Below are positions 1-64,000 of a stretch of DNA of 64,000 nucleotides, one piece after another. Below the pieces are notes generated by a model that saw only the letters and a program-made list of their open reading frames with translations, ran no database searches and was not told the origin of the DNA. How positions within the stretch are numbered: the first letter of the stretch is position 1; every line of letters starts with the position of its first letter. The position numbers and the translations under genes are program-made. This DNA comes from Tachypleus tridentatus (lineage: Eukaryota > Arthropoda > Merostomata > Xiphosura > Limulidae). Where the stretch lies: positions 53,002,107 to 53,066,106 of the forward strand of contig NC_134829.1 of assembly GCF_004210375.1 (NCBI RefSeq), written 5' to 3'.

Positions 1-454
1 CAAACAACTGTTACTTTCAAGTCAGCGAAAACTATGCAGAGCGGTGATATATAATTTAAGAGAAAGATGTCACTAGAAAATAAATTGACAGTGTTGTTAA
101 ATTCGATCGAAAGCATGTAAACTAAACGTGTTGAAATTAACAGTGTTGTATATAATACAAGTAACCCAAGACACATCTTATATCGTAACGCACCACGTGT
201 TAATACGGAATAAATGAAAAATCATTGTCGACTGCGGGTTGATGAATTACGTGGTAAACAACAACCGTGGTAAACTAAACCTTTTAAGTATCCATTTATT
301 GTGAAACACAAATTGTGGAAAGGTGAAAATAGAATTGGTTTGTCTGTGTCCCCCAGTAGCACAAATGTATGTTTCTGGAATTATAATACTAGAAAACCGG
401 GTTTAGATACCCATTGTGTATTTTAGGACTTCATTACAAGAACATCTCTTAGTA

Positions 455-520
455 TTATATGTATGATAATATTAACTGTTCAGTAAAAATATGTATGATA
501 ATATTAACTGTTCAGTAAAA
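455..520. repeat. 30-bp tandem repeat, 2 units
   Basis: Two tandem units contain TATGTATGATAATATTAACT followed by GTTCAGTAAAA. The corresponding place in copy 2 (9552-9645) has three units, so the array changed length after the duplication. Confidence 0.85.
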
Positions 521-2593
521 TTATTTTTGTTTATCTCCCTTGTTTACCCCAAATATAATATGTACTGAGAATATAATTACTCAACAAACAACATCCGAAA
601 CAGTGTTGGTTGGTGGATTTGTTTGTCTTTATTATTAACAGTTACGATAAATGAAAATCTATGTTATAGTATTTGATAACTTTGTTCCACAATCCCCTTA
701 TGGAACAACGCAAAGTGGTCATCTGGTCAATATATGAAGTATGGTTACAAACGTCGAATGTTCCCATGTCATACTTAGAAGCAAACTAGCAGTGTATTTC
801 ATACCAAATACATGTAATATAGAATGTCCTTAGCAAGAAGAAGTAACAATAAACTGATATTTCTGCTGTAGCAGGTAAGTACTTAACACTATGCTAATAT
901 TCCTGACAAATTAAAGCAAATCAGAAGCAATTGTACACACTTTAAGTTTCATAGGTAACATTTAAATGTATTTAGTGTTGTTTTGAAAGAGGTAACGGTT
1001 ATCCCAGAGGTAAATTAGGGATTGTTACAAATTCATATGGATATAGTTTGATATATTTTGTTCCATCAGAAACATTTTCAATATTTTTGGCCAATTTCTT
1101 ATCTTGTAAACAATGACATTTCAAAGACGACTCTTACACTGAGCGAAAATCTTCACAGTACTTAATAAACACTATTTGAAAATACTGTAGCTGCTAACAC
1201 TGAATTAATATTAAAATCTTCCACATACTCCTAGTTACTGATTATTTAATAGAGAAAAGCAGGCACTTTTAGCAACCCATTACCACACATTTAAACCTAA
1301 GTAGCGAAGGTGAGACATGTTTGATAGCATATTTCTATATAGTTATTGGGAATTTAAAAAAACGTTTGTTATGAGGAAAACATTCTTGAGTACTCACACA
1401 CATATAGAGAATGCTTTAACGGTGTCTTAGTGGTTACTTACCCAGGATAGAATAGGGTTTGTGAAGGTAGAAGTAAGTTTCTATATATTTAATCCCAAAT
1501 AGAAAAGAACCATTTTATTCAGCAACACTTTTAACCCCAAATAGAGGAAAACTGTTATTTCTACAACTGTATTTCCACATATTTAATCCCAAGCAGAGAA
1601 AGACTAGTATTAATTAAATAGACATTCTTTTATTTTTAACCCTAAATAGAATATGACCACTGTTTTTAACCTCACATTACTAGTTAAGAAACCCTAATAA
1701 GAAACGTCGCTAAGCTTACGAGATGTAAGAATTATCGTTTTGGTAATTTGATAAATGATATTTCTCGTATGATTACATGATTGCTTAAGCATCGGATTGG
1801 AGCAAAGTGATAATCTCTGACGAGAAATTATCAGTCTGATAAAAAAGATTTTACGACTGTTGGTGAGAAGCTTCACTCAGCGTGTTTAACTGTAAAACAA
1901 CACTGTGGTTCGGTGACATCGAGATTCACTTCTGGTCAGAATGTGAGACGTCTAGCCAATAGTTCAGGATCATTTCACTGGAACTGACCAGTGGTCATTC
2001 TAGGATGAGTCTACTCCATATCACAGATCTGTAAATGTTGGTAATATTCATACATTTTGAACTATAGACATGAAATAGAGTTTTGACATATCGGATTTGA
2101 AAAGAAAACTTAGGTTTCATATCATTTCTTCAGATGAATAATTATCTTTGAAAGGTGACGATCAGACACAATACTGGACGATCAGCAGCACAAGTTTTAA
2201 CTGTTTTGGAAGGTAATGATTAGCTAATTGTATTACAAGCAACCGAAACTACATTGAAACTGCGGAATAGGCTACTTTGCGCGTGGCATCATGCCCTTGT
2301 CTTTATCCAATCCTTCATGCCCTCTATAGCATGACGATATCAAAGAGATCCAGACAAAGCCCATTAAAGAATTAATACAGCAAATAGACTATGTAGATAC
2401 TTTTTAACAATTACATTGGTGGCGTTATTTTAAATACAGACTCTTTACTGAGAGAATGTTTTTATATTTGTTGATCGTTAAGGTTGTAAGCTTTGTTAAT
2501 AAATTTGCATGTATGTATTTGGATAACTGAAATATGGATCAGGAAGCAATATACAATTTATATAACTGTTTTATACTGGTTCTGGAATTTTCA
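521..2593. other. Non-coding upstream DNA of duplication copy 1
   Basis: A+T-rich, with short ORFs only. I see no splice-supported exon, tRNA or transposon coding sequence. Nearly all of it is repeated in copy 2. The similarity therefore reflects recent duplication and is not evidence of function. Confidence 0.6.
1618..1894. other. Segment present only in duplication copy 1
   Basis: Copy 2 joins the sequences on either side of this segment directly near 10743, with a couple of shared A bases at the joint. No terminal repeats or target duplication are evident, so a deletion in copy 2 is simpler than an insertion in copy 1. The area around 1490-1680 carries degenerate repeats of about 55-60 bp that include TTTAA-CCC-AAATAGA. 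No credible gene is seen. Confidence 0.75.
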
Positions 2594-2659
2594 CAATGCG
2601 AACCCGCGACCCTCAGATTACGAGTCGCATGCCTTAACACGCTTGGCCATGCCGGGCCA
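2594..2659 (-). repeat. SINE1 head fragment
   Basis: Minus-strand tRNA-like head of the main SINE family, with the B-box region GCGGGTTCGCA and the GGCCCGGCATGGCC end. The body and tail are missing. The sequence right after it (from about 2674) is where homology to the third gene unit (from about 20005) starts, so this fragment marks a duplication or rearrangement boundary. Short ORFs across it are incidental. Confidence 0.8.
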
Positions 2660-3685
2660 ATAGGCAGGAGGCAGCTATTCAGCACCACGAAACGTCAGAT
2701 CGTGGGGTACTGGTTCGTTAACGAAAAGTGTGATTCACCATCACAGTGTTACGTTATAAGATTCAAGGAATAAGCATATGTAATGACGAGGCTAAAGTTT
2801 ATCGACACGTAGTTGAAGTAAAGCGCCCTCTAAACACTAGGCCGTGTCAGGACCGGAAGTGTATAGCATTTGTAGCCAGTTTGGGATAGAAAGTGTTCTC
2901 AATACTTAACGAAGTCTTACTCTGTCGGTGAGTTTCATGCCACAAAGGTTAACTTTAACCTGCAATCTTATACTGTGAAACCTAGGAGACATTTCCAACA
3001 GATTTCAAGTGGTCAACATTTTTTCTCACATTAACACACTGTGTGTTGAACATTTTCTCAACATTACACGCAGCTTATTTATCATTGAAGAAGGTTTTAC
3101 TTATCTTCATCAAGGGAATCTTGCCTACCTCAGGATTATCTGATAAGAAACATAAAATGTAACAGGTACACTAGAGCATACACTGGATATCAGTTGAAGA
3201 CTGATACGATTACATAAACTTGACAGTTTTAGATTTTTTTTTATGCAGGTCAATCCACGAGTTATCAAAAGTGGTGAAATATAAAGCAACAATCTTTTCT
3301 CTCATTCAAAAATAAAACACCGGTTTTATAGGTATAGACACAGAAAGTTCAAAGAAGATATTAAAGTCCATCAGCTTGGCCTGATTCGTCTGAGTAAATT
3401 TCAAGTATATTTACTGGTGTAATAGATCTTTATAATAAATTACACAAGTCAATATAACAAAATGTGCTCTACTTACTAAAGTACTTTTTCCTTCAAAAAA
3501 TAAATATATATTTTTATTCATCTCAAAGTTTTGTACTTTATATAAAGCCACTACTGTATAACTTTTAAAAATACTAAACAGGTTTACTTTTTAACAGTAA
3601 AAAAACAAAAGTCTGTTTGGATTATCTGTCACACAAATAGAACATTAATTGCATTTTGTTACAGACGAATTATTTTACCATCTGG

Positions 3686-3693
3686 TATATATA
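3686..3693 (+). promoter_or_regulatory. TATA box of gene 1
   Basis: TATATATA lies 59 bp before the start codon, which predicts transcription starting near 3716-3722. The surrounding block from about 3650 to the ATG is almost identical in genes 2 and 3, including GGCGCCAAACC just after the box. Confidence 0.75.
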
Positions 3694-3744
3694 CAAGGCG
3701 CCAAACCTTTCTGAAAGCAGAACAAGACATCGCAAGTCCCGACA

Positions 3745-4346
3745 ATGAACTCCAATAAGGTAGACAAACAATATAGATTATTGTTGTGGAGTGTATGTGA
3801 TAGATGGTACATTAGTCTTCGTATTTCATGTTTATATAGAATGACCACTGAAAGACTTTGTAAAGGATGATTTGATTAGTATAAAAGTGTGAATATTTCA
3901 GTGAAACAATTTAAAATTTTAATTTAAATAAATGTAATCAAAATTGCAACATCACTTGGACAAGAATATTTTGTAAACCTGAAAAGTATATTCCAGTAGT
4001 AAGTATTATTAAGATAAATAAGGTATTGTATTATTGTCTGTTCCACAACCAGGTTCTTACAGTCTTCTCTCTCAGTCTTCTGCTGCTTTCAGCTGTTGCT
4101 GTAGACAAACAAGACGGTGACAAAGCTTATGACCTAAAAGGTGAAGCTACAGGATATGGTGGAGGTGGATATGGTGGCGGTGGCTATGGTGGAGGATATG
4201 GTGTTGGCGGCTTTGGTGGAGGATATGGTGGTGGAGGAGGAGTTGTTCTTGCTTTACCTATTACCTTAGGATATGGTGCTGGTGGAGGAGGAGGCTTTTT
4301 TGGTGGACGGGGAGGATACGGTGGTGGAGGTGGCAAATGGTGGTAA
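3745..4346 (+). CDS. Secreted glycine/tyrosine-rich protein, gene 1 (spliced)
   Basis: Predicted as two coding exons. Exon 1 (3745-3759) encodes only MNSNK and ends at AAG|GTAGAC. Exon 2 (4053-4346) follows the acceptor CACAACCAG. The intron is 293 bp, phase 0. The protein is 102 residues: signal peptide MNSNKVLTVFSLSLLLLSAV (roughly 1-21), acidic linker DKQDGDKAYDLKGEATG, Gly/Tyr repeats (GGGGY, GGGYG), hydrophobic core VVLALPITLG, a second Gly-rich part with a GGRGGY motif, and the C-terminus GGGGGKWW. A continuous ORF runs into exon 2 from the intron, but the spliced start supplies the charged N-terminus a signal peptide needs. No enzymatic motif is present. Secreted antimicrobial, cuticular, silk-like or adhesive roles are all possible. 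The exact family is not recognised; the secreted Gly-rich nature is clear. Confidence 0.85.
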
Positions 4347-4499
4347 ATAAGGTGAGACAGATAACTTTAAGTTCATCTGTGTTAGAAAGTTAAACAACAT
4401 ACGTTTGTTAATGTTATGACTGTATCAACATATATGTAAGTTTCTGTTCCAGTGTTACTTTTTGTTATATTCTTAAATCCATGGTTGTATTTTTTGTAG

Positions 4500-4655
4500 G
4501 ACTTATGACACTGATGTGGTATTCAGGGAGAATTATGGACTTCCTATTCGAATAATTTATTAAACTGACACAAAGTAACAGACGAAACACGAGCGACCAT
4601 GTTGTCAACTTCAATGTGTTATAAATATAAATAAATTTGAGTTGTGAATTTAATT
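4500..4655 (+). other. Non-coding exon 3 and poly(A) signal of gene 1
   Basis: Five bases after the TAA stop, exon 2 meets the donor TAAG|GTGAGA (GT at 4352). A pyrimidine-rich tract and TTTTTGTAG acceptor end at 4499, giving a 148-bp intron in the 3' UTR. The exon has AATAAA at 4630-4635. The same donor, acceptor and exon start (GACTTAT) recur in genes 2 and 3. Its 3' end is estimated. Confidence 0.7.
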
Positions 4656-4689
4656 TTCTCAGGTCTCAATTTGTATGTGTGTGTGTGGG

Positions 4690-4806
4690 GGAAGTGTATT
4701 CTTATGGTAAAGTCACATTGGGCTATCTGCTATATACACCGAGGTGAATCGAATCCTTGATTTTAGGGCTGGATATCCATAGACTATCTACTGTCCCAGC
4801 AAGGGA
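4690..4806 (-). repeat. SINE2 copy
   Basis: Minus-strand copy of the shorter tRNA-like SINE. Features are the GCCCATTGTG tail segment, the B-box-like GGTTCGATTC and the CTGGGACAG head. It is shared with copy 2 at 13502, so it predates the duplication. Confidence 0.7.
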
Positions 4807-5149
4807 CATCTCAATTTATTACAAGATACTAAACTAATCTCACTGTACACTGAAGATAATAGTAATACATTTACTTACTTAACAAAACTAAAACTTTGTT
4901 TACAAAAATAAACTTTGAACACTCTAAGATCCTGCTTTAAATTTCCCTTCATATGGTCATATAAAGATAATTATTAGTCTTACCAATAATAATGCAAGTA
5001 TCACTCTACGTTTATACACGAATTACATTCCACGATCTTCAGGTCTATTCAATATTTATCATTGAATAGATATTTAAAAACAACTTCAATGTTAAAGGCA
5101 CGATAAATGTTAGAAAAATTACTGATTTACATCTATAGTTTAAGGTTTG
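4807..5149. other. Non-coding spacer
   Basis: A+T-rich DNA downstream of gene 1. No gene or recognisable repeat is seen. Confidence 0.5.
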
Positions 5150-5419
5150 TGTGTTTTTGAATTTCACCCAAAGCTACACGATGGCTATCTAGTAGCCGCC
5201 CGTAATTTAGGATGGTAAGATTAAAGGAAAGGCAGGTAGTCATTACTACTCACCGTCAATTCTTGGGATACTCTTTTACTGAGGAATAGTGGGACTGATT
5301 GTTAGTTCATAACGCTCCCACGGCGGGAAGGGCGAGCATGTTTGATGTGGGGTGTATTTGAACCTGCAACTCTAAGATTACGACTCGAGTGTCGAAACCT
5401 CCTGGCCATGACTGGCCGA
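5150..5419 (-). repeat. SINE1 copy
   Basis: Near full-length minus-strand copy. It runs from the tail (AAAGCTACACGA) through the body (TTGGGATACTCTTTTACTGA, AAGGGCGAGCATGTTTG) to the tRNA-like head ending in GGCCATGACTGGCC. The duplicate is at 13970-14234. Confidence 0.85.
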
Positions 5420-5574
5420 AATAGTTAAATAACAGTTTTAAACTCCCGTGAACTATTCGCCGCCATTTTAGTTATTATTGGTTTTACCACTAAGTGAAGG
5501 ATCCTAGAGCGTTTTTAGAAATAAGTTAGTATACAAAACACATAAAGTAACAGACTCTGGTGGAAATCGAATAT

Positions 5575-5840
5575 TTGATTTCGAATATCACGTGAGATAC
5601 ACGAGGACCATCTGCGCCAGCCGTTCCAAACTTAAGAATGAAAAACGTAGATAAAAAGCGACTAGTTATCACTGTCTACTGCCAATTCTCGGATATTTTA
5701 CGAACTACATGTCGTAGGAAATGTAGGGTAGCATTTTATAGCTAACACCGCTAAAAGGGCAAACAGATTTGATGTAACGTAGATTTGAACTTTCGACTTA
5801 ACAATTTCGAATCAATAACCCTAAGGAGCAGTTCTTACTA
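5575..5840 (-). repeat. Degenerate SINE1 copy
   Basis: An older minus-strand copy, recognisable from the body blocks (AAAAGGGCAAACAGATTTGAT, CCAATTCTCGGATA) and a decayed head. The duplicate is at 14395-14650. Confidence 0.55.
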
Positions 5841-6333
5841 AGCCTACAAATGCTACTCCCTGTAAGTAGACTAAATTAGGAAGACTCAAGAATTTAAGAA
5901 ATAAATTTCGATTTGTTTCGCTGATGTACATTCGTTTCTGGGGCACCAAACATATCTTTCTGAAACTGACCACAAAAAACACAGGTGAAAATACATATTA
6001 AATATGTTGAGACACTTATAAAATCTGACCTAAATGTTGTGCTCATCATAAGTGAGGAAAACCCTTGTGGAAGTTCAGTACTGAAGAAGACGTAAATATT
6101 TCGAATACGTCAAGTCAATATTGGTAGAAACTTTAAGAGTTGGCTAAACATTCGGTATCCATTCTAGCCACAAGAAATCAAAATAAACGAATTCTTAACT
6201 GTATAAGCTAATCAAGTGTTCTGGGAAATTTTGTTTGTAATAGCTTTAAAATTAATTACTTAGACGAGGGATGAAACACCAAATAAAAATTCTTGCTCTT
6301 GAAAGTAAATTATTTGAATATGTAAAATACATC

Positions 6334-6525
6334 GAAATAATATGTGATAAATCACCAAATGATGACGCAAGCAATGGTTACTGAGATTAGAAATATTATA
6401 TGATAAATCACCAAATAAGGACGGAAACAATGGTTAGTGAATGTAGAAATAATGTATGATAAATCACCAAATGACGACCCACGCAATAGTTACTAATGTT
6501 ATAAATAACACATGATATATCACAT
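6334..6525. repeat. 57-bp tandem repeat, about 3 units
   Basis: Three diverged units contain GATAAATCACCAAAT followed by CAATGGTTA. The same three units are in copy 2 at 15155-15345. Confidence 0.8.
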
Positions 6526-6870
6526 TGTACTTAGAAATAATATATTTAATCACTAGAAACTATATTTTCTCTTGATAAGTTAGTAATTGAAATTTTTTAG
6601 TATAATAACTTGTATATCCAATAATATTTACTGCTGGCTGAGAAGCTGTTTTGTAAATATTTTTTCCTACACATGGAACGGACCATGTATACATTATCTG
6701 GAGTGGGAAGTCGAGACCTCGATTTGACGATTACAAACGTATAAGGTTATATTTTACCTCTAAAACACAAATTAATAATTAATTTTAATTATTGTCTTCT
6801 CAAATCATTTCATCTGTCTTAAAATTGGATAACTTTTAATTAACTATGAGTTTTAAATCCATTTTGTTTA

Positions 6871-6934
6871 TTTAGTTTATGTGTGTTAATCCAAAGTTTT
6901 ATGTCTTGCTAGTAATTAACACACATAAACTAAA
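6871..6934. repeat. Perfect 20-bp inverted repeat (hairpin)
   Basis: TTTAGTTTATGTGTGTTAAT at 6871-6890 is exactly complementary to 6915-6934, with a 24-base loop. It is intact in copy 2 at 15687-15706 and 15731-15750. It could form a cruciform or an RNA hairpin. No terminator role is supported. Confidence 0.85.
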
Positions 6935-7612
6935 ACTGTTCCTGTGATGTACAAAACTCAGTGTTATTGGCATGTGAAAACATACGAGTTTTTTACAGGC
7001 ACCTGAGTCTATCCACAATGAATTAAAATATGTTACACATCTTGACTCAGAGCATTTAATTTAAAGATCATTTAATTAGACTAAGTGCCCTGTTATATGA
7101 AAGTTAAAAGCTGTTTATCTATTGGAATACATTGTGTGATATCTATGGTTGAAACGTTTGACCAAGTTTATCTGGCATCGTCAGTTACATCAACCTTGTG
7201 AAACGTTGTACCCATAAACATTATGCTTTTTTATATCGAGAAAAAAACACGTTTTAAATAAGACAAATGTATTAATATGTAAAAAAGTAACAATGTATTT
7301 TTCTTGCTATAGAAGAGATGTTAAGTAAATGTAAATATATGGTCAATACTGTTAGTTTCATCCCTAGTTTAGTGATAGTGAAAGTTTTATGTATAAAACT
7401 AGACTGCATGTGGAATCCTTTTCCCTGCTAATTTAGTTTTAAGTCCTGATTACAGTATGTAACAAAAATTTTACGTTTAATTCTATGTGGACAGAAAATG
7501 TTATATCCCAATTTTTTATGCCTAAAATGAATTAAAAAGACTTATTTTTCTCTTGAAATTTGCTTTTGTGATCTGGGAAATGAAATTTTCAAATTCACCC
7601 ATTTTTCAGAAC
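6935..7612. other. Non-coding duplicated DNA
   Basis: A+T-rich, shared with copy 2 up to AGAACATT at 7612/16433. No coding exon is seen. Confidence 0.5.
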
Positions 7613-7777
7613 ATTGCAAATTTGCCAGGTTATTACAAAGAAAATAGTTAATTTCTATATTTTATTATTCAGGTTACAAAAGCAAAGTTTGAAGGGAATA
7701 ATGGCCATTTTCTGTACTGTTACAACATAAGCAATTAAGAAATAACACATACTATCCAGAACTGTTGACTCAGCAGC
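7613..7777 (+). mobile_element. Tail fragment of a transposon family
   Basis: This block matches 18112-18259 and, in reverse complement, 58712-58856. Shared landmarks are GTGCAAATTTGCC, AATGGCCATTTTCTGTACT and AACACATACTATCCAGAA. At those two loci it lies 3' of decayed coding sequence, so copy 1 keeps only the non-coding tail after an internal deletion. Confidence 0.75.
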
Positions 7778-8170
7778 ATAGAAATAAGTTTTATATCTCA
7801 CCAGATTGTCCATATGTGTTCTGTATACTTTATTTTATTCAGAATCGTTTTTAGATTTTCGTAACGTTTATGTAGATGACAGAAAGGTCCAAGAGAAATA
7901 GTGCTTAGATTGTTACAGTTATAAAGCAAAACAAAGTTAAAACTAGTTTTTTATCTATAAAAAATAGTCTCCATTCTTTTCGCATTTTTGCACAAGACAT
8001 ATGGTCAATGAAGCCTGGAACATATTTGCAAAAATACGAACTTGACATGCATTTCAGTGTATTTCCACATTATACGTTCTCTGCACCCGTAGAACGAAAA
8101 TTCTGTACTTGGACCCAGTAAATGTTTTTACTTTGTCTGGATACCAGTTGAGAGTTTCATTTTAATGTTG

Positions 8171-8331
8171 GTTAATCCCACTATTCGTTGGTAAAAGATT
8201 AGCTCAAGAGTTGGCGGTGGGTGGCGATGACTAGCTGCCTTCCCTCTATCTAGTATTACAGTGTTAAATTTGGGACGGCTAGAGCAGATACCATTAGTGT
8301 AGCTTGGCGCGAAATTAAAAAACCAAACAAA
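8171..8331 (+). repeat. SINE1 3' part
   Basis: Plus-strand body and tail, from CCCACTATTCGTTGGTAAAA to GGCGCGAAATT. The tRNA-like head is missing, as in a 5'-truncated insertion. Confidence 0.8.
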
Positions 8332-8429
8332 TTAGAATAAACTAGATCCCAGACGTTATGTAGATTATTTTGTTCATTCCGAATCACGAACAAGATAATT
8401 CTATTCTGCTTGTTTCAATTACTTGGGTG

Positions 8430-8871
8430 TCTTGTGTTCTGCTGAAACATGTGGCTCAAAGTCAAGATGGGTACATTAAAGCCTCTGAATACAGGAACTG
8501 GTAGTGAATCTGAATGAGGAACAGGTCTCGTGGCTGACGGTATATTTGGATATTGAATTAAGGAGTTTGTTTAACTTTAGACTCAAATTATGTTGACCAT
8601 ACAAAAGTATTAGTCACTGATAAGATTTTGGTGAATTCACGTCATAAGGATTCCAAAACTTAGATTTTTCTTGAACCTTTTGTTCATTGCTCAAATTTTC
8701 AACACAAGAACGACAAACAATATGAATAGCCCGAAATATTTTCACTGCAAAATATTCATAGTTGGCACTTTTCACAAAGTTATTAATTTTACCTTTTTGT
8801 TCTTGAGTTCTGAAAATGCCACAGATATAACAGAATATATTTGGACTATACCTACAGTTTCTACTATCCAT
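8430..8871 (-). pseudogene. Fragment of transposon-associated multicopy protein, N-terminal part
   Basis: The minus-strand reading starts at 8871 with CRYSPNIFCYICG, then a spaced CRSCVENL motif, a Cys-rich (zinc-finger-like) N-terminus. After a stop near 8614, another frame at about 8476-8550 reads PNIPSATRPVPHSDSLPVP. From memory, this order (SPN-FCY-CG, then IPSAI-PVPH) matches the N-terminal third of a widespread uncharacterised protein family found in many near-identical copies in arthropod genomes and usually treated as mobile. Stops and frame changes make it dead. Homology should be confirmed. Confidence 0.65.
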
Positions 8872-8874
8872 TAA

Positions 8875-9095
8875 ACCAATATACTTGTATGAATTAAATT
8901 ACAAAATTTAATATGAAAAGAAACGAACAAAATAGTTATTACTAAAACTATAATTAATATATTGAGAGTACGAATATAATATAATTAATTATAAAAATGA
9001 ATGAAATTAGTAATTTCTTTTCGGCTTTTGTGGGATAATCTGAGCAGATAATAAAAAACTAATACCATTTTATGATTCAATGTACTTTCCCTATA
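8875..9095. other. A+T-rich spacer between duplication copies
   Basis: No gene or repeat is recognised. Homology with window base 1 begins at 9096. Confidence 0.5.
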
Positions 9096-9551
9096 CAAAC
9101 AACTGTTACTTTCAAGTCAGCGAAAACTATGCAGAGCGGTGATATATAATTTAAGAGAAAGATGTCACTAGAAAATAAATTGACAGTGTTGTTAAATTCG
9201 ATCGAAAGCATGTAAACTAAACGTGTTGAAATTAACAGTGTTGTATATAATACAAGTAACCCAAGACACATCTTATATCGTAACGCACCACGTGTTAATA
9301 CGGAATAAATGAAAAATCATTGTCGACTGCGGGTTGATGAATTACGTGGTAAACAACAACCGTGGTAAACTAAACCTTTTAAGTATCCATTTATTGTGAA
9401 ACACAAATTGTGGAAAGGTGAAAATAGAATTGGTTTGTCTGTGTCTCCCAGTAGCGCAAATGTATGTTTCTGGAATTATAATACCAGAAAACCGGGTTTA
9501 GATACCCATTGTGTATTTTAGGACTTCATTACAAGAACATCTCTTAGTATT

Positions 9552-9645
9552 ATATGTATGATAATATTAACTGTTCAATAAAAATATGTATGATAATATT
9601 AACTGTTCAGAAAAAATATGTATGATAATATTAACTGTTCAGTAA
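9552..9645. repeat. 30-bp tandem repeat, 3 units
   Basis: Three units of the array that has two units in copy 1 (455-520). Confidence 0.85.
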
Positions 9646-11441
9646 AATTATTTTTGTTCATCTCCCTTGTTTACCCCAAATATAACATGTACTGAGAAGA
9701 TAATTATTGAACAAACAACATCCGAAACAGTGTTGGTTGTTGGATTTGTTTGTCTTTATTATTAACAGTTACGATAAATGAAAATCTATGTTATAGTATT
9801 TGATAACTTTGTTCCACATTCCCCTTATGGAACAAAGCAAAGTGGTCATCTGGTCAATATATGAAGTATGGTTACAAACGTCGAATATTTCCATGTCATA
9901 CTTAGAAGGAAACTAGTAGTGTATTTCATACCAAGTACATGTAATATAGAATGTCCTTAGCAAGAAGAAGTAACAATAAACTGATATTTCTGCCGTAGCA
10001 GGTAAGTACTTAACACTATGTTAATATTCCTGACAAATTAAAGCAAATCAGAAGCAATTGTACACACTTTAAGTTTCACAGGTAACATTTAAATGTGTTT
10101 AGTGTTGTTTTGAAAGAGGTACTGGTTATCCCAGAGGTAAATTAGGGATTGTTACAAATTCATATGGATATAGTTTGATATATTTTGTTCCATCAGAAAC
10201 ATTTTCAATATTTTTGGCCAATTTCTTATCTTGTAAACAATGACATTTCAAAGACGACTCTTACACTGAGCGACAATCTTCACAGTACTTAATAAACACT
10301 ATTTGAAAATACTGTAGCTGCTAACACTGAATTAATATTAAAATCTTCCACATACTCCTAGTTACTGATTACTTACTAGAGAAAAGCAGGCACTTTTAGC
10401 AACTCATTACCATACATTTAAACCTAAGTAGCGAGGAGAGACATGTTTGATAGCATATTTCTATATAGTTATTGGGAATTTAAAAAAGTGTTTGTTATGA
10501 GGAAAACATTCTTGAGTACTCACACACAAAAAGAGAATACTTTAACGGTGTGTTAGTGGTTACTTACCCAGGATAGAATAGGGTTTGTGAAGGTAGAAGT
10601 AAGTTTCTATATATTTAATCCCAAATAGAAAAGAGCCATTTTATTCAGCAACACATTTAACCCCAAATAGAGGAAAACTGTTATTTCTACAACTGTATTT
10701 CCACATATTTAATCCCAGGCAGAGAAAGACTAGTATTAATTAACAACACTGTGGTTCGGTGACATCGAGATTCTCTTCTGGTCAGAATGTGAGACGTCTA
10801 GCCAATAGTTCGGGATCATTTTACTGGAACTGACCAGTGGTCATTCCAGGATGAGTCTACTCCATATCACAGATCTGTAAATGTTGGTAATATTCATACA
10901 TTTTGAACTATAGACATGAAATAGAGTTTTGACATATGTGGATTGAAAAGAAAACTTAGGTTTCATATCATTTCTTCAGATGAATAATTATCTTTGAAAG
11001 GTGACGATCAGACACAATACTGGACATTCAGCAGCTCAAGTTTTAACTGTTTTGGAAGGTAATGAGTAGCTAATTGTATTACAAGCAACCGAAACTACAT
11101 TGAAACTGCGGAATAGGCTACTTCGCGCGTGGCATCATGCCCTTGTCTTTATCCCAATCCTTCATGCCCTCTATAGCATGACGATGTGAAAGAGATCAAG
11201 ACAAAGTCCATTAAAGTATTAATACAGCAAATAGACTATGTAGATACTTTTTTAACAATTACATTAGTGGCGTTATTTTAAATACAGACTCTTTACTGAG
11301 AGAATGTTTTTATATTTGTTGATCGTTAAGGTTGTAAGCTTTGTTAATAAATTTGCATGTATGTATTTGGATAACTGAAATATGGATCAGGAAACAATAT
11401 ACAATTTATATAACTGTTTTATACTGGTTCTGGAAATTTCA
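9646..11441. other. Non-coding upstream DNA of duplication copy 2
   Basis: Counterpart of 521-2593, minus the 280-bp segment. No gene is seen. Confidence 0.6.
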
Positions 11442-11507
11442 CAATGCGAACCCGCGACCCTCAGATTACGAGTCGCATGCCTTAACACGCTTGGCCATGC
11501 CGGGCCA
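11442..11507 (-). repeat. SINE1 head fragment
   Basis: Duplicate of the head fragment at 2594-2659. Confidence 0.8.
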
Positions 11508-12533
11508 ATAGGCATGAGGCAGCTAATCAGCACCACGAAACGTCAGATCGTGGGGTACTGGTTCGTTAACGAAAAGTGTGATTCACCATCAAATTGTTAC
11601 GTTATACGATTCAAGGAATAAGCATATGTAATGACGAGGCTAAAGTTAATCGACACGTAGTTGTGGTAAAGCGCCCTCTAACCACTAGGACTTGTCAGGA
11701 GAAGAAGTGTATAGCTTTTGTAGCCAGTTTGGGATAGAAAGTGTTCTCAATACTTAACGAAGTCTTACTCTGTCGGTAAGTTTTATGCCACAAAGGTTAA
11801 CTTTAACCTACAACCTTATACTGTGAAATTTAGGAGACATTTCCAACAGATTTCAAGAGGTCAAAATATTTTCTCAGATAAACACACTGTGTGTTGAACA
11901 CTTTCCCAACGTTACACGCAGCTTATTTATCATTGAAGAAGGTTTTACTTATCTTCATCAAGGGAATCCTGCCTACCTCAGAATTATCTGATAAGAAACA
12001 TAAAATGTGACAGGTACACTAGAGCATACACTGGATATCAGTTGACGACTGATACGACCACATAAACTTGACTGTTTTAGAATTTTTTTTATGCAGGTCA
12101 ATCCACGAGTCATCAAAAGTGGTGAAATATAAAGCAACAATCTTTTTTCTCATTCAAAAATAAAACACCGGTTTTATAGATATAGATACAGAAAGTTCAA
12201 AGAAGATATTAAAGTCCATCAGCTTGGCCTGGTTCGTCTGAGTAAATTTCAAGAATATTTACTGGTGTTATAGATCTTTATAATAAGTTAAAGAAGTCAA
12301 TATAACAAAATGTGCTCTACTTACTAAAGTACTTTTTTCTTCAAAAAATAAATATATTTTTTTATTCATCTCAAAGTTTTGTACTTTATATAAAGCCACT
12401 ACTGTATAACTTTTAAAAATACTAAACAGGTTTACTTTTTAACAGTAATAAAACAAAAGTCTGTTTCGATTATCTGTCACACAAATAGAACATTAATTGC
12501 ATTTTGTTACAGACGAATTATTTTACCTTCTGG

Positions 12534-12541
12534 TATATATA
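12534..12541 (+). promoter_or_regulatory. TATA box of gene 2
   Basis: TATATATA lies 59 bp before the ATG, in the same conserved block as gene 1. Confidence 0.75.
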
Positions 12542-12592
12542 CAAGGCGCCAAACCTTTCTGAAAGCAGAACAAGACATCGCAAGTCCCGACA

Positions 12593-13164
12593 ATGAACTC
12601 CAATAAGGTAGACAAACAATATAGATTATTGTTGTAGAGTGTATGTGATAGACGGTACACTAGTCTTCGTATTTCATGTTTATATAGAATGAACATTGAA
12701 AGACTTTGTAAAGGATGATTTGATTAGTATAAAAGTGTGAATATTTCAGTGAAACAATTTAAAATTTTAATTTAAATAAATGTAATCAAAATTGCAACAT
12801 CACTTGGACAAGAATATTTTGTAAACCTGAAAAGTATATTTCAGTAGTAAGTATTATTAAGATAAATAAGGTATTGTATTATTGTCTGTTCCACAACCAG
12901 GTTCTTACAGTCTTCTCTCTCAGTCTTCTGCTGCTTTCAGCTGTTGCTGTAGACAAACAAGACGGTGACAAAGCTTATGACCTAAAAGGTGAAGCAACAG
13001 GTTATGGTGGAGGTGGATATGGTGGCGGTGGCTATGGTGGAGGATATGGTGGTGGAGGAGGAGTTGTTCTTGCCATACCTATTACCTTAGGATATGGTGC
13101 TGGTGGAGGAAGCTTTTTTGGTGGACGGGGAGGATACGGTGGTGGAGGTGGCAAATGGTGGTAA
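12593..13164 (+). CDS. Secreted glycine/tyrosine-rich protein, gene 2 (spliced)
   Basis: Same structure as gene 1. Exon 1 (12593-12607) encodes MNSNK and ends at AAG|GTAGAC. Exon 2 (12901-13164) follows CACAACCAG. The phase-0 intron is again 293 bp. The protein is 92 residues: identical signal peptide and acidic linker, a shorter Gly/Tyr repeat region, core VVLAIPITLG, then GGGSFFGGRGGY and GGGGGKWW. Compared with gene 1 it has lost about ten residues of Gly repeat in-frame (one block near GVGGFGGGYG and two Gly before FFGG). The reading frame and splice signals are intact although the flanking DNA has drifted, which suggests a live gene. Confidence 0.85.
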
Positions 13165-13315
13165 ATAAGGTGAGACAGATAACTTTAGCTTCATCTGTGT
13201 TAGAAAGTTAAACAAAATACTTTGTTAATGTTATGACTGTATCAACATATATGTAAGTTTCTGTTTCTGTGATATTTTTGTTATATTCTTAAATCCATGG
13301 TTGTATTTTTTCTAG

Positions 13316-13470
13316 GACTTATCAAACCGATGTGGTATTTATGGAGAATTATGGACTTCCTATTCGAATAATTTATTAAACTGACCCAAAGTATCAGACG
13401 AAACACCAGCGACCATGTTGTTAATTTCAATGTATTATAAATACAAATAAATTTGAGTTGTGAATTTAAT
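13316..13470 (+). other. Non-coding exon 3 and poly(A) signal of gene 2
   Basis: Donor TAAG|GTGAGA at 13170, five bases after the stop. Acceptor TTTTTTCTAG ends at 13315. The 3' UTR intron is 146 bp. AATAAA is at 13446-13451. The 3' end is estimated. Confidence 0.68.
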
Positions 13471-13501
13471 TTTCTCAGGTCTCAATTTGTATGTGTATGT
13501 G

Positions 13502-13623
13502 TGGGGGAAGTGTATTCTTATGGTAAATTCACATTGGGCTATCTGCTATATACACCGAGGTGAATCGAATCCTTGAGTTTAGGGCTGGATATCCATAGAC
13601 TAACTACTGTCCCAGCAAGGGAC
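13502..13623 (-). repeat. SINE2 copy
   Basis: Duplicate of the copy at 4690-4806. Confidence 0.7.
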
Positions 13624-13969
13624 ATCTCAATTTATTACAAGATACTAAACTAATCTCACTGTACACTGAAGATAATAGTAATACATTTACTTACTTAACA
13701 AAACCAAAACTTTGTTTACAAAAATAAACTTTGAACACTCTAAGATCCTGCTTTAAATTTCCCTTCATATGGTCATATAAAGATAATTATTAGCCTTACA
13801 AATAATAATGCAAGTATCACTCTACGTTTATACACGAATTACATTCCACGATCTTCAGGCCTATTCAATATTTATCATTGAATAGATATTTAAAAAACAA
13901 CTTCAATGTTAAAGGCTCGATAAATGTTAGAAAAATTATTGATTTACATCTATAGTTTAAGGTTTGTGT
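13624..13969. other. Non-coding spacer
   Basis: Counterpart of 4807-5149. Nothing further is recognised. Confidence 0.5.
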
Positions 13970-14234
13970 GTTTTTGAATTTCACCTAAAGCTACACGATG
14001 GCTATCTAGTCGCCGCCCCTAATTTAGCATGGTAAGACTAAATGAAAGGCAGGTAGTCATTACTACTCACCGTCAATTCTTGGGATACTCTTTTACTGAG
14101 GAATAGTGGGACTGATCTCAGTTCATAACGCTCCCACGGCGGGAAGGGCGAGCATGTTTGATGTGGGGTGTATTTGAACCTGCAACTCTAAGATTACGAC
14201 TCGAGTGTCGAAACCTCCTGGCCATGACTGGCCG
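13970..14234 (-). repeat. SINE1 copy
   Basis: Duplicate of the copy at 5150-5419, diverged by a handful of bases. Confidence 0.85.
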
Positions 14235-14394
14235 AAATAATTAAATAACAGTTTTAAACTCCCGTGAACTATTCGCCGCCATTTTAGTTATTATTGGTTT
14301 TACCACTAAGTGAAGGATCCTAGAGCCTATTTAGAAATAAGTTAGTATACAAAACACATAAAGTAACAGACTCTGGTGGAAATCGAATATTTGA

Positions 14395-14650
14395 TTTCGA
14401 ATATCACGTGAGATACACAAGGACTATCTGCGCCAGCCGTTCCAAACTTAACAATGATAAACGTAGATAAAAAAGCAACTAGTTATCACTGTCTACTGCC
14501 AATTCTCGGATATTTTACGAACTACATGTCGTAGGAAATGTAGGGTAGCATTTTATAGCTAACACGACTAAAAGGGCAAACAGATTTGATGTAACGTAGA
14601 TTTGAACTTTCGACTTAACAATTTCGAATCGATAGCCCTAACGAGCAGTT
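14395..14650 (-). repeat. Degenerate SINE1 copy
   Basis: Duplicate of the old copy at 5575-5840. Confidence 0.55.
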
Positions 14651-15154
14651 CTTACTAAGCCTACAAATGCTACTCCCTGTAAGTAGACTCAATTAGGAAG
14701 ACTCAAGAATTTAAGAAATAAATTTCGATTTGTTTCGCTGATGTACATTCGTTTCTGGGGCACCAAACATATCTTTCTGAAACTGACCACAAAAAACATA
14801 GGTTAAAATACATATTAAATATGTTGAGACACTTATAAAATCTGACCTAAATGTTGTGCTCATCATAAGTGAGGAAAACCCTTGTGAAAGTTCAGTACTG
14901 AAGAAGACGTAAATATTTCGAATACGTCAAGTCAATATTTGTAGAAACTTTAAGAGTTGGCTAAACATTCAGTATCCATTCTAGCCACAAGAAATCAAAA
15001 TAAACGAATTCTTAACTGTATAAGCTAATCAAGTGTTCTGGGAAATTTTGTTGGTAATAGCTTTAAAATTAATTACTTAGACGAAGGTTGAAACACCAAA
15101 TAAAAATTCTTTTTCTTGAAAGTTAATTATTTGAATATGTAAAATACATCGAAA

Positions 15155-15345
15155 TAATATTTGATAAATCTCCAAATGATGACACAAGCAATGGCTACTG
15201 AGATTAGAAATATTATATGATAAATCACCAAATAAGGACGGAAACAATGGTTAGTGAATGTAGAAATAATGTATGATAAATCACCAAATGACGACCCACG
15301 CAATAGTTACTAATGTTATAAATAACACATGATATATCACATTGT
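15155..15345. repeat. 57-bp tandem repeat, about 3 units
   Basis: Duplicate of the array at 6334-6525. Confidence 0.8.
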
Positions 15346-15686
15346 ACTTAGAAATAATATATTTAATCACTAGAAACTATATTTTCTCTTGATAAGTTAG
15401 TAATTGAAATTTTTAGTATAATAACTTGTGTATCCAATAATATTTACTGCTGGCTGAGAAGCTGTTTTGTAAATATTTTTTCCTACACATGGAACGGACC
15501 ATGTATACATTATCTGGAGTGGGAAGTCGAGACCTCGATTTGACGATTACAAACGTATAAGGTTATATTTTACCTCTAAAACACAAATTAATAATTAATT
15601 TTAATTATTGTCTTCTCAAATCATTTCATCTGTCTTAAAATTGGATAACTTTTAATTAACTATGAGTTTTAAATCCATTTTGTTTA

Positions 15687-15750
15687 TTTAGTTTATGTGT
15701 GTTAATCCAAAGTTTTATGTCTTGCTAGTAATTAACACACATAAACTAAA
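15687..15750. repeat. Perfect 20-bp inverted repeat (hairpin)
   Basis: Same arms and loop length as 6871-6934, with both arms unchanged. Confidence 0.85.
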
Positions 15751-16433
15751 ACTGTTCCTGTGATGTACAAAACTCAGTGTTATTGGCATGTGAAAACATA
15801 CGAGTTTTTTACAGGCACCTGAGTCTATCCACAATGAATTAAAATATGTTACACATCTTGACTCAGAGCATTTAATTCAAAGATCATTTAATTAGACGAA
15901 GTGCCCTGTTATATGAAAGTTAAAAGCTGTTTATCTATTGGAATACATTGTGTGATATCTATGGTTGAAACGTTTGACCAAGTTTATCTGGCATCGTCAG
16001 TTACATCAACCTTGTGAAACGTTGTACCCATAAACATTATGCTTTTTTATATGGAGAAACAAACACGTTTTAAATAATACAAATGTATTAATATGTAAAA
16101 AAGTAACAATGTATTTTTCTTGCTATAGAAGAGATGTTAAATAAATGTAAATATATGGTAAAAACTGTTAGTTTCAGCTCTAGTTTAGTGATAGTGAAAG
16201 TTTTATGTATAAAACTAGACTGCATGTGGAATCCTTTATCCTGCTAATTTAGTATTAAGTCCTGATTACAGTATGTAACAAAAATTTTACGTTTACTTGT
16301 ATTTGGATAGAAAATGTTATATCCCAATTTTGTATGCCTAAAATAAATTGAAAAGACTTATTTTTTTCTTGAAATTTGCTTTTGTGATCTGGGAAATGAA
16401 ATTTTCAAATTTATCCATTTTTCAGAACATTCC

Positions 16434-18260
16434 AGTTAGGTTCAGTGCTGAGTACCTGATTGAGAATTTTCACGAAATTAAAGGAATTTCCAAGAACTTT
16501 TTAGAAGTTACAAGAATTTTCTAGAATGTTGTAGAACTTATGAGAATTTTGAAGAACCTTTTAAAATGTTCTGAAACTTTCTATGGTAATATACATACAG
16601 GGGCTCAGCACTCACCACTTCAGTTTAGTTCTAGCTGCCTAAGTGAACACATAGACCTATCTGACCTTATCAGAGATGGCACCAAGACGCTGCAAGCATT
16701 CTCCATACGCATTCTGCTATGTATGTGTACAATTTATCAAGACAAGAGCAAAACCGTACTTTATGACAGCATCTGATAAAATGTTTGAAACCTACAAGGC
16801 ATATTTTGACATGCCTGTCGGGGACCAAGACAAAGAGAATCATGAAGTTCGCTACTCCAAGAATTTGGCGTGAACACACTGACCACTCAAGAAATTGCTA
16901 TTTCTGCATGGTGAACCCTTCTAAACGTCGGGCTAGCAAAATGCATCTGCTATCATGTTTCGAGACCTTCCATCTTCCATTGCCCCAGTGCCACACTGGC
17001 CTTAGCTCCCTGTACCCACACCGCTAGAGAGAAAGCAGCCATCCTCAGAAGCGAGCAGCAAATAAGAAGAGGAGATAGACTTTGAAGATCCAGATTACAA
17101 TTTCAGAGGTGCAGCCGGTGAGAGAAACCCATACTACTCCAACGAAAGAGACCTCGATGACTTGATCAGAGATCTTGGTCTATCAAAGTCGAATGCCGAG
17201 CTTTTGACATCTAAACTCAAGGAGTGGGATTTGTTAGGTGAAAGTGTCAGAGGAAACGTCACCAACATTTTGCAAGCTTCTTGACTCGTCAAGATGGGTT
17301 CTGCTTCTGCCAAAATGTATCCGGTCTGTGCGAGGCAAATGGAATTGTCTGTAAGCCGAACAAATGGTGCCTCTTTATTGATAGCTCATCCAGAAGCCTC
17401 AAAGCTGTGCTGCTCCATAACAGGAACAAGTATCGGTCTCTTTTCCTGGCTCCTTCGGTGCATTTCAAAGAGGAAAACAACAGCGTCAACACTTTGCTAG
17501 AAACCTTGAAGTATGATGAGTATGGCTGGGACGTTGTCGGAAACTTCAAAATGGTGGCATTCCTGATGGGTCTCCAAGGAGGCTTTACCAAGTTTTCTTT
17601 GCCTTTGGGACAGCAGGGACACCGAGGCGCACTACAACAGGAAGCACTGGCCACAAAACTGACTTCTGTATGAGGAGGCACAATGTTAAGTGTTTGCCAC
17701 TAGTGGACCTCCAGAAGATGTTGTTTCCACAATTGGATATAAAACTGGGTCTTACGAAGGAGCGTTTAACGAGAATTTTATGTGAGACTATATTTGGGGA
17801 TTGATACATGAAAGTGACTTACATTACAGTCACAAATCTCAAAAGACGACTCACTTCTGAACAGTTTTGTATGACTTTAGTATAAATACATGTAAATCTT
17901 CTGCCAAGATATACTGGACTTTGAATGCCGTTACCAAGGAGCGTATAATGGAAACATGATGGAAGACTCGTACGTGAAAGTGATTTACATTACAGTCACA
18001 AATCTCGAAAAACTATTCACTTCTAAACATTTTTGAATAACTTTAGTATAAATACATGTAAATCTTGATTCATATGTTGTTTTATTCAGACTTTATGTAA
18101 ATAAAAATGTGCAAATTTGTCAGGTTTTTACAAAGAAAATAGATTAATTTCTATATTTTATTATCCATGTTACAAAAGCAGAGTTTGAAGGAATAATGGC
18201 CATTTTCTGTACTTTTACAACATAAGCAATTAAGAAATAACACGTACTATCCAGAAACAA
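16434..18260 (+). pseudogene. Decayed transposon-associated multicopy protein plus its 3' tail
   Basis: The reading starts at 16675 with MAPRRCKHSPYAFCYVC and continues across frame changes. Landmarks in order are VGDQDK, a DHSRNCYFCMV zinc-binding-like motif (about 16877-16911), RDLDDLIRDLGLSKSNAELL (about 17150), LFIDSSSRSLKAVLLHN (about 17369), KYDEYGWDVVGNFKMVAFLM (about 17509), GLQGGFTKF, then VKCLPLVDLQKML. The C-terminal motif GD/DYIWGL-ESDLHYS appears at about 17757-17862 and, diverged, at about 17925-18035, so the 3' end is tandemly duplicated. A large middle piece between the two motif sets is missing. From memory this is the same repetitive family as at 8430-8871, here nearly end to end. 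Premature stops and frameshifts rule out function. The start at 16434 is where homology to copy 1 breaks. Confidence 0.72.
17808..18068 (+). repeat. Direct repeat inside the transposon 3' end
   Basis: Two copies of about 95 bp (17808-17902 and 17977-18068) share GATTTACATTACAGTCACAA and AGTATAAATACATGTAAATC. A single further copy lies on the minus strand at about 58900-59000. Confidence 0.75.
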
Positions 18261-19328
18261 AATTTGTGTTACATAGTGTTATCGTTAATTTGATGGACCT
18301 GAATTTGGACATGTCCTCCATTTTCTCTATCAGGTACGAGTATTTCATAAATTACATTTCAAAAATTTACTAGTATGATAAATTTCCATTGTACCCAAAT
18401 GCATGATAACTGATTACCTCTGTCACAAACCGGTTAAAATATATGATTAACTGGTGTATATTTCTAAATGAAACCATGTTCGAAAAAAATACATCAACAG
18501 TTTTAAAAACGTGTAATAAAATAAATAAAACTCGAAATTCTGAAAAAATTCCAATGAAACTAAAGAAGTTGAATTTTATATTAATAATGAAAATTATATT
18601 ATACTCTTCACAGATGAGCAATGAGTTGATTAGAGCGTCAATTTTCTCCTCTTAAATCTACGTGCACGAAATGTTTTAGCGTTATCTCTTTGTAGACACC
18701 AGCAGTAATCTGCTATCATGTTGATGTTTCATTGCTTTTTGTATTGCTTCTCTATGGTTCTTATGTCTTGATGGAATCTTTCACCCTGTTCCTCTGAGAC
18801 TGCACCGGTATTTTCCTCAAAGTATTCCATACGACGATGCAGAAAATTGACTTTTGCAACTTAGTTCCTTAAAAGTGTCAAGTGATTTCTTAACTAGATC
18901 CCTGTGTGGTCAGATTTGACGTTTCCTGAACAGTTCTTTATGACATTAACAAATGCTTACCATGGTCTCTTTTCAATAGGATTCATTGGCTCAATAAAAT
19001 GTTCACAAGCTTTCTTATTTGAGGACCGTCAAATATACCGGCTTCAAGTTTCTCGTTTCTCAGTCCTGGAAAGTTATTGCTGGCATATTTAAAGCTTACA
19101 TTACCCGTAGGTAAGTTCTTCAGAAACTGTTTCATCAAACGTAACTTTATATGAAGTAGTAGAAACTATAGTTTTTTTAACATGGCACTTGAGACATGTT
19201 TGTGGCATTTCTTTCTCCCATTAAAATTTTTTTTTTCTCTTACTGGACAGCTTTATCTTGTCCAACGTTCACTCCTGGCCTGACTGTCCCATATGAACGA
19301 GAACTCGGGAATTTGGTGTATCGAGACT
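18261..19328 (-). pseudogene. Second, related transposon-associated protein fragment
   Basis: Minus-strand reading across frame changes gives, in order, a WDSQARSERWT motif (about 19290-19260), NFPGLRNEKLEAGIFDGPQI (near 19040), then MEYFEENTGAVSEEQGERFH followed by QDIRTIEKQY (about 18840-18740), ADYCWCLQRD, and a basic end RARRFKRRKF (near 18650). From memory these fit a sister clade of the family at 16434: WDSRA, then KAGIFDGPQI, then EEQGERFHQDI, then ADYCW. It is heavily broken. It abuts the end of the first element's tail, so two related elements lie back to back in opposite orientation. Confidence 0.68.
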
Positions 19329-19569
19329 TGTGACACAGCAGCATAGAAATAAGTTTTAGATCTCAACAGATTGTCCACATGTGTTCTGTATACTTTATTT
19401 TATTTAAAATCGTTTTTAGATTTTCATTACTTTCATGTAAATGACAGAAAGGTCCAAGAGAAATGGTGCTTAGATTGTTACAGTTATAAAGCAAAAATGT
19501 TTAAAACTAGTGTTTTTATGGGTTGGATTTTAAACGGTAAAATTGTGGAACATATTGTTTTGGTTTAGT

Positions 19570-19833
19570 TTTGAATTTCGAAGAAAGCTATACGAGGGAT
19601 ATCTGCGCTAGCCGTCCATAATTTCGCAGTGTACGACTGGTAGGAAGGTAGCTTGTCATCATCACCCACCGCCAACTCTTAGTTAGTCTTTTAGCAACGA
19701 ATAGTGGTATTGACCGTCAAATTATAACGCACCCATGACTGAAAGAGCGAGCATGTTTGGTGTGAAGGGGATTCGAACCAACGATCCTAAAATTGCGAGT
19801 CGAGTGACTTAACCACTTGGCCATGCCGGGCCA
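19570..19833 (-). repeat. SINE1 copy
   Basis: Minus strand, tail to head, ending TTGGCCATGCCGGGCCA. Body block AAGAGCGAGCATGTTTGGTG. Confidence 0.85.
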
Positions 19834-20861
19834 ACTAATGTTTCAAAGCAAAATTACAACATATGTAATTTAGTTTATTCAAACAATAACAAGCGAACGT
19901 TATAATATCGGTACATTTTGTTTGTTTGTTTGTGTTTGGAACGTTGCAAAAAGGTGCTTGATAAATGTCTGTGATAGACATCTTTAATTTAGGAGTAATA
20001 AACTAGAGGCAGGAAGCAGCTAGTCAGCACCACGAAACGTCAGATCTTGGAGTTCTGGTTCGTTAACGAAAGGTGTGATTCATCATCAAGTTGTTACGTT
20101 ATAAGGTTGAAGGAATAAGCATATGTAGTGACGAAGGTAAAGTTTACGACTCGCAGCAAGGAGTAGATCGCCCTCTAACCACTAGGCCGTGTCAGGACGA
20201 CATGTATGTAGCTTTTGTAGCTAGTTTGGGATTGAAAGTGTTCTCTATACGTAACGAAGTCTTACTCTGTGGGTGAGTTTCATGCCACAAAGGTTAACTT
20301 TAACCTACAACCTTATACTGTGAAATCTAGGAGACATTTCCAACAGATTTCAAAAGATCAACATTTTTTCTCACATTAACACACTGTGTGTTGAACATTT
20401 TCTCAACATTACACGCAACTTATTTATCATTGAAGAAGGTTTTACTTATCTTCATCAAGGGAATCTTGCCTACCTCAGGATTATCTGACAAGAAACATAA
20501 AATGTGACAGGTACACAAGAGCATACACTGGATATCAGTTGATGACTGATACGATTACATAAAATTGACAGTTTTAGAAATTTTTTTATGCAGGTCAATC
20601 CACGAGTTATCAAAAGTGGTGAAATATAAAGCAACAATCTTTTCTCTCATTCAAAAATAAAACACCAGTTTTATAGATATAAACACAGAAAATTCAAACA
20701 AGATATTAAAGTTCATCAGCTTGGCCTGATTCGTCTGAGTAAACTTCAAGTATATTTACTAGTGTAACAGAGCTTTATAATAAATTACAGAAGTCAATAT
20801 AACAAAATGTGTTCTACTTACTAAAGTACTATTTTACTTCAAAAAATAAGTATATATTTTT

Positions 20862-21138
20862 TATGTTTGTTTGTTTGTGAATTTTGCACAAAGCTACTCG
20901 AGGGCTATCTGTGCTAGCCGTCCCAAATTTAGAAGTGTAAGACCAGAGGAAGGCAGTTAGTCATCACCACCCACCGCTAACTCTGAGGATACTCTTTTAC
21001 CAACGAATACTGGGATTGATCGTAACTTTATAACGCCTTTATGGCTGAAAGGGCGAACATGTTTGGCGCGACGGGGATGCGAACCCGCGACCATCGGATT
21101 ACGAGTCGCACGCCTCAAGACACTTGGCCATGCTGGGA
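20862..21138 (-). repeat. SINE1 insertion upstream of gene 3
   Basis: Full minus-strand copy beginning TTTGTTTGTTTGTGAATTTT and ending CATGCTGGG. In genes 1 and 2 the flanking sequences (TATATATTTTTATTCATC) are continuous, so insertion happened in this unit only. The flanks suggest a short duplicated A/T-rich target (TATATTTTTTA against TATAATTTTA). It lies about 180 bp before the TATA box. Confidence 0.88.
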
Positions 21139-21317
21139 TATAATTTTATTCATCTCAAACTTTTGTACTTTATATAAAGCCACTACTGTGTAACTTTTAA
21201 AAATACAAAACAGGTTTACTTTGTAACAGTAATAAAACAAAAGTCTTTTTGGATTATCTGTCACACAAATAGAACATTAATTGCATTTTGTTACAGACGA
21301 ATTATTTTACCATCTGG

Positions 21318-21325
21318 TATATATA
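21318..21325 (+). promoter_or_regulatory. TATA box of gene 3
   Basis: TATATATA 59 bp before the ATG. The block from here to the ATG is unchanged from genes 1 and 2. Confidence 0.75.
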
Positions 21326-21376
21326 CAAGGCGCCAAACCTTTCTGAAAGCAGAACAAGACATCGCAAGTCCCGACA

Positions 21377-22026
21377 ATGAACTCCAATAAGGTAAACAAA
21401 CAATACAGATTATTGTTGTGGAGTGTATGTGATAGACGTTACATTAGTCTTAGTGTTTCATGTTTATATAAAATGAACATTGAAAGACTTTGTAAAGGAC
21501 GATTTGATTATCATAAAAGTGTAAATATTTTAGTGAAAGAATTTAAAATTTCAATTGAAATAAATGTAATCAAAATTGCATGAAAGTTAATGAAAGTTAC
21601 AATATTATACGGAAAACAATATTTTGTAAACCTGAAAAGTATATTCCAGTAGTAAGTATTATTAAGATAAATAAGGTATTGTATTATTGTCTGTTCCACA
21701 ACCAGGTTCTTACAGTCTTCTCTCTCAGTCTTCTGCTGCTTTCAGCTGTTGCTGTAGACAAACAAGATGGTGACAAAGCTTATGACCTAAAAGGTGAAGC
21801 TACAGGATATGGTGGAGGTGGATATGGTGGCGTTGGCTATGGTGGAGGATATGGTGGCGGCGGCTATGGTGGAGGATATGGTATTGGCGGCTATGGTGGA
21901 GGGTATGGTGGTGGAGGAGGAATCCTTCTTGCCTTACCTATTAGCTTAGGATTTGGTGGTTTTGGTGGAAGAGGTGCATTTGGAGGACGGAGAGGATACG
22001 GTGGTGGAGGTGGAAAATGGTGGTAA
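21377..22026 (+). CDS. Secreted glycine/tyrosine-rich protein, gene 3 (spliced)
   Basis: Exon 1 (21377-21391) encodes MNSNK and ends at AAG|GTAAAC, a better donor than in genes 1 and 2. Exon 2 (21706-22026) follows CACAACCAG. The phase-0 intron is 314 bp. The protein is 111 residues, the longest of the three: same signal peptide and acidic linker, an expanded Gly/Tyr region (GGGYG and GGGGY blocks, GIGGYG), core ILLALPISLG, then FGGFGGRGAFGGRRGY and GGGGGKWW. The intron happens to be open in the frame of exon 2 back to 21580, so a naive call would give an unspliced 148-residue protein lacking a signal peptide. Conservation of exon 1, its promoter and both splice sites favours the spliced model. 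Confidence 0.86.
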
Positions 22027-22189
22027 CAAAGGTGAGACAGATAACTTTATAAAACTTTAGCTTCATCTGTGTTAGAAAGTTAAACAAGATACGTTTGTTA
22101 ATGTTATGACTGTATCAACATATATGTAAGTTTCTGTTCCAGTGTTACTTTTTGTTATATTTGTAAATCCATGGTTGTATTTTCTGTAG

Positions 22190-22375
22190 GACTTATCACA
22201 CCGAAGTGGTATTTATGGAGAATTATGGACTTCGTATTAGAAGGATGTATTAATCTGACAGAAAGTATAAGAAGAAATGCGGGCGATCAAGTTGTCAACT
22301 TCTCTATTTCCTAAATGTATATTTTAGACTGTATAATATGTTATAAATATTAATAAAATTATGTGATGTATTCCC
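22190..22375 (+). other. Non-coding exon 3 and poly(A) signal of gene 3
   Basis: Donor CAAAG|GTGAGA at 22032, five bases after the stop. Acceptor TTTTCTGTAG ends at 22189. The intron is 158 bp. AATAAA is at 22352-22357. The 3' end is estimated. Confidence 0.68.
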
Positions 22376-22619
22376 TTTTCCCTAGTCTCTATTTATGAGA
22401 CTAAACAAAGTTTACTGTCTTCAAGATGGTAATGAAAGCTTGACGTCATTTTAACATTTTTAACAAGTGTTATTTGCAAACTTTCCCTTCTAACAATTTC
22501 TATATTTTAGATTTAGAACAAAACAATAGATTTCTCACGAAAGTATTTTATGAAATAATGTATTTGTATTCATAAATAACGATATTAATATTAATATATA
22601 TTTTTACCCGACAACATAA

Positions 22620-22850
22620 CGCCGGGTTCGCGCCCGAGTCGCGCCAAACATCCTCGCCCTCCCAGCCGTGGGGGCGTTATAATGTGACAATACCACTATT
22701 CGTTGGTAAAAAGAGTAGCCCAAGAGTTGGCAGTGAGTGGTGATGACTAACTGCCTTCCCTCTAGTCTTACACTGCTAAATTAGGGACGGCTAGCGCAGA
22801 TAGCCCTCGTGTAGCTTTGTGCGAAATTAAAAACAAACAAACAACATAAA
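22620..22850 (+). repeat. SINE1 copy, head rearranged
   Basis: Plus strand, from CGGGTTCGCGCCCGAGTCGC through AGCCGTGGGGGCGTTATAAT to TGTGCGAAATTAAAAACAAA. The first part of the tRNA-like head is missing. Confidence 0.85.
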
Positions 22851-23264
22851 CGCCATACTCAGCCTAGTTCAGTACTTAGAAATTATTTGTTCAAATAGTG
22901 TACATATACAAGAGAGGTAAAGTAATATAATTCTCAAACCAATAATTTAATACGAACGATTAAAATTCCCTTCAACGTTTCTCGGCCGTATTGTTGTTAC
23001 TGATTTTAATACCAGCTGAAAGCTTGTAGACTGAAGTGATTAAGAACAAAGTTACCTATCAGGTTGCCATAAGCCTTGTTTACCATGTGGAGTTTAACAT
23101 TGTAGGTTTGAAGACTTTCAGTTGTCCCAGTGGAGAAAAGAGTACTGTGAAAGCTAAAATATGATTGTATAAACATACGTTCAAAGATCCTATTGGAAAA
23201 TGTGAGTGAATCGTTTAATATTTTTGATAAATACGTTACTCCGACAGCATTACAGTTTTAGTTT
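22851..23264. other. Non-coding spacer
   Basis: No gene or known repeat is recognised. Confidence 0.45.
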
Positions 23265-23398
23265 TTTTGTTGTTTGTTTACGAATTTTGCGCTAAGCTAC
23301 ACGAAAGCAATCTGCGTTAGCCGTCCCTAATTTAGCAGTGTAAGACTGGAGGAAGGCAGCTGGTCATCATCATCTACCGTCAATTCTTGAGCTACAGT
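23265..23398 (-). repeat. SINE1 tail-side fragment
   Basis: Minus-strand tail and part of the body (CTGCGTTAGCCGTCCCTAAT), cut off at CAATTCTTGAGCTA. Confidence 0.75.
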
Positions 23399-23729
23399 TG
23401 TAGTTTTAGAAATCAAACAATTAGGTATTTGAATAAAAGTAGTAAGAAAATCATTCCGATTTAGTGGATCAAAGAAACTAGTTTATGTTTTTAATATAGG
23501 TTTTTCACATACGTAGATTAAGAGGGTTCTATATAGTATTTACATAAGTTTGTAGACTCGAATTTAAGAAGGCAAATTAAAAAAGTGTCAAAACGAATTA
23601 TGTAGAACTCAAACCTGAATGTGCTGAACAAGGAAGTATTCCAGAGGAAAATGTTAGGAATCACTGATTCACACGATGAATTATTAGTTCTGTTAGAAAT
23701 GAATATCTAAATTATAGATTTGTTTCTTT

Positions 23730-23997
23730 GTTTTCAATTTCACTCAAAGCTACTCGAAGGCTATCTGCGCTAGCCGTCCCTAATTTAGCAGTGTAAGACT
23801 AGACGGAAGGCAGCTAATCATCGCCACCCACCGTCAACTCTTGGGCTACTCTTTTACCAACGAATAGTGGGATTGACCGTCACATTATAACGCCCCCCCC
23901 GGCTGAAATGACGAGCATGTTTGGTGCAACCGGGATTCGAACCCGCGACACTCGGATTACGAATCGAACACCTTAACCCACCTGGCCATGCCTGGTC
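23730..23997 (-). repeat. SINE1 copy
   Basis: Full minus-strand copy from TTTTCAATTTCACTCAAAGC to CTGGCCATGCCTGGTC, with B-box region GGGATTCGAACCCGCGA. Confidence 0.88.
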
Positions 23998-24269
23998 TTT
24001 AAGTTATAGACACTATTCAAATAATTAATGTCTTAATATACGTACTGTCTCAAATGGATTGCAAAATTAATATTTGTGAAAGTAAAATACATTAAACTAA
24101 TTATTTACACCTCAGTAGGTTTCTGGTGAATTTGAGGACTTATAATACTGAAATGTTGAGTTCGATCCCTTTTACGAGTACTGTAAGAATAGAACTTGTT
24201 TTGAAATTTTTTTCTTAATGCAAACTAACATGTATTGTACCTAAATCACCTATATGGTTTATTCGTTTT

Positions 24270-24530
24270 GTTTATGACATGGCTACTACGGTTGTCTGGC
24301 ACCTTTTCTTAGTTTATAGTTCCCAACCAATGAAGGTCGACTGGCTAAAATCTCTCACCGCTAGTTCTTTGGCTTTTCTTTTACCAATAAATATTTGAAT
24401 CCAACTTTCTTTATTATCGCCTCCACAGCCAATTAAAGCAAACTTGTTCGACGATGTGTTTCGATCCCACGGTTCTCGACTTGCGAGTTGAACATCCTTG
24501 TAACCAGACTTTTCAATCATACCCTAAACA
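24270..24530 (-). repeat. Very degenerate SINE1 copy
   Basis: Recognisable by order: TTTTACCAATAAATA, CGCCTCCACAGCC, TTTCGATCCCACGG, then CGACTTGCGAGTTGAACA. The 68-residue ORF across it is incidental. Confidence 0.5.
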
Positions 24531-25449
24531 TGCCACTTTAGTAGTTTAGTTGTCGACATGATATTGAATACCTTCATTTTAACTGTAGTCCTGTCTTCGC
24601 TTTTCATTTAACTGGTACATATTTTAAATAGATGTATCACAATATCGACAAATTTATTTGTATTTCTACGTTAATTCGTGTGTTCACTTTTATTATATGA
24701 TATCTAAATTAGTAAGCTCGAAGATTAATCATCGTGAATTCCGTTCTAATTTTTCTAAAGAAAAGCATCTAATATTAGTTAGTAAAATGATTAACTTAAC
24801 CAGTTTTTCATCTAAACTGAAACGGCTGCTTTCATTAAAACTGTGATGGTTGGAAATCCGTGCTGAACGAATAAACAAACTACATTTTACAGCTGTTGTT
24901 TTTTTTTTCTTATTTTCTGATTGAAATCTGTACGAAAGCACTCACCACATGCAGGTAAGAGTAGTAAGAAAAAACGAGATTCGGCTACAAGTCAACTGCT
25001 AGATTAAACACTGAACTCACAATTCGGTTGAATGATGACAGCTTGTTGCTTCTACAGTTGTTGTGTATGTATTTCAAATAGAATAATGATATAGTTAGAA
25101 CCAGAAATAAATAAATAATATTGTGTTGTCAATACTTACAAGAAAAGTGTGGTTTGTAAATTACATTAAAATTGATAATAATTAAAATTAATTTTTTTAA
25201 CCTATTCTCCGCCATAACACTCGTTATTTGTCAAAAACAGATGGAACAAATTTAGCATCTAAACCTCCACTGTGCCTGTCCTGTGCTGTCCCAGTTGGCA
25301 GAACGGGCTCCGGTATTGCACAAAAGACCACATTGGATTTAGCAAATACCTTGTGATTCACGTAATATTTTTGTTTACTTTCACTCATAGGTTGTTATAA
25401 TTGGGAAAGGAACTTATTTCTCATTATTCTGTTAAATCTAATTTTTATG
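24531..25449. other. Non-coding spacer
   Basis: A+T-rich. Short ORFs here show no family features. Nothing is recognised. Confidence 0.45.
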
Positions 25450-25702
25450 AAGTGTCATTAATTATGTGTTATTAAGTGTAATTAATTATATGTTATTAAG
25501 TGTCGTTAATTATGTGTTATTAAGTGTCATTAATTATGTGTTATGAAGTGTCGTTAATTATGTGTTATTAAGTGTCATTAATTATGTGTTATGAAGTGTC
25601 GTTAATTATGTGTTATTAAGTGTCGTTAATTATGTGTTATTAAGTGTCGTTAATTATGTGTTATTAAGTGTCATTAATTATGTGTTATTAAGTGTCGTTA
25701 AT
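25450..25702. repeat. 24-bp minisatellite, about 10 units
   Basis: Unit TGTCGTTAATTATGTGTTAT plus TAAG, with T/G and A/G variants. Because 24 is a multiple of three, it produces a repetitive ORF (LLSVVNYV) that I do not regard as a gene. Confidence 0.92.
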
Positions 25703-25849
25703 AAACTATTTTATTTCTCGGTTAAAATATATTTCATTACTCTAATCATTCAGTATCCTCTTGTGGACTGGTCAGTCCCAAATAAACAGCCCTTTAACTT
25801 TTGTTGTTTGTCTTAGTCAAAAACAAACAAGTTACTCAATGCTTAAGGT

Positions 25850-25985
25850 CCCCCCCCCAGTGGTACAGCAGCATGTCTGCGGTCTTACAACATTAAAATC
25901 CGGATTTCGATACCTATTGTAGGCAGAGCACAGATAGCCATTCTCTAGCTATTTTCTTAAATAAAAATAAACAAACAAACAAACA
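25850..25985 (+). repeat. SINE2 copy
   Basis: Plus strand, nearly complete. Head CCCCCCAGTGGTACAGCAGC, B-box-like GGATTTCGATACC, then GGCAGAGCACAGATAGCC and an AAACAAACAAAC tail. Confidence 0.82.
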
Positions 25986-26480
25986 AGGCTTAAGAATAGA
26001 CTATTAATACACTTTAATGAACGTTCCAAACCTTTTGTCATCAAAAGTCCATAAAACTAAATTACCTTCCGTCCAGTTAGGTATTAACCCATTAAACTAA
26101 GACTTGCCAATAGTTTATCTAGCTTTTGGATCCTTATGTTTTGAAAATACACACCAAGTTAAAAACACTTCATATTTCATAAGACACATACAGTCAAAAC
26201 ACTTACGTTACTACGTCCAGCTCTGATATCGCAAGCCTATTTACTCAAACCTCTTATCATTAAGCAATACAAATTACAACAGAAATTGGTTAACAAAACA
26301 ACAAATGAAAATACAAGTAAAACAGGAACATATAATCGAACTGTTTACAGCTAGCCACGTTTATTAGCTTCCAATACCGAAATTTCTATTTCAGTTACAT
26401 GGATATTCCATTAGAAATTAATTATTGCGTACTTTTCCCAAGTGAAGTAATTTCTTCATTTAAGTACGAATAATATAAAA
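25986..26480. other. Non-coding spacer
   Basis: No gene or repeat is recognised. Confidence 0.45.
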
Positions 26481-26489
26481 GTAAGTTAA

Positions 26490-28245
26490 ACTTTTCACGT
26501 AAAAAGTAGTTGACAGAATGAAGTAAACTTTTTCATATAAACAGGAAAGTTATCAAAGTGCAGTAAACTTTTCACATAAACAGGTAAGTTATCAAAGTGG
26601 AGTAAACACTTCATACAAACAAGTTGTCAAAGTGGAGTAAACTTTTCATATTAACAAGTTGTCAAAGTGGAGTAAACATTTCATATAAACAAGTTGTCAA
26701 AGTGGAGTAAACATTTCATATAAACAAGTTGTCAAAGTGGAACAAACACTTCATATAAACAGGTAAGTTGTCAAAGTGGAGTAAACTTTTCATATAAACA
26801 AGTTGTCAAAGTGGAGCAAACACTTCATATAAACAGGTAAGTTGTCAAAGTGGAGCAAACACTTCATAAAAACAAGTTGTCAAAGTGGAGTAAACTTTTC
26901 ATATTAACAAGTTGTCAAAGTGGAGTAAACATTTCATACAAACAAGTTGTCAAAGTGGAGTAAACATTTCATACAAACAAGTTGTCAAAGTGGAGTAAAC
27001 ATTTCATATAAACAAGTTGTCAAAGTGGAACAAACACTTCATATAAACAGGTAAGTTGTCAAGGTGGAGTAAACTTTTCATATAAACAAGTTGTCAAAGT
27101 GGAGTAAACACTTCATATAAACAAGTAAGTTGTCAAAGTGGAGCAAACACTTCATAAAAACAAGTTGTCAAAGTGGAGTAAACTTTTCATATTAACAAGT
27201 TGTCAAAGTGGAGTAAACATTTCATACAAACAAGTTGTCAAAGTGGAGTAAACTTTTCATATAAACAAGTTGTCAAGGTGGAGTAAACTTTTCATATAAA
27301 CAAGTTGTCAAAGTGGAACAAACACTTCATATAAACAGGTAAGTTGTCAAAGTGGAGTAAACTTTTCATATAAACAAGTTGTCAAAGTGGAGTAAACACT
27401 TCATATAAACAAGTAAGTTGTCAAAGTGGAGCAAACACTTCATATAAACAGGTAAGTTGTCAAAGTGGAGCAAACACTTCATAAAAACAAGTTGTCAAAG
27501 TGGAGTAAACTTTTCATATTAACAAGTTGTCAAAGTGGAGTAAACATTTCATACAAACAAGTTGTCAAAGTGGAGTAAACTTTTCATATAAACAAGTTGT
27601 CAAGGTGGAGTAAACTTTTCATATAAACAAGTTGTCAAAGTGGAACAAACACTTCATATAAACAGGTAAGTTGTCAAAGTGGAGTAAACTTTTCATATAA
27701 ACAAGTTGTCAAGGTGGAGTAAACTTTTCATATAAACAAGTTGTCAAAGTGGAACAAACACTTCATATAAACAGGTAAGTTGTCAAAGTGGAGTAAACTT
27801 TTCATATAAACAAGTTGTCAAAGTGGAGTAAACACTTCATATAAACAAGTAAGTTGTCAAAGTGGAGTAAACTTCTCATATAAACAGGTAAGTTGTCAAA
27901 GTGGAGTAAACTTTTCATATAAACAAGTTGTCAAAGTTTACTAAACACTTCATATAAACAAGTTGTCAAAGTGGAGTAAACACTTTATATAAACAGGTAA
28001 GTTGTCAAAGTAGAGTAAACACTTCATATAAACAGGCAAGTTGTCAAAGTTGAGTAAACACTTCATATAAACAAGTTGTCAAAGTGGAGTAAACACTTCA
28101 TATAAACAGGTAAGTTGTCAAAGTGGAGTAAACACTTTATATAAACAATTGTCAAAGTGGAGTAAACACTTCATATAAACAGGTAAGTTGTCAAAGTGGA
28201 GTAAACACTTCATATAAACAAGTTGTCAAAGTGGAGTAAACTTTT
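26490..28245. repeat. 35/39-bp minisatellite with embedded splice-donor motif
   Basis: About 1.75 kb of tandem units. The short unit is 35 bp: CAAGTTGTCAAAGTGGAGTA followed by AACATTTCATATAAA. The long unit has four extra bases, turning CAAGTTG into CAGGTAAGTTG. About a dozen long units carry CAGGTAAGT exactly, the ideal metazoan 5' splice site, and a few carry AAGTAAGT. Short and long units alternate in a partly higher-order pattern, for example the blocks around 26880-27120 and 27150-27420. Confidence 0.95.
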
Positions 28246-28547
28246 CAAAAAAGAGGGAAATTTTCGTTGTTTATCATTAAACAGAAAACTATGCAACAGA
28301 CCAACATATTATCTATGTTATGTCCACTGAGAGTATTAAAATCTGACTTTTAGGGTTATAAGCCCTTTTAGTTAGTGTCGGATCACGAGGGTGAGACTAA
28401 CAACTTATATTAAAGGTTTTGAACAGTATAAAAGGACTGTAGCAAAATTAATTGTATTTTAATGGAAAAATCGCGTCGTTCATACAACAGTAAATAGATG
28501 GTTACTTGGAAATCTTCCTTGAGGCCAAATAGAACTATACTTGATGT

Positions 28548-28765
28548 AAAACTGCTGAACAAATGGGAAGAACAGGGACTCTAGAAGTGAAACATGACCA
28601 TTCTGAATTTAGAACTGCTGAACAAAGTGAATAAGAACAGGGACTCTAGAGGTCAAACATGACCATTCTGAATTTAGAACTGCTGAACAAAGGGATTAAG
28701 AACAGGGATTCTAGAGGTCACACATGGCCATCTTGAATTTAGAACTGCTGAACAAAGGAAAAACA
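28548..28765. repeat. 66-bp tandem repeat, about 3.3 units
   Basis: Units contain GAACAGGGACTCTAGAGGTC, ACATGACCATTCTGAATTTA and GAACTGCTGAACAAAG. Confidence 0.9.
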
Positions 28766-28789
28766 ATAGGACATTTTGTACGTGCCGCT

Positions 28790-29581
28790 CAATATGCAAT
28801 AATTCTAGACCGAATAGTGAAATTGACTCACAAAATTACAATTCTTCCGTAGCTTGAGATTCTGTTCAGCGAAATATGAAGACTCGAACCTTTGATTTTA
28901 GAGTACGCAGCCTGGCTCAGCAACTGCTAGACGACACCATACCTAACTGGAAAGAATGGTGAATAATTTCATACGGATTTAAACCAAATAGTTTAGCTAT
29001 ATACATAAAATACACCTCATGATATGGCTTGATTGAAAAAGACGGGTATTCCAAATGTTACCAACATGTGAATTAGATTCCATTGTATTAAATTAACCGT
29101 TTTCTGCGGTAATTGATTAATGAAATGTATTTTTTATTGTGAAGATACACGAAAGGTAACACAGAGAGAAGCTCTCAGATTCGTGATAATAAAATGTTTT
29201 ATAATATCCGTTAAATTATAAGCTTAAGTTCAGGCATTGTTTTAGGTACGTTTAGCAGCTTTTTGTGTCTGGTACATTTATTTCATGTTTATAACGAGTT
29301 ACGTACTGATACACTTACTGATAACGTTATCAGATTTTTATTCAAGTTTAATTTTTAACTGCTCTTCCTTCTTATAAGCCTCATTGTCACGTGTTCAACT
29401 TGATGTTAGGCACTTAATAAAAATACAGCACTAAAAATGTTTTAAGTAATTGTCGTTTATGTTTTATTGGTTTTGATATCTCATATGCTTAACACGTTTA
29501 CTGCAATTGAGAAAACAAAAGTTAGTACGTCTTGTGGAATGCATAAGAGTTTATTTTCGTGAGTCTTAAATTCAAACTAAA
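28790..29581. other. Non-coding spacer
   Basis: A+T-rich. A weak SINE2-like patch (CTCGAACCTTTGATTTTAGA) lies near 28885. Nothing else is recognised. Confidence 0.4.
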
Positions 29582-29775
29582 GGCACGAATTTCTTAAATG
29601 TGTTAACGCATAACAACCTGAAACTAAAGTTTGAATTATTGTCGAATTTTTAACATTTTATGTTGCGTAAAATTCTAACGGCACGAATTTCTTAAATGTG
29701 TTAACGCATAACATCCTGAAACTAAAGTTTGAATTATTGTCGAATTTTTAACATTTTATGTTGCGTAAAATTCTT
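29582..29775. repeat. 98-bp tandem duplication
   Basis: Two adjacent copies starting GGCACGAATTTCTTAAATGT at 29582 and 29680 differ at about one base (AACAACC against AACATCC), indicating a very recent event. Confidence 0.92.
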
Positions 29776-30261
29776 TTAAGAAACTAATGAAATGGTTGCT
29801 AGTTTTGGAGTATGCGGAACTTTTTTTAAATATTGTATTAAGAACGTAGGTATTTCCCGAATGAAATGTTGTTAATGAAATTCAATACTTCGTTTTTAAC
29901 CAGTTCTCTCCACATTCATATAACTCTATTCATCAAGTTTCTATTGTAGGTTTCCGATGATAGAAAATGGCTGTCAATGCATGTCAATTTAACCAATAAT
30001 TTATTTCTATTGTTTCATTTGTTGATCTACAAAATAAAATTTAGCCATGAAACAATAACTAGTATATCATAAATTAATACAATATACACAAGTTAAAATG
30101 GAGGTTTAATGATGAACCACGAGTTAAAATAACGAGGTAATAATGACCCCAATAATATTCAGATATGTTATTAACTTAGTATCTCAGGAATGCTATTTCA
30201 GAGTCCCCTGGTGGATCAGCAGTGAGTCTGAAGGTTTATGGGGCTATGAATTTGTTTTAAA
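29776..30261. other. Non-coding spacer
   Basis: Nothing is recognised before the Tc1-like insertion site. Confidence 0.45.
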
Positions 30262-30558
30262 TAAACTGTTGGCCAAAATCTTAAGGCCAATGAACATAAA
30301 GAAAAAAATATGCATTTTGCATTGTTAGTCTCAACCACTTATTTGAGTAGAGCTTCGAAAGATGAAAATAACAAAAGGGAAAATAAAAATAAAAAACGTT
30401 TTTAGCATTTAATAGGGAAAATATGAACACTATAAAATTAGCCTAAATTCTAGCTAGTCAAAAGTTTAAGACCATACCAAAAAACGTCCTAAACAGGGTA
30501 AGAAATTCCTAACAAGAAGTCTCAGTAGTGAGTTGCACGGGCGTTATTTCGAATAACT

Positions 30559-31508
30559 TCAAGCATTCATTTTGGCATGGTCGATATAAGCGTTTGCAGA
30601 AGGCTGCCTGGAATTATTCCAAGTGGTGAAGATAGCTTCACGATGATCATGCACTATTTGGAATTGACGTCCATTTCTATAGACTTTCCTTGCCAACCAC
30701 CCCCAAACATTTTCAATGGGGTTCAGTTTGGGCGAACACGCCTGATGGTCCAAAAGAATCACGTTATTCGCCATGAAAAAGTCCTTTGTCCTGCGGGCAT
30801 TGTGGATTGCAGCGTTGTTCTGTTGTAAGATCCAGTCATTTCCACAAGGACGAGGGCCTTCAGTCAATTAGGATGCTCTCTCCAACATGTCAATGTAGCC
30901 AGCTGCTGTTTGACGCCCCTGTATAACCTGAAGCTCCATTGTTCCATGGAAAGAGAAAGCACCCCAGATCATGATGGAACCTTCTTCACTGTGTCATGTA
31001 GAAAAAGTCTCCGGTGGGATATCATTATCATGCCAGTAACGTTGGAAGCCATCTGGACCATCCAGGTTAAATTTTTCTCCAAACCTTCTTTCACATTTTT
31101 ACGTCTCATGTAAGGTGCTTTTCAGCAAAGTTTAACCGAGCTATTTCGTGGTGTGTAGGAGGCGTGGTCTTTGAAGACGTTTACGATTTTTTAAATCTTT
31201 CTCTCGTAGATGCCGTCTTATTGTTCTTGAGCTGCATTCTGCGTCCGTAAGGGCCTTAATCTAGTTCGACGATCGGCTGGTGTCTCGCCGGTCATCCCGT
31301 CGAATCCTCCTGCTCAACACCGGCGAAAGTTTCATTGGCCGTCCACTTGAAATTCTGTTCCGTATCCCTCAGGGTCTTTTAAGAAATTTGAGACAGCAGT
31401 TTTACTATGCCTAATCTCATCAGCAATGGCACGTTGAGAGAGACCTAGCTTTTTCAGCTCGACAATTCTGCTACGTTGAAACTCTGTCAACTTTTTAGCC
31501 TTTGCCAT
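30559..31508 (-). pseudogene. Tc1-like transposase, broken
   Basis: The minus-strand N-terminus, likely starting MAKAKKLTEFQRSRIVELKK at 31508, is a helix-turn-helix DNA-binding domain (GLSQRAIADEIRHSKTAVSN). The middle (30868-31331) is split by frameshifts and stops. The C-terminal part at 30559-30867 keeps GNDWILQQNNAAIHNARRTK and the SP-LNPIENVWGW block of the DDE/D catalytic core. The second catalytic Asp, expected in QQDNA, is Asn here, and the Asp of the usual SPDLNP is Lys. With the frameshifts, this predicts no transposase activity. The element is a fossil, although its termini could in principle still be recognised by a related enzyme. Confidence 0.88.
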
Positions 31509-31625
31509 GTGTTTACCCAATGTAACACAGGAGATGTCAGTGAAAGATATTGACAATGCTAATGCTTGAACAGAAATGACTAAATTTTGTTACGTGTTTA
31601 TCAAGTAACGCTTTGTTTCAGTATG

Positions 31626-31747
31626 CCCCCCGCTAGTACAGCAATACGTCTCCGGATTTACAACACTAAAATCAGGGGTTCGATTCCTCTCGGTGCTGAG
31701 CCGATAACCCTTTGTGGCTTTGCTATAAGAAAAACAAACACACTCGT
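31626..31747 (+). repeat. SINE2 inserted in the Tc1-like element, with target duplication
   Basis: Plus-strand SINE2 (GCCCCCCGCTAGTACAGCAA, B-box GGGGTTCGATTCC, tail AAAAACAAACACAC). It is flanked by the duplicated target GTTTCAGTATG at 31615-31625 and 31747-31757, up to an ambiguous base. It therefore post-dates the transposon. Confidence 0.88.
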
Positions 31748-31964
31748 TTCAGTATGGTCTTAAACTTTTGACTAGCTCGTATTTAGACTAATTTCATAGT
31801 GTTCATATTTTCCTATTAAATGCTAAAAACGTTTTTATTTTTATTTTCCCTTTTCTTATTTTCATCTCTCGAAGCTCTACTCAAATAAGTGGTTGAGTCT
31901 AACAACGCAAAATGCATATTTTTTCTTTATGTTCATTTGTCTTAAGATTTTGGCCAGCAGTGTA

Positions 31965-32369
31965 TTACAAATACTAGTGTTAGGCCAGCAATGTATTTCT
32001 GGTGGACACAGAACAGATAAATAATTAATTGTGTAGCTTTATTCGTAATAAAAAGCAAACAGAGAAAGTAGTGTAGAATATTTTTTATTATTAGTATAAC
32101 ACAAAAATTAATAAGTTGATTCAAGTCGAACATATAAAAACTGTCGTATAGCCCATTGTGTAGCTGAAGAATATCTATAAAATTATTTGTAAATATTGAA
32201 ATAAGTTTAATTTTATGACTCTTATAGATGTACGACTTTTAAACCGTGTGTCAAAGTATTCACGTTGCTTTAAGCTATTGCTTCTGATTGAAAATACACC
32301 ATTTTGTTCTCGTTTTCAGTGAATATCAGATGTCAACGTTTATTTGACAACATGATTTTCCTAAATGTT
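31965..32369. other. Non-coding spacer
   Basis: A+T-rich. It contains a second short TTAGGCCAGCAATGTATT patch at about 31980 resembling the transposon end. Nothing else is recognised. Confidence 0.4.
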
Positions 32370-32605
32370 TCTTCTGAATTTTGCGCAAAGCTGCACGAGG
32401 CCTATCTGCGTTAGTCATCCATAATGTAACAGTGTAAGACTAGAAGGAAAACAACTAGTCATCACCAACCTTCGGAGCACTCTTTTACCAATGGACAGTG
32501 GGATTAACTGTCACATTATAATGCTTTCACATATTAAAGGGTGAACATGCTTAGTATGTATGACGGGGATTCGAACTTGCGACCCTCAGATTGCGATTCC
32601 CAGAA
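32370..32605 (-). repeat. SINE1 copy, head truncated
   Basis: Minus strand, from TTTTGCGCAAAGCTGCACGA to GATTCGAACTTGCGACCCTC. The GGCCATGCCGGGCC end is missing. Confidence 0.8.
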
Positions 32606-33044
32606 TAAAATATTTGTATATTAACTTTTAGCATTTCGTTGTATAATTTGCCGTGAAACTTTGTTATATCAGGTTCAAACATTGTTTCCTCGCGTATTTG
32701 TTGTCAACCGCAGGATCTATTTGCTTCTTTAGCTCTTGTAACTTGTTGACCAGTTTGAAAGTCAGTGTTTTAGGCGTGTCTTTCGGAGTCCAAAGACACT
32801 TCTACATTTCAAGGCTTACTGAACTTTGTAAACGTGGTTTCTTTAAATAGAGAACACTGGTCAGTTCATTGTAACGTCGACTTGGTCAATTAGAAAACGA
32901 ACAGTTACAATGTCTCATGATTTACTGACAAATTAAAAGAAGTTGTCCAATGAGTTCAATACTATCATGCAGTGGTTCTTAACCTAAGTTTAATCGAACC
33001 CCAGAGGTTCGGTGAGTCAGTCTCAGGGGTTCGGCGGAGGTCAA

Positions 33045-34004
33045 GACACCTTGCCTTCAAAACTGGCAGAAGTATTAAAAATTGTAGTGGAATGTGTGAA
33101 CTTTGTGTGAAATAGTGCCCTGAAGCACCGCATCTTCAAAGAGCTGTGTAATGAAATGGGCTCTGAATTCGAGGTACTTCTGTACCATTCTAACGTTCGA
33201 TAGTTATCCCGGGGAAAGGTGTTGAATCGTGTTTTTGCCATGCGTGTAGAATTAGCCCTGTTTTTTTGCGAGAAAGCAACATTGTCATGCTGATTGCTTC
33301 GAAAAATCTGAGTTCATTCTCATTTTGACGTACATGGCCGATATCTTCAATGGTCTCAATCATCTCAATCAACAGATGCAGGGCGGTGGAGTCAACATCA
33401 TCGAAGCGGAAGAAAACCTGAAGGTTTTTCAAAAAAAGCTACCATTATGGAAACGACGAACAGAGAATGATAACTTAGCAAACTTTCCCCTGATGGACGA
33501 CTGTGTGAGTAAGATCGAAGATGTGTCTGAAATCGGAGACATTTCTGTACCCGGGGAACTGAAGGAAGCAATTGCCATGCACTTAGATGAGCTCGTAAAG
33601 TCTCTCGACAGATACTTCCCACCAGAGAGTCATATCCAGCATGGGTGAAACAGCCATTCACGTTTAGTGTTGCGACAGCAGATGTCAATGATGAATACCT
33701 CGACGAAATCATTGAACTTCAGCAGAGCCAAGTTCAACAGTAACTTTTCAGAACAACAACGCTCTCGGCGTTTTGGTGTCACCAAATCGTAGCGTACCCT
33801 CTTATTACTAAGAAAGACCTTAAGATACTAACACCATTTGTTACAACGTATCTTTGCGAGCAATCCTTTACGTGAATGGTAGACATAAAAACGAAGAAAA
33901 GGAACAGACTTTGTTACGAAAATGATATGAGAGTGGCACTTGTCAAGGTGAAGCCACGTATTTCTGAACTTGTCTCTGAAAGGCAACAGCAAAAGTCACA
34001 TTGA
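33045..34004 (+). pseudogene. hAT transposase (ZBED5/GTF2IRD2-like type), broken
   Basis: Reading + across frames gives motifs in family order: NEMGSEFEVLLYHSNVR-LSR then GKVLNRVF (about 33150-33240), the longest open stretch YMADIFNGLNHLNQQMQ through FPLMDDCVSKIEDVS (33325-33648), then PFTFSVATADVNDEY. The hAT C-terminal dimerisation region follows, reading TTYLCEQSF, IKTKKRNRL and MRVALVKVKPRISELV (about 33840-34000). From memory this fits the zinc-finger BED domain-containing 5-like group of hAT transposases. The N-terminal BED finger is not visible, and several stops and frameshifts interrupt it, so it is dead. Confidence 0.8.
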
Positions 34005-34199
34005 TTTGTAGTAAATATTCATTGAGTTATGTTTTTGCGTGAAATTAATGTTTTGTTGGTTTTGTTCTTTGAACACAGTGATATTGTGTGCAACTGATGC
34101 ATGGCTCATTTTGTGCACTAATAAAATATCTACTTATGTTTTGAATTTGAAAAGATCATATTTTATTTTTACAATTACGAAGGAATGCAAATACGAAAC

Positions 34200-35000
34200 T
34201 TCCGGGGTTTAGTACCTCCAACAAGGTTAAGAACGTCTGGTCTGGTTCAGTATTTCCAACAAGGTTAAGAACCACTGGTCTGGGTTAGTACCTCCAACAA
34301 GGTTAAGAACCACTGGCCTGGTTCAGTATTTCCAACAAGGTTAAGAACCACTGGTCTGGTTCAGTACCTCCAACAAGGTTAAGAACCACTGGTCTGGTTC
34401 AGTACTTCCAACAAGGTTAAGAACCACTGGTCTGGTTCAGTACCTCCAACAAGGTTAAGAACCACTGGTCTGGTTCAGTACCTCTAACAAGGTTAAGAAC
34501 CACTGGTCTGGTTCAGTACCTCCAACAAGGTTAAGAACCACTGGTCTGGTTCAGTACCTCCAACAAGGTTAAGAACCACTGGTCTGGTTCAGTACCTCCA
34601 ACAAGGTTAAGAACCACTGGTCTGGTTCAGTACTTCCAACAAGGTTAAGAACCACTGGTCTGGTTCAGTACCTTTAACAATGTTAAGAATTACTGGTCTG
34701 GTTCAGTACTTCCAACAAGGTTAAGAACCACTGGTCTGGTTCAGTACTTCCAACAAGGTTAAGAACCACTGGTCTGGTTCAGTACCTTCAACAATGTTAA
34801 GAATTACTGGTCTGGTTCAGTACTTCCAACAAGGTTAAGAACCACTGGTCTGGTTCAGTACTTCCAACAAGGTTAAAAACCACTGGTCTGGTTCAGTAAC
34901 CTCCAACAAGGTTAAGAATTACTGGTCTGGTTCAGTACTTCCAACAAGGTTAAGAACCACTGGTCTGGTTCAGTACTTCCAACAAGGTTAAGAACCATTG
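34200..35000. repeat. 38-bp minisatellite derived from the hAT right terminus
   Basis: About 20 units of GGTCTGGTTCAGTACCTCCA followed by ACAAGGTTAAGAACCACT. The AGGTTAAGAACCACTG part of each unit is the exact reverse complement of the left terminal inverted repeat at 32970. The array ends precisely at the right target duplication. So the terminus plus about 22 bp of subterminal sequence was amplified within the element. Confidence 0.93.
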
Positions 35001-35008
35001 CTATAATG

Positions 35009-35409
35009 TTAATGCCATCATTACAGTGAAATTCTCATCTAAAAGCTCAGAGGTTTTTCTCAACTAGATAGTGTGTATATAAAGTGTACAATTTTGTACT
35101 ATTGTGTTTAAAAATAGCCAATAACACCGATCTCTGGATGTTCATTCTGTTATCATTCTGTCTTGTGGGACTGGCTCATCAGGTTTGAGGAAAGTAGAAA
35201 CGTTGCAGCGACAGAAAATGTAACAGATAAAGCCTAATCGTTTTTGAGGAAGAATACTCCATAAGTTATCTGTTATGTGTCCGATGCAAAGATCGAACCT
35301 GGAATTTTAGCTTTTACGCTTACGCTGATCCACCGATAGCTCATTGTGTAACTTTGTGCTTAATTTCAAACAGACAATCAATTACGTATTTTTCTTGTAT
35401 ACGTAGCGT
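35009..35409. other. Spacer with a decayed SINE2-like patch
   Basis: No gene is seen. At 35240-35375, GATCGAACCTGGAATTTTAG and ATAGCTCATTGTGTAACTTT resemble SINE2 pieces in mixed orientation. Confidence 0.4.
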
Positions 35410-35515
35410 CTTCTCAACAGTAATTCTGAAGGATTAGATCGCTAAAATTGGGTTTCGATACACCTGATGACTAAGCACAGAAAGTCCATTGTGTAGTTTC
35501 GTACTAACAAAACAA
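35410..35515 (+). repeat. SINE2 copy, degenerate
   Basis: Plus strand: CGCTAAAATTGGGTTTCGAT, AAGCACAGAAAGTCCATTGT, GTAGTTTCGTACTAACAAAA. Confidence 0.6.
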
Positions 35516-35954
35516 AACAGTAACATGACTAACGTTAAATAGAATATATCTTTTGACACTCTAGATCCATCTCGGTCATGAAAAAAAAAAGTTAAGGTGT
35601 AGTTGCTATTTTCGTCTCTTGTCATAAGTGTTGTATTTCAGTTGAAACGTTCATAATGGTGGAAATATTATAATGTTATGATTATGATTTGTGCAAAATG
35701 CGGAGATCTTACAATAAAAACTGGTGAAAAGCATAATGTTAAATGACGGTGAAAAATAATTATTATTATTACTGTATATACTACTATTATTATAAACGTA
35801 AAAATAAATAATAAAATAACAAATTATACACGTAAAAATATAAAAAAAAACAGTAAATTAAATAACATTAACTCTAAAAAAAACATACACGACTTTCCCG
35901 GCTTAAAAATAAAATGATAAAACGAGATTATGAATCGAATATAATCACTGATTA

Positions 35955-36208
35955 TATGTCCAGCATGGCCAGGTGGTTAAGACACTCGACGTGTAATCTG
36001 AGGGTCGCGGGTTCGAACCACCGTCACACCAAACATGCTCACCCTTTCAGCCGTGAGGGCATTATAATGTCACTGTCAATCTTGCTATACTTTGGTAAAA
36101 GAGTATCCCAAGAGTTGGCGGTGACTAGCTGTCTTCCCTCTAATATTACACTGCTAAATTAGGGACGGCTTGTCCTCGTGTAGCTTTGCGCGAAATCCAA
36201 ACCAAACC
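35955..36208 (+). repeat. SINE1 copy
   Basis: Plus strand, from CAGCATGGCCAGGTGGTTAA (A-box region) and GGTTCGAACC (B-box) to TTTGCGCGAAATCCAAACC. The ORF reading over it is incidental. Confidence 0.87.
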
Positions 36209-37149
36209 ACTTACTAGGTTAAACAGTTTTTAACATATGAAGCTATATTTGCTTTTACTATCGTAGTCTTTATATTATTATTTACTAGCGTATAGTTCGC
36301 CAAACATGACGGGGCAAGTACTACCACCCCTACCCTTTAACCCTACTATTTTAACCTCACGTTTCACTGCTACCTGAAATCAGTGAATTTTGCGAAATCA
36401 AGCTTGACTAACAAAGAGGTAGAAAATTGTAGTGGATACAGTGAAATGTTTTAAATGGCTTTTATGTCATGTTGCTTAGCAACAAAAGCATTATCTAATA
36501 TTGTTGTTAGTCTGTGTAGTAAAAGCGTAAACTGAAATGCATAGACAAAAAAAAAAAAACTGGAAAAATATTTGTTGATTTCTTAATTTCGAGTCTCTGT
36601 GACGAAAGCGGTTTGTTTTTGTTTTACTAAAAACGTTAGTGATATAACAGAAAATCATTTAATTTATAAGTGATTTAAGTTTAATCTTAAATCGATATTT
36701 GTACTTTTATGATAAATTCTTTGCACTCGCCTCTAGGCGAGATAAACGCCCACTACATCTTTACTTTCGGCTTATTATATCAACACTCACTACACTTATA
36801 AGGTTTCACAGAACACAAACGTCCTCTCCGTCCCCCTGCTCGTCCGTTACTAAATTCGTAACGACCAGACAATAATCAAACTATTTTATTTAAATAAATA
36901 AAAGTTTTTATAAGTCTTTCAATATCCGGAAATCAAGAGAATTCGAACGTGACATGACATGTATAGGTAAATATTAGTGTCATATCATGGAAAAAATGAA
37001 CTAGGTACACTAATTCAGCCAGTTTATGTCCAAGCTTTTTAATTGTTACTTTAATATGTTAAATTAATTAACTCTGTGACATTCCTGATATATGTCACGT
37101 TTAATTTAATTAGACTGCATCTACACTGGAAGGCAAAAGGTAAAATTTG
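36209..37149. other. Non-coding spacer
   Basis: Mostly A+T-rich, with a less A+T-rich patch near 36720-36870 (CACTCGCCTCTAGGCGAGAT includes a short palindrome). No gene is recognised. Confidence 0.4.
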
Positions 37150-37306
37150 TTTTTTTTTAATCACATAATGTTCAGGTTCATGGAGTCACGTTTACAGTAA
37201 AAAGATCACGGAGTATCTGCTGAGTCCCCCGAGTGGAATCGAATCCCTGATTTTTGCGTTGTAAATCCGAAGACTTACCGCTGTACTAGCGGGGAACATC
37301 CAAATA
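37150..37306 (-). repeat. SINE2 copy
   Basis: Minus strand: GTATCTGCTGAGTCCCCCGA, GGAATCGAATCCCTGATTTT, ending CGCTGTACTAGCGGGGAA. Confidence 0.72.
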
Positions 37307-37581
37307 TTCGTATATATGGAGTTGAAAGGACACTATCAGGATATTGTGTTCTGACTGTCACAGGTATATGTTCCGATTATCGAAGTTCTACCGTAAGTTT
37401 AAATACTGCTATATGGAGAATATTAGCGTAAAAATATTCGTATCCATTTATCCAACAAATTAGACACGTAACTGGATCAGTTCGTCATAAGAGGTAGGTT
37501 TACACTACATTTAGTTTTATAATAACCTTATGAACAAGCGTAAACACAGAGAACATTTTATCCAGGTTAAGACATGTTTAA

Positions 37582-37790
37582 TTTTTAACAGTGTAAGACT
37601 AGAGGGAAGGCAGCTAGTCATCACCACCTACCTCCAACTCTTGGGCTACTCTTTTACCAGTGGGATTTACCGTCAAATTATAACTCCCCCACGGCTGAAA
37701 GGGCGAGCATGTTTGGTGCGATGGGGATTCAAACTCACGACCCTCAGATTACAAGTCGAACGTCTTAACTCACCTGGCCATGCCGGGCCT
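37582..37790 (-). repeat. SINE1 copy, tail truncated
   Basis: Minus strand, from AACAGTGTAAGACTAGAGGG to GGCCATGCCGGGCC. The 123-residue ORF at 37530-37901 spans it and is incidental. Confidence 0.85.
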
Positions 37791-37799
37791 CAGGAGTTA

Positions 37800-38560
37800 T
37801 ATAAAACATATAATGTTTGCAGACGTTCAAGAATGGATGTATATTCAGCATGGACTACATCATCAGCTAACCCTAATACTCATGTTACTTATACTTTCTA
37901 GACTGATGTAAGGCATGTGAACAACGTTTCAGTAATATAAATAAAGAACCAAAAAGGATTGGTGATGAAACTAAAACCATCTGAATATCTGTCTTCGTTA
38001 CCTGTATCTTTGTATTATTTTATTTTTCATATCAACGGCTATCTTCAAAGTAGGTAACAACTGTCATTTCACCATTGTTATAATTAATTATAAGCTATTT
38101 TACACCTCTAGCAAATTTTGATTTTCATTACTTGCAATAGTTTCAAAATTCACAATTTTTATTTTTGTGTTTCTCGTTCTCTGTTTTCCGTCTTTGATTT
38201 TTTTTACCAATTAAGATGACGTATCACACTGGCAGTACCAGACAACAATATAAACCAGTTTGTTCAAATCTCAGAATACGTGTCAGTTTCTTATTAGGCC
38301 AACATTAAGTTTCCAAAGAGAAAATCACTTCACTAAACTTATTCCAGCTGCTGGTTTTATATTGTTACTCTCTGTACTACTGATAATATTACTAAATAAC
38401 GTATTGAAATAGGGTGATATAAATATATTAACTATGGAAAGTATGAGACATTTTTTGTTGTTTGTACTGCAAACTTTTGTGACGAGAAAATTCACGTGAG
38501 AAAATAAATAAAATTGAGACTTTATTTTCTGTTTCGTTTCAGGAAACGGAAACTTCCTTC
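37800..38560. other. Non-coding DNA upstream of gene 4
   Basis: A TATAAA lies at about 38249 but has no suitable start codon or donor after it. No other feature is recognised. Confidence 0.4.
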
Positions 38561-38567
38561 TCTCGTT

Positions 38568-38575
38568 TATAAATA
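38568..38575 (+). promoter_or_regulatory. TATA box of gene 4
   Basis: TATAAATA lies 73 bp before the ATG. Gene 5 has the identical octamer 66 bp before its ATG, whereas genes 1-3 use TATATATA. Confidence 0.68.
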
Positions 38576-38640
38576 CAGGATAAAGAATAGGCCTAAACAG
38601 ACACTTACTTCTAAATCCACAAAGACACCATCTAGCAGCA

Positions 38641-39423
38641 ATGATTCCACAGAAGGTAAGATATGTTTATCAGATATAAACAATACATATTTCTTTAACT
38701 TCTCAATACTACAAACGAAAGTCTTCGTTATTTCAGGAATAACATCAGTCTTACGATTAAATACCTGTTTTACACTATATGAAATATTCAACTACAATTT
38801 GGTGTAATTTCCTGGAGAAATGACAAACAAATTATATGAGAGGAGATTATTAAAAGATGTAAAACATATCTTAAGCTTTCTTTCAAAATATTGCTATAAT
38901 TCTATGATTGCATTTGAACACAGTTCAATCAATATAACTTGTAATAGGTTATAGTGGACACATAGGGTGAAAGTTGCAGATTTGTAACAGTTATGGAGCT
39001 TAGCAAATAAATCTCTGTTCGATTATTTTAGGAAGTTGTAATTTTAGTCCAGTTTTCCGACAGAAGCTTCTTCTATAGATGTAACATATCGATAACTGTG
39101 TTCTTTGTCTTCAGATCTTCGCTCTATTTTCTCTCAGTCTCCTGATGTTGACAGTTTGGGCGGAAGAGAATAACCAGGTAGCAGAGACGGAAGATCTGAA
39201 AGCGGAAGCTACAGGCTATGGTGGATATGCTGGAGGATTCGGAGGTGGATCCTATGGTGGTGGAGCAGTAACACTTCTCGCTATTCCAATTACTGTTGTT
39301 CCCGCTCGTGTCGTAGGAGTCGGGGGTTATGGTGACTTTGGAAGAATTGATGGTTTCGGTGGAGGAATTGGTGGTTTTGGTAGAGGTTATTATGGTGGTA
39401 AAATATATTACAAGAGATGGTAA
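38641..39423 (+). CDS. Secreted glycine-rich protein, gene 4 (diverged subfamily, spliced)
   Basis: Exon 1 (38641-38655) encodes MIPQK and ends at AAG|GTAAGA. Exon 2 (39115-39423) follows TTTGTCTTCAG. The phase-0 intron is 459 bp. The protein is 107 residues: signal peptide MIPQKIFALFSLSLLMLTVW then A (cleavage likely before EENNQ), acidic linker with EDLKAEATGYGG matching DLKGEATGYGG of genes 1-3, Gly-rich stretch (GGFGGGSYGGG), core TLLAIPITVV aligned with VVLALPITLG, Gly-rich second half (GGFGRGYYGG) and basic/aromatic end KIYYKRW. Without splicing, only an in-frame internal Met is available and the signal peptide is cut short. Exon layout, intron phase and domain order identify it as a paralogue. 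Its function is unknown. Confidence 0.82.
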
Positions 39424-39684
39424 TATAGTAAGTACAACAGATGGGACAAATTAGTTATTATTAAAATAACAGCTGTTTGTTTGAATAATGGAATAAATAC
39501 AAGTAATATATTTTAAACGTATCAATTTTTGCCTTTATTTATCACAGATCTGTTTGTGAATATCTTATATCATAAAAGTTTGAAGGGACTTAATAATTCT
39601 AGTATTCATTGATTTATATTTTGTTCGTGTAAAACAATATCCGGTAGTTAATTGTGAGATTGAATAAACTGCCATGTTTTCTAG

Positions 39685-39915
39685 GTTCGATTCCTGAAGT
39701 TCTACTTGAAAACAGAAAGTTCATGACAGTTTCATGACTAGGTATCCAGTTTCGTTAACGACACAAAGTCTTCAAGTGTAAATTGTTTACACTTTATGTT
39801 TTCTCAGTAACTGAGCCTTTGTTTCATTTGTTTATAACACAAATTATGATAATTTCAAGTTCGTATTGCTTGTTAAAATACATTCAAAATGGAACTTTTC
39901 ATGTTCAAAATAAAG
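39685..39915 (+). other. Possible non-coding exon 3 of gene 4
   Basis: Four bases after the stop is a strong donor, ATA|GTAAGTAC (GT at 39428). An acceptor TTTTCTAG ends at 39684, and the following sequence (GTTCGATTCCTGAAGTTCTA) matches the equivalent exon of gene 5. AATAAA occurs at 39909. An alternative is an unspliced 3' end using AATAAA at 39492-39497. Confidence 0.5.
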
Positions 39916-40597
39916 ATATTGGTACCAAGTGTCGTCTTTCAATCTGACTTCAAAACCGTCTTATTTGCATCATATAAAAATCACTTTCGTCCATAAAATT
40001 AATATCGTTATAATTGAGTTCAGAGTACATTAATTATGGTTGTTTTATATCCATAAGTAGCAATAGTGAAATTATAGGGTACGACATGCAATCAACATCT
40101 TTAACCGTAACACCTATGTAGTCAATGGTTCCTGTCACAGCTCTAAACTGTAACGTTTTCTTAAACAGGTACAATATATTGATTGATGATGTCAGTCATA
40201 AACACTGTTATAAACAGCCATTAAAGTCAACAATAATTCAGTTCTAGGGATTTAACTGATAGTTAGTTACTCAATAAAATGGTTTTGGAAATCTGGTTGG
40301 ACTGAACGTTGTGGTAAAGTTTAGAGAATTGATCTACTCTTTAGTTTATATTACGTGTTTAAAACATTTTCCCTTCTTGTTAAAAAATTTTAAATCAATT
40401 TGAAAATTAAACAACAAAAAACCACCACAACTATGTTATACAATTTCTGACACCGTATAAAAAAAAGTTACATTTGACTGTATGAATCTAGTAAATTTCA
40501 ACCAACGCTTCAAATAGAGCGTTATATTTATCAACTGTTACATTACATTAATAAATAACTTCTTAAGTTTACAACTGTGAGTATATATAAAGTGTTT
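39916..40597. other. Non-coding spacer
   Basis: A+T-rich. No gene is recognised. Confidence 0.45.
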
Positions 40598-40608
40598 CCG
40601 TTCATGTA

Positions 40609-40888
40609 GGCCCGGCATGGCCAAGCGTGTTAAGGCGTGCGACTCGTAATCTGAGGGTCGCGGGTTCGCATCCCCGTCGCGCCAAACATGCTCGCCCTTT
40701 CAGCCGTGGGGGCGTTATAAAGTGACGGTCAATCCCACTATTCGTTGGTGAAAGAGTAGCCCAAGAGTTGGCGGTGGGTGGTGATGACTAGCTGCCTTCC
40801 CTCTAGTCTTACACTGCTAAATTAGGGACGGCTAGCACAGATCGCCCTCGAGTAGCTTTGTGCGAAACTTAAAAAACAAACAAACAAA
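40609..40888 (+). repeat. Full-length SINE1 with target duplication (reference copy)
   Basis: Best-preserved copy in the window, 280 bp. The tRNA-like head starts GGCCCGGCATGGCC, with A-box AAGCGTGTTAAGGC and B-box GGTTCGCATCC. The anticodon-loop position reads CTCGTAA (CGT, threonine-like). The central body is AGCCGTGGGGGCGTTATAAA, then CCCACTATTCGTTGG, then GGTGGTGATGACTAGCTGCC. The tail is GCACAGATCGCCCTCGAGTA then GCTTTGTGCGAAA and (AAAC)n. The duplicated target CCGTTCATGTA is at 40598-40608 and 40889-40899. Mobilised by a LINE; no coding capacity. Confidence 0.95.
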
Positions 40889-40899
40889 CCGTTCATGTA

Positions 40900-41596
40900 T
40901 CATTCTCAGCATTTTGTTTAGGCCTAGCGTGTGTTAGCCAACTTGCATCTGTTCGTGAACCTAGGTGTTATATTTATATTATATTCTGCTTGTTGGAGAT
41001 AGTTGCACATTAGAAGTACAATGTTTTGACTTTCGAAGTTTGTATCTGGATTAATAGTACTGTCACTTTAATACCCACATTTGTAGAATCTGATTCGTGT
41101 TGTAATATGCGCATATCGTAAGTAATTCGCTTGTAACTTTCGAAATTTGACATTAGAATCGTATTCTATCTCTTATCGCTTAAAATTATATTGTATGGAA
41201 TTAACCATACACGTATATCTAAGCAGACGTGATTCGTACAAAATATTGGAAACTGTCTGAATTTATTTTAGCTCTTTCTATTAATTTCAACAATCTGATT
41301 TCTCTTGAGAATGACAGTTTTCTTATCTTGTACAAAGTTGTAAGTTAATAATGTTTTGTTGACAGATATTTATTCACGAGTAAAGTTTGAAACTTCGATG
41401 GCAAGAAATGCTTTGGCAGATTAAAAAAGTTACTTTCGTATAGCGTCATAAACCATCAGTTTTATTACTAACTTATCGTTGTATATAGGTCTTCTCGACA
41501 ACAAGCGGAATATTTAAACCTCGCACTTATGTACAATGTGCCTATTTTTATATAAAATTAAAATTTCACTGCAACGCTATGTTTCATAAATCATTC
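40900..41596. other. Non-coding spacer
   Basis: No gene or repeat is recognised. Confidence 0.45.
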
Positions 41597-41606
41597 AGCT
41601 CTATTT

Positions 41607-41879
41607 TGTTTTTGAATTTCGCACAAAGCTACACGAGTGCTATCTGTGCTAGCCGTCCCTAATTTAGCAGTGTAAGACTAGAGGGAAGGCAGCTAGTCAT
41701 CACCACCCATTGCCAACTCTTGGGCTACTCTTTTACCAACGAATAGTGGGATTGACCGTCACATTATAACGCCCCCACGGCTGAAAGGGCGAGCATGTTT
41801 GGCGCGACGGGGATGCGAACCCGCATCTCTCAGATTACGAGTCGCACGCCTTAACACGCTTGGCCATGCCGGGCCTACT
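41607..41879 (-). repeat. Full-length SINE1 with target duplication
   Basis: Minus-strand copy flanked by AGCTCTATTT at 41597-41606 and 41880-41889. Very close in sequence to the copy at 40609, so both are relatively young. Confidence 0.93.
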
Positions 41880-41889
41880 AGCTCTATTT

Positions 41890-42660
41890 CAAATCAATCT
41901 TCGACATCAACTTTTTATAGCCTAATAAGGAAAATGAGGAATCGTAATTAGCATAACCTCGTGAATCAAACAAACCGAAAATAATTTGAATCGATAAAAG
42001 ATCACGTGATACGTTTATCTGGAAATAAGATAATTTTATTGTTTAACAAATTACTCGATTATATTTTAAATTAAAATTTCTTATTGAGCTTTCAATAATT
42101 TAAAAGGACAAACTGGATAAGTGAAATAAAATCGTGAACTAAACAAACTCGAAGTAATTGAAATAACAATTATTATTTAGGGAAATCGCCATGTGATACT
42201 TTGGGCGATTTAAGTTGGAAAGGGTCACATTTTGAAATAAATTATCGTTTACGTATCTAAACATTATACACAGACGTATATTGTGTAGCTATCAACCTTA
42301 GCGGTTTGTTCAAAGAACATTGCGTTTCTAACATTTTACTCAAACAGTTTCAATATTCATTGAATTATCCTAACTTGGCAAATACCCTGAGGACGTCGTC
42401 CTGTTAAAGTATTTGAACTATGACCTTATTACAATGTCAAGGGATTTCCGTCATTCTCATTAAGGAGCCAGGGAAATATTCACCAGTATCGAGTTCTGAT
42501 CCCGACACTCTTTTGGTCAGTTATTCAAAATTAGGGATGTCCAGTTTTATTAGAAGTTAAAAAAAATATTAATATTTTAAAATTAATAGTGACATTTAGT
42601 GGCAATGGACACGTGATATAAACAGTACATGTAATAACAGTGGTGATCGTTTATAGCTAT
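41890..42660. other. Non-coding spacer
   Basis: No gene or repeat is recognised. Confidence 0.45.
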
Positions 42661-42667
42661 TTAATGG

Positions 42668-42905
42668 GTCTTGCATGGCCAGGTGGTTAAAGCACTCGAC
42701 TCGCAATCCGAGGGTCACGGTTTCGAATCCCTGTCACACCAAACATGCTCGCTCTTTCAATCGTGGGGCGTTATAATGTTACGGTCAATCCCACTATTAT
42801 TTGGTAAGTACAACGCTAGAAAAAGGAGTTCGATACCCGTGGAAGGCAAATCAAAGATAGCCCATTCTGTAGCTTTGTGCTTAATTAATTACAAAGAAAC
42901 TGATA
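42668..42905 (+). repeat. Chimeric SINE: SINE1 head joined to SINE2 tail
   Basis: From 42668 to about 42800 the sequence is SINE1 (TTGCATGGCCAGGTGGTTAA through CAATCCCACTATTATTTGGT). It then switches at GTAAGTACAACGCTAGAAAA to SINE2 (GTTCGATACCCGTGG, AAGATAGCCCATTCTGTAGC, TTTGTGCTTAATTAATTACA). The result has two B-box-like sequences. The 110-residue ORF over it is incidental. Confidence 0.75.
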
Positions 42906-43149
42906 ACAATTCTTGCTGTGTTCGTAGTCGTTATGCGATAGACCTGATTAAGTCAAGAAAAATATTAAAACCAGGTCTATCGAACTCGTCTGTGGTGTCG
43001 TAAAAGTAACCATCCAAAATCACCACCATGTTTTCATGTTAAACGTATGTACGACGTATTATTACGTGTTGAGCTTCGTACCAAAAAAATACAAACTTTC
43101 AGAAGTATACTACGATAGTCTAAAGGGACAGACAAGATTTTAACTTTTC

Positions 43150-43690
43150 ACAACATTTTCAGGAAGCGAGAAGGGTATGATGTACAACACAATTTAAGGA
43201 AAGGGATATGATGTACAACACACTTTAAGGAAAAGGATATGATGTACAACACACTTTAAAGAAAGGGTATGACGTACAACACACTTTAAGGAAAGGGATA
43301 TGACGTACAACACACTTCAAGATAAGGGTATGATGTACAACACACTTTAAGGAAAGGGATATGATGTACAACACAATTTAAAATAAGGGTATGATGTACA
43401 ACACACTTTAAGGAAAGGGATATGATGTACAACACACTTTAAGGAAAGGGATATGATGTACAATGCATTTTAAAGAAAGAGTATGACGTACAACACACTT
43501 CAAGGAAAGGGATATAACGTACAACACACTCTAAGATAAGGGTATGACGTACAACACACTTTAAGGAAAAGGATATGATGTACAACACACTTTAAGGAAA
43601 GGGATATGACGTACAACACACTCTAAGATAAGGATATGATGTACAACACACTTTAAGAGAAGGGTATGATGTACAACACACTTTCAGGAA
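43150..43690. repeat. 31-bp minisatellite, about 17 units
   Basis: Unit GGAAAGGGATATGATGTACA followed by ACACACTTTAA, with variants GATAAGG, GACGTAC and 30-bp units. Confidence 0.94.
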
Positions 43691-45277
43691 GTTAATGTCA
43701 TTATTATTAATTAACGAGGAAATTCTTAAGTGCCCAATACTGGCAAGTTTAATCTAAAGACCACAGTTTATTGTCAGCCTATAATGTTTTATATAGCTCT
43801 GATACGCATAATAATTTATCTCGGACGGGTATCCAATTGATTATGTTATGTGCTTTAAGTATATATATTACAATTTCAAATAGCCGAAAGTTGTAATTCA
43901 AAAGTTAATTAAATGTCGATTTGTATCAAATTTACGACATTTTCCAACAAGATTGATACACACAGTCTTCTTTCCTGAGACAAATATATTTTAATATACA
44001 AACAACGATACAATTTGTAATAACCGTTATTAAAAATATTGGTTTAAATACAAGTTGTACAAACAATATTGAGTCTTCTATCTGGTCTATAATTCAGTAT
44101 TTTATCCACGGTCTAGGTCCACAACTTGTAAATTAATACAGATTTGATAGTGTTACACCTCTCTTAAGCTTGCTTGGCTGGCCTCTAAGCCTATTATAAA
44201 CTGATGTTTCACCGACGAACATATTTAATGTCCTCAAAGAAATACTTACTTTATTTACTGAACTTGAACGTTGTTTAATGTTTAAAATCTATCAACATTC
44301 TTGGTCAAATTCCGTAGTTTTCTGATTAATAAGCGTTAATTACAATTAAAGCTTCTGATGCTTTTAATATACTGACTGTAGTTGACCAATATTATTCTAT
44401 TCCTGTTTCTCACTATCGTTTATACCAATTAGATTCTCGAACGTTCAACAAAATTTGAAGATATGCTAGTGTTTTGTAAAACATATATTGTTGATTTTTA
44501 CTTACGAGATTCTTTTACAAATTTAGAGAACAGGCCAGACTTGCTCAACATACATCGAACAATACATCAAACGGAAACAAACGCAGATATTAAAATAAAT
44601 ATATAACAGCAAATTCGTTACAGTAGATTATTTTAAAACGTCACCAGTGCATTTTCAACCTAAGTTCGATAAGGCTGGCTTTCTGGTAAGAGTAATCAGT
44701 GTAACAGAAAAGGCTTAGGTTGCAACCTTGTCTGGTTGATTTTTTTTTTAATGTACGACTCATTACTGTAAATTGAAGATGTAAAATATTTCTTGACTGT
44801 AATTATATGAAATTATAAACTATGTAATGGAGTTAAATTAGTTTATGTTCTTCGACAAACATTGATGAAAATAATGTATATGCTTTTTCTGTTCTTAAAG
44901 GAAGTTGTTGCGAATTGTAAATCGATTGTGCAATATTTGGTTTCACAGATTCTGACTGAGTTATAATATAGACTTATAGTTCTTCAAAAACGAATGAAAG
45001 ATATTATTGAAAACCTCAGCATGCCAACTGCCGAATTATTTGTTTGATGTAAATGCTTGAAGGAACTTAAAAACAAAATCGGTAAAAATGTATTGAAATA
45101 AAATTGTTCTAAGAAGACGATGTCGCTGTTGTGAAAATTGTTAAATCGTTATTAGCATTAACGGAGTTCCCAAGCAACTTCTTAATTAATGGTAGAATAT
45201 AGCTTTATTTAGTTAATTCTCGCTTAATTAACATAGATAATTTAAGTAAATTATCGGTAACAAATAAATGTTTTTTT
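43691..45277. other. Non-coding spacer
   Basis: A long A+T-rich stretch with no recognised gene, SINE or transposon. Confidence 0.45.
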
Positions 45278-45375
45278 TTTGCATCTCAAGACGGCTTATA
45301 TGGGTATTAAAACTTTTATTAAAATAAAGTAGAGAACAACGTTTCGACCTTCTCAGGTTATATTCAGGTTAACAA
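45278..45375 (-). mobile_element. Penelope-like terminal motif
   Basis: In reverse complement it reads AACCTGAGAAGGTCGAAACG, then TTGTTCTCTACTTTATTTTA, then AATAAAAGTTTTAATACC, ending GACGGCTTGAGATGC. The foldback at 46559 is built from the same sequence. From memory, the motif GAAGGTCGAAACGTTGTTCT occurs at ends of Penelope-like retroelements, some of which carry hammerhead ribozymes. The assignment is tentative. Confidence 0.45.
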
Positions 45376-45479
45376 AGATGGGTTTCTTGTCATCACGAGA
45401 TGCCTTTTTTAATGGTTATTTATATACTAGACAATGACGAAGAAAATAAATTAAAAGTTCAGTTATTTTTTGTTAACTT

Positions 45480-45665
45480 AACTTTTACTGTCAACACTTT
45501 TCTGTACGCTATTCATCAAAGTGATGCGAGCATTTTCCGCGTCACCGTTAGCACCTAAGGTTTTATTTATAAATCGCATCAGGTGTTGGAGACGGACAGT
45601 GAGGAATGTTGGTACAACTACATCGGTAATATAAAAATACATCATTTTCAAGAATATTATAACTC
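45480..45665. repeat. Dispersed repeat, member A
   Basis: Homologous in the same orientation to 56100-56290. Shared blocks are CAAAGTGAT, GATGTTGGA/GGTGTTGGA, GACA-TGAGGAAT and GGTACAAC. In reverse complement one frame stays open for about 60 codons here (TFLTVRLQHLMRFINKTLGA) but not in the other copy, so coding is doubtful. Possibly internal sequence of the element whose terminal motif lies at 45278. Confidence 0.55.
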
Positions 45666-45892
45666 AACAACTACAAGGAAAAAACAAAACGATTTGTGTA
45701 TAAGTAAGAAATTGGTAACAGAAACAAGTCACGTGGAAGTAGACAAACATTAACCACGTGTTTAACTTCCTGAGTCTTGAGGTGAAACTCTAAATGGGAC
45801 ACTTCTCAAAGGTTTGCTTTTACAATTTATTTTCCCACAAAAATAGTTCAGGGTTTTGGCGCCAGCTGTCACTGGTTTTGAACTTGTTTGTT

Positions 45893-46147
45893 TGTTTTGA
45901 AATTTCGCACAAAGCTACTCGAGGGTTATCTGTGCTAGCTGTCCCTAATTTAGCAGTGTAAGACTAGAGGGAAGGCAGCTAGTCATCACCACCCACCGCC
46001 AACTCTTGGGCTACTCTTTTACCAACGAATAGTGGGATTGACCGTCACATTATAACGCCCCCACGGCTGGGAGGGCGAGCATGTTTGGCGCGATGCGGGC
46101 GCGAACCCGCGAATTACGAGTCGCACGCCTTACGCGCTAGGCCATGC
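45893..46147 (-). repeat. SINE1 copy
   Basis: Minus strand, from TTTGAAATTTCGCACAAAGC to GGCCATGCC, with part of the head deleted near 46110 (GCGAATTACGAGTCG). Confidence 0.88.
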
Positions 46148-46164
46148 CAGACCCTGGTTTTGAA

Positions 46165-46310
46165 CTAGAAGAAAGGCATCTCATGAATACCCAATCCACC
46201 AGTTCTTGGGCTATTATTGTATCACAAATAGTGGGATTGACCATAATATTATACCACCCTCACTGCTAGAAAGACGAACATATCCACAAGTTGCAAATCG
46301 AACGCTCTAC
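46165..46310 (-). repeat. Degenerate SINE1 fragment
   Basis: Minus strand: CACCAGTTCTTGGGCTATTA, AATAGTGGGATTGACC, CCACCCTCACTGCTAGAAAG. Head and tail are lost. Confidence 0.6.
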
Positions 46311-46558
46311 CTTTACAGTTAAAGATAAAAAAGTCTGTTCAAAATTCTGTCAATCTGACAAAAGTACTAATAAACGGGTGAATTTGGTGAAATAAATTTT
46401 AGAGATAAATAATGAATTAATATACCCTGTACTTGTAGTTATAGTTACTTTTCGATAGAGAAGAAAAATGGTTACTGTATTCATACGTTTATTCAATTGC
46501 ATTATGTAAGTATAATATATATATATACCCTATAAACCCTAAAACAATATGAACTGTA

Positions 46559-46735
46559 GCTCAGAACGGCTGGTGTCGGTATTAACACTTTTATTAATAA
46601 GGAAAGAACAGTGTTTTGATCTTCCTAGGTCATCTTTAGGTTAATTCGAGTTTACCTGAAGATGACCTAGGAAGGTCGAAACGTTCTTCTCTACTTATTA
46701 ATAAAAGTGTTAATACCGACACCAGCCGTTCTGAG
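46559..46735. repeat. Foldback repeat, about 85-bp arms
   Basis: The left arm 46559-46644 (CTCAGAACGGCTGGTGTCGG, TATTAACACTTTTATTAATA) is the near-perfect inverse of 46652-46735, separated by only a few bases. Mismatches are few (for example GGAAAGAACAGTGTTTTGAT against the inverse AGAGAAGAACGTTTCGACC). It could fold into one long hairpin. The arms match the motif at 45278, so it looks like two such termini head to head. Confidence 0.88.
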
Positions 46736-46794
46736 ATATATTTTCATTTCAAGTAGGTTCCACGTCATCGAGAACAATAAAAAATATTAAGCAA

Positions 46795-46918
46795 CGTGTT
46801 TGTGTGTTTTGTTATAGCAAAGTCACATTAAGCTATCTACTGAGTCTAGCGATGAGAATAGAACCGCTGATTTTAGAATTGTAAATCCTTAGACTTACTG
46901 CTGTACCAGCTGGGGATA
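46795..46918 (-). repeat. SINE2 copy
   Basis: Minus strand: TTAAGCTATCTACTGAGTCT, ATAGAACCGCTGATTTTAGA, ending TGCTGTACCAGCTGGGGA. Confidence 0.72.
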
Positions 46919-48967
46919 TTAAGAAACTAAACCATTGTTTATAAAATTCATTATATAATTACTGCTTATATGTGTTTATGATACGGACATTGTACAAAAA
47001 CTAGCTTTATCTTTACATAATTGTTTAAATTATTAGCTAGAAATTAGTTAATTTTTAAGCCAACTGTAAAGAACTTAGAACAATTACGGAAGACTTACGA
47101 CGCAAAGCCATGAGATGGGTAACCTAACTCTTGTTAACCCCGGATTTTAATCTGTAAATAAAAACGCCATGTGTTTACTCTTAATAAAAACTGCTTATTT
47201 TAGAATCTGAGTTTTGAGAATTTGTAAATTTTCTTACAGAGATTAAGCAGTGTTGTCACTTCTATTTATAAGCTATCTTATATGTGAATAAAAACGTATT
47301 TGTACATCTTACGACTTTTAATTTTTGGTAATTCTTAAGACGTATTATGTTTAGGCTTAACATTTCTTACTTTGTACAAATGAAACAAAAAAACGATATT
47401 TGTTTTTGCTGTGGCTTAATTTATTCACATTGAAGAGTTTAATATGAAATTAAGTATGAAATTATTAGAACCATTATTAGGGTTATAATTAAGGTTTATG
47501 AATTTATTATTATGAAATCAGAGTTTGCGTTCTTTAACCGGATGGGTTATTACTACGTCCAAGGACATAGTAAGTCTGCTCTATAGTCAACTGACACTTA
47601 GTGGTACTACTTGTTGATACCTTTCATAATGTTATAAAAAAAGACATTAAGTTGTTTATATAGTGATAATTACACAATTAAAATTACCATCAGAATCTAG
47701 AACAATGTTTTTCTTTAACATTCGTTCGTAAGAAGAGTCATCTATAGAAACGCTTCACGTCTTCTACTTCGCTGTAAATAGAGTTTAATGAGAAACGTTT
47801 CGTCTCAGCAATAGTACATAAAAAAATAACAGTTTGTGTATTGTAACATGCTGGTTGCTACAGTATTGGAAAAGCATAGCGGGAGAAGAATTATGATTTT
47901 TAATTAACGTTAAACTTAATACAAGTTACTTATAAATTCTAAATAATTGATTTCAACAGTCAAGTAGAAAGGAAGCTATGATATAATAATTTTGTAATTT
48001 TAGAATTTTGAGTAATGAAATATCAATCTGAAGTAATAAATAAAATTACCATAATGTGTAGGAACTATTAAGAACACCAAGTCGATGACACCAGAAAAAT
48101 CTGAGAATAATATGACATTATTACAGTTGTATAATCCTACTCTTGTTACAATTCTATTACATCAGAAGACTATTTGAAAACAATAATGACACACACACGT
48201 CATATTTGAGAACAGAGCTATTAATTTGTATTGCTATTATAATTATTTAAAACGAATTTAACTGCAAAAAGTTTAATCCTTAATATGATTGTAGCAAAAA
48301 ATTAATTATAATTGTTTATATTTTTTATCTTAGACATAAAATTAGTCGTTCTCTATTTGAGTACAAGCACACCCGCAGTGATAGCTTTGAATATTTCTGA
48401 TATAGGTTATCTTATACCTTGTGTTTTATCAATTAAGCAACATTTAATAAATGAATTCGTTTATTGGAAGCAGCCAGTACTAATACAGTTTTGTTTTGTT
48501 ATCAGGGTATACGGTGCTTAACCATGTGCTTTATATTAACCACTTTGTGTCCATCGCGATCCTAGCCTCGTCCTACCTCTTAGAAATATTAGTAAAATCA
48601 TGTTTATGACATCAGTAGGACCGTGTTCTGACTTTCCGTGTAAGACATGCATTAATATTAAAACTAAAATAGTAATATATGAGTTGTGACTCTTCAGGTT
48701 AAGCCTTGTTTTGTGGGTATAAAGAAATATATTTATATAAAGTCTAGGAGATACGAAACACCCAAAATACTGGAAAATAAATAAGCTTATTTTACAAAAT
48801 CGGATGTTTCATTTACAATAAATTTTGTCGACTTGGTTCGCGTTGAGAATTCAACAATACTGGAACGCATTTCGAAATCAAAAACGTTTCTCGTGCAAAA
48901 GTTAATTGTTTAATTAAAAACCAACAATATTTCACAAAAGTTTCTTCGAATTGTGTTGTTTTAAATG
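46919..48967. other. Non-coding spacer
   Basis: About 2 kb of A+T-rich DNA. The 69-residue ORF at 48312-48521 has no recognisable features or nearby splice support. Confidence 0.45.
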
Positions 48968-49110
48968 TTAATTACTTAGGGCTCCCTACTGACAGAGCAG
49001 TATGTCTGAGGATTCACAACGCTAAAATCCGGATTTCGATACCCATAGTGGACGGAGCACAGATAGTCCATTGTGTAGCTTTGTGCTTGATTCCAATGAA
49101 ACACTTAATT
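48968..49110 (+). repeat. SINE2 copy
   Basis: Plus strand: CTCCCTACTGACAGAGCAGT, CTAAAATCCGGATTTCGATA, GAGCACAGATAGTCCATTGT, GTAGCTTTGTGCTTGATTCC. Confidence 0.78.
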
Positions 49111-49805
49111 AGTTACTACGGTGTGTAAAAAATTATTATTAACTTCTCAGCAAAACAAAAAGAGAGTTAAACCTATACTTAAGTGGACCCATGATAGATG
49201 CTCCTTATTTTATTTAACTGAAGTTATTAGTAATTTAGAATTTTATGTAGAAGATAAAAATAAACATCTTAATCACTCAGAATCTAGTTTGTAACTGCTA
49301 GAACGTTAGTCAATGATCAACACATAGAAACTCTAACAGTAAGATACTGCCCTCTAGTGTCCTCTTTTGTTTCGTCAGGTGTTATAACCGTCAATATCAT
49401 AACCAGGCAAGTGTATGGAAGAGCTTGTATTTTATTTTATTATTATATTTTGAATATAGGTCTATATGAATTAGAAACAGCTTTTTGTTTAATGAATAAT
49501 TTCATATTAATTTAACATAAAATGTATTTAATGTTAGGTAATCTCAAAGAACAAACGGAATAAGCAGAGCAACATTAAAATATAATTTAAAAAACCGCAT
49601 CTCAATCCAATACCGGCTAGTAAACGACAATGTAGTAGGTTTGGTTATTTTACCCTGACTAGGTTGCATTTACAAATTAATTAAAGTTTAATTATTTTAA
49701 ATAAAGTACGAATAGTTGAATGTTAAATTAACTAAAAACCAACTATCGTGACTTCTTCACAGAATCCTTTGTTTCTAAAGGATTACAGTTACTAAAACTG
49801 CTCGC
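49111..49805. other. Non-coding spacer
   Basis: No gene or repeat is recognised. Confidence 0.45.
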
Positions 49806-50077
49806 ACGGCATGGCCAGGTGGTTAAGGTCCTCGATTAGTAATCCGAGAGTCGTGGGTTCGAATCTCCGTTGCACCAAACATGCTCGACCTTTCAGCCGT
49901 GGGGACGTTATAATGTGATAATTAATCTCACTATTCGTTGATAAAAGAGTAGCTGAAGATTTAGATGTGGGTGGTGATGACTAGCTGCCTCCCCTCTAGT
50001 CTTACACTGTTAAATTAGTGACATCTAACACAGATAGCTCTCGAGTAGCTTTGCGCGAAATTCACTAAACAAACCAT
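49806..50077 (+). repeat. SINE1 copy
   Basis: Plus strand, from CGGCATGGCCAGGTGGTTAA and GGGTTCGAATC to TTTGCGCGAAATTCACTAAA. Confidence 0.88.
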
Positions 50078-50518
50078 ACTAGTAAAGTGTGATGGGTGTT
50101 TTAATCACATATGTATTTTAGCGTTTGGTAAATTACTTTTAATTGTTTTGTACTCTTCTTCTGATTAACAGGCATAAAATAACGTGTTATTTAAATATAC
50201 AGTGTTACATCTAAACTATTCACAACACTACGAAGAACTAAAATTAATTAGTTTATTATGAAATTACAATTTGCTTTCGCTAATCTAATACAATATCATT
50301 TAATATCTGTAGTCCATATTGGTGTATAGAAAACATTTTAATTCCAGACATAAACGACCTTATAACAAGAAATCGTTAATTGTTTTTAATTGGACACCCA
50401 ACGGTACGAAAACAACAATTTAGTGTTATAAGGTCATTTATTTCTGGTAGCAATAGATTATTGTTAGGTCGAAGAGCAGTTTTCGTTGATGTCTGTATGA
50501 TTGTTGTAACGTTATTGA
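50078..50518. other. Non-coding spacer
   Basis: No gene or repeat is recognised. Confidence 0.4.
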
Positions 50519-51212
50519 ATTCAAACTTAATGGTACTAGTGTTTTATCTTGTTCTTACATTAACCAGTGTCTGTGTGTTTTGTAACTTAATGGTACCAGT
50601 GTTTTATCTTGTTCTTACATTAACTAGTGTCTGTGTGTTCTGTAAACCTAATGGTACTAATGTTTTATTTTGTTCTTATATTAACTAGTATCTCTGTGTT
50701 CTGTAACTTAATGGTACTAATGTTTTATTTTGTTCTTATATTAACTAGTATTTCTGTGTTCTGTAACTTAATGGTACTAATGTTTTATTTTGTTCTTATA
50801 TTAACTAGTACCTCTTTGTTCTGTAACTTAATGGTACTAATGTTTTATGTTGTTCTTATATTAACTAGTATCTCTTTGTTCTGTAACTTAATGGTACTAA
50901 TGTTTTATGTTGTTCTTATATTAACTAGTATCTCTTTGTTCTGTAACTTAATGGTACTAATATTTTATCTTATTCTTATATTAACTAGTATCTCCTTGTT
51001 CTGTAACTTAATGGTATCAGTGCTTTATTTGGTTCTTACATTAACTAGTATCTCTGTGTTCTGTAACTTAATGGTACTAATGTTTTATCTTGTTCTTACA
51101 TTAACTAGTATCTCTGTGTTCTGTAACTTAATGGTACTAATGTTTTATCTTGTTCTTACATTAGCTAGTAACTCTGTGTTCTGTAACTTAATGGTACTAA
51201 TGTTTTATTACG
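50519..51212. repeat. 60-bp minisatellite, about 11.5 units, with a repetitive ORF
   Basis: Units begin CTGTAACTTAATGGTACTAA and continue TGTTTTATCTTGTTCTTACA then TTAACTAGTATCTCTGTGTT. Because 60 is a multiple of three, one + frame stays open from 50627 to 51241 (204 codons), reading 20-residue hydrophobic repeats (LMVLMFYLVLTLTSISVFCN). A one-base insertion in unit 3 splits this from an earlier ORF at 50380-50688. No signal peptide, promoter or splice context supports a gene. I treat the ORF as a by-product, though all-hydrophobic repeats are unusual. Confidence 0.93.
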
Positions 51213-51704
51213 TACGACTGCTGTGGAAATTGTTAGTGTGACCAAATTTCACTTTTTCTTCAGAATAATTAATAAAAAATAAATTGAACTTTTCACGTAA
51301 GCTATCATAAGAGACAGATAAATTATCAAATGTTAGTCTTTATAAGGAAATAACACGAGCTGCCAATAGCGTAGGAGCGGTATGTTGTATTTTTTAGATA
51401 TTGTTCAAATGATTTTAAGCAAAATCAGAAATGGTTTTCTGGAAGACGAGTGAAAGCAGTGTCTCAGAATAATTCAGATCTCAGAAAATCATAACGGATA
51501 TTCATTTAGTCATACTGGATAAGAGTTACGTTAATTTAATATATTTTGGGGATAAATGACTTGTATAAAATCTCTCAATAATATCACACTAGTGAATAAT
51601 GTTGTATGTTTTCATGAGACATTAGAGGTTTAGTTTGTAATAATAATATGAGTAACGAAACAAATCGAAAAACAGCCAGAGCTGAGAGTAGCATAAGATC
51701 AACC
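51213..51704. other. Non-coding spacer
   Basis: No gene or repeat is recognised. Confidence 0.4.
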
Positions 51705-52560
51705 ATATGAGAAGTAATATGTAATATGAGAAGTAATATGTAATATGAGAAGTAATATGTAATATGAGAAGTAATATGTAATGTGAGAACTAATACGTAA
51801 TATGAGAAGTAATATGTAATATGAGAAGTAATATGTAATATGAGAACTGATATGTAATATGAGAACCAATATGTAATATGAGAACTAATATGTAATATGA
51901 GAACTGATATGTAATATGAAAACCAATATGTAATATGAGAACTAATATGTAATATGAGAAGTAATATGTAATATGAGAAGTAATATGTAATATGTGAACT
52001 AACATGTAATATGAGAAGTAATATGTAATATGAGAACTAACATGTAATATGTGAAGTAATATGTAATATGAGAACTAATATGTAATATGAGAAGTAATAT
52101 GTAATATGAGAAGTAATATGTAATATGAGAACTAATATGTAATATGAGAACTAATATGTAATATGAGAAGTAATATGTAATATGAGAACTAATATGTAAT
52201 ATGAGAAGTAATATGTAATATGAGAACTAATATGTAATATGATAAGTAATATGTAATATGAGAAGTAATATGTAATATGTGAAGTAATATGTAATATGAG
52301 AACTAATATGTAATATGAGAAGTAATATGTAATATGAGAACTAATATGTAATATGAGAAGTAATATGTAATATGAGAAGTAATATGTAATATGAGAACTA
52401 ATATGTAATATGATAAGTAATATGTAATATGAGAAGTAATATGTAATATGAGAAGTAATATGTAATATGAGAACTAATATGTAATATGAGAAGTAATATG
52501 TAATGTGAAAACTAATATGTAATATGTGAACTAATATGTAATATGAGAACTAATATATAA
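51705..52560. repeat. 19-bp minisatellite, about 45 units
   Basis: Unit AATATGAGAAGTAATATGT, alternating with the G-to-C variant AATATGAGAACTAATATGT. No stop arises on the minus strand, giving a repetitive ORF at 51790-52005 with no other coding support. Confidence 0.95.
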
Positions 52561-52904
52561 TTTCATCAGCTTGAAAATTTTGATTATAGAAAGTTTTGAA
52601 TTTTGAAGTTTATTGAATTAGGCTTAGGTTACGTGTGGAACAAATTAATTTACCCTTTTTTTATAGTAACGGTTGGTTTCTTTGAGACTACTACCGAAGA
52701 AATTCAAGTCACTTATTTAACATATTGTCCAAGTCTAGTTTTTGTTTTATATGAGTCGGATTATAAATAAAAATCTTCGCCAAAAGTCTTTGAAAATATT
52801 AAGAAGTGAGTTTAATGTATTAATATAGGACAATATAATTAAGCAAAATATTATTTTTTCTTACCGATTAAATAGAAACGTACAAATTGACCTTTAGACC
52901 TTAT
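52561..52904. other. Non-coding spacer
   Basis: No gene or repeat is recognised. Confidence 0.4.
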
Positions 52905-52990
52905 ACGTCTTTCCCCTCGGTGGGCTCAGCAGATAGCCCGATGTAGCTTAGCTATAAAGAACAAACATAACACACACATGTGTGTTACAA
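52905..52990 (+). repeat. SINE2 tail-side fragment
   Basis: Plus strand: CCCTCGGTGGGCTCAGCAGA, TAGCCCGATGTAGCTTAGCT, then ATAAAGAACAAACATAACAC. Confidence 0.55.
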
Positions 52991-53087
52991 GAGTAACAGT
53001 CAAATCTCATTCTTTGATTATCGTATTCACAAGGTAAGAGTGGGTAATGTTAACTAGTAATCTTCTCTCTCTAATATAACCATTTAG

Positions 53088-53338
53088 CCCGAGCATAGGC
53101 ATGTGGTTAGGGCGCTAGACTTCTAGTGTAAGGGTCGAGGGTTAGAATCTCCGTCACACCAAACATGCACGCCCTTTCAGCCGTTGTGGCGTTATAATAT
53201 GGCGGTCAGCTGCGTTATTCGTTGGTAAAAAGAGTTACCCAAAAGTTATCGGCGGATGATGACAACAAGTTTCTTCCCTTCTGGTCTTAAATTAGGGACG
53301 GCTAGCACAGATAGCTTTGGGCGAAATTCAAAACAAAC
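53088..53338 (+). repeat. SINE1 copy
   Basis: Plus strand, diverged: GAGCATAGGCATGTGGTTAG, GGGCGCTAGACTTCTAGTGT, TTGTGGCGTTATAAT, GACGGCTAGCACAGATAGCT. Confidence 0.82.
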
Positions 53339-54176
53339 AAATCATCAGTATACGTCTTCAAAAGTAAAAATGGCTAGAGCAGATAACTTTCGAGTAACTT
53401 CCATATAATATAAACTAAAACACAACAAACAACAGCGAATCTTAATTAACATTATTAGATGTACAGCGAACGTTTGTAACATTATTTCTTACTGCTAGTG
53501 AGAATGTTTGAGGCGTCTAACTAGTAGTTGACTCACATATTTGTTTGAGGACTGGACAACTTCTTAGAACGTTCAGTTTTATTACAGAATGAACTACAGC
53601 GAAATACGGTATATTTAAACAATAGTGGTTTTAATCGAACAATGTTATGATGTAAACTATTTATAATGGTGGTAATTAGAATTACATTTAACTAGTTTAT
53701 CCTGAAGCATAAGTTTCATTCATTACCCTCGTGGACTTTTGTGAGATAAATTTCGTGGAAACCTACTCGATAATAGAAATGTTATAACTTAACTATCTAT
53801 TGTTTATCAACCTTATTATATTATAAAAATCTAGTTTATCACTAAGCCTTTTTCGAGTAGGAATTACAATACCATTTGTTCTACTAATTCTCATCAAATA
53901 CAGCAATAAGAAGGTTTCTAAATACGTGTTTTCACTCCAGATATACCGTCTCACATGCCTGCAAGCAAACTGCTGTTAGTGTATTATTAAACTCCGCTAC
54001 ATTCGTAGAAATCTACAGCGAGATAAAATTTATTATCGTTAATATATAAATAAATAAAACTTACTCAAATTCCGAGATAAAAACTTGAAAAATAGCTAAA
54101 GGCGAACCTGTTTAATAAACAAGCAAAATTAAATAAGTTTTAAGAATTACAAAAAGTAAAATACTAATCTAAATGG
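53339..54176. other. Non-coding spacer
   Basis: No gene or repeat is recognised. Confidence 0.4.
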
Positions 54177-54445
54177 GCCCGGCATGGCCAAGCGTGTTAA
54201 GGCGTTCGACTCGTAATCTGAGGGTTGCGGGTTCGAATCCCGGTCGCACCAAACATGCTCGCCCTTTCAGACGTGGGGGCGTTATAATGTGACGGTCAAT
54301 CCCACTATTCGTTGGTAAAAAGAGTAGCCCAAGAGTTGTCAGTGGGTGGTGATGACTAGCCGCCTTCCCTCTTGTCTTGCACTGCTAAATTAGAGACGGC
54401 TAGCGCAGATAGCCCTCGAGTAGCTTTGCGCGAAATTCAAAAGCA
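54177..54445 (+). repeat. SINE1 copy
   Basis: Plus strand, nearly full: GGCCCGGCATGGCCAAGCGT, GGGTTCGAATCCCGGTCGCA, to TTTGCGCGAAATTCAAAAGC. The flanks AATCTAAAT and AACCTAAAT may be the target duplication. Confidence 0.9.
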
Positions 54446-55351
54446 ACAAAAACAACAGTAACCTAAATTATTAAAATAAGAAAATCAAATGACAAAAAGT
54501 ACTTACAAGAACTAGCGAAAATCTCATAGAAATTGTATGGTTAAAAAGTCGACATAGAACTGTTTGAATATTCCTGCCATTTGTTACAATGGTACGAAAA
54601 GATTCTTTGAAAACAGCATTACTAAAAGTGCAATGATTTGGAACATAAATGTCGCCTAAGATATCATAATTTAGTGCTAGAAAAGTAAAGTAAAATGCAT
54701 TATATAATAATAACACTAATACTCAATGTTTCAATAATATAAACATTACTTATAGTTCGCAAACGATTAGTTCTGAGAGGCAACTACAGTTCACATTCGT
54801 TTCTTTTTTTCTTCTCAGTTTTACAGCTGCCTAAAAGCGTTGGCTTCGAACCCTTTAAGTCACTGAAATACTTAGCGCAAAAACTGTAAAATATATGGAT
54901 TTTTTTTAGTTATTTTCGAATGGTTGATAAAAAAAATAATGGTCAGTAATCATGAATTTGCTCAAACCATCTCAGCTGTGAGTATACAGCACTATGAGAC
55001 TTAGTATCTCAGGAGAATACTGATACCATCCATTGACTTTACAAGATTTATTTAAATATTAACAAAATATGAGGTTAGACATTTTTATTAGAGTTGCTTG
55101 AACAATTATTTTAAGATAAGAGTCATTGAGAAACTGCTCCGAGACGATATAATGTCAAAAAAGTGATTTGTTTTAAAACCCTAATAAGAGTTATGAAAAT
55201 AAAAGAAATCACAATTAGTTACGTGGAAAAGATCTGACCAAAATAGTTCAAATCAAAATTCATTAACCGAAGCTTCTTTTGTTCAGTTTCTGATTGACAA
55301 AAATCTGTCAATAATACAGAAACAAAATTGTTAAAACCAAAAACAATACAA
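54446..55351. other. Non-coding spacer
   Basis: No gene is recognised. The minus-strand ORF at 54471-54716 has no supporting features. Confidence 0.4.
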
Positions 55352-55615
55352 CTGTCATTGGTTGAAGTTAGCTCAAAGCTAGGCTAGGGCTAAATGCGGT
55401 ATCCTTCCCTAATTTAGCAGTGTAAGACTAGAAAGAAAGCAGCTAGTTATCGCCACCCACCGCCAACTATCGGGCTGCTCTTTTATCAATGAATAGTGGA
55501 ATTGACCGGAACATTATAACATCCCTACGGCTGAAAGGGCGATCATATATGATGGGACTGAGATTCGCACCCTTAATTACGAGTGGAGCGCCGGAGCCAC
55601 CTGGCCATACCAGAC
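55352..55615 (-). repeat. SINE1 copy, diverged
   Basis: Minus strand: GTTAGCTCAAAGCTAGGCTA, TCCCTAATTTAGCAGTGTAA, CGGCTGAAAGGGCGATCATA, CACCTGGCCATACCAGACC. Confidence 0.82.
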
Positions 55616-55639
55616 CGAAGTTGGTGTTTAATTAAAAAT

Positions 55640-55915
55640 TAAAGTTTGTTTTGAATTTTTCGCAAAGTTACGCGAGAGCTATCTTCAATAGACGTCCCTA
55701 ATTTTGCAGTGTGAGACTAGACGGAAAGTACCCAGACATTACCACCCATCGCCAACCCTTGGGCTACTCTTTTACCAACGAACAGTAGGATTGAAAGTCT
55801 ACTTGGAACGCGCCTACGGCTGAAAGGGTGAGCATGGTTGGTGTGACGGAGAGTCGAACCCGCGATCCTCAGATTACGAATCGAATGCCTTGACCACCTG
55901 GCCATGCCGGCCAAG
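55640..55915 (-). repeat. SINE1 copy
   Basis: Minus strand, about 25 bp from the previous copy and in the same orientation: ATTTTTCGCAAAGTTACGCG, GGGCTACTCTTTTACCAACG, ACCACCTGGCCATGCCGGCC. The ORF over it is incidental. Confidence 0.85.
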
Positions 55916-56099
55916 TTGAAATTAAGTTTTACACAGTTATATTACTTGTAACGGAGAGAAAATAGATGTTTAGCGTATTCTCACTTTATAAACGTATACT
56001 CACAGTTATTAAGAAAATATGTGGATTTTTCTATATAGCTATTTTCCTATAGATACTAAAGAAGAAACTAAAAGTCCAAATATTTCTTTAACTGAAGTA

Positions 56100-56290
56100 T
56101 TAGTGTCAATAATTTTGTGTAAGTTATTGATCAAAGTGATAAGGACGTTTTCTTAGGGTCAGCTTTAACATCATAAAATTTTGTTAATAAAGCGCGTAAG
56201 ATGTTGGAAACAGACACTGAGGAATACTGGTACAACTGGTAAAGAATAACACAAGGTACATCATTCTCACCAATATTTGAAATTAACGAG
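56100..56290. repeat. Dispersed repeat, member B
   Basis: Homologous to 45480-45665 (see there). The minus-strand ORF at 56131-56322 covers it but does not share a frame with member A. Confidence 0.55.
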
Positions 56291-56576
56291 CGAACAGAAA
56301 ATGAAAAATTTTCATAAGCCATTTATCCTAAAAACAAAACAACAACAAACTCTACATCCCTAATTCTACAGTTTTTCTTATTGTGTGTCCTTTACCCCGA
56401 AATTCCAAATAATATTTATATATATCTCATAATAATTTTAATTATCTTATCCAATTGTTTCCTTATGAAAGTTTATGGTTTGAATTATCTAATGAATATT
56501 TGAATTATATCTATTTCTTAGAATTGAACAACCTTTTTAATTCATTTCTCCACATCAGCATCAAAAGAATAAAGTA

Positions 56577-57015
56577 TTATACAATAGGATATCGAGCAGT
56601 ATCATACAGTAGGATATCGAGCAGTATCATACAATAGGATATCGAGCAGTATCATACAGTAGGATATCGAGCAGTATCATACAATAGGATATCGAGCAGT
56701 ATCATACAGTAGGATATCGAGCAGTATCATACAATAAGATATCGAGCAGTATCATACAATAGGATATCGAGCAGTATCATACAGTAGGATATCGAGCAGT
56801 ATCATAAAATAAGATATCGAGCAGTATCATACAATAGGATATCGAGCAATATCATACAATAAGATATCAAGCAGTGTCATAGAATAAGATATCGAGCAGT
56901 ATCATACAATAAGATATCAAGCAGTGTCATACAATAAGATATCGAGCAGCATCATACAATAAGATATCGAGTAGTATCATACAATAAGATATCGAGCAAT
57001 ATCATACAATAATAT
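56577..57015. repeat. 25-bp minisatellite, about 17 units
   Basis: Unit AGGATATCGAGCAGTATCAT followed by ACAAT, with A/G and C/T variants. Later units use AAGATATC. Confidence 0.94.
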
Positions 57016-57857
57016 ATCGCTGTCTATATATCCAGTAACACAGTAAACTAAAACAATCATGATAGTACAAGGAACTGAAATTAGTTAGTTTATTTTGAAA
57101 TTAGAATTTGGGTTAATTAAGGTGAGTGATTACTGGTTTAGTCGGAAAACAATTTTTGTGGAAACCTTATTAACGGTCGTGATACTATTAAATTAATACC
57201 TGTTGGTGATGATTGTTTGCCTTATTTATTGTATTACAACAAGCGAATTTATCATTATTACGAGACTTCTAATTTATTAGCAATCATATTATATAAATTA
57301 TGATTAGGACTAAGAAGAAACTGTTGTTTTCAAACAGTGAAAGACGTCCTTTGTGGAAATGTTTGACTTCCATTCTCAGTAAATACGTGTAACTGGAGAA
57401 GAAGATAGACAGGTTATTGTTAACATATTATTACATATTGCTACAATATAACAAAATCATAACTTGATTACTGTTTTATTGTTTTGTTATGTTAAGGATT
57501 TCGAGCAACAAAATAGTATTCCAAAGTATTTCACAAAAAGAAAACAAGTAACATAAATACATGGAGAATATATCAGTGTTCCCATAAATCTTCCACCGCT
57601 AAAAACTCGAGAATGTGTAACTCACTGATAATTGCTGTTTCCTTGCTGTTTGTTATATTCCTAATATGTATAGTGTATTGCATTATGGGCAAATATATAA
57701 TTATCAAAGTTTATATAATTAATGATATTACGAACACTTCTCTTTACAATAATACAAGATAACTCTGACAAGAATATTCATCAGCGTTGTAATGTCAACA
57801 ATAGTTACAGATCTTTATATTGTTGTCTTAGTTATTATGTTACAGATCTGATTTGTT
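57016..57857. other. Non-coding spacer
   Basis: No gene or repeat is recognised. Confidence 0.4.
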
Positions 57858-58132
57858 CAGGCATGGAATGACCAGGTGGGTTAAGGCGTTAGACTCCTAA
57901 TTTGAGGGTTGCGGGTTCGAATCCCTGTCGTATCAGACAAGTTCGCCCTTTCGCCCATGGAGGCGTTATAATGTGACGGTCAATCGCACTATTCGTTAGT
58001 AAAAGAGTAGCCCAAGAGTTGGCGGTGGGTGGTGATGACTAGCTGCCTTTTCTCTAGTCTTACAATACTAAAGTAGGGACGGCTAGCGCAGATAGCTCTC
58101 GTGTAGCTTTGCGCGAAATTCAAAAATAAACA
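57858..58132 (+). repeat. SINE1 copy
   Basis: Plus strand: AGGCATGGAATGACCAGGTG, GCGGGTTCGAATCCCTGTCG, to TTTGCGCGAAATTCAAAAAT. Confidence 0.88.
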
Positions 58133-58689
58133 AAACTGTTCTGTTCAACAAAAACAACAACGTGTCGAGCATGTCATAAAAATAACGTTCCAGAAAGATG
58201 AACACGTTTCTTTAGGTTGAGAATAATATATATATTTATTACAGCGGAGGATATGCTTGAGGTCCGACAACATTGGCTTCTATTAATTAAACTACACTAA
58301 CCTTACCCACTGAAGGATTGAGAACACATTGACCTTAGGATTGAGCTATCATAAAGAAATAAATATTCTATCAAACGAAGACTTTAATAATTAAATCGTA
58401 CAAACTGTCAAGAGTTTCGCTACAGTAGTTTAGGAGGAATAACCTGACTGTTTAAACTTTCTTCAGTTGATATTATAAACAGAAGTTATCTGTTTGTTTT
58501 GTTTTCTGTGAACTCTGAGAATAAACAACACAGAAACCACGACGGTTTTTTATCATACATGTTCGGGTAGTTTCAAACAATATAACTCATAATTAATTCT
58601 CTGTTGTGGCAGTTAAAAAGTACATGTTTTTTGTAAGTTCAACAAATTTATTATATATTCTAAGTATGTGCGTGTATGTAGTTAAACAA
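58133..58689. other. Non-coding spacer
   Basis: No gene or repeat is recognised. Confidence 0.4.
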
Positions 58690-59060
58690 TAACACTATGT
58701 AACACAAATTTTGTTTCTGGATAGTATGTGTTATTTCTTAATTGCCTGTGTTGTAAAAGTACAGAAAATGGCCATTATTCCCTTCAAACTCTACTTTTGT
58801 GACGTGGATAACGAAATTTAGAAATTAATCTATTTTATATGTAAAAACGGGCAAATTTGCACATTTTCACTTACATAATGTCTGAATAAAACAACATATG
58901 AATGAAGATTTACACGTATTTATACTAAAATTAAACAAAAATGAACAAAGATGTTTAGAAGTGAAGAGTTTTTCGAAATTTGTGACTGTAATGTAAATCA
59001 CGTATCAGCCCCCAAATATAGTCTCCCATCTTGATTTCGTTATACGGTCCCAGGTCACAA
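58690..59060 (-). pseudogene. C-terminal fragment of the transposon-associated multicopy protein plus tail
   Basis: Minus-strand reading from about 59060 gives GPYNEIKMGDYIWGLIRDLH then YSHKFRKTLHF and a stop, the same C-terminus as at 17757-18035. It is followed by the non-coding tail that matches 18069-18290 and 7613-7777. Two bases appear lost inside the RESDLHYS-equivalent motif. Upstream coding sequence is not recognisable, although an ORF continues to 59223. Confidence 0.7.
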
Positions 59061-59277
59061 GAGCAAAGTTTGAAGACAAAAATACGTCTTCTCTATTTAC
59101 TTTAGGCATAATCAATTGGGAAATAACACTTTCTGCCCAGGAACATGAAAAAGTAAAAAGTTTGTTACCCAGTGTAATTACAAGTGTCCGACTGCCAGCT
59201 ACTAAAACATCACACGATGCCATGAAGCATTATTTTAATTTTGTTTAATAAAAAATAAGATATCTTTAACATGGTAG

Positions 59278-59540
59278 TCCGGCATGGCCAGGTGGGTTAA
59301 GGCGTTCGACTCGTAACCTGATGGTTGAGGGTTACTATCCCCATCGCATCAAACATGCTCGCCCTTTAAGCTGTGGGGGCGTTATAATGAGACGGTCAAT
59401 CCCACTATTCGTTGGTGAAAGAATAGCCCAAAATTTGGAAGGGGATGGTGATGTGTAGTTGCCTTCCCTCTAGTCTTACACTGCTAAATTAGGGACGGCT
59501 AACGCAGATAGTCTTCGTGTAGCGAAATTAAAAAACAAAC
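59278..59540 (+). repeat. SINE1 copy
   Basis: Plus strand: TCCGGCATGGCCAGGTGGGT, CTGTGGGGGCGTTATAATGA, CTAAATTAGGGACGGCTAAC. The end of the tail is shortened. Confidence 0.88.
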
Positions 59541-59712
59541 AGAACTTTAACCTGCTATGAGTTTACATGAAGGCACTTAACTCGTTGTAACTGTGAGAAT
59601 ATACTTCTGTTTATTTCATTCATGTCATATTAATGTACAAATATTGAGGAAAATATCCATACTAAATAAATATAAGTGTATAGATTTTACTAAATTCGTA
59701 TTAACTAAGATG

Positions 59713-59965
59713 TCGGCCTGACATGACCAGGTGATTAGGCAGCTCGACTTACAATATGAGGGTCGCAGGTTCGAATCTCTGTCACAGCGAATATGCTCGC
59801 TCTTTAACCCGTGGAAAAACATTATTATGATACGGTCAATCCTACAATTCTTTGGTAAATAAGTAGCCCAAGAGTTGGCGGTGGATGGTGATGACTTTGC
59901 TAAATTAAGGACGGCTATCGCACATAGTCCTCGTGCAGCTTTACGTAAAATTGACAACAAGCAAA
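59713..59965 (+). repeat. SINE1 copy, diverged
   Basis: Plus strand: CGGCCTGACATGACCAGGTG, GCAGGTTCGAATCTCTGTCA, AGAGTTGGCGGTGGATGGTG. A deletion removes the CTGCCTTCCCTCTAG block. Confidence 0.82.
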
Positions 59966-60179
59966 TGAAACGAACATGTCTTCAAGGACAAACGTAAAGT
60001 CCAAATGTTAGTTTTTAGGTTTTATATCTTATCTTTCCCCCACGTAACCTTATTATGTCTATAAGTTAAAATAATGTGATTTTTCGAGAGCTACACTGAA
60101 GGATATCAGTATAACTAAGTTGTTCATAGAGTATTATAAACTAAAATCGAGATGAGAAAAAAATTCAATATATGTGTAC

Positions 60180-60310
60180 GCTTTCGCGTTTGTTTTTCTG
60201 TTAAACGCAAAGTTACACATTAGACTGACTGTGCTTTATCAACCACGGGCATTGAAATCCATTTTTAGCGTTATAATTCTTCAGATTTGCCGCTGTACCA
60301 CTGGAGGACT
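60180..60310 (-). repeat. SINE2 copy, degenerate
   Basis: Minus strand: AAACGCAAAGTTACACATTA, TTTTTAGCGTTATAATTCTT, ending GCCGCTGTACCACTGGAGGA. Confidence 0.6.
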
Positions 60311-61160
60311 TATGCATAAGTAAAACAAACATGAACCACAAGGAGGTTTCGCTGGTTTTCGTTTTCTTCGCATCAGTATCAATCACCTTTTGACAGGATT
60401 TAAATAAGTTCAACTTAAACTTCTGTTGATCTTAGGAAAACCTGACATGAAATAAAACATAGTATTCTCAATTATTCATCAAAAAATTATTCTATTTGTT
60501 ACAATAACTTTCGAAAAAATAAATTAAAATACTTTAAAATTAACTTTGTTTTTTCTGCTAAAAGACGAAAATTGGCTGTTGTTACAAACGAAAAGCTTTG
60601 TTAAAACGTTTCGTTTAGATAATGTTACGTACAAGACAGCACGAGTTTCATTACGCCGATATTAATAACTATTCTTATTTTCTATGAATGATATTCTGAG
60701 AACTTATATTCTAAAATAATATTATGCTTATAGAATAATAATTAATTACTTCCTTATTACGTTTACGCAATTTTTCACTTTTAATAATGTTCATCTTTGT
60801 CTGGAATCATTAACGAATTTCGTACACTTCTCAAACAGAACTATATACAGGAAGTTATTGTTACATCATTATAATAGTAACAAAAATAACAGTAAGTGTA
60901 AGACTGTACTTCACTAAAAATAAAGCACTATTAATTTGACTAGTCCTACTTTCAATACCTCAGTTAATATTGTCAATATTTTATATCATTTTTGTTTTAT
61001 AGCTATATCAAGAATTTGAAAAATAAAACAGACAGTACCTTTGTTAATGTAACGAGAATAACGTTTGTGTCTTTGGTCAGTTTTAAAGGTCACTGTTTTA
61101 AAGCACACACGTTTGGACTACTGATAAATTTAGGCTTGTGTAAAAACGCTTGGTTTCCAT
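60311..61160. other. Non-coding spacer upstream of pseudogene 5
   Basis: A+T-rich. No gene is recognised. Confidence 0.4.
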
Positions 61161-61168
61161 CAAGTCGG

Positions 61169-61176
61169 TATAAATA
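61169..61176 (+). promoter_or_regulatory. TATA box of gene 5
   Basis: TATAAATA, 66 bp before the ATG, identical to gene 4's box. The promoter looks intact although the coding region is not. Confidence 0.65.
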
Positions 61177-61234
61177 GGTTTTCTTGTGGTCCGTTTCTCA
61201 TCTGCCTCTGATTCAAAATTTCACCATCTCAACC

Positions 61235-61807
61235 ATGGTTTCTCAATACGTAAGGTGAATCTATGTTATACATACTGCATTTCTATTGCTTGGTTTCTAG
61301 TTTAAAATAAAACATTGGTTTATATTACTTGCTGGATATTACAAACTAATTCCAATTATATCACCTCACAGACCCTTTTGATTCAGTTTAAGTCCATATC
61401 TTGAGTATCTACTAATACTGTTTACTTTGTCTTCAGGTGTTCGTTGTGTTTTCTCTCTGTCTTCTGGTATTGACAGTTTGGGCTGATGAAAGTAAAGAAA
61501 CTGTAGGAACGAGGGATGAAGCTAAAGGATATGGTGGATATAGAGGTGGGGGATTCGGCTTAGAAAGATATGGTGGAGAAGTTGGGAGAAAGTGTATGAT
61601 GGTAGATTAGGAAGTGGAGTGAAAACATTTCTTATTTTTCCAGATAGTGTCGTTTCTATTCGTGTGGTAGAAATCAGTGGTAATGGTAAATTAGTGGTCT
61701 CGGTGAAAACAGTGGATTTAGTCGTTGTTGTAGATTCATTAGACTCAGTATTAGGTGAACTAGGTGGTTATAGTGGATTTGATCGATTCGGTATTTATGG
61801 TGGATAA
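61235..61807 (+). pseudogene. Secreted glycine-rich protein, gene 5 (frameshifted relative of gene 4)
   Basis: Exon 1 (61235-61249) encodes MVSQY and ends at TAC|GTAAGG. Exon 2 starts at 61437 after TTTGTCTTCAG. The phase-0 intron is 187 bp. The signal peptide (MVSQYVFVVFSLCLLVLTVW then A, followed by DESKE) and the linker DEAKGYGGYRGGG match gene 4. The frame then hits TAG at 61608-61610, giving about 62 residues. In the -1 frame from about 61592, homology resumes with VKTFLIFPDSVVSIRVVE against VTLLAIPITVVPARVVG of gene 4, and it ends GGYSGFDRFGIYGG plus stop at 61805-61807. A short part near 61695-61740 looks more Gly-rich in yet another frame, so more than one indel is likely. The Gly content has eroded compared with its paralogues. 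This is a decayed gene, unless an assembly error accounts for the shifts. Confidence 0.7.
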
Positions 61808-61904
61808 CATAGTCTTGATAGTTATGGTGAATATAGCGTTACAATTGTAGAATACACTATAGAATATGATAAAGAACTGTAAGTATAACGACTACAATAA
61901 AAGT

Positions 61905-62144
61905 GGATCTTATTACTACCTAAATAATGTGTTCACCTAATAGACTAATTACAACAACTGACACATCTTGAATGTGTTCACCTAATAGACTAATGTAGAT
62001 CTTATTACTACCTAAATAATGTGTTCACTTAATTACAACAACTGACACATCTTGAATGTGTTCACCTAATAGACTAATGTAGATCTTATTACTACCTAAA
62101 TAATGTGTTCACCTAATTACAACAACTGACACATCTTGAATGTA
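61905..62144. repeat. 84-bp tandem repeat, about 3 units
   Basis: Units contain GATCTTATTACTACCTAAAT, AATGTGTTCACCTAATAGAC and ACAACTGACACATCTTGAAT. The first unit carries an extra TAGACTAA-containing piece. Confidence 0.88.
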
Positions 62145-62291
62145 TTTGTTTCATTATTATTTAGTTCATCTATGTCTGTTAACATCATTCATACGAAAGT
62201 TTTATTATCTGAAAATTATATTGATATTACTTGATGTATTTACTATTATTATTATTCAGCGAATTATTATTTTTGAGCAACTTGTATCTAG

Positions 62292-62345
62292 GTTCAATTT
62301 TCGAAGTTCTACTTGTGAAACAGGAAAATAAATATTTTGAAATTC
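62292..62345 (+). other. Possible non-coding exon 3 of gene 5
   Basis: Donor AACT|GTAAGTATAAC (GT at 61879) aligns with gene 4's GTAAGTACAAC. The acceptor TATCTAG ends at 62291, and the exon starts GTTCAATTTTCGAAGTTCTA, matching gene 4. AATAAA is at 62327-62332. The intervening 413-bp intron contains the 84-bp repeats. Confidence 0.5.
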
Positions 62346-63145
62346 AAAATTACAAGAGTAATAAATTATAAAATACCGTATATAATGAACCAACTCCACA
62401 GGAGTTATGGAATATAAATGACTAGATGTTTCGTGAACAACACTGACTCAACAAGTGTGAATTGTTTATATTTTATATTATCTCGGTAACTGATCCTTTA
62501 TTCGATTTGTTGTAACACAAATATCATAATTTAAAGTTTGTAGAATTAGTTGAAAGGTAGCTTTAGATAGTCCAGTTAAAGTTTGTCAACGAATACTGTT
62601 GTCTTTCTCTTTTAATTTAAATCCTTTTAATATTTTCATGGATAAGAATAATAAGTTATTTGTCTAACTCTCTTAATTATTCATGGATAAGAAGAATAAG
62701 TTATTTGTCTAATTCTCTTAATTGTTCATGGAAAAGAAGAATAAGTTATTTGTCTAATTCTCTTAATTGTTCATGGATAAAAAGAATAAGTTGTTTGTCT
62801 ATTTCTTTTAATTTTTCATGTATAAGAAGAATAAGTTGTTTGTCTATTTATTTAGTTAAAATCCTCTCAATTTTTGCATTGATAAGAAGAATAAGTTATT
62901 TTCGTTTTGGTAACACACATTATGTGCATATTAATAAACAATAAGCGTATTAAAATAAGTTAATTAGATTAATGTTAATATTAATCCTGTTTGAATACAT
63001 TGTCATTCAGTGAACATTAATCATTTTGTCTAATAACCGACTGTTTTTTTTTTAATTCTTCAATTGCATGTATATTCAATAACTCCTGTGGAGTTGGTTC
63101 ATTATCTATGGTATTTTATAATATATTACTCTTGTAATTTTGAAT
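62344..63145. repeat. Inverted repeat pair (about 60-75-bp arms, about 0.7 kb apart)
   Basis: The left arm 62344-62412 (ACAAGAGTAATAAATTATAA, AATGAACCAACTCCACAGGA) is the inverse of the right arm 63080-63145 (ATAACTCCTGTGGAGTTGGT, TATATTACTCTTGTAATTTT). The interior holds a 45-bp minisatellite. It may be the ends of a non-autonomous DNA element; no target duplication was confirmed. Confidence 0.75.
62640..62920. repeat. 45-bp minisatellite, about 6 units
   Basis: Unit TTGTTCATGGATAAGAAGAA, TAAGTTATTTGTCTAATTCT, CTTAA. In-frame length gives a repetitive ORF (ISYLSNSLNCSW) at 62660-62944 with no other coding support. Confidence 0.92.
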
Positions 63146-63690
63146 GTTAAAATATATATTTTCTAATGTTCTAGTGTTGTACATACAATTTTTCAGTACT
63201 TTACGATTTTAATTATAATAGAAATTCGAAATTATCATGCATTTATAAAGTGCATTTATATCAAATAACTGATTTTTAAACTTTCCTTCATTAATGAAAT
63301 TTTTATACGAAGTTCGGTATTCCTGTTTAAGATTCTTATCTTAAACATCCTTTGTTTGAAATATGCTTATTCTTTTTAAATGAATGTTACATGTTCAACC
63401 AGGTATTTTTAATCTATAATATACAAGTGATTCTGCTAAATTTATATAAATTATTTTTTTCTATCAATTGGTAAAATATTTTATATCTTTCATAATATTG
63501 ATGTAATTGGTTTTAATTTATTGAAACTCACAGCTATATCTTTAGACGAACTAAAATCATTATCTCTAACTAGCCCTAGTTATGTCGTAGAATTAAAATT
63601 TTCTACATGCACACATTTTCAATAATAATGCTGTTTATTGTTTACCAATAAATGTTTATATCTATTATTACATCTTTCATCATAAATCTG
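63146..63690. other. A+T-rich spacer
   Basis: Possibly decayed downstream sequence of the reverse-transcriptase fragment, but nothing can be aligned with confidence. Confidence 0.35.
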
Positions 63691-63960
63691 TTAAACATAC
63701 ATGCTAATAACATTTGTATATTGCGAGTGAATGATCAGGGTTTTTATCAGTATTCCTATATATTTCATTTGTATTAAACTCTTCAAACCTATATTTACAA
63801 TATCATTAACATATAAGTTAAACAATAGTTGACCCAAAATAAAGTCTTGTGAAACAATATATTTTATAATCATTAACCAATAATTATTTCTCCAATTCTT
63901 GTTATTTCTATTATTCAAACAATTCATGAACCAGTTAAGTAGCTTTTTTCCTTATACCCA
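63691..63960 (-). pseudogene. Non-LTR retrotransposon reverse-transcriptase fragment
   Basis: Minus-strand reading gives LLNWFMNCLNNRN followed by SQDFILGQLLFNLYVNDIVN, which fits the palm motif QGSILGPLLF-LYINDI of LINE reverse transcriptases (jockey/CR1-like from memory). The catalytic YADDT expected about 20-30 residues further is not readable (MKYIGILIKTL instead), so the fragment is decayed. It may represent the LINE class that mobilises the SINEs here, but nothing in the sequence shows that link. Confidence 0.55.
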
Positions 63961-63986
63961 TCACACGGAGCTTTTACAAAATTAAG

Positions 63987-64000
63987 GGCCCGCCATGGCC
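63987..64000 (+). repeat. Start of a SINE1 copy cut by the window edge
   Basis: GGGCCCGCCATGGCC matches the first bases of the SINE1 tRNA-like head, plus strand. Confidence 0.6.

Follow-up and report, generated by a model that had tools for sequence, protein, structure and literature searches.

A horseshoe-crab gene family for predicted secreted glycine-rich proteins with a short phase-0 first coding exon

We found that five loci in the window (the 64,000-nucleotide stretch of Tachypleus tridentatus DNA that we analysed) belong to a family of glycine-rich secreted-protein genes for which 35 loci, these five included, are modelled in the genome. The family count is a lower bound, so that a preliminary description of a five-member family gives way to one of at least 35 loci, while its reading of the genes as a secreted Gly-rich family is upheld. 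The presence of coagulogen marks the genome as that of a horseshoe crab. As modelled, this is one family in which the coding part of the first exon is tiny and intron 1 is in phase 0 in every member. The anatomy, the phase, the spread of exon-1 lengths and the minimum family size are read directly from the DNA; we infer that the genes are transcribed and spliced and their products secreted. This is probably a large horseshoe-crab family of small secreted Gly-rich proteins, with a TATA promoter and a short phase-0 leader exon, that are likely to serve in the extracellular matrix, and a role in the cuticle is somewhat favoured. Our best reading is that these genes code for structural proteins of the cuticle type and add members to a kind of gene that is already known.

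Anatomy of the window loci

At all five window loci (all on the + strand), a TATA box, an ATG, a phase-0 GT donor and an AG acceptor are present where the preliminary description placed them, with the TATA box 59–73 bp upstream of the ATG. Gene 1 has its TATA box at 3686–3693, a 15-base exon 1 coding part (MNSNK, donor GTAGAC) at 3745–3759, an intron of 293 bp at 3760–4052 and the exon 2 coding part, including the stop codon, at 4053–4346. The same elements lie at 12534–12541, 12593–12607 (MNSNK), 12608–12900 (293 bp) and 12901–13164 in gene 2, and at 21318–21325, 21377–21391 (MNSNK), 21392–21705 (314 bp) and 21706–22026 in gene 3. In gene 4 they lie at 38568–38575, 38641–38655 (MIPQK), 38656–39114 (459 bp) and 39115–39423. 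Copy 5 has a TATA box at 61169–61176, exon 1 (MVSQY) at 61235–61249 and an intron of 187 bp at 61250–61436, and its exon 2 runs from 61437 to an early stop at 61608–61610. Thus the 15-base length at these loci and the intron range of 187–459 bp both hold, while the fifth member reads as a decayed copy and not as an intact gene. As had been noted, exon 1 is missed by ORF calling; it is absent from the plain ORF listing.

Genes 1–3 arose by tandem duplication, with spacings of 8848 and 8784 bp and 97–98% similarity in the 300 bp that surround exon 1, and are not independent of one another. Their donor scores are weak (5.3, 5.3 and 6.9), and in copy 5 an out-of-frame donor 5 nt downstream scores higher than the exon-1 donor (8.1 vs 5.4); both observations, together with locus L046 described below, were counted against the cuticle-family reading.

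Downstream of the stop codon, genes 1–3 have a likely 3′-UTR intron at 4352–4499 (148 bp, AAG/GTGAGA ... TAG/GAC), 13170–13315 (146 bp) and 22032–22189 (158 bp). A longer C-terminus, in which a splice at TG/GTAA would remove the stop codon and add about 20 residues in genes 1–3, was considered and rejected. Because this extension varies and is truncated in one more copy (the second gene in L037), and because the AAG/GTGAGA donor is kept in 4/4 copies, we favour the 3′-UTR intron. Exon 3 was read in 11 loci.

Length and phase of the first coding exon across the family

The preliminary description held that both the length and the phase of exon 1 had been conserved. Phase is indeed constant, with intron 1 in phase 0 in 35/35 models; length is not, since the coding part is 15 nt in 17 models, 12 nt in 13, 18 nt in two, 6 nt in two and 9 nt in one. 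A tree of 34 loci (38 columns, with 9 of 19 inner branches open) has at least five changes of exon-1 length, and even the window genes' own clade has MK (6 nt) and MRK (9 nt) among its 15-nt genes. What has been kept is the small size and the phase of coding exon 1, and not "exactly 15". The claim that the architecture is ancestral stands in part: the split looks old because it is common to loci whose exon-2 starts are only 37–64% identical to that of gene 1, while the exact length of 15 nt has diverged. The term "micro-exon" is loose as well because the 5′ UTR has to lie in exon 1 too, of which the coding part alone is tiny.

To compare these arrays with chance, we took 21 of the 35 loci and scanned the 1.5 kb preceding exon 2 with a fixed rule (TATAWA, an ATG 45–120 bp downstream, 6–18 open bases and a donor score of at least 5); near-copies were left out, as were L026 and L029, where the donor is a weak GTTTGT. 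The rule gave 22 phase-0, 2 phase-1 and 2 phase-2 matches, as compared to means of 1.02, 0.56 and 0.66 in 50 first-order random sets and to 2, 4 and 0 matches on the antisense strand. The TATA-ATG-donor array thus occurs much more often than chance would give, and does so in phase 0. Recovery of the model at 21/21 loci is partly circular because the models were partly picked by the rule's own features. When the preset rule was applied to 7 further, held-out loci, it found a phase-0 exon in 4/7, one of which (L043) repeats the MKTR of L033. It had no match in L041 and L044, where relaxed rules found a 12-nt phase-0 exon, and in L046 its only match was 8 nt long and out of frame, with no in-frame exon 1 under relaxed rules either.

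Protein features and comparison with known genes

Each family protein opens with a signal-like sequence, followed by an acidic segment and then a Gly-rich body. Gly content is 40, 36, 41 and 24% in genes 1–4 and 18% in the truncated copy 5, which places genes 1–4 within the definition of glycine-rich proteins (at least 20% Gly) given in a review (PMC11772090); Tyr makes up 9–11% of the mature part. The (D/E)DLKxEATGYGG and LLAVPLSL blocks are features noticed in this genome alone. When six family proteins were run through hmmscan, there was no match to PF00379 (the R&R chitin-binding domain) and no Pfam family above cut-off; we counted both absences against the cuticle-family reading. For PF07172 (GRP), with a curated cut-off of 30 bits, gene 4 scored 19.2 and the L025 protein 22.7, and the other four of the six had no match. 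A PDB search returned two weak matches to Gly-rich stretches only, which we do not take as kin. Four other window ORFs had no Pfam match at E 0.1, an Rfam gathering search gave no match and a tRNA search in the bacterial setting found none.

The nearest known counterparts are insect cuticular protein genes in which a phase-0 intron interrupts the signal peptide, among them those of Drosophila (PMC1626468; CPR genes, PMC2793513) and the CPR genes of Anopheles (PMC2259329). Their coding exon 1 likewise spans just a few codons; they mostly have few exons, carry TATA promoters, lie in tandem arrays and have first exons that are difficult to annotate. In Drosophila cuticle genes the phase-0 intron is reported after codon 4 (a position-5 peak; PMC1626468), and in Anopheles the first coding exon of CPR genes measures 3–36 nt with a mode of 12 (PMC2259329). 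A short first coding exon with a signal-peptide intron, which is common and not defining in CPR genes, is found in all 35 models (6–18 nt). In contrast to insect CPR proteins, the six horseshoe-crab proteins searched showed no R&R domain; the family also belongs to another animal group and has a Gly-rich body. PF00379 itself has at least 150 matches elsewhere in the genome, and a control on 20 of these loci gave phase counts of 9:2:0, several of the cases being near-copies (antisense 1:0:2). In most of these loci the open stretch that directly precedes the R&R domain has no clear signal peptide, so an upstream exon is likely, which limits what the control can say.

By description, the proteins also resemble glycine-rich proteins known from ticks and from the cuticle of insects (at least 20% Gly, GGY-type repeats, secreted), and they may share with the chelicerate antimicrobial peptides acanthoscurrin, ctenidin and serrulin a layout of signal peptide, pro-segment and Gly-rich region (PMC11772090). 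The Drosophila Sgs glue genes likewise have a signal-peptide intron fixed in place and phase and a repeat-rich exon 2, and the first coding exon of Sgs1 is 28 bp; unlike in the horseshoe-crab family, their intron is in phase 1 and their repeats are Pro/Ser-rich, and we claim no relation (PMC10835880). Among the papers listed in our literature search on horseshoe-crab Gly-rich or cuticular genes, which took in a minority of subscription journals, none was about this family. Iijima et al. 2005 reportedly dealt with horseshoe-crab cuticular proteins.

Alternative readings and possible 5′ module exchange

Many members of the family, those in the window among them, might be decaying duplicates and not working genes, as the broken frames of copy 5, L036 and the first copy in L037 suggest, along with four loci (L012, L014, L016 and L034) whose ends differ from those of near-identical sister copies. 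This is improbable, however, since the frames of genes 1–4 run uninterrupted to a conserved KWW or KRW terminus and their changes from near relatives fall mostly in third codon positions (0/0/2, 0/0/1 and 0/1/5 by codon position). Still less credible, and very improbable overall, is that translation starts inside exon 2 or after read-through of the intron and that the upstream ATG exon is coincidental. Genes 3 and 4 do have an in-frame ATG before the acceptor or in the first 20 exon-2 codons, but the exon-2 frame has no ATG from stop to stop at 17/35 loci, genes 1 and 2 among them, so these two need an upstream start exon, and the abundance of phase-0 arrays also argues against coincidence.

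A different function is the weightier alternative, and we consider it rather unlikely: each protein could be the precursor of a glycine-rich antimicrobial peptide resembling acanthoscurrin, ctenidin or serrulin, with a signal peptide, an acidic pro-segment and a basic Gly-rich peptide freed near DLKxEATGYGG. Across 7 proteins, the computed pI is 4.1–4.6 in the pro-segment and 9.0–9.7 in the Gly-rich part, an acidic-then-basic layout that suits such precursors and was counted against the cuticle-family reading. However, the whole mature part of these 7 proteins has only 5–7 Lys + Arg and no Cys, no obvious dibasic cleavage site was found by eye, and the gene layout is that reported for cuticle genes (PMC1626468).

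Under the preferred reading of cuticle-type genes, the first exon would carry the 5′ UTR and 2–6 codons behind a TATA promoter, and the phase-0 intron would split the signal-peptide code. Exon 2 would supply the signal peptide's hydrophobic core, an acidic segment that runs to about (D/E)DL(K/Q/R)xEATGYGG and the Gly-rich body, and the proteins, once spliced and secreted, would most likely enter the extracellular matrix, probably the cuticle.

A tract of gene 4 at 39105–39236 (132 bp) is 94.7% identical to L016–L018; it begins 10 bp before the acceptor and covers the first 122 bp of exon 2. Outside it, gene 4 and L017 align at only 44% in the promoter and 50% in the intron. Copy 5 has the reverse pattern with respect to L017 (promoter 77%, exon 1 73%, exon-2 start 62%). 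These patterns point either to conversion of the start of exon 2 or to a swap of the 5′ module. It is possible, if doubtful, that the phase-0 leader intron allows the promoter, the 5′ UTR and the first codons to pass between members as one module; such exchange of regulatory 5′ modules was proposed for start-codon introns by Nielsen and Wernersson (PMC1626468).

The observation holds, yet most of it is unremarkable: the layout is well known from insect cuticle-protein genes and, having already been described for arthropod cuticle genes (PMC1626468, PMC2259329), is no surprise in itself. It gives a concrete gene-finding correction for a large family of horseshoe-crab genes in which ORF calling overlooks the first exon, and it extends the short-first-exon layout of insect cuticle genes to a chelicerate, where exon-1 length drifts codon-wise while phase stays constant. 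If 5′ modules have truly been exchanged, regulatory exon shuffling would have a natural test case in this family.

Exon 1 at the five loci and in the wider family

In all five window loci, we found a 15-nt coding exon 1 (starting at 3745, 12593, 21377, 38641 and 61235) followed by a phase-0 intron 1, as the preliminary description had read from the sequence; intron 1 is 293, 293, 314 and 459 bp long in genes 1–4 and 187 bp in copy 5. The ATG lies 59–73 bp downstream of the TATA box, so a short 5′ UTR must also sit in exon 1, and the earlier label "micro-exon" does not apply in its strict sense. Because genes 1–3 (exon-1 peptide MNSNK) are located within repeat blocks, spaced 8848 and 8784 bp, they count as about one observation; two separate ones come from gene 4 (MIPQK) and copy 5 (MVSQY). 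In genes 1–3, a likely 3′-UTR intron of 146–158 bp lies shortly past the stop codon. The ~8.8 kb tandem duplication blocks occupy positions 1–22300, and their spacing near the left end is 9095–9127 bp.

In the 2.17 Gb assembly (window at G000:C5:53002107–53066106), there are at least 36 family matches at E 0.001 with a first query and at least 44 at E 0.01 with a second, two partly overlapping sets whose counts are lower bounds. In the 35 loci modelled (30 outside the window and 5 inside), coding exon 1 is 15 nt long at 17 loci, 12 at 13, 18 at 2, 6 at 2 and 9 at 1; L009 and L010, counted as 15 nt, have two ATGs at the start and could be 12, and the L026 and L029 models depend on GTTTGT, a weak donor. 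When exon-1 length is mapped onto a tree of 34 loci (L036 was omitted for its broken start), it changes at least five times, including within the window genes' own clade, where L034 and L035 (6 nt) join the MNSNK genes with support 93/82, and L013 (9 nt) joins 15-nt MFQKK genes with support 97/88. Thus, what is conserved in exon 1 is its phase and smallness and not its codon number (6–18 nt). In seven held-out loci, a phase-0 exon 1 was found in four by a preset rule and in two more by relaxed rules; at L046, neither gave an exon 1 joining in frame.

L016, L017 and L018 are near-identical and far apart on contig C5 (53.58, 53.07 and 53.65 Mb); since they could stem from recent copying or from duplication in the assembly, they were counted as one. 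L022 and L023, also near-identical and far apart on one contig (C2), would likewise be recent or assembly duplicates.

Probable splicing of intron 1; gene 4 and copy 5

At 17 of the 35 modelled loci, including genes 1 and 2, the exon-2 frame is free of ATG codons over its whole stop-to-stop length. Applied to the 31.5 kb lying upstream of exon 2 at 21 loci, a rule requiring TATAWA, an ATG 45–120 bp downstream, 6–18 open bases and a donor score of at least 5 gave 22 phase-0 matches and 4 in other phases, as compared to a mean of 1.02 phase-0 matches in random sequence. Between gene 4 and L017, 11 of 15 exon-1 bases and 94% of 105 bases at the start of exon 2 are the same, while aligned identity is 44% in the promoter and 50% in the intron. 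Together, these data suggest that intron 1 is likely removed by splicing; the weak donors of genes 1–3, and a higher-scoring but out-of-frame donor 5 nt further on in copy 5, count against it.

Gene 4 is 94.7% identical to L016–L018 over 132 bp starting 10 bp upstream of the acceptor, and another alignment in the Gly-rich part (166 columns) reaches only 75–76%. In copy 5, identity to L017 is 77% in the promoter and 73% in exon 1 and is lower (62%) in exon 2. Such a patchwork suggests that the exon-2 start was converted or that the 5′ module was exchanged through intron 1. A duller alternative is that strong constraint on the exon-2 start explains the likeness of gene 4 to L016–L018; however, its 35 codons hold 5 synonymous changes and 1 nonsynonymous, which is ill-suited to constraint beside saturated flanks. 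Copy 5 itself looks decayed: among its first 35 codons, 19 differ from L017 nonsynonymously and 4 synonymously, and its frame stops at a TAG (61608–61610), short of the end at 61807 proposed before.

Other features of the window and genome

Long tandem arrays lie at 26487–28247 (period ~35 bp), 34206–34997 (~38 bp), 43171–43690 (~61 bp), 51705–52561 (~19 bp) and 56573–57019 (~25 bp). A 60-bp tandem repeat (11.4 copies; 50524–51241), its unit divisible by three, yields a 205-residue open frame that is probably not a gene. A 130-residue open frame of protein-like make-up (33256–33648) had no Pfam match at E 0.1. Two dispersed repeat families (~40604–40890 and 37584–37812) have many window copies (70–92% identity) and occur in most neighbouring loci compared.

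Coagulogen is a horseshoe-crab marker, and four adjacent matches on contig C11 span nearly the whole Pfam Coagulin model, which matched none of 14 control genomes. Two of these pieces align to PDB chain 1aoc_A (coagulogen of Tachypleus tridentatus) at 48/51 and 48/48 residues; in the former, all three mismatches fall among the five residues that open the alignment, which may be intron sequence, and 46 consecutive identities follow. The genome is thus a horseshoe crab's, and T. tridentatus is its likely species.

Protein anatomy and proposed function

The family proteins share a hydrophobic, signal-like start (judged by sequence), an acidic segment terminating in about (D/E)DL(K/Q/R)xEATGYGG and a Gly-rich body. 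In loci on C13, C2 and C5:47 Mb, there is an extra downstream Gly-rich exon. Where it was read (11 loci: L009, L015, L020–L022, L025, L026, L028 and L031–L033), an AIPVSV-like block usually comes first, an LLAVPLSL-like block lies within, and the exon ends in WWD at six. In the window genes, LALPI or LAIPI and the KWW or KRW ends are all inside one exon; a second intron was therefore lost or never gained there.

The TATA promoter would drive transcription, the leader intron would be spliced out, and the protein would be secreted and assembled into extracellular matrix, most likely cuticle. We favour this role because the proteins are rich in Gly and Tyr and the gene architecture matches that of insect cuticle genes; that the proteins are instead antimicrobial peptide precursors is less likely, although their acidic-then-basic layout fits such precursors as described in PMC11772090.

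Chitin_bind_4 matches, which mark cuticular proteins with the R&R domain (CPR), number at least 150 in the genome (150 of 299 candidates scored), many in arrays. In Anopheles, according to PMC2259329, 86% of intron-bearing CPR genes have an intron within the signal-peptide code, first coding exons range from 3 to 36 nt with a median and mode of 12, and such short exons proved troublesome for annotation; Nielsen and Wernersson (PMC1626468) describe a phase-0 intron after codon 4 in Drosophila cuticle genes. In contrast to insect CPR genes of like architecture, the six proteins scanned from the horseshoe-crab family, which belongs to a chelicerate, gave no match to the R&R domain. Since these earlier cuticle-gene papers report the layout, our finding is a chelicerate case of an already described arrangement, without the R&R domain.
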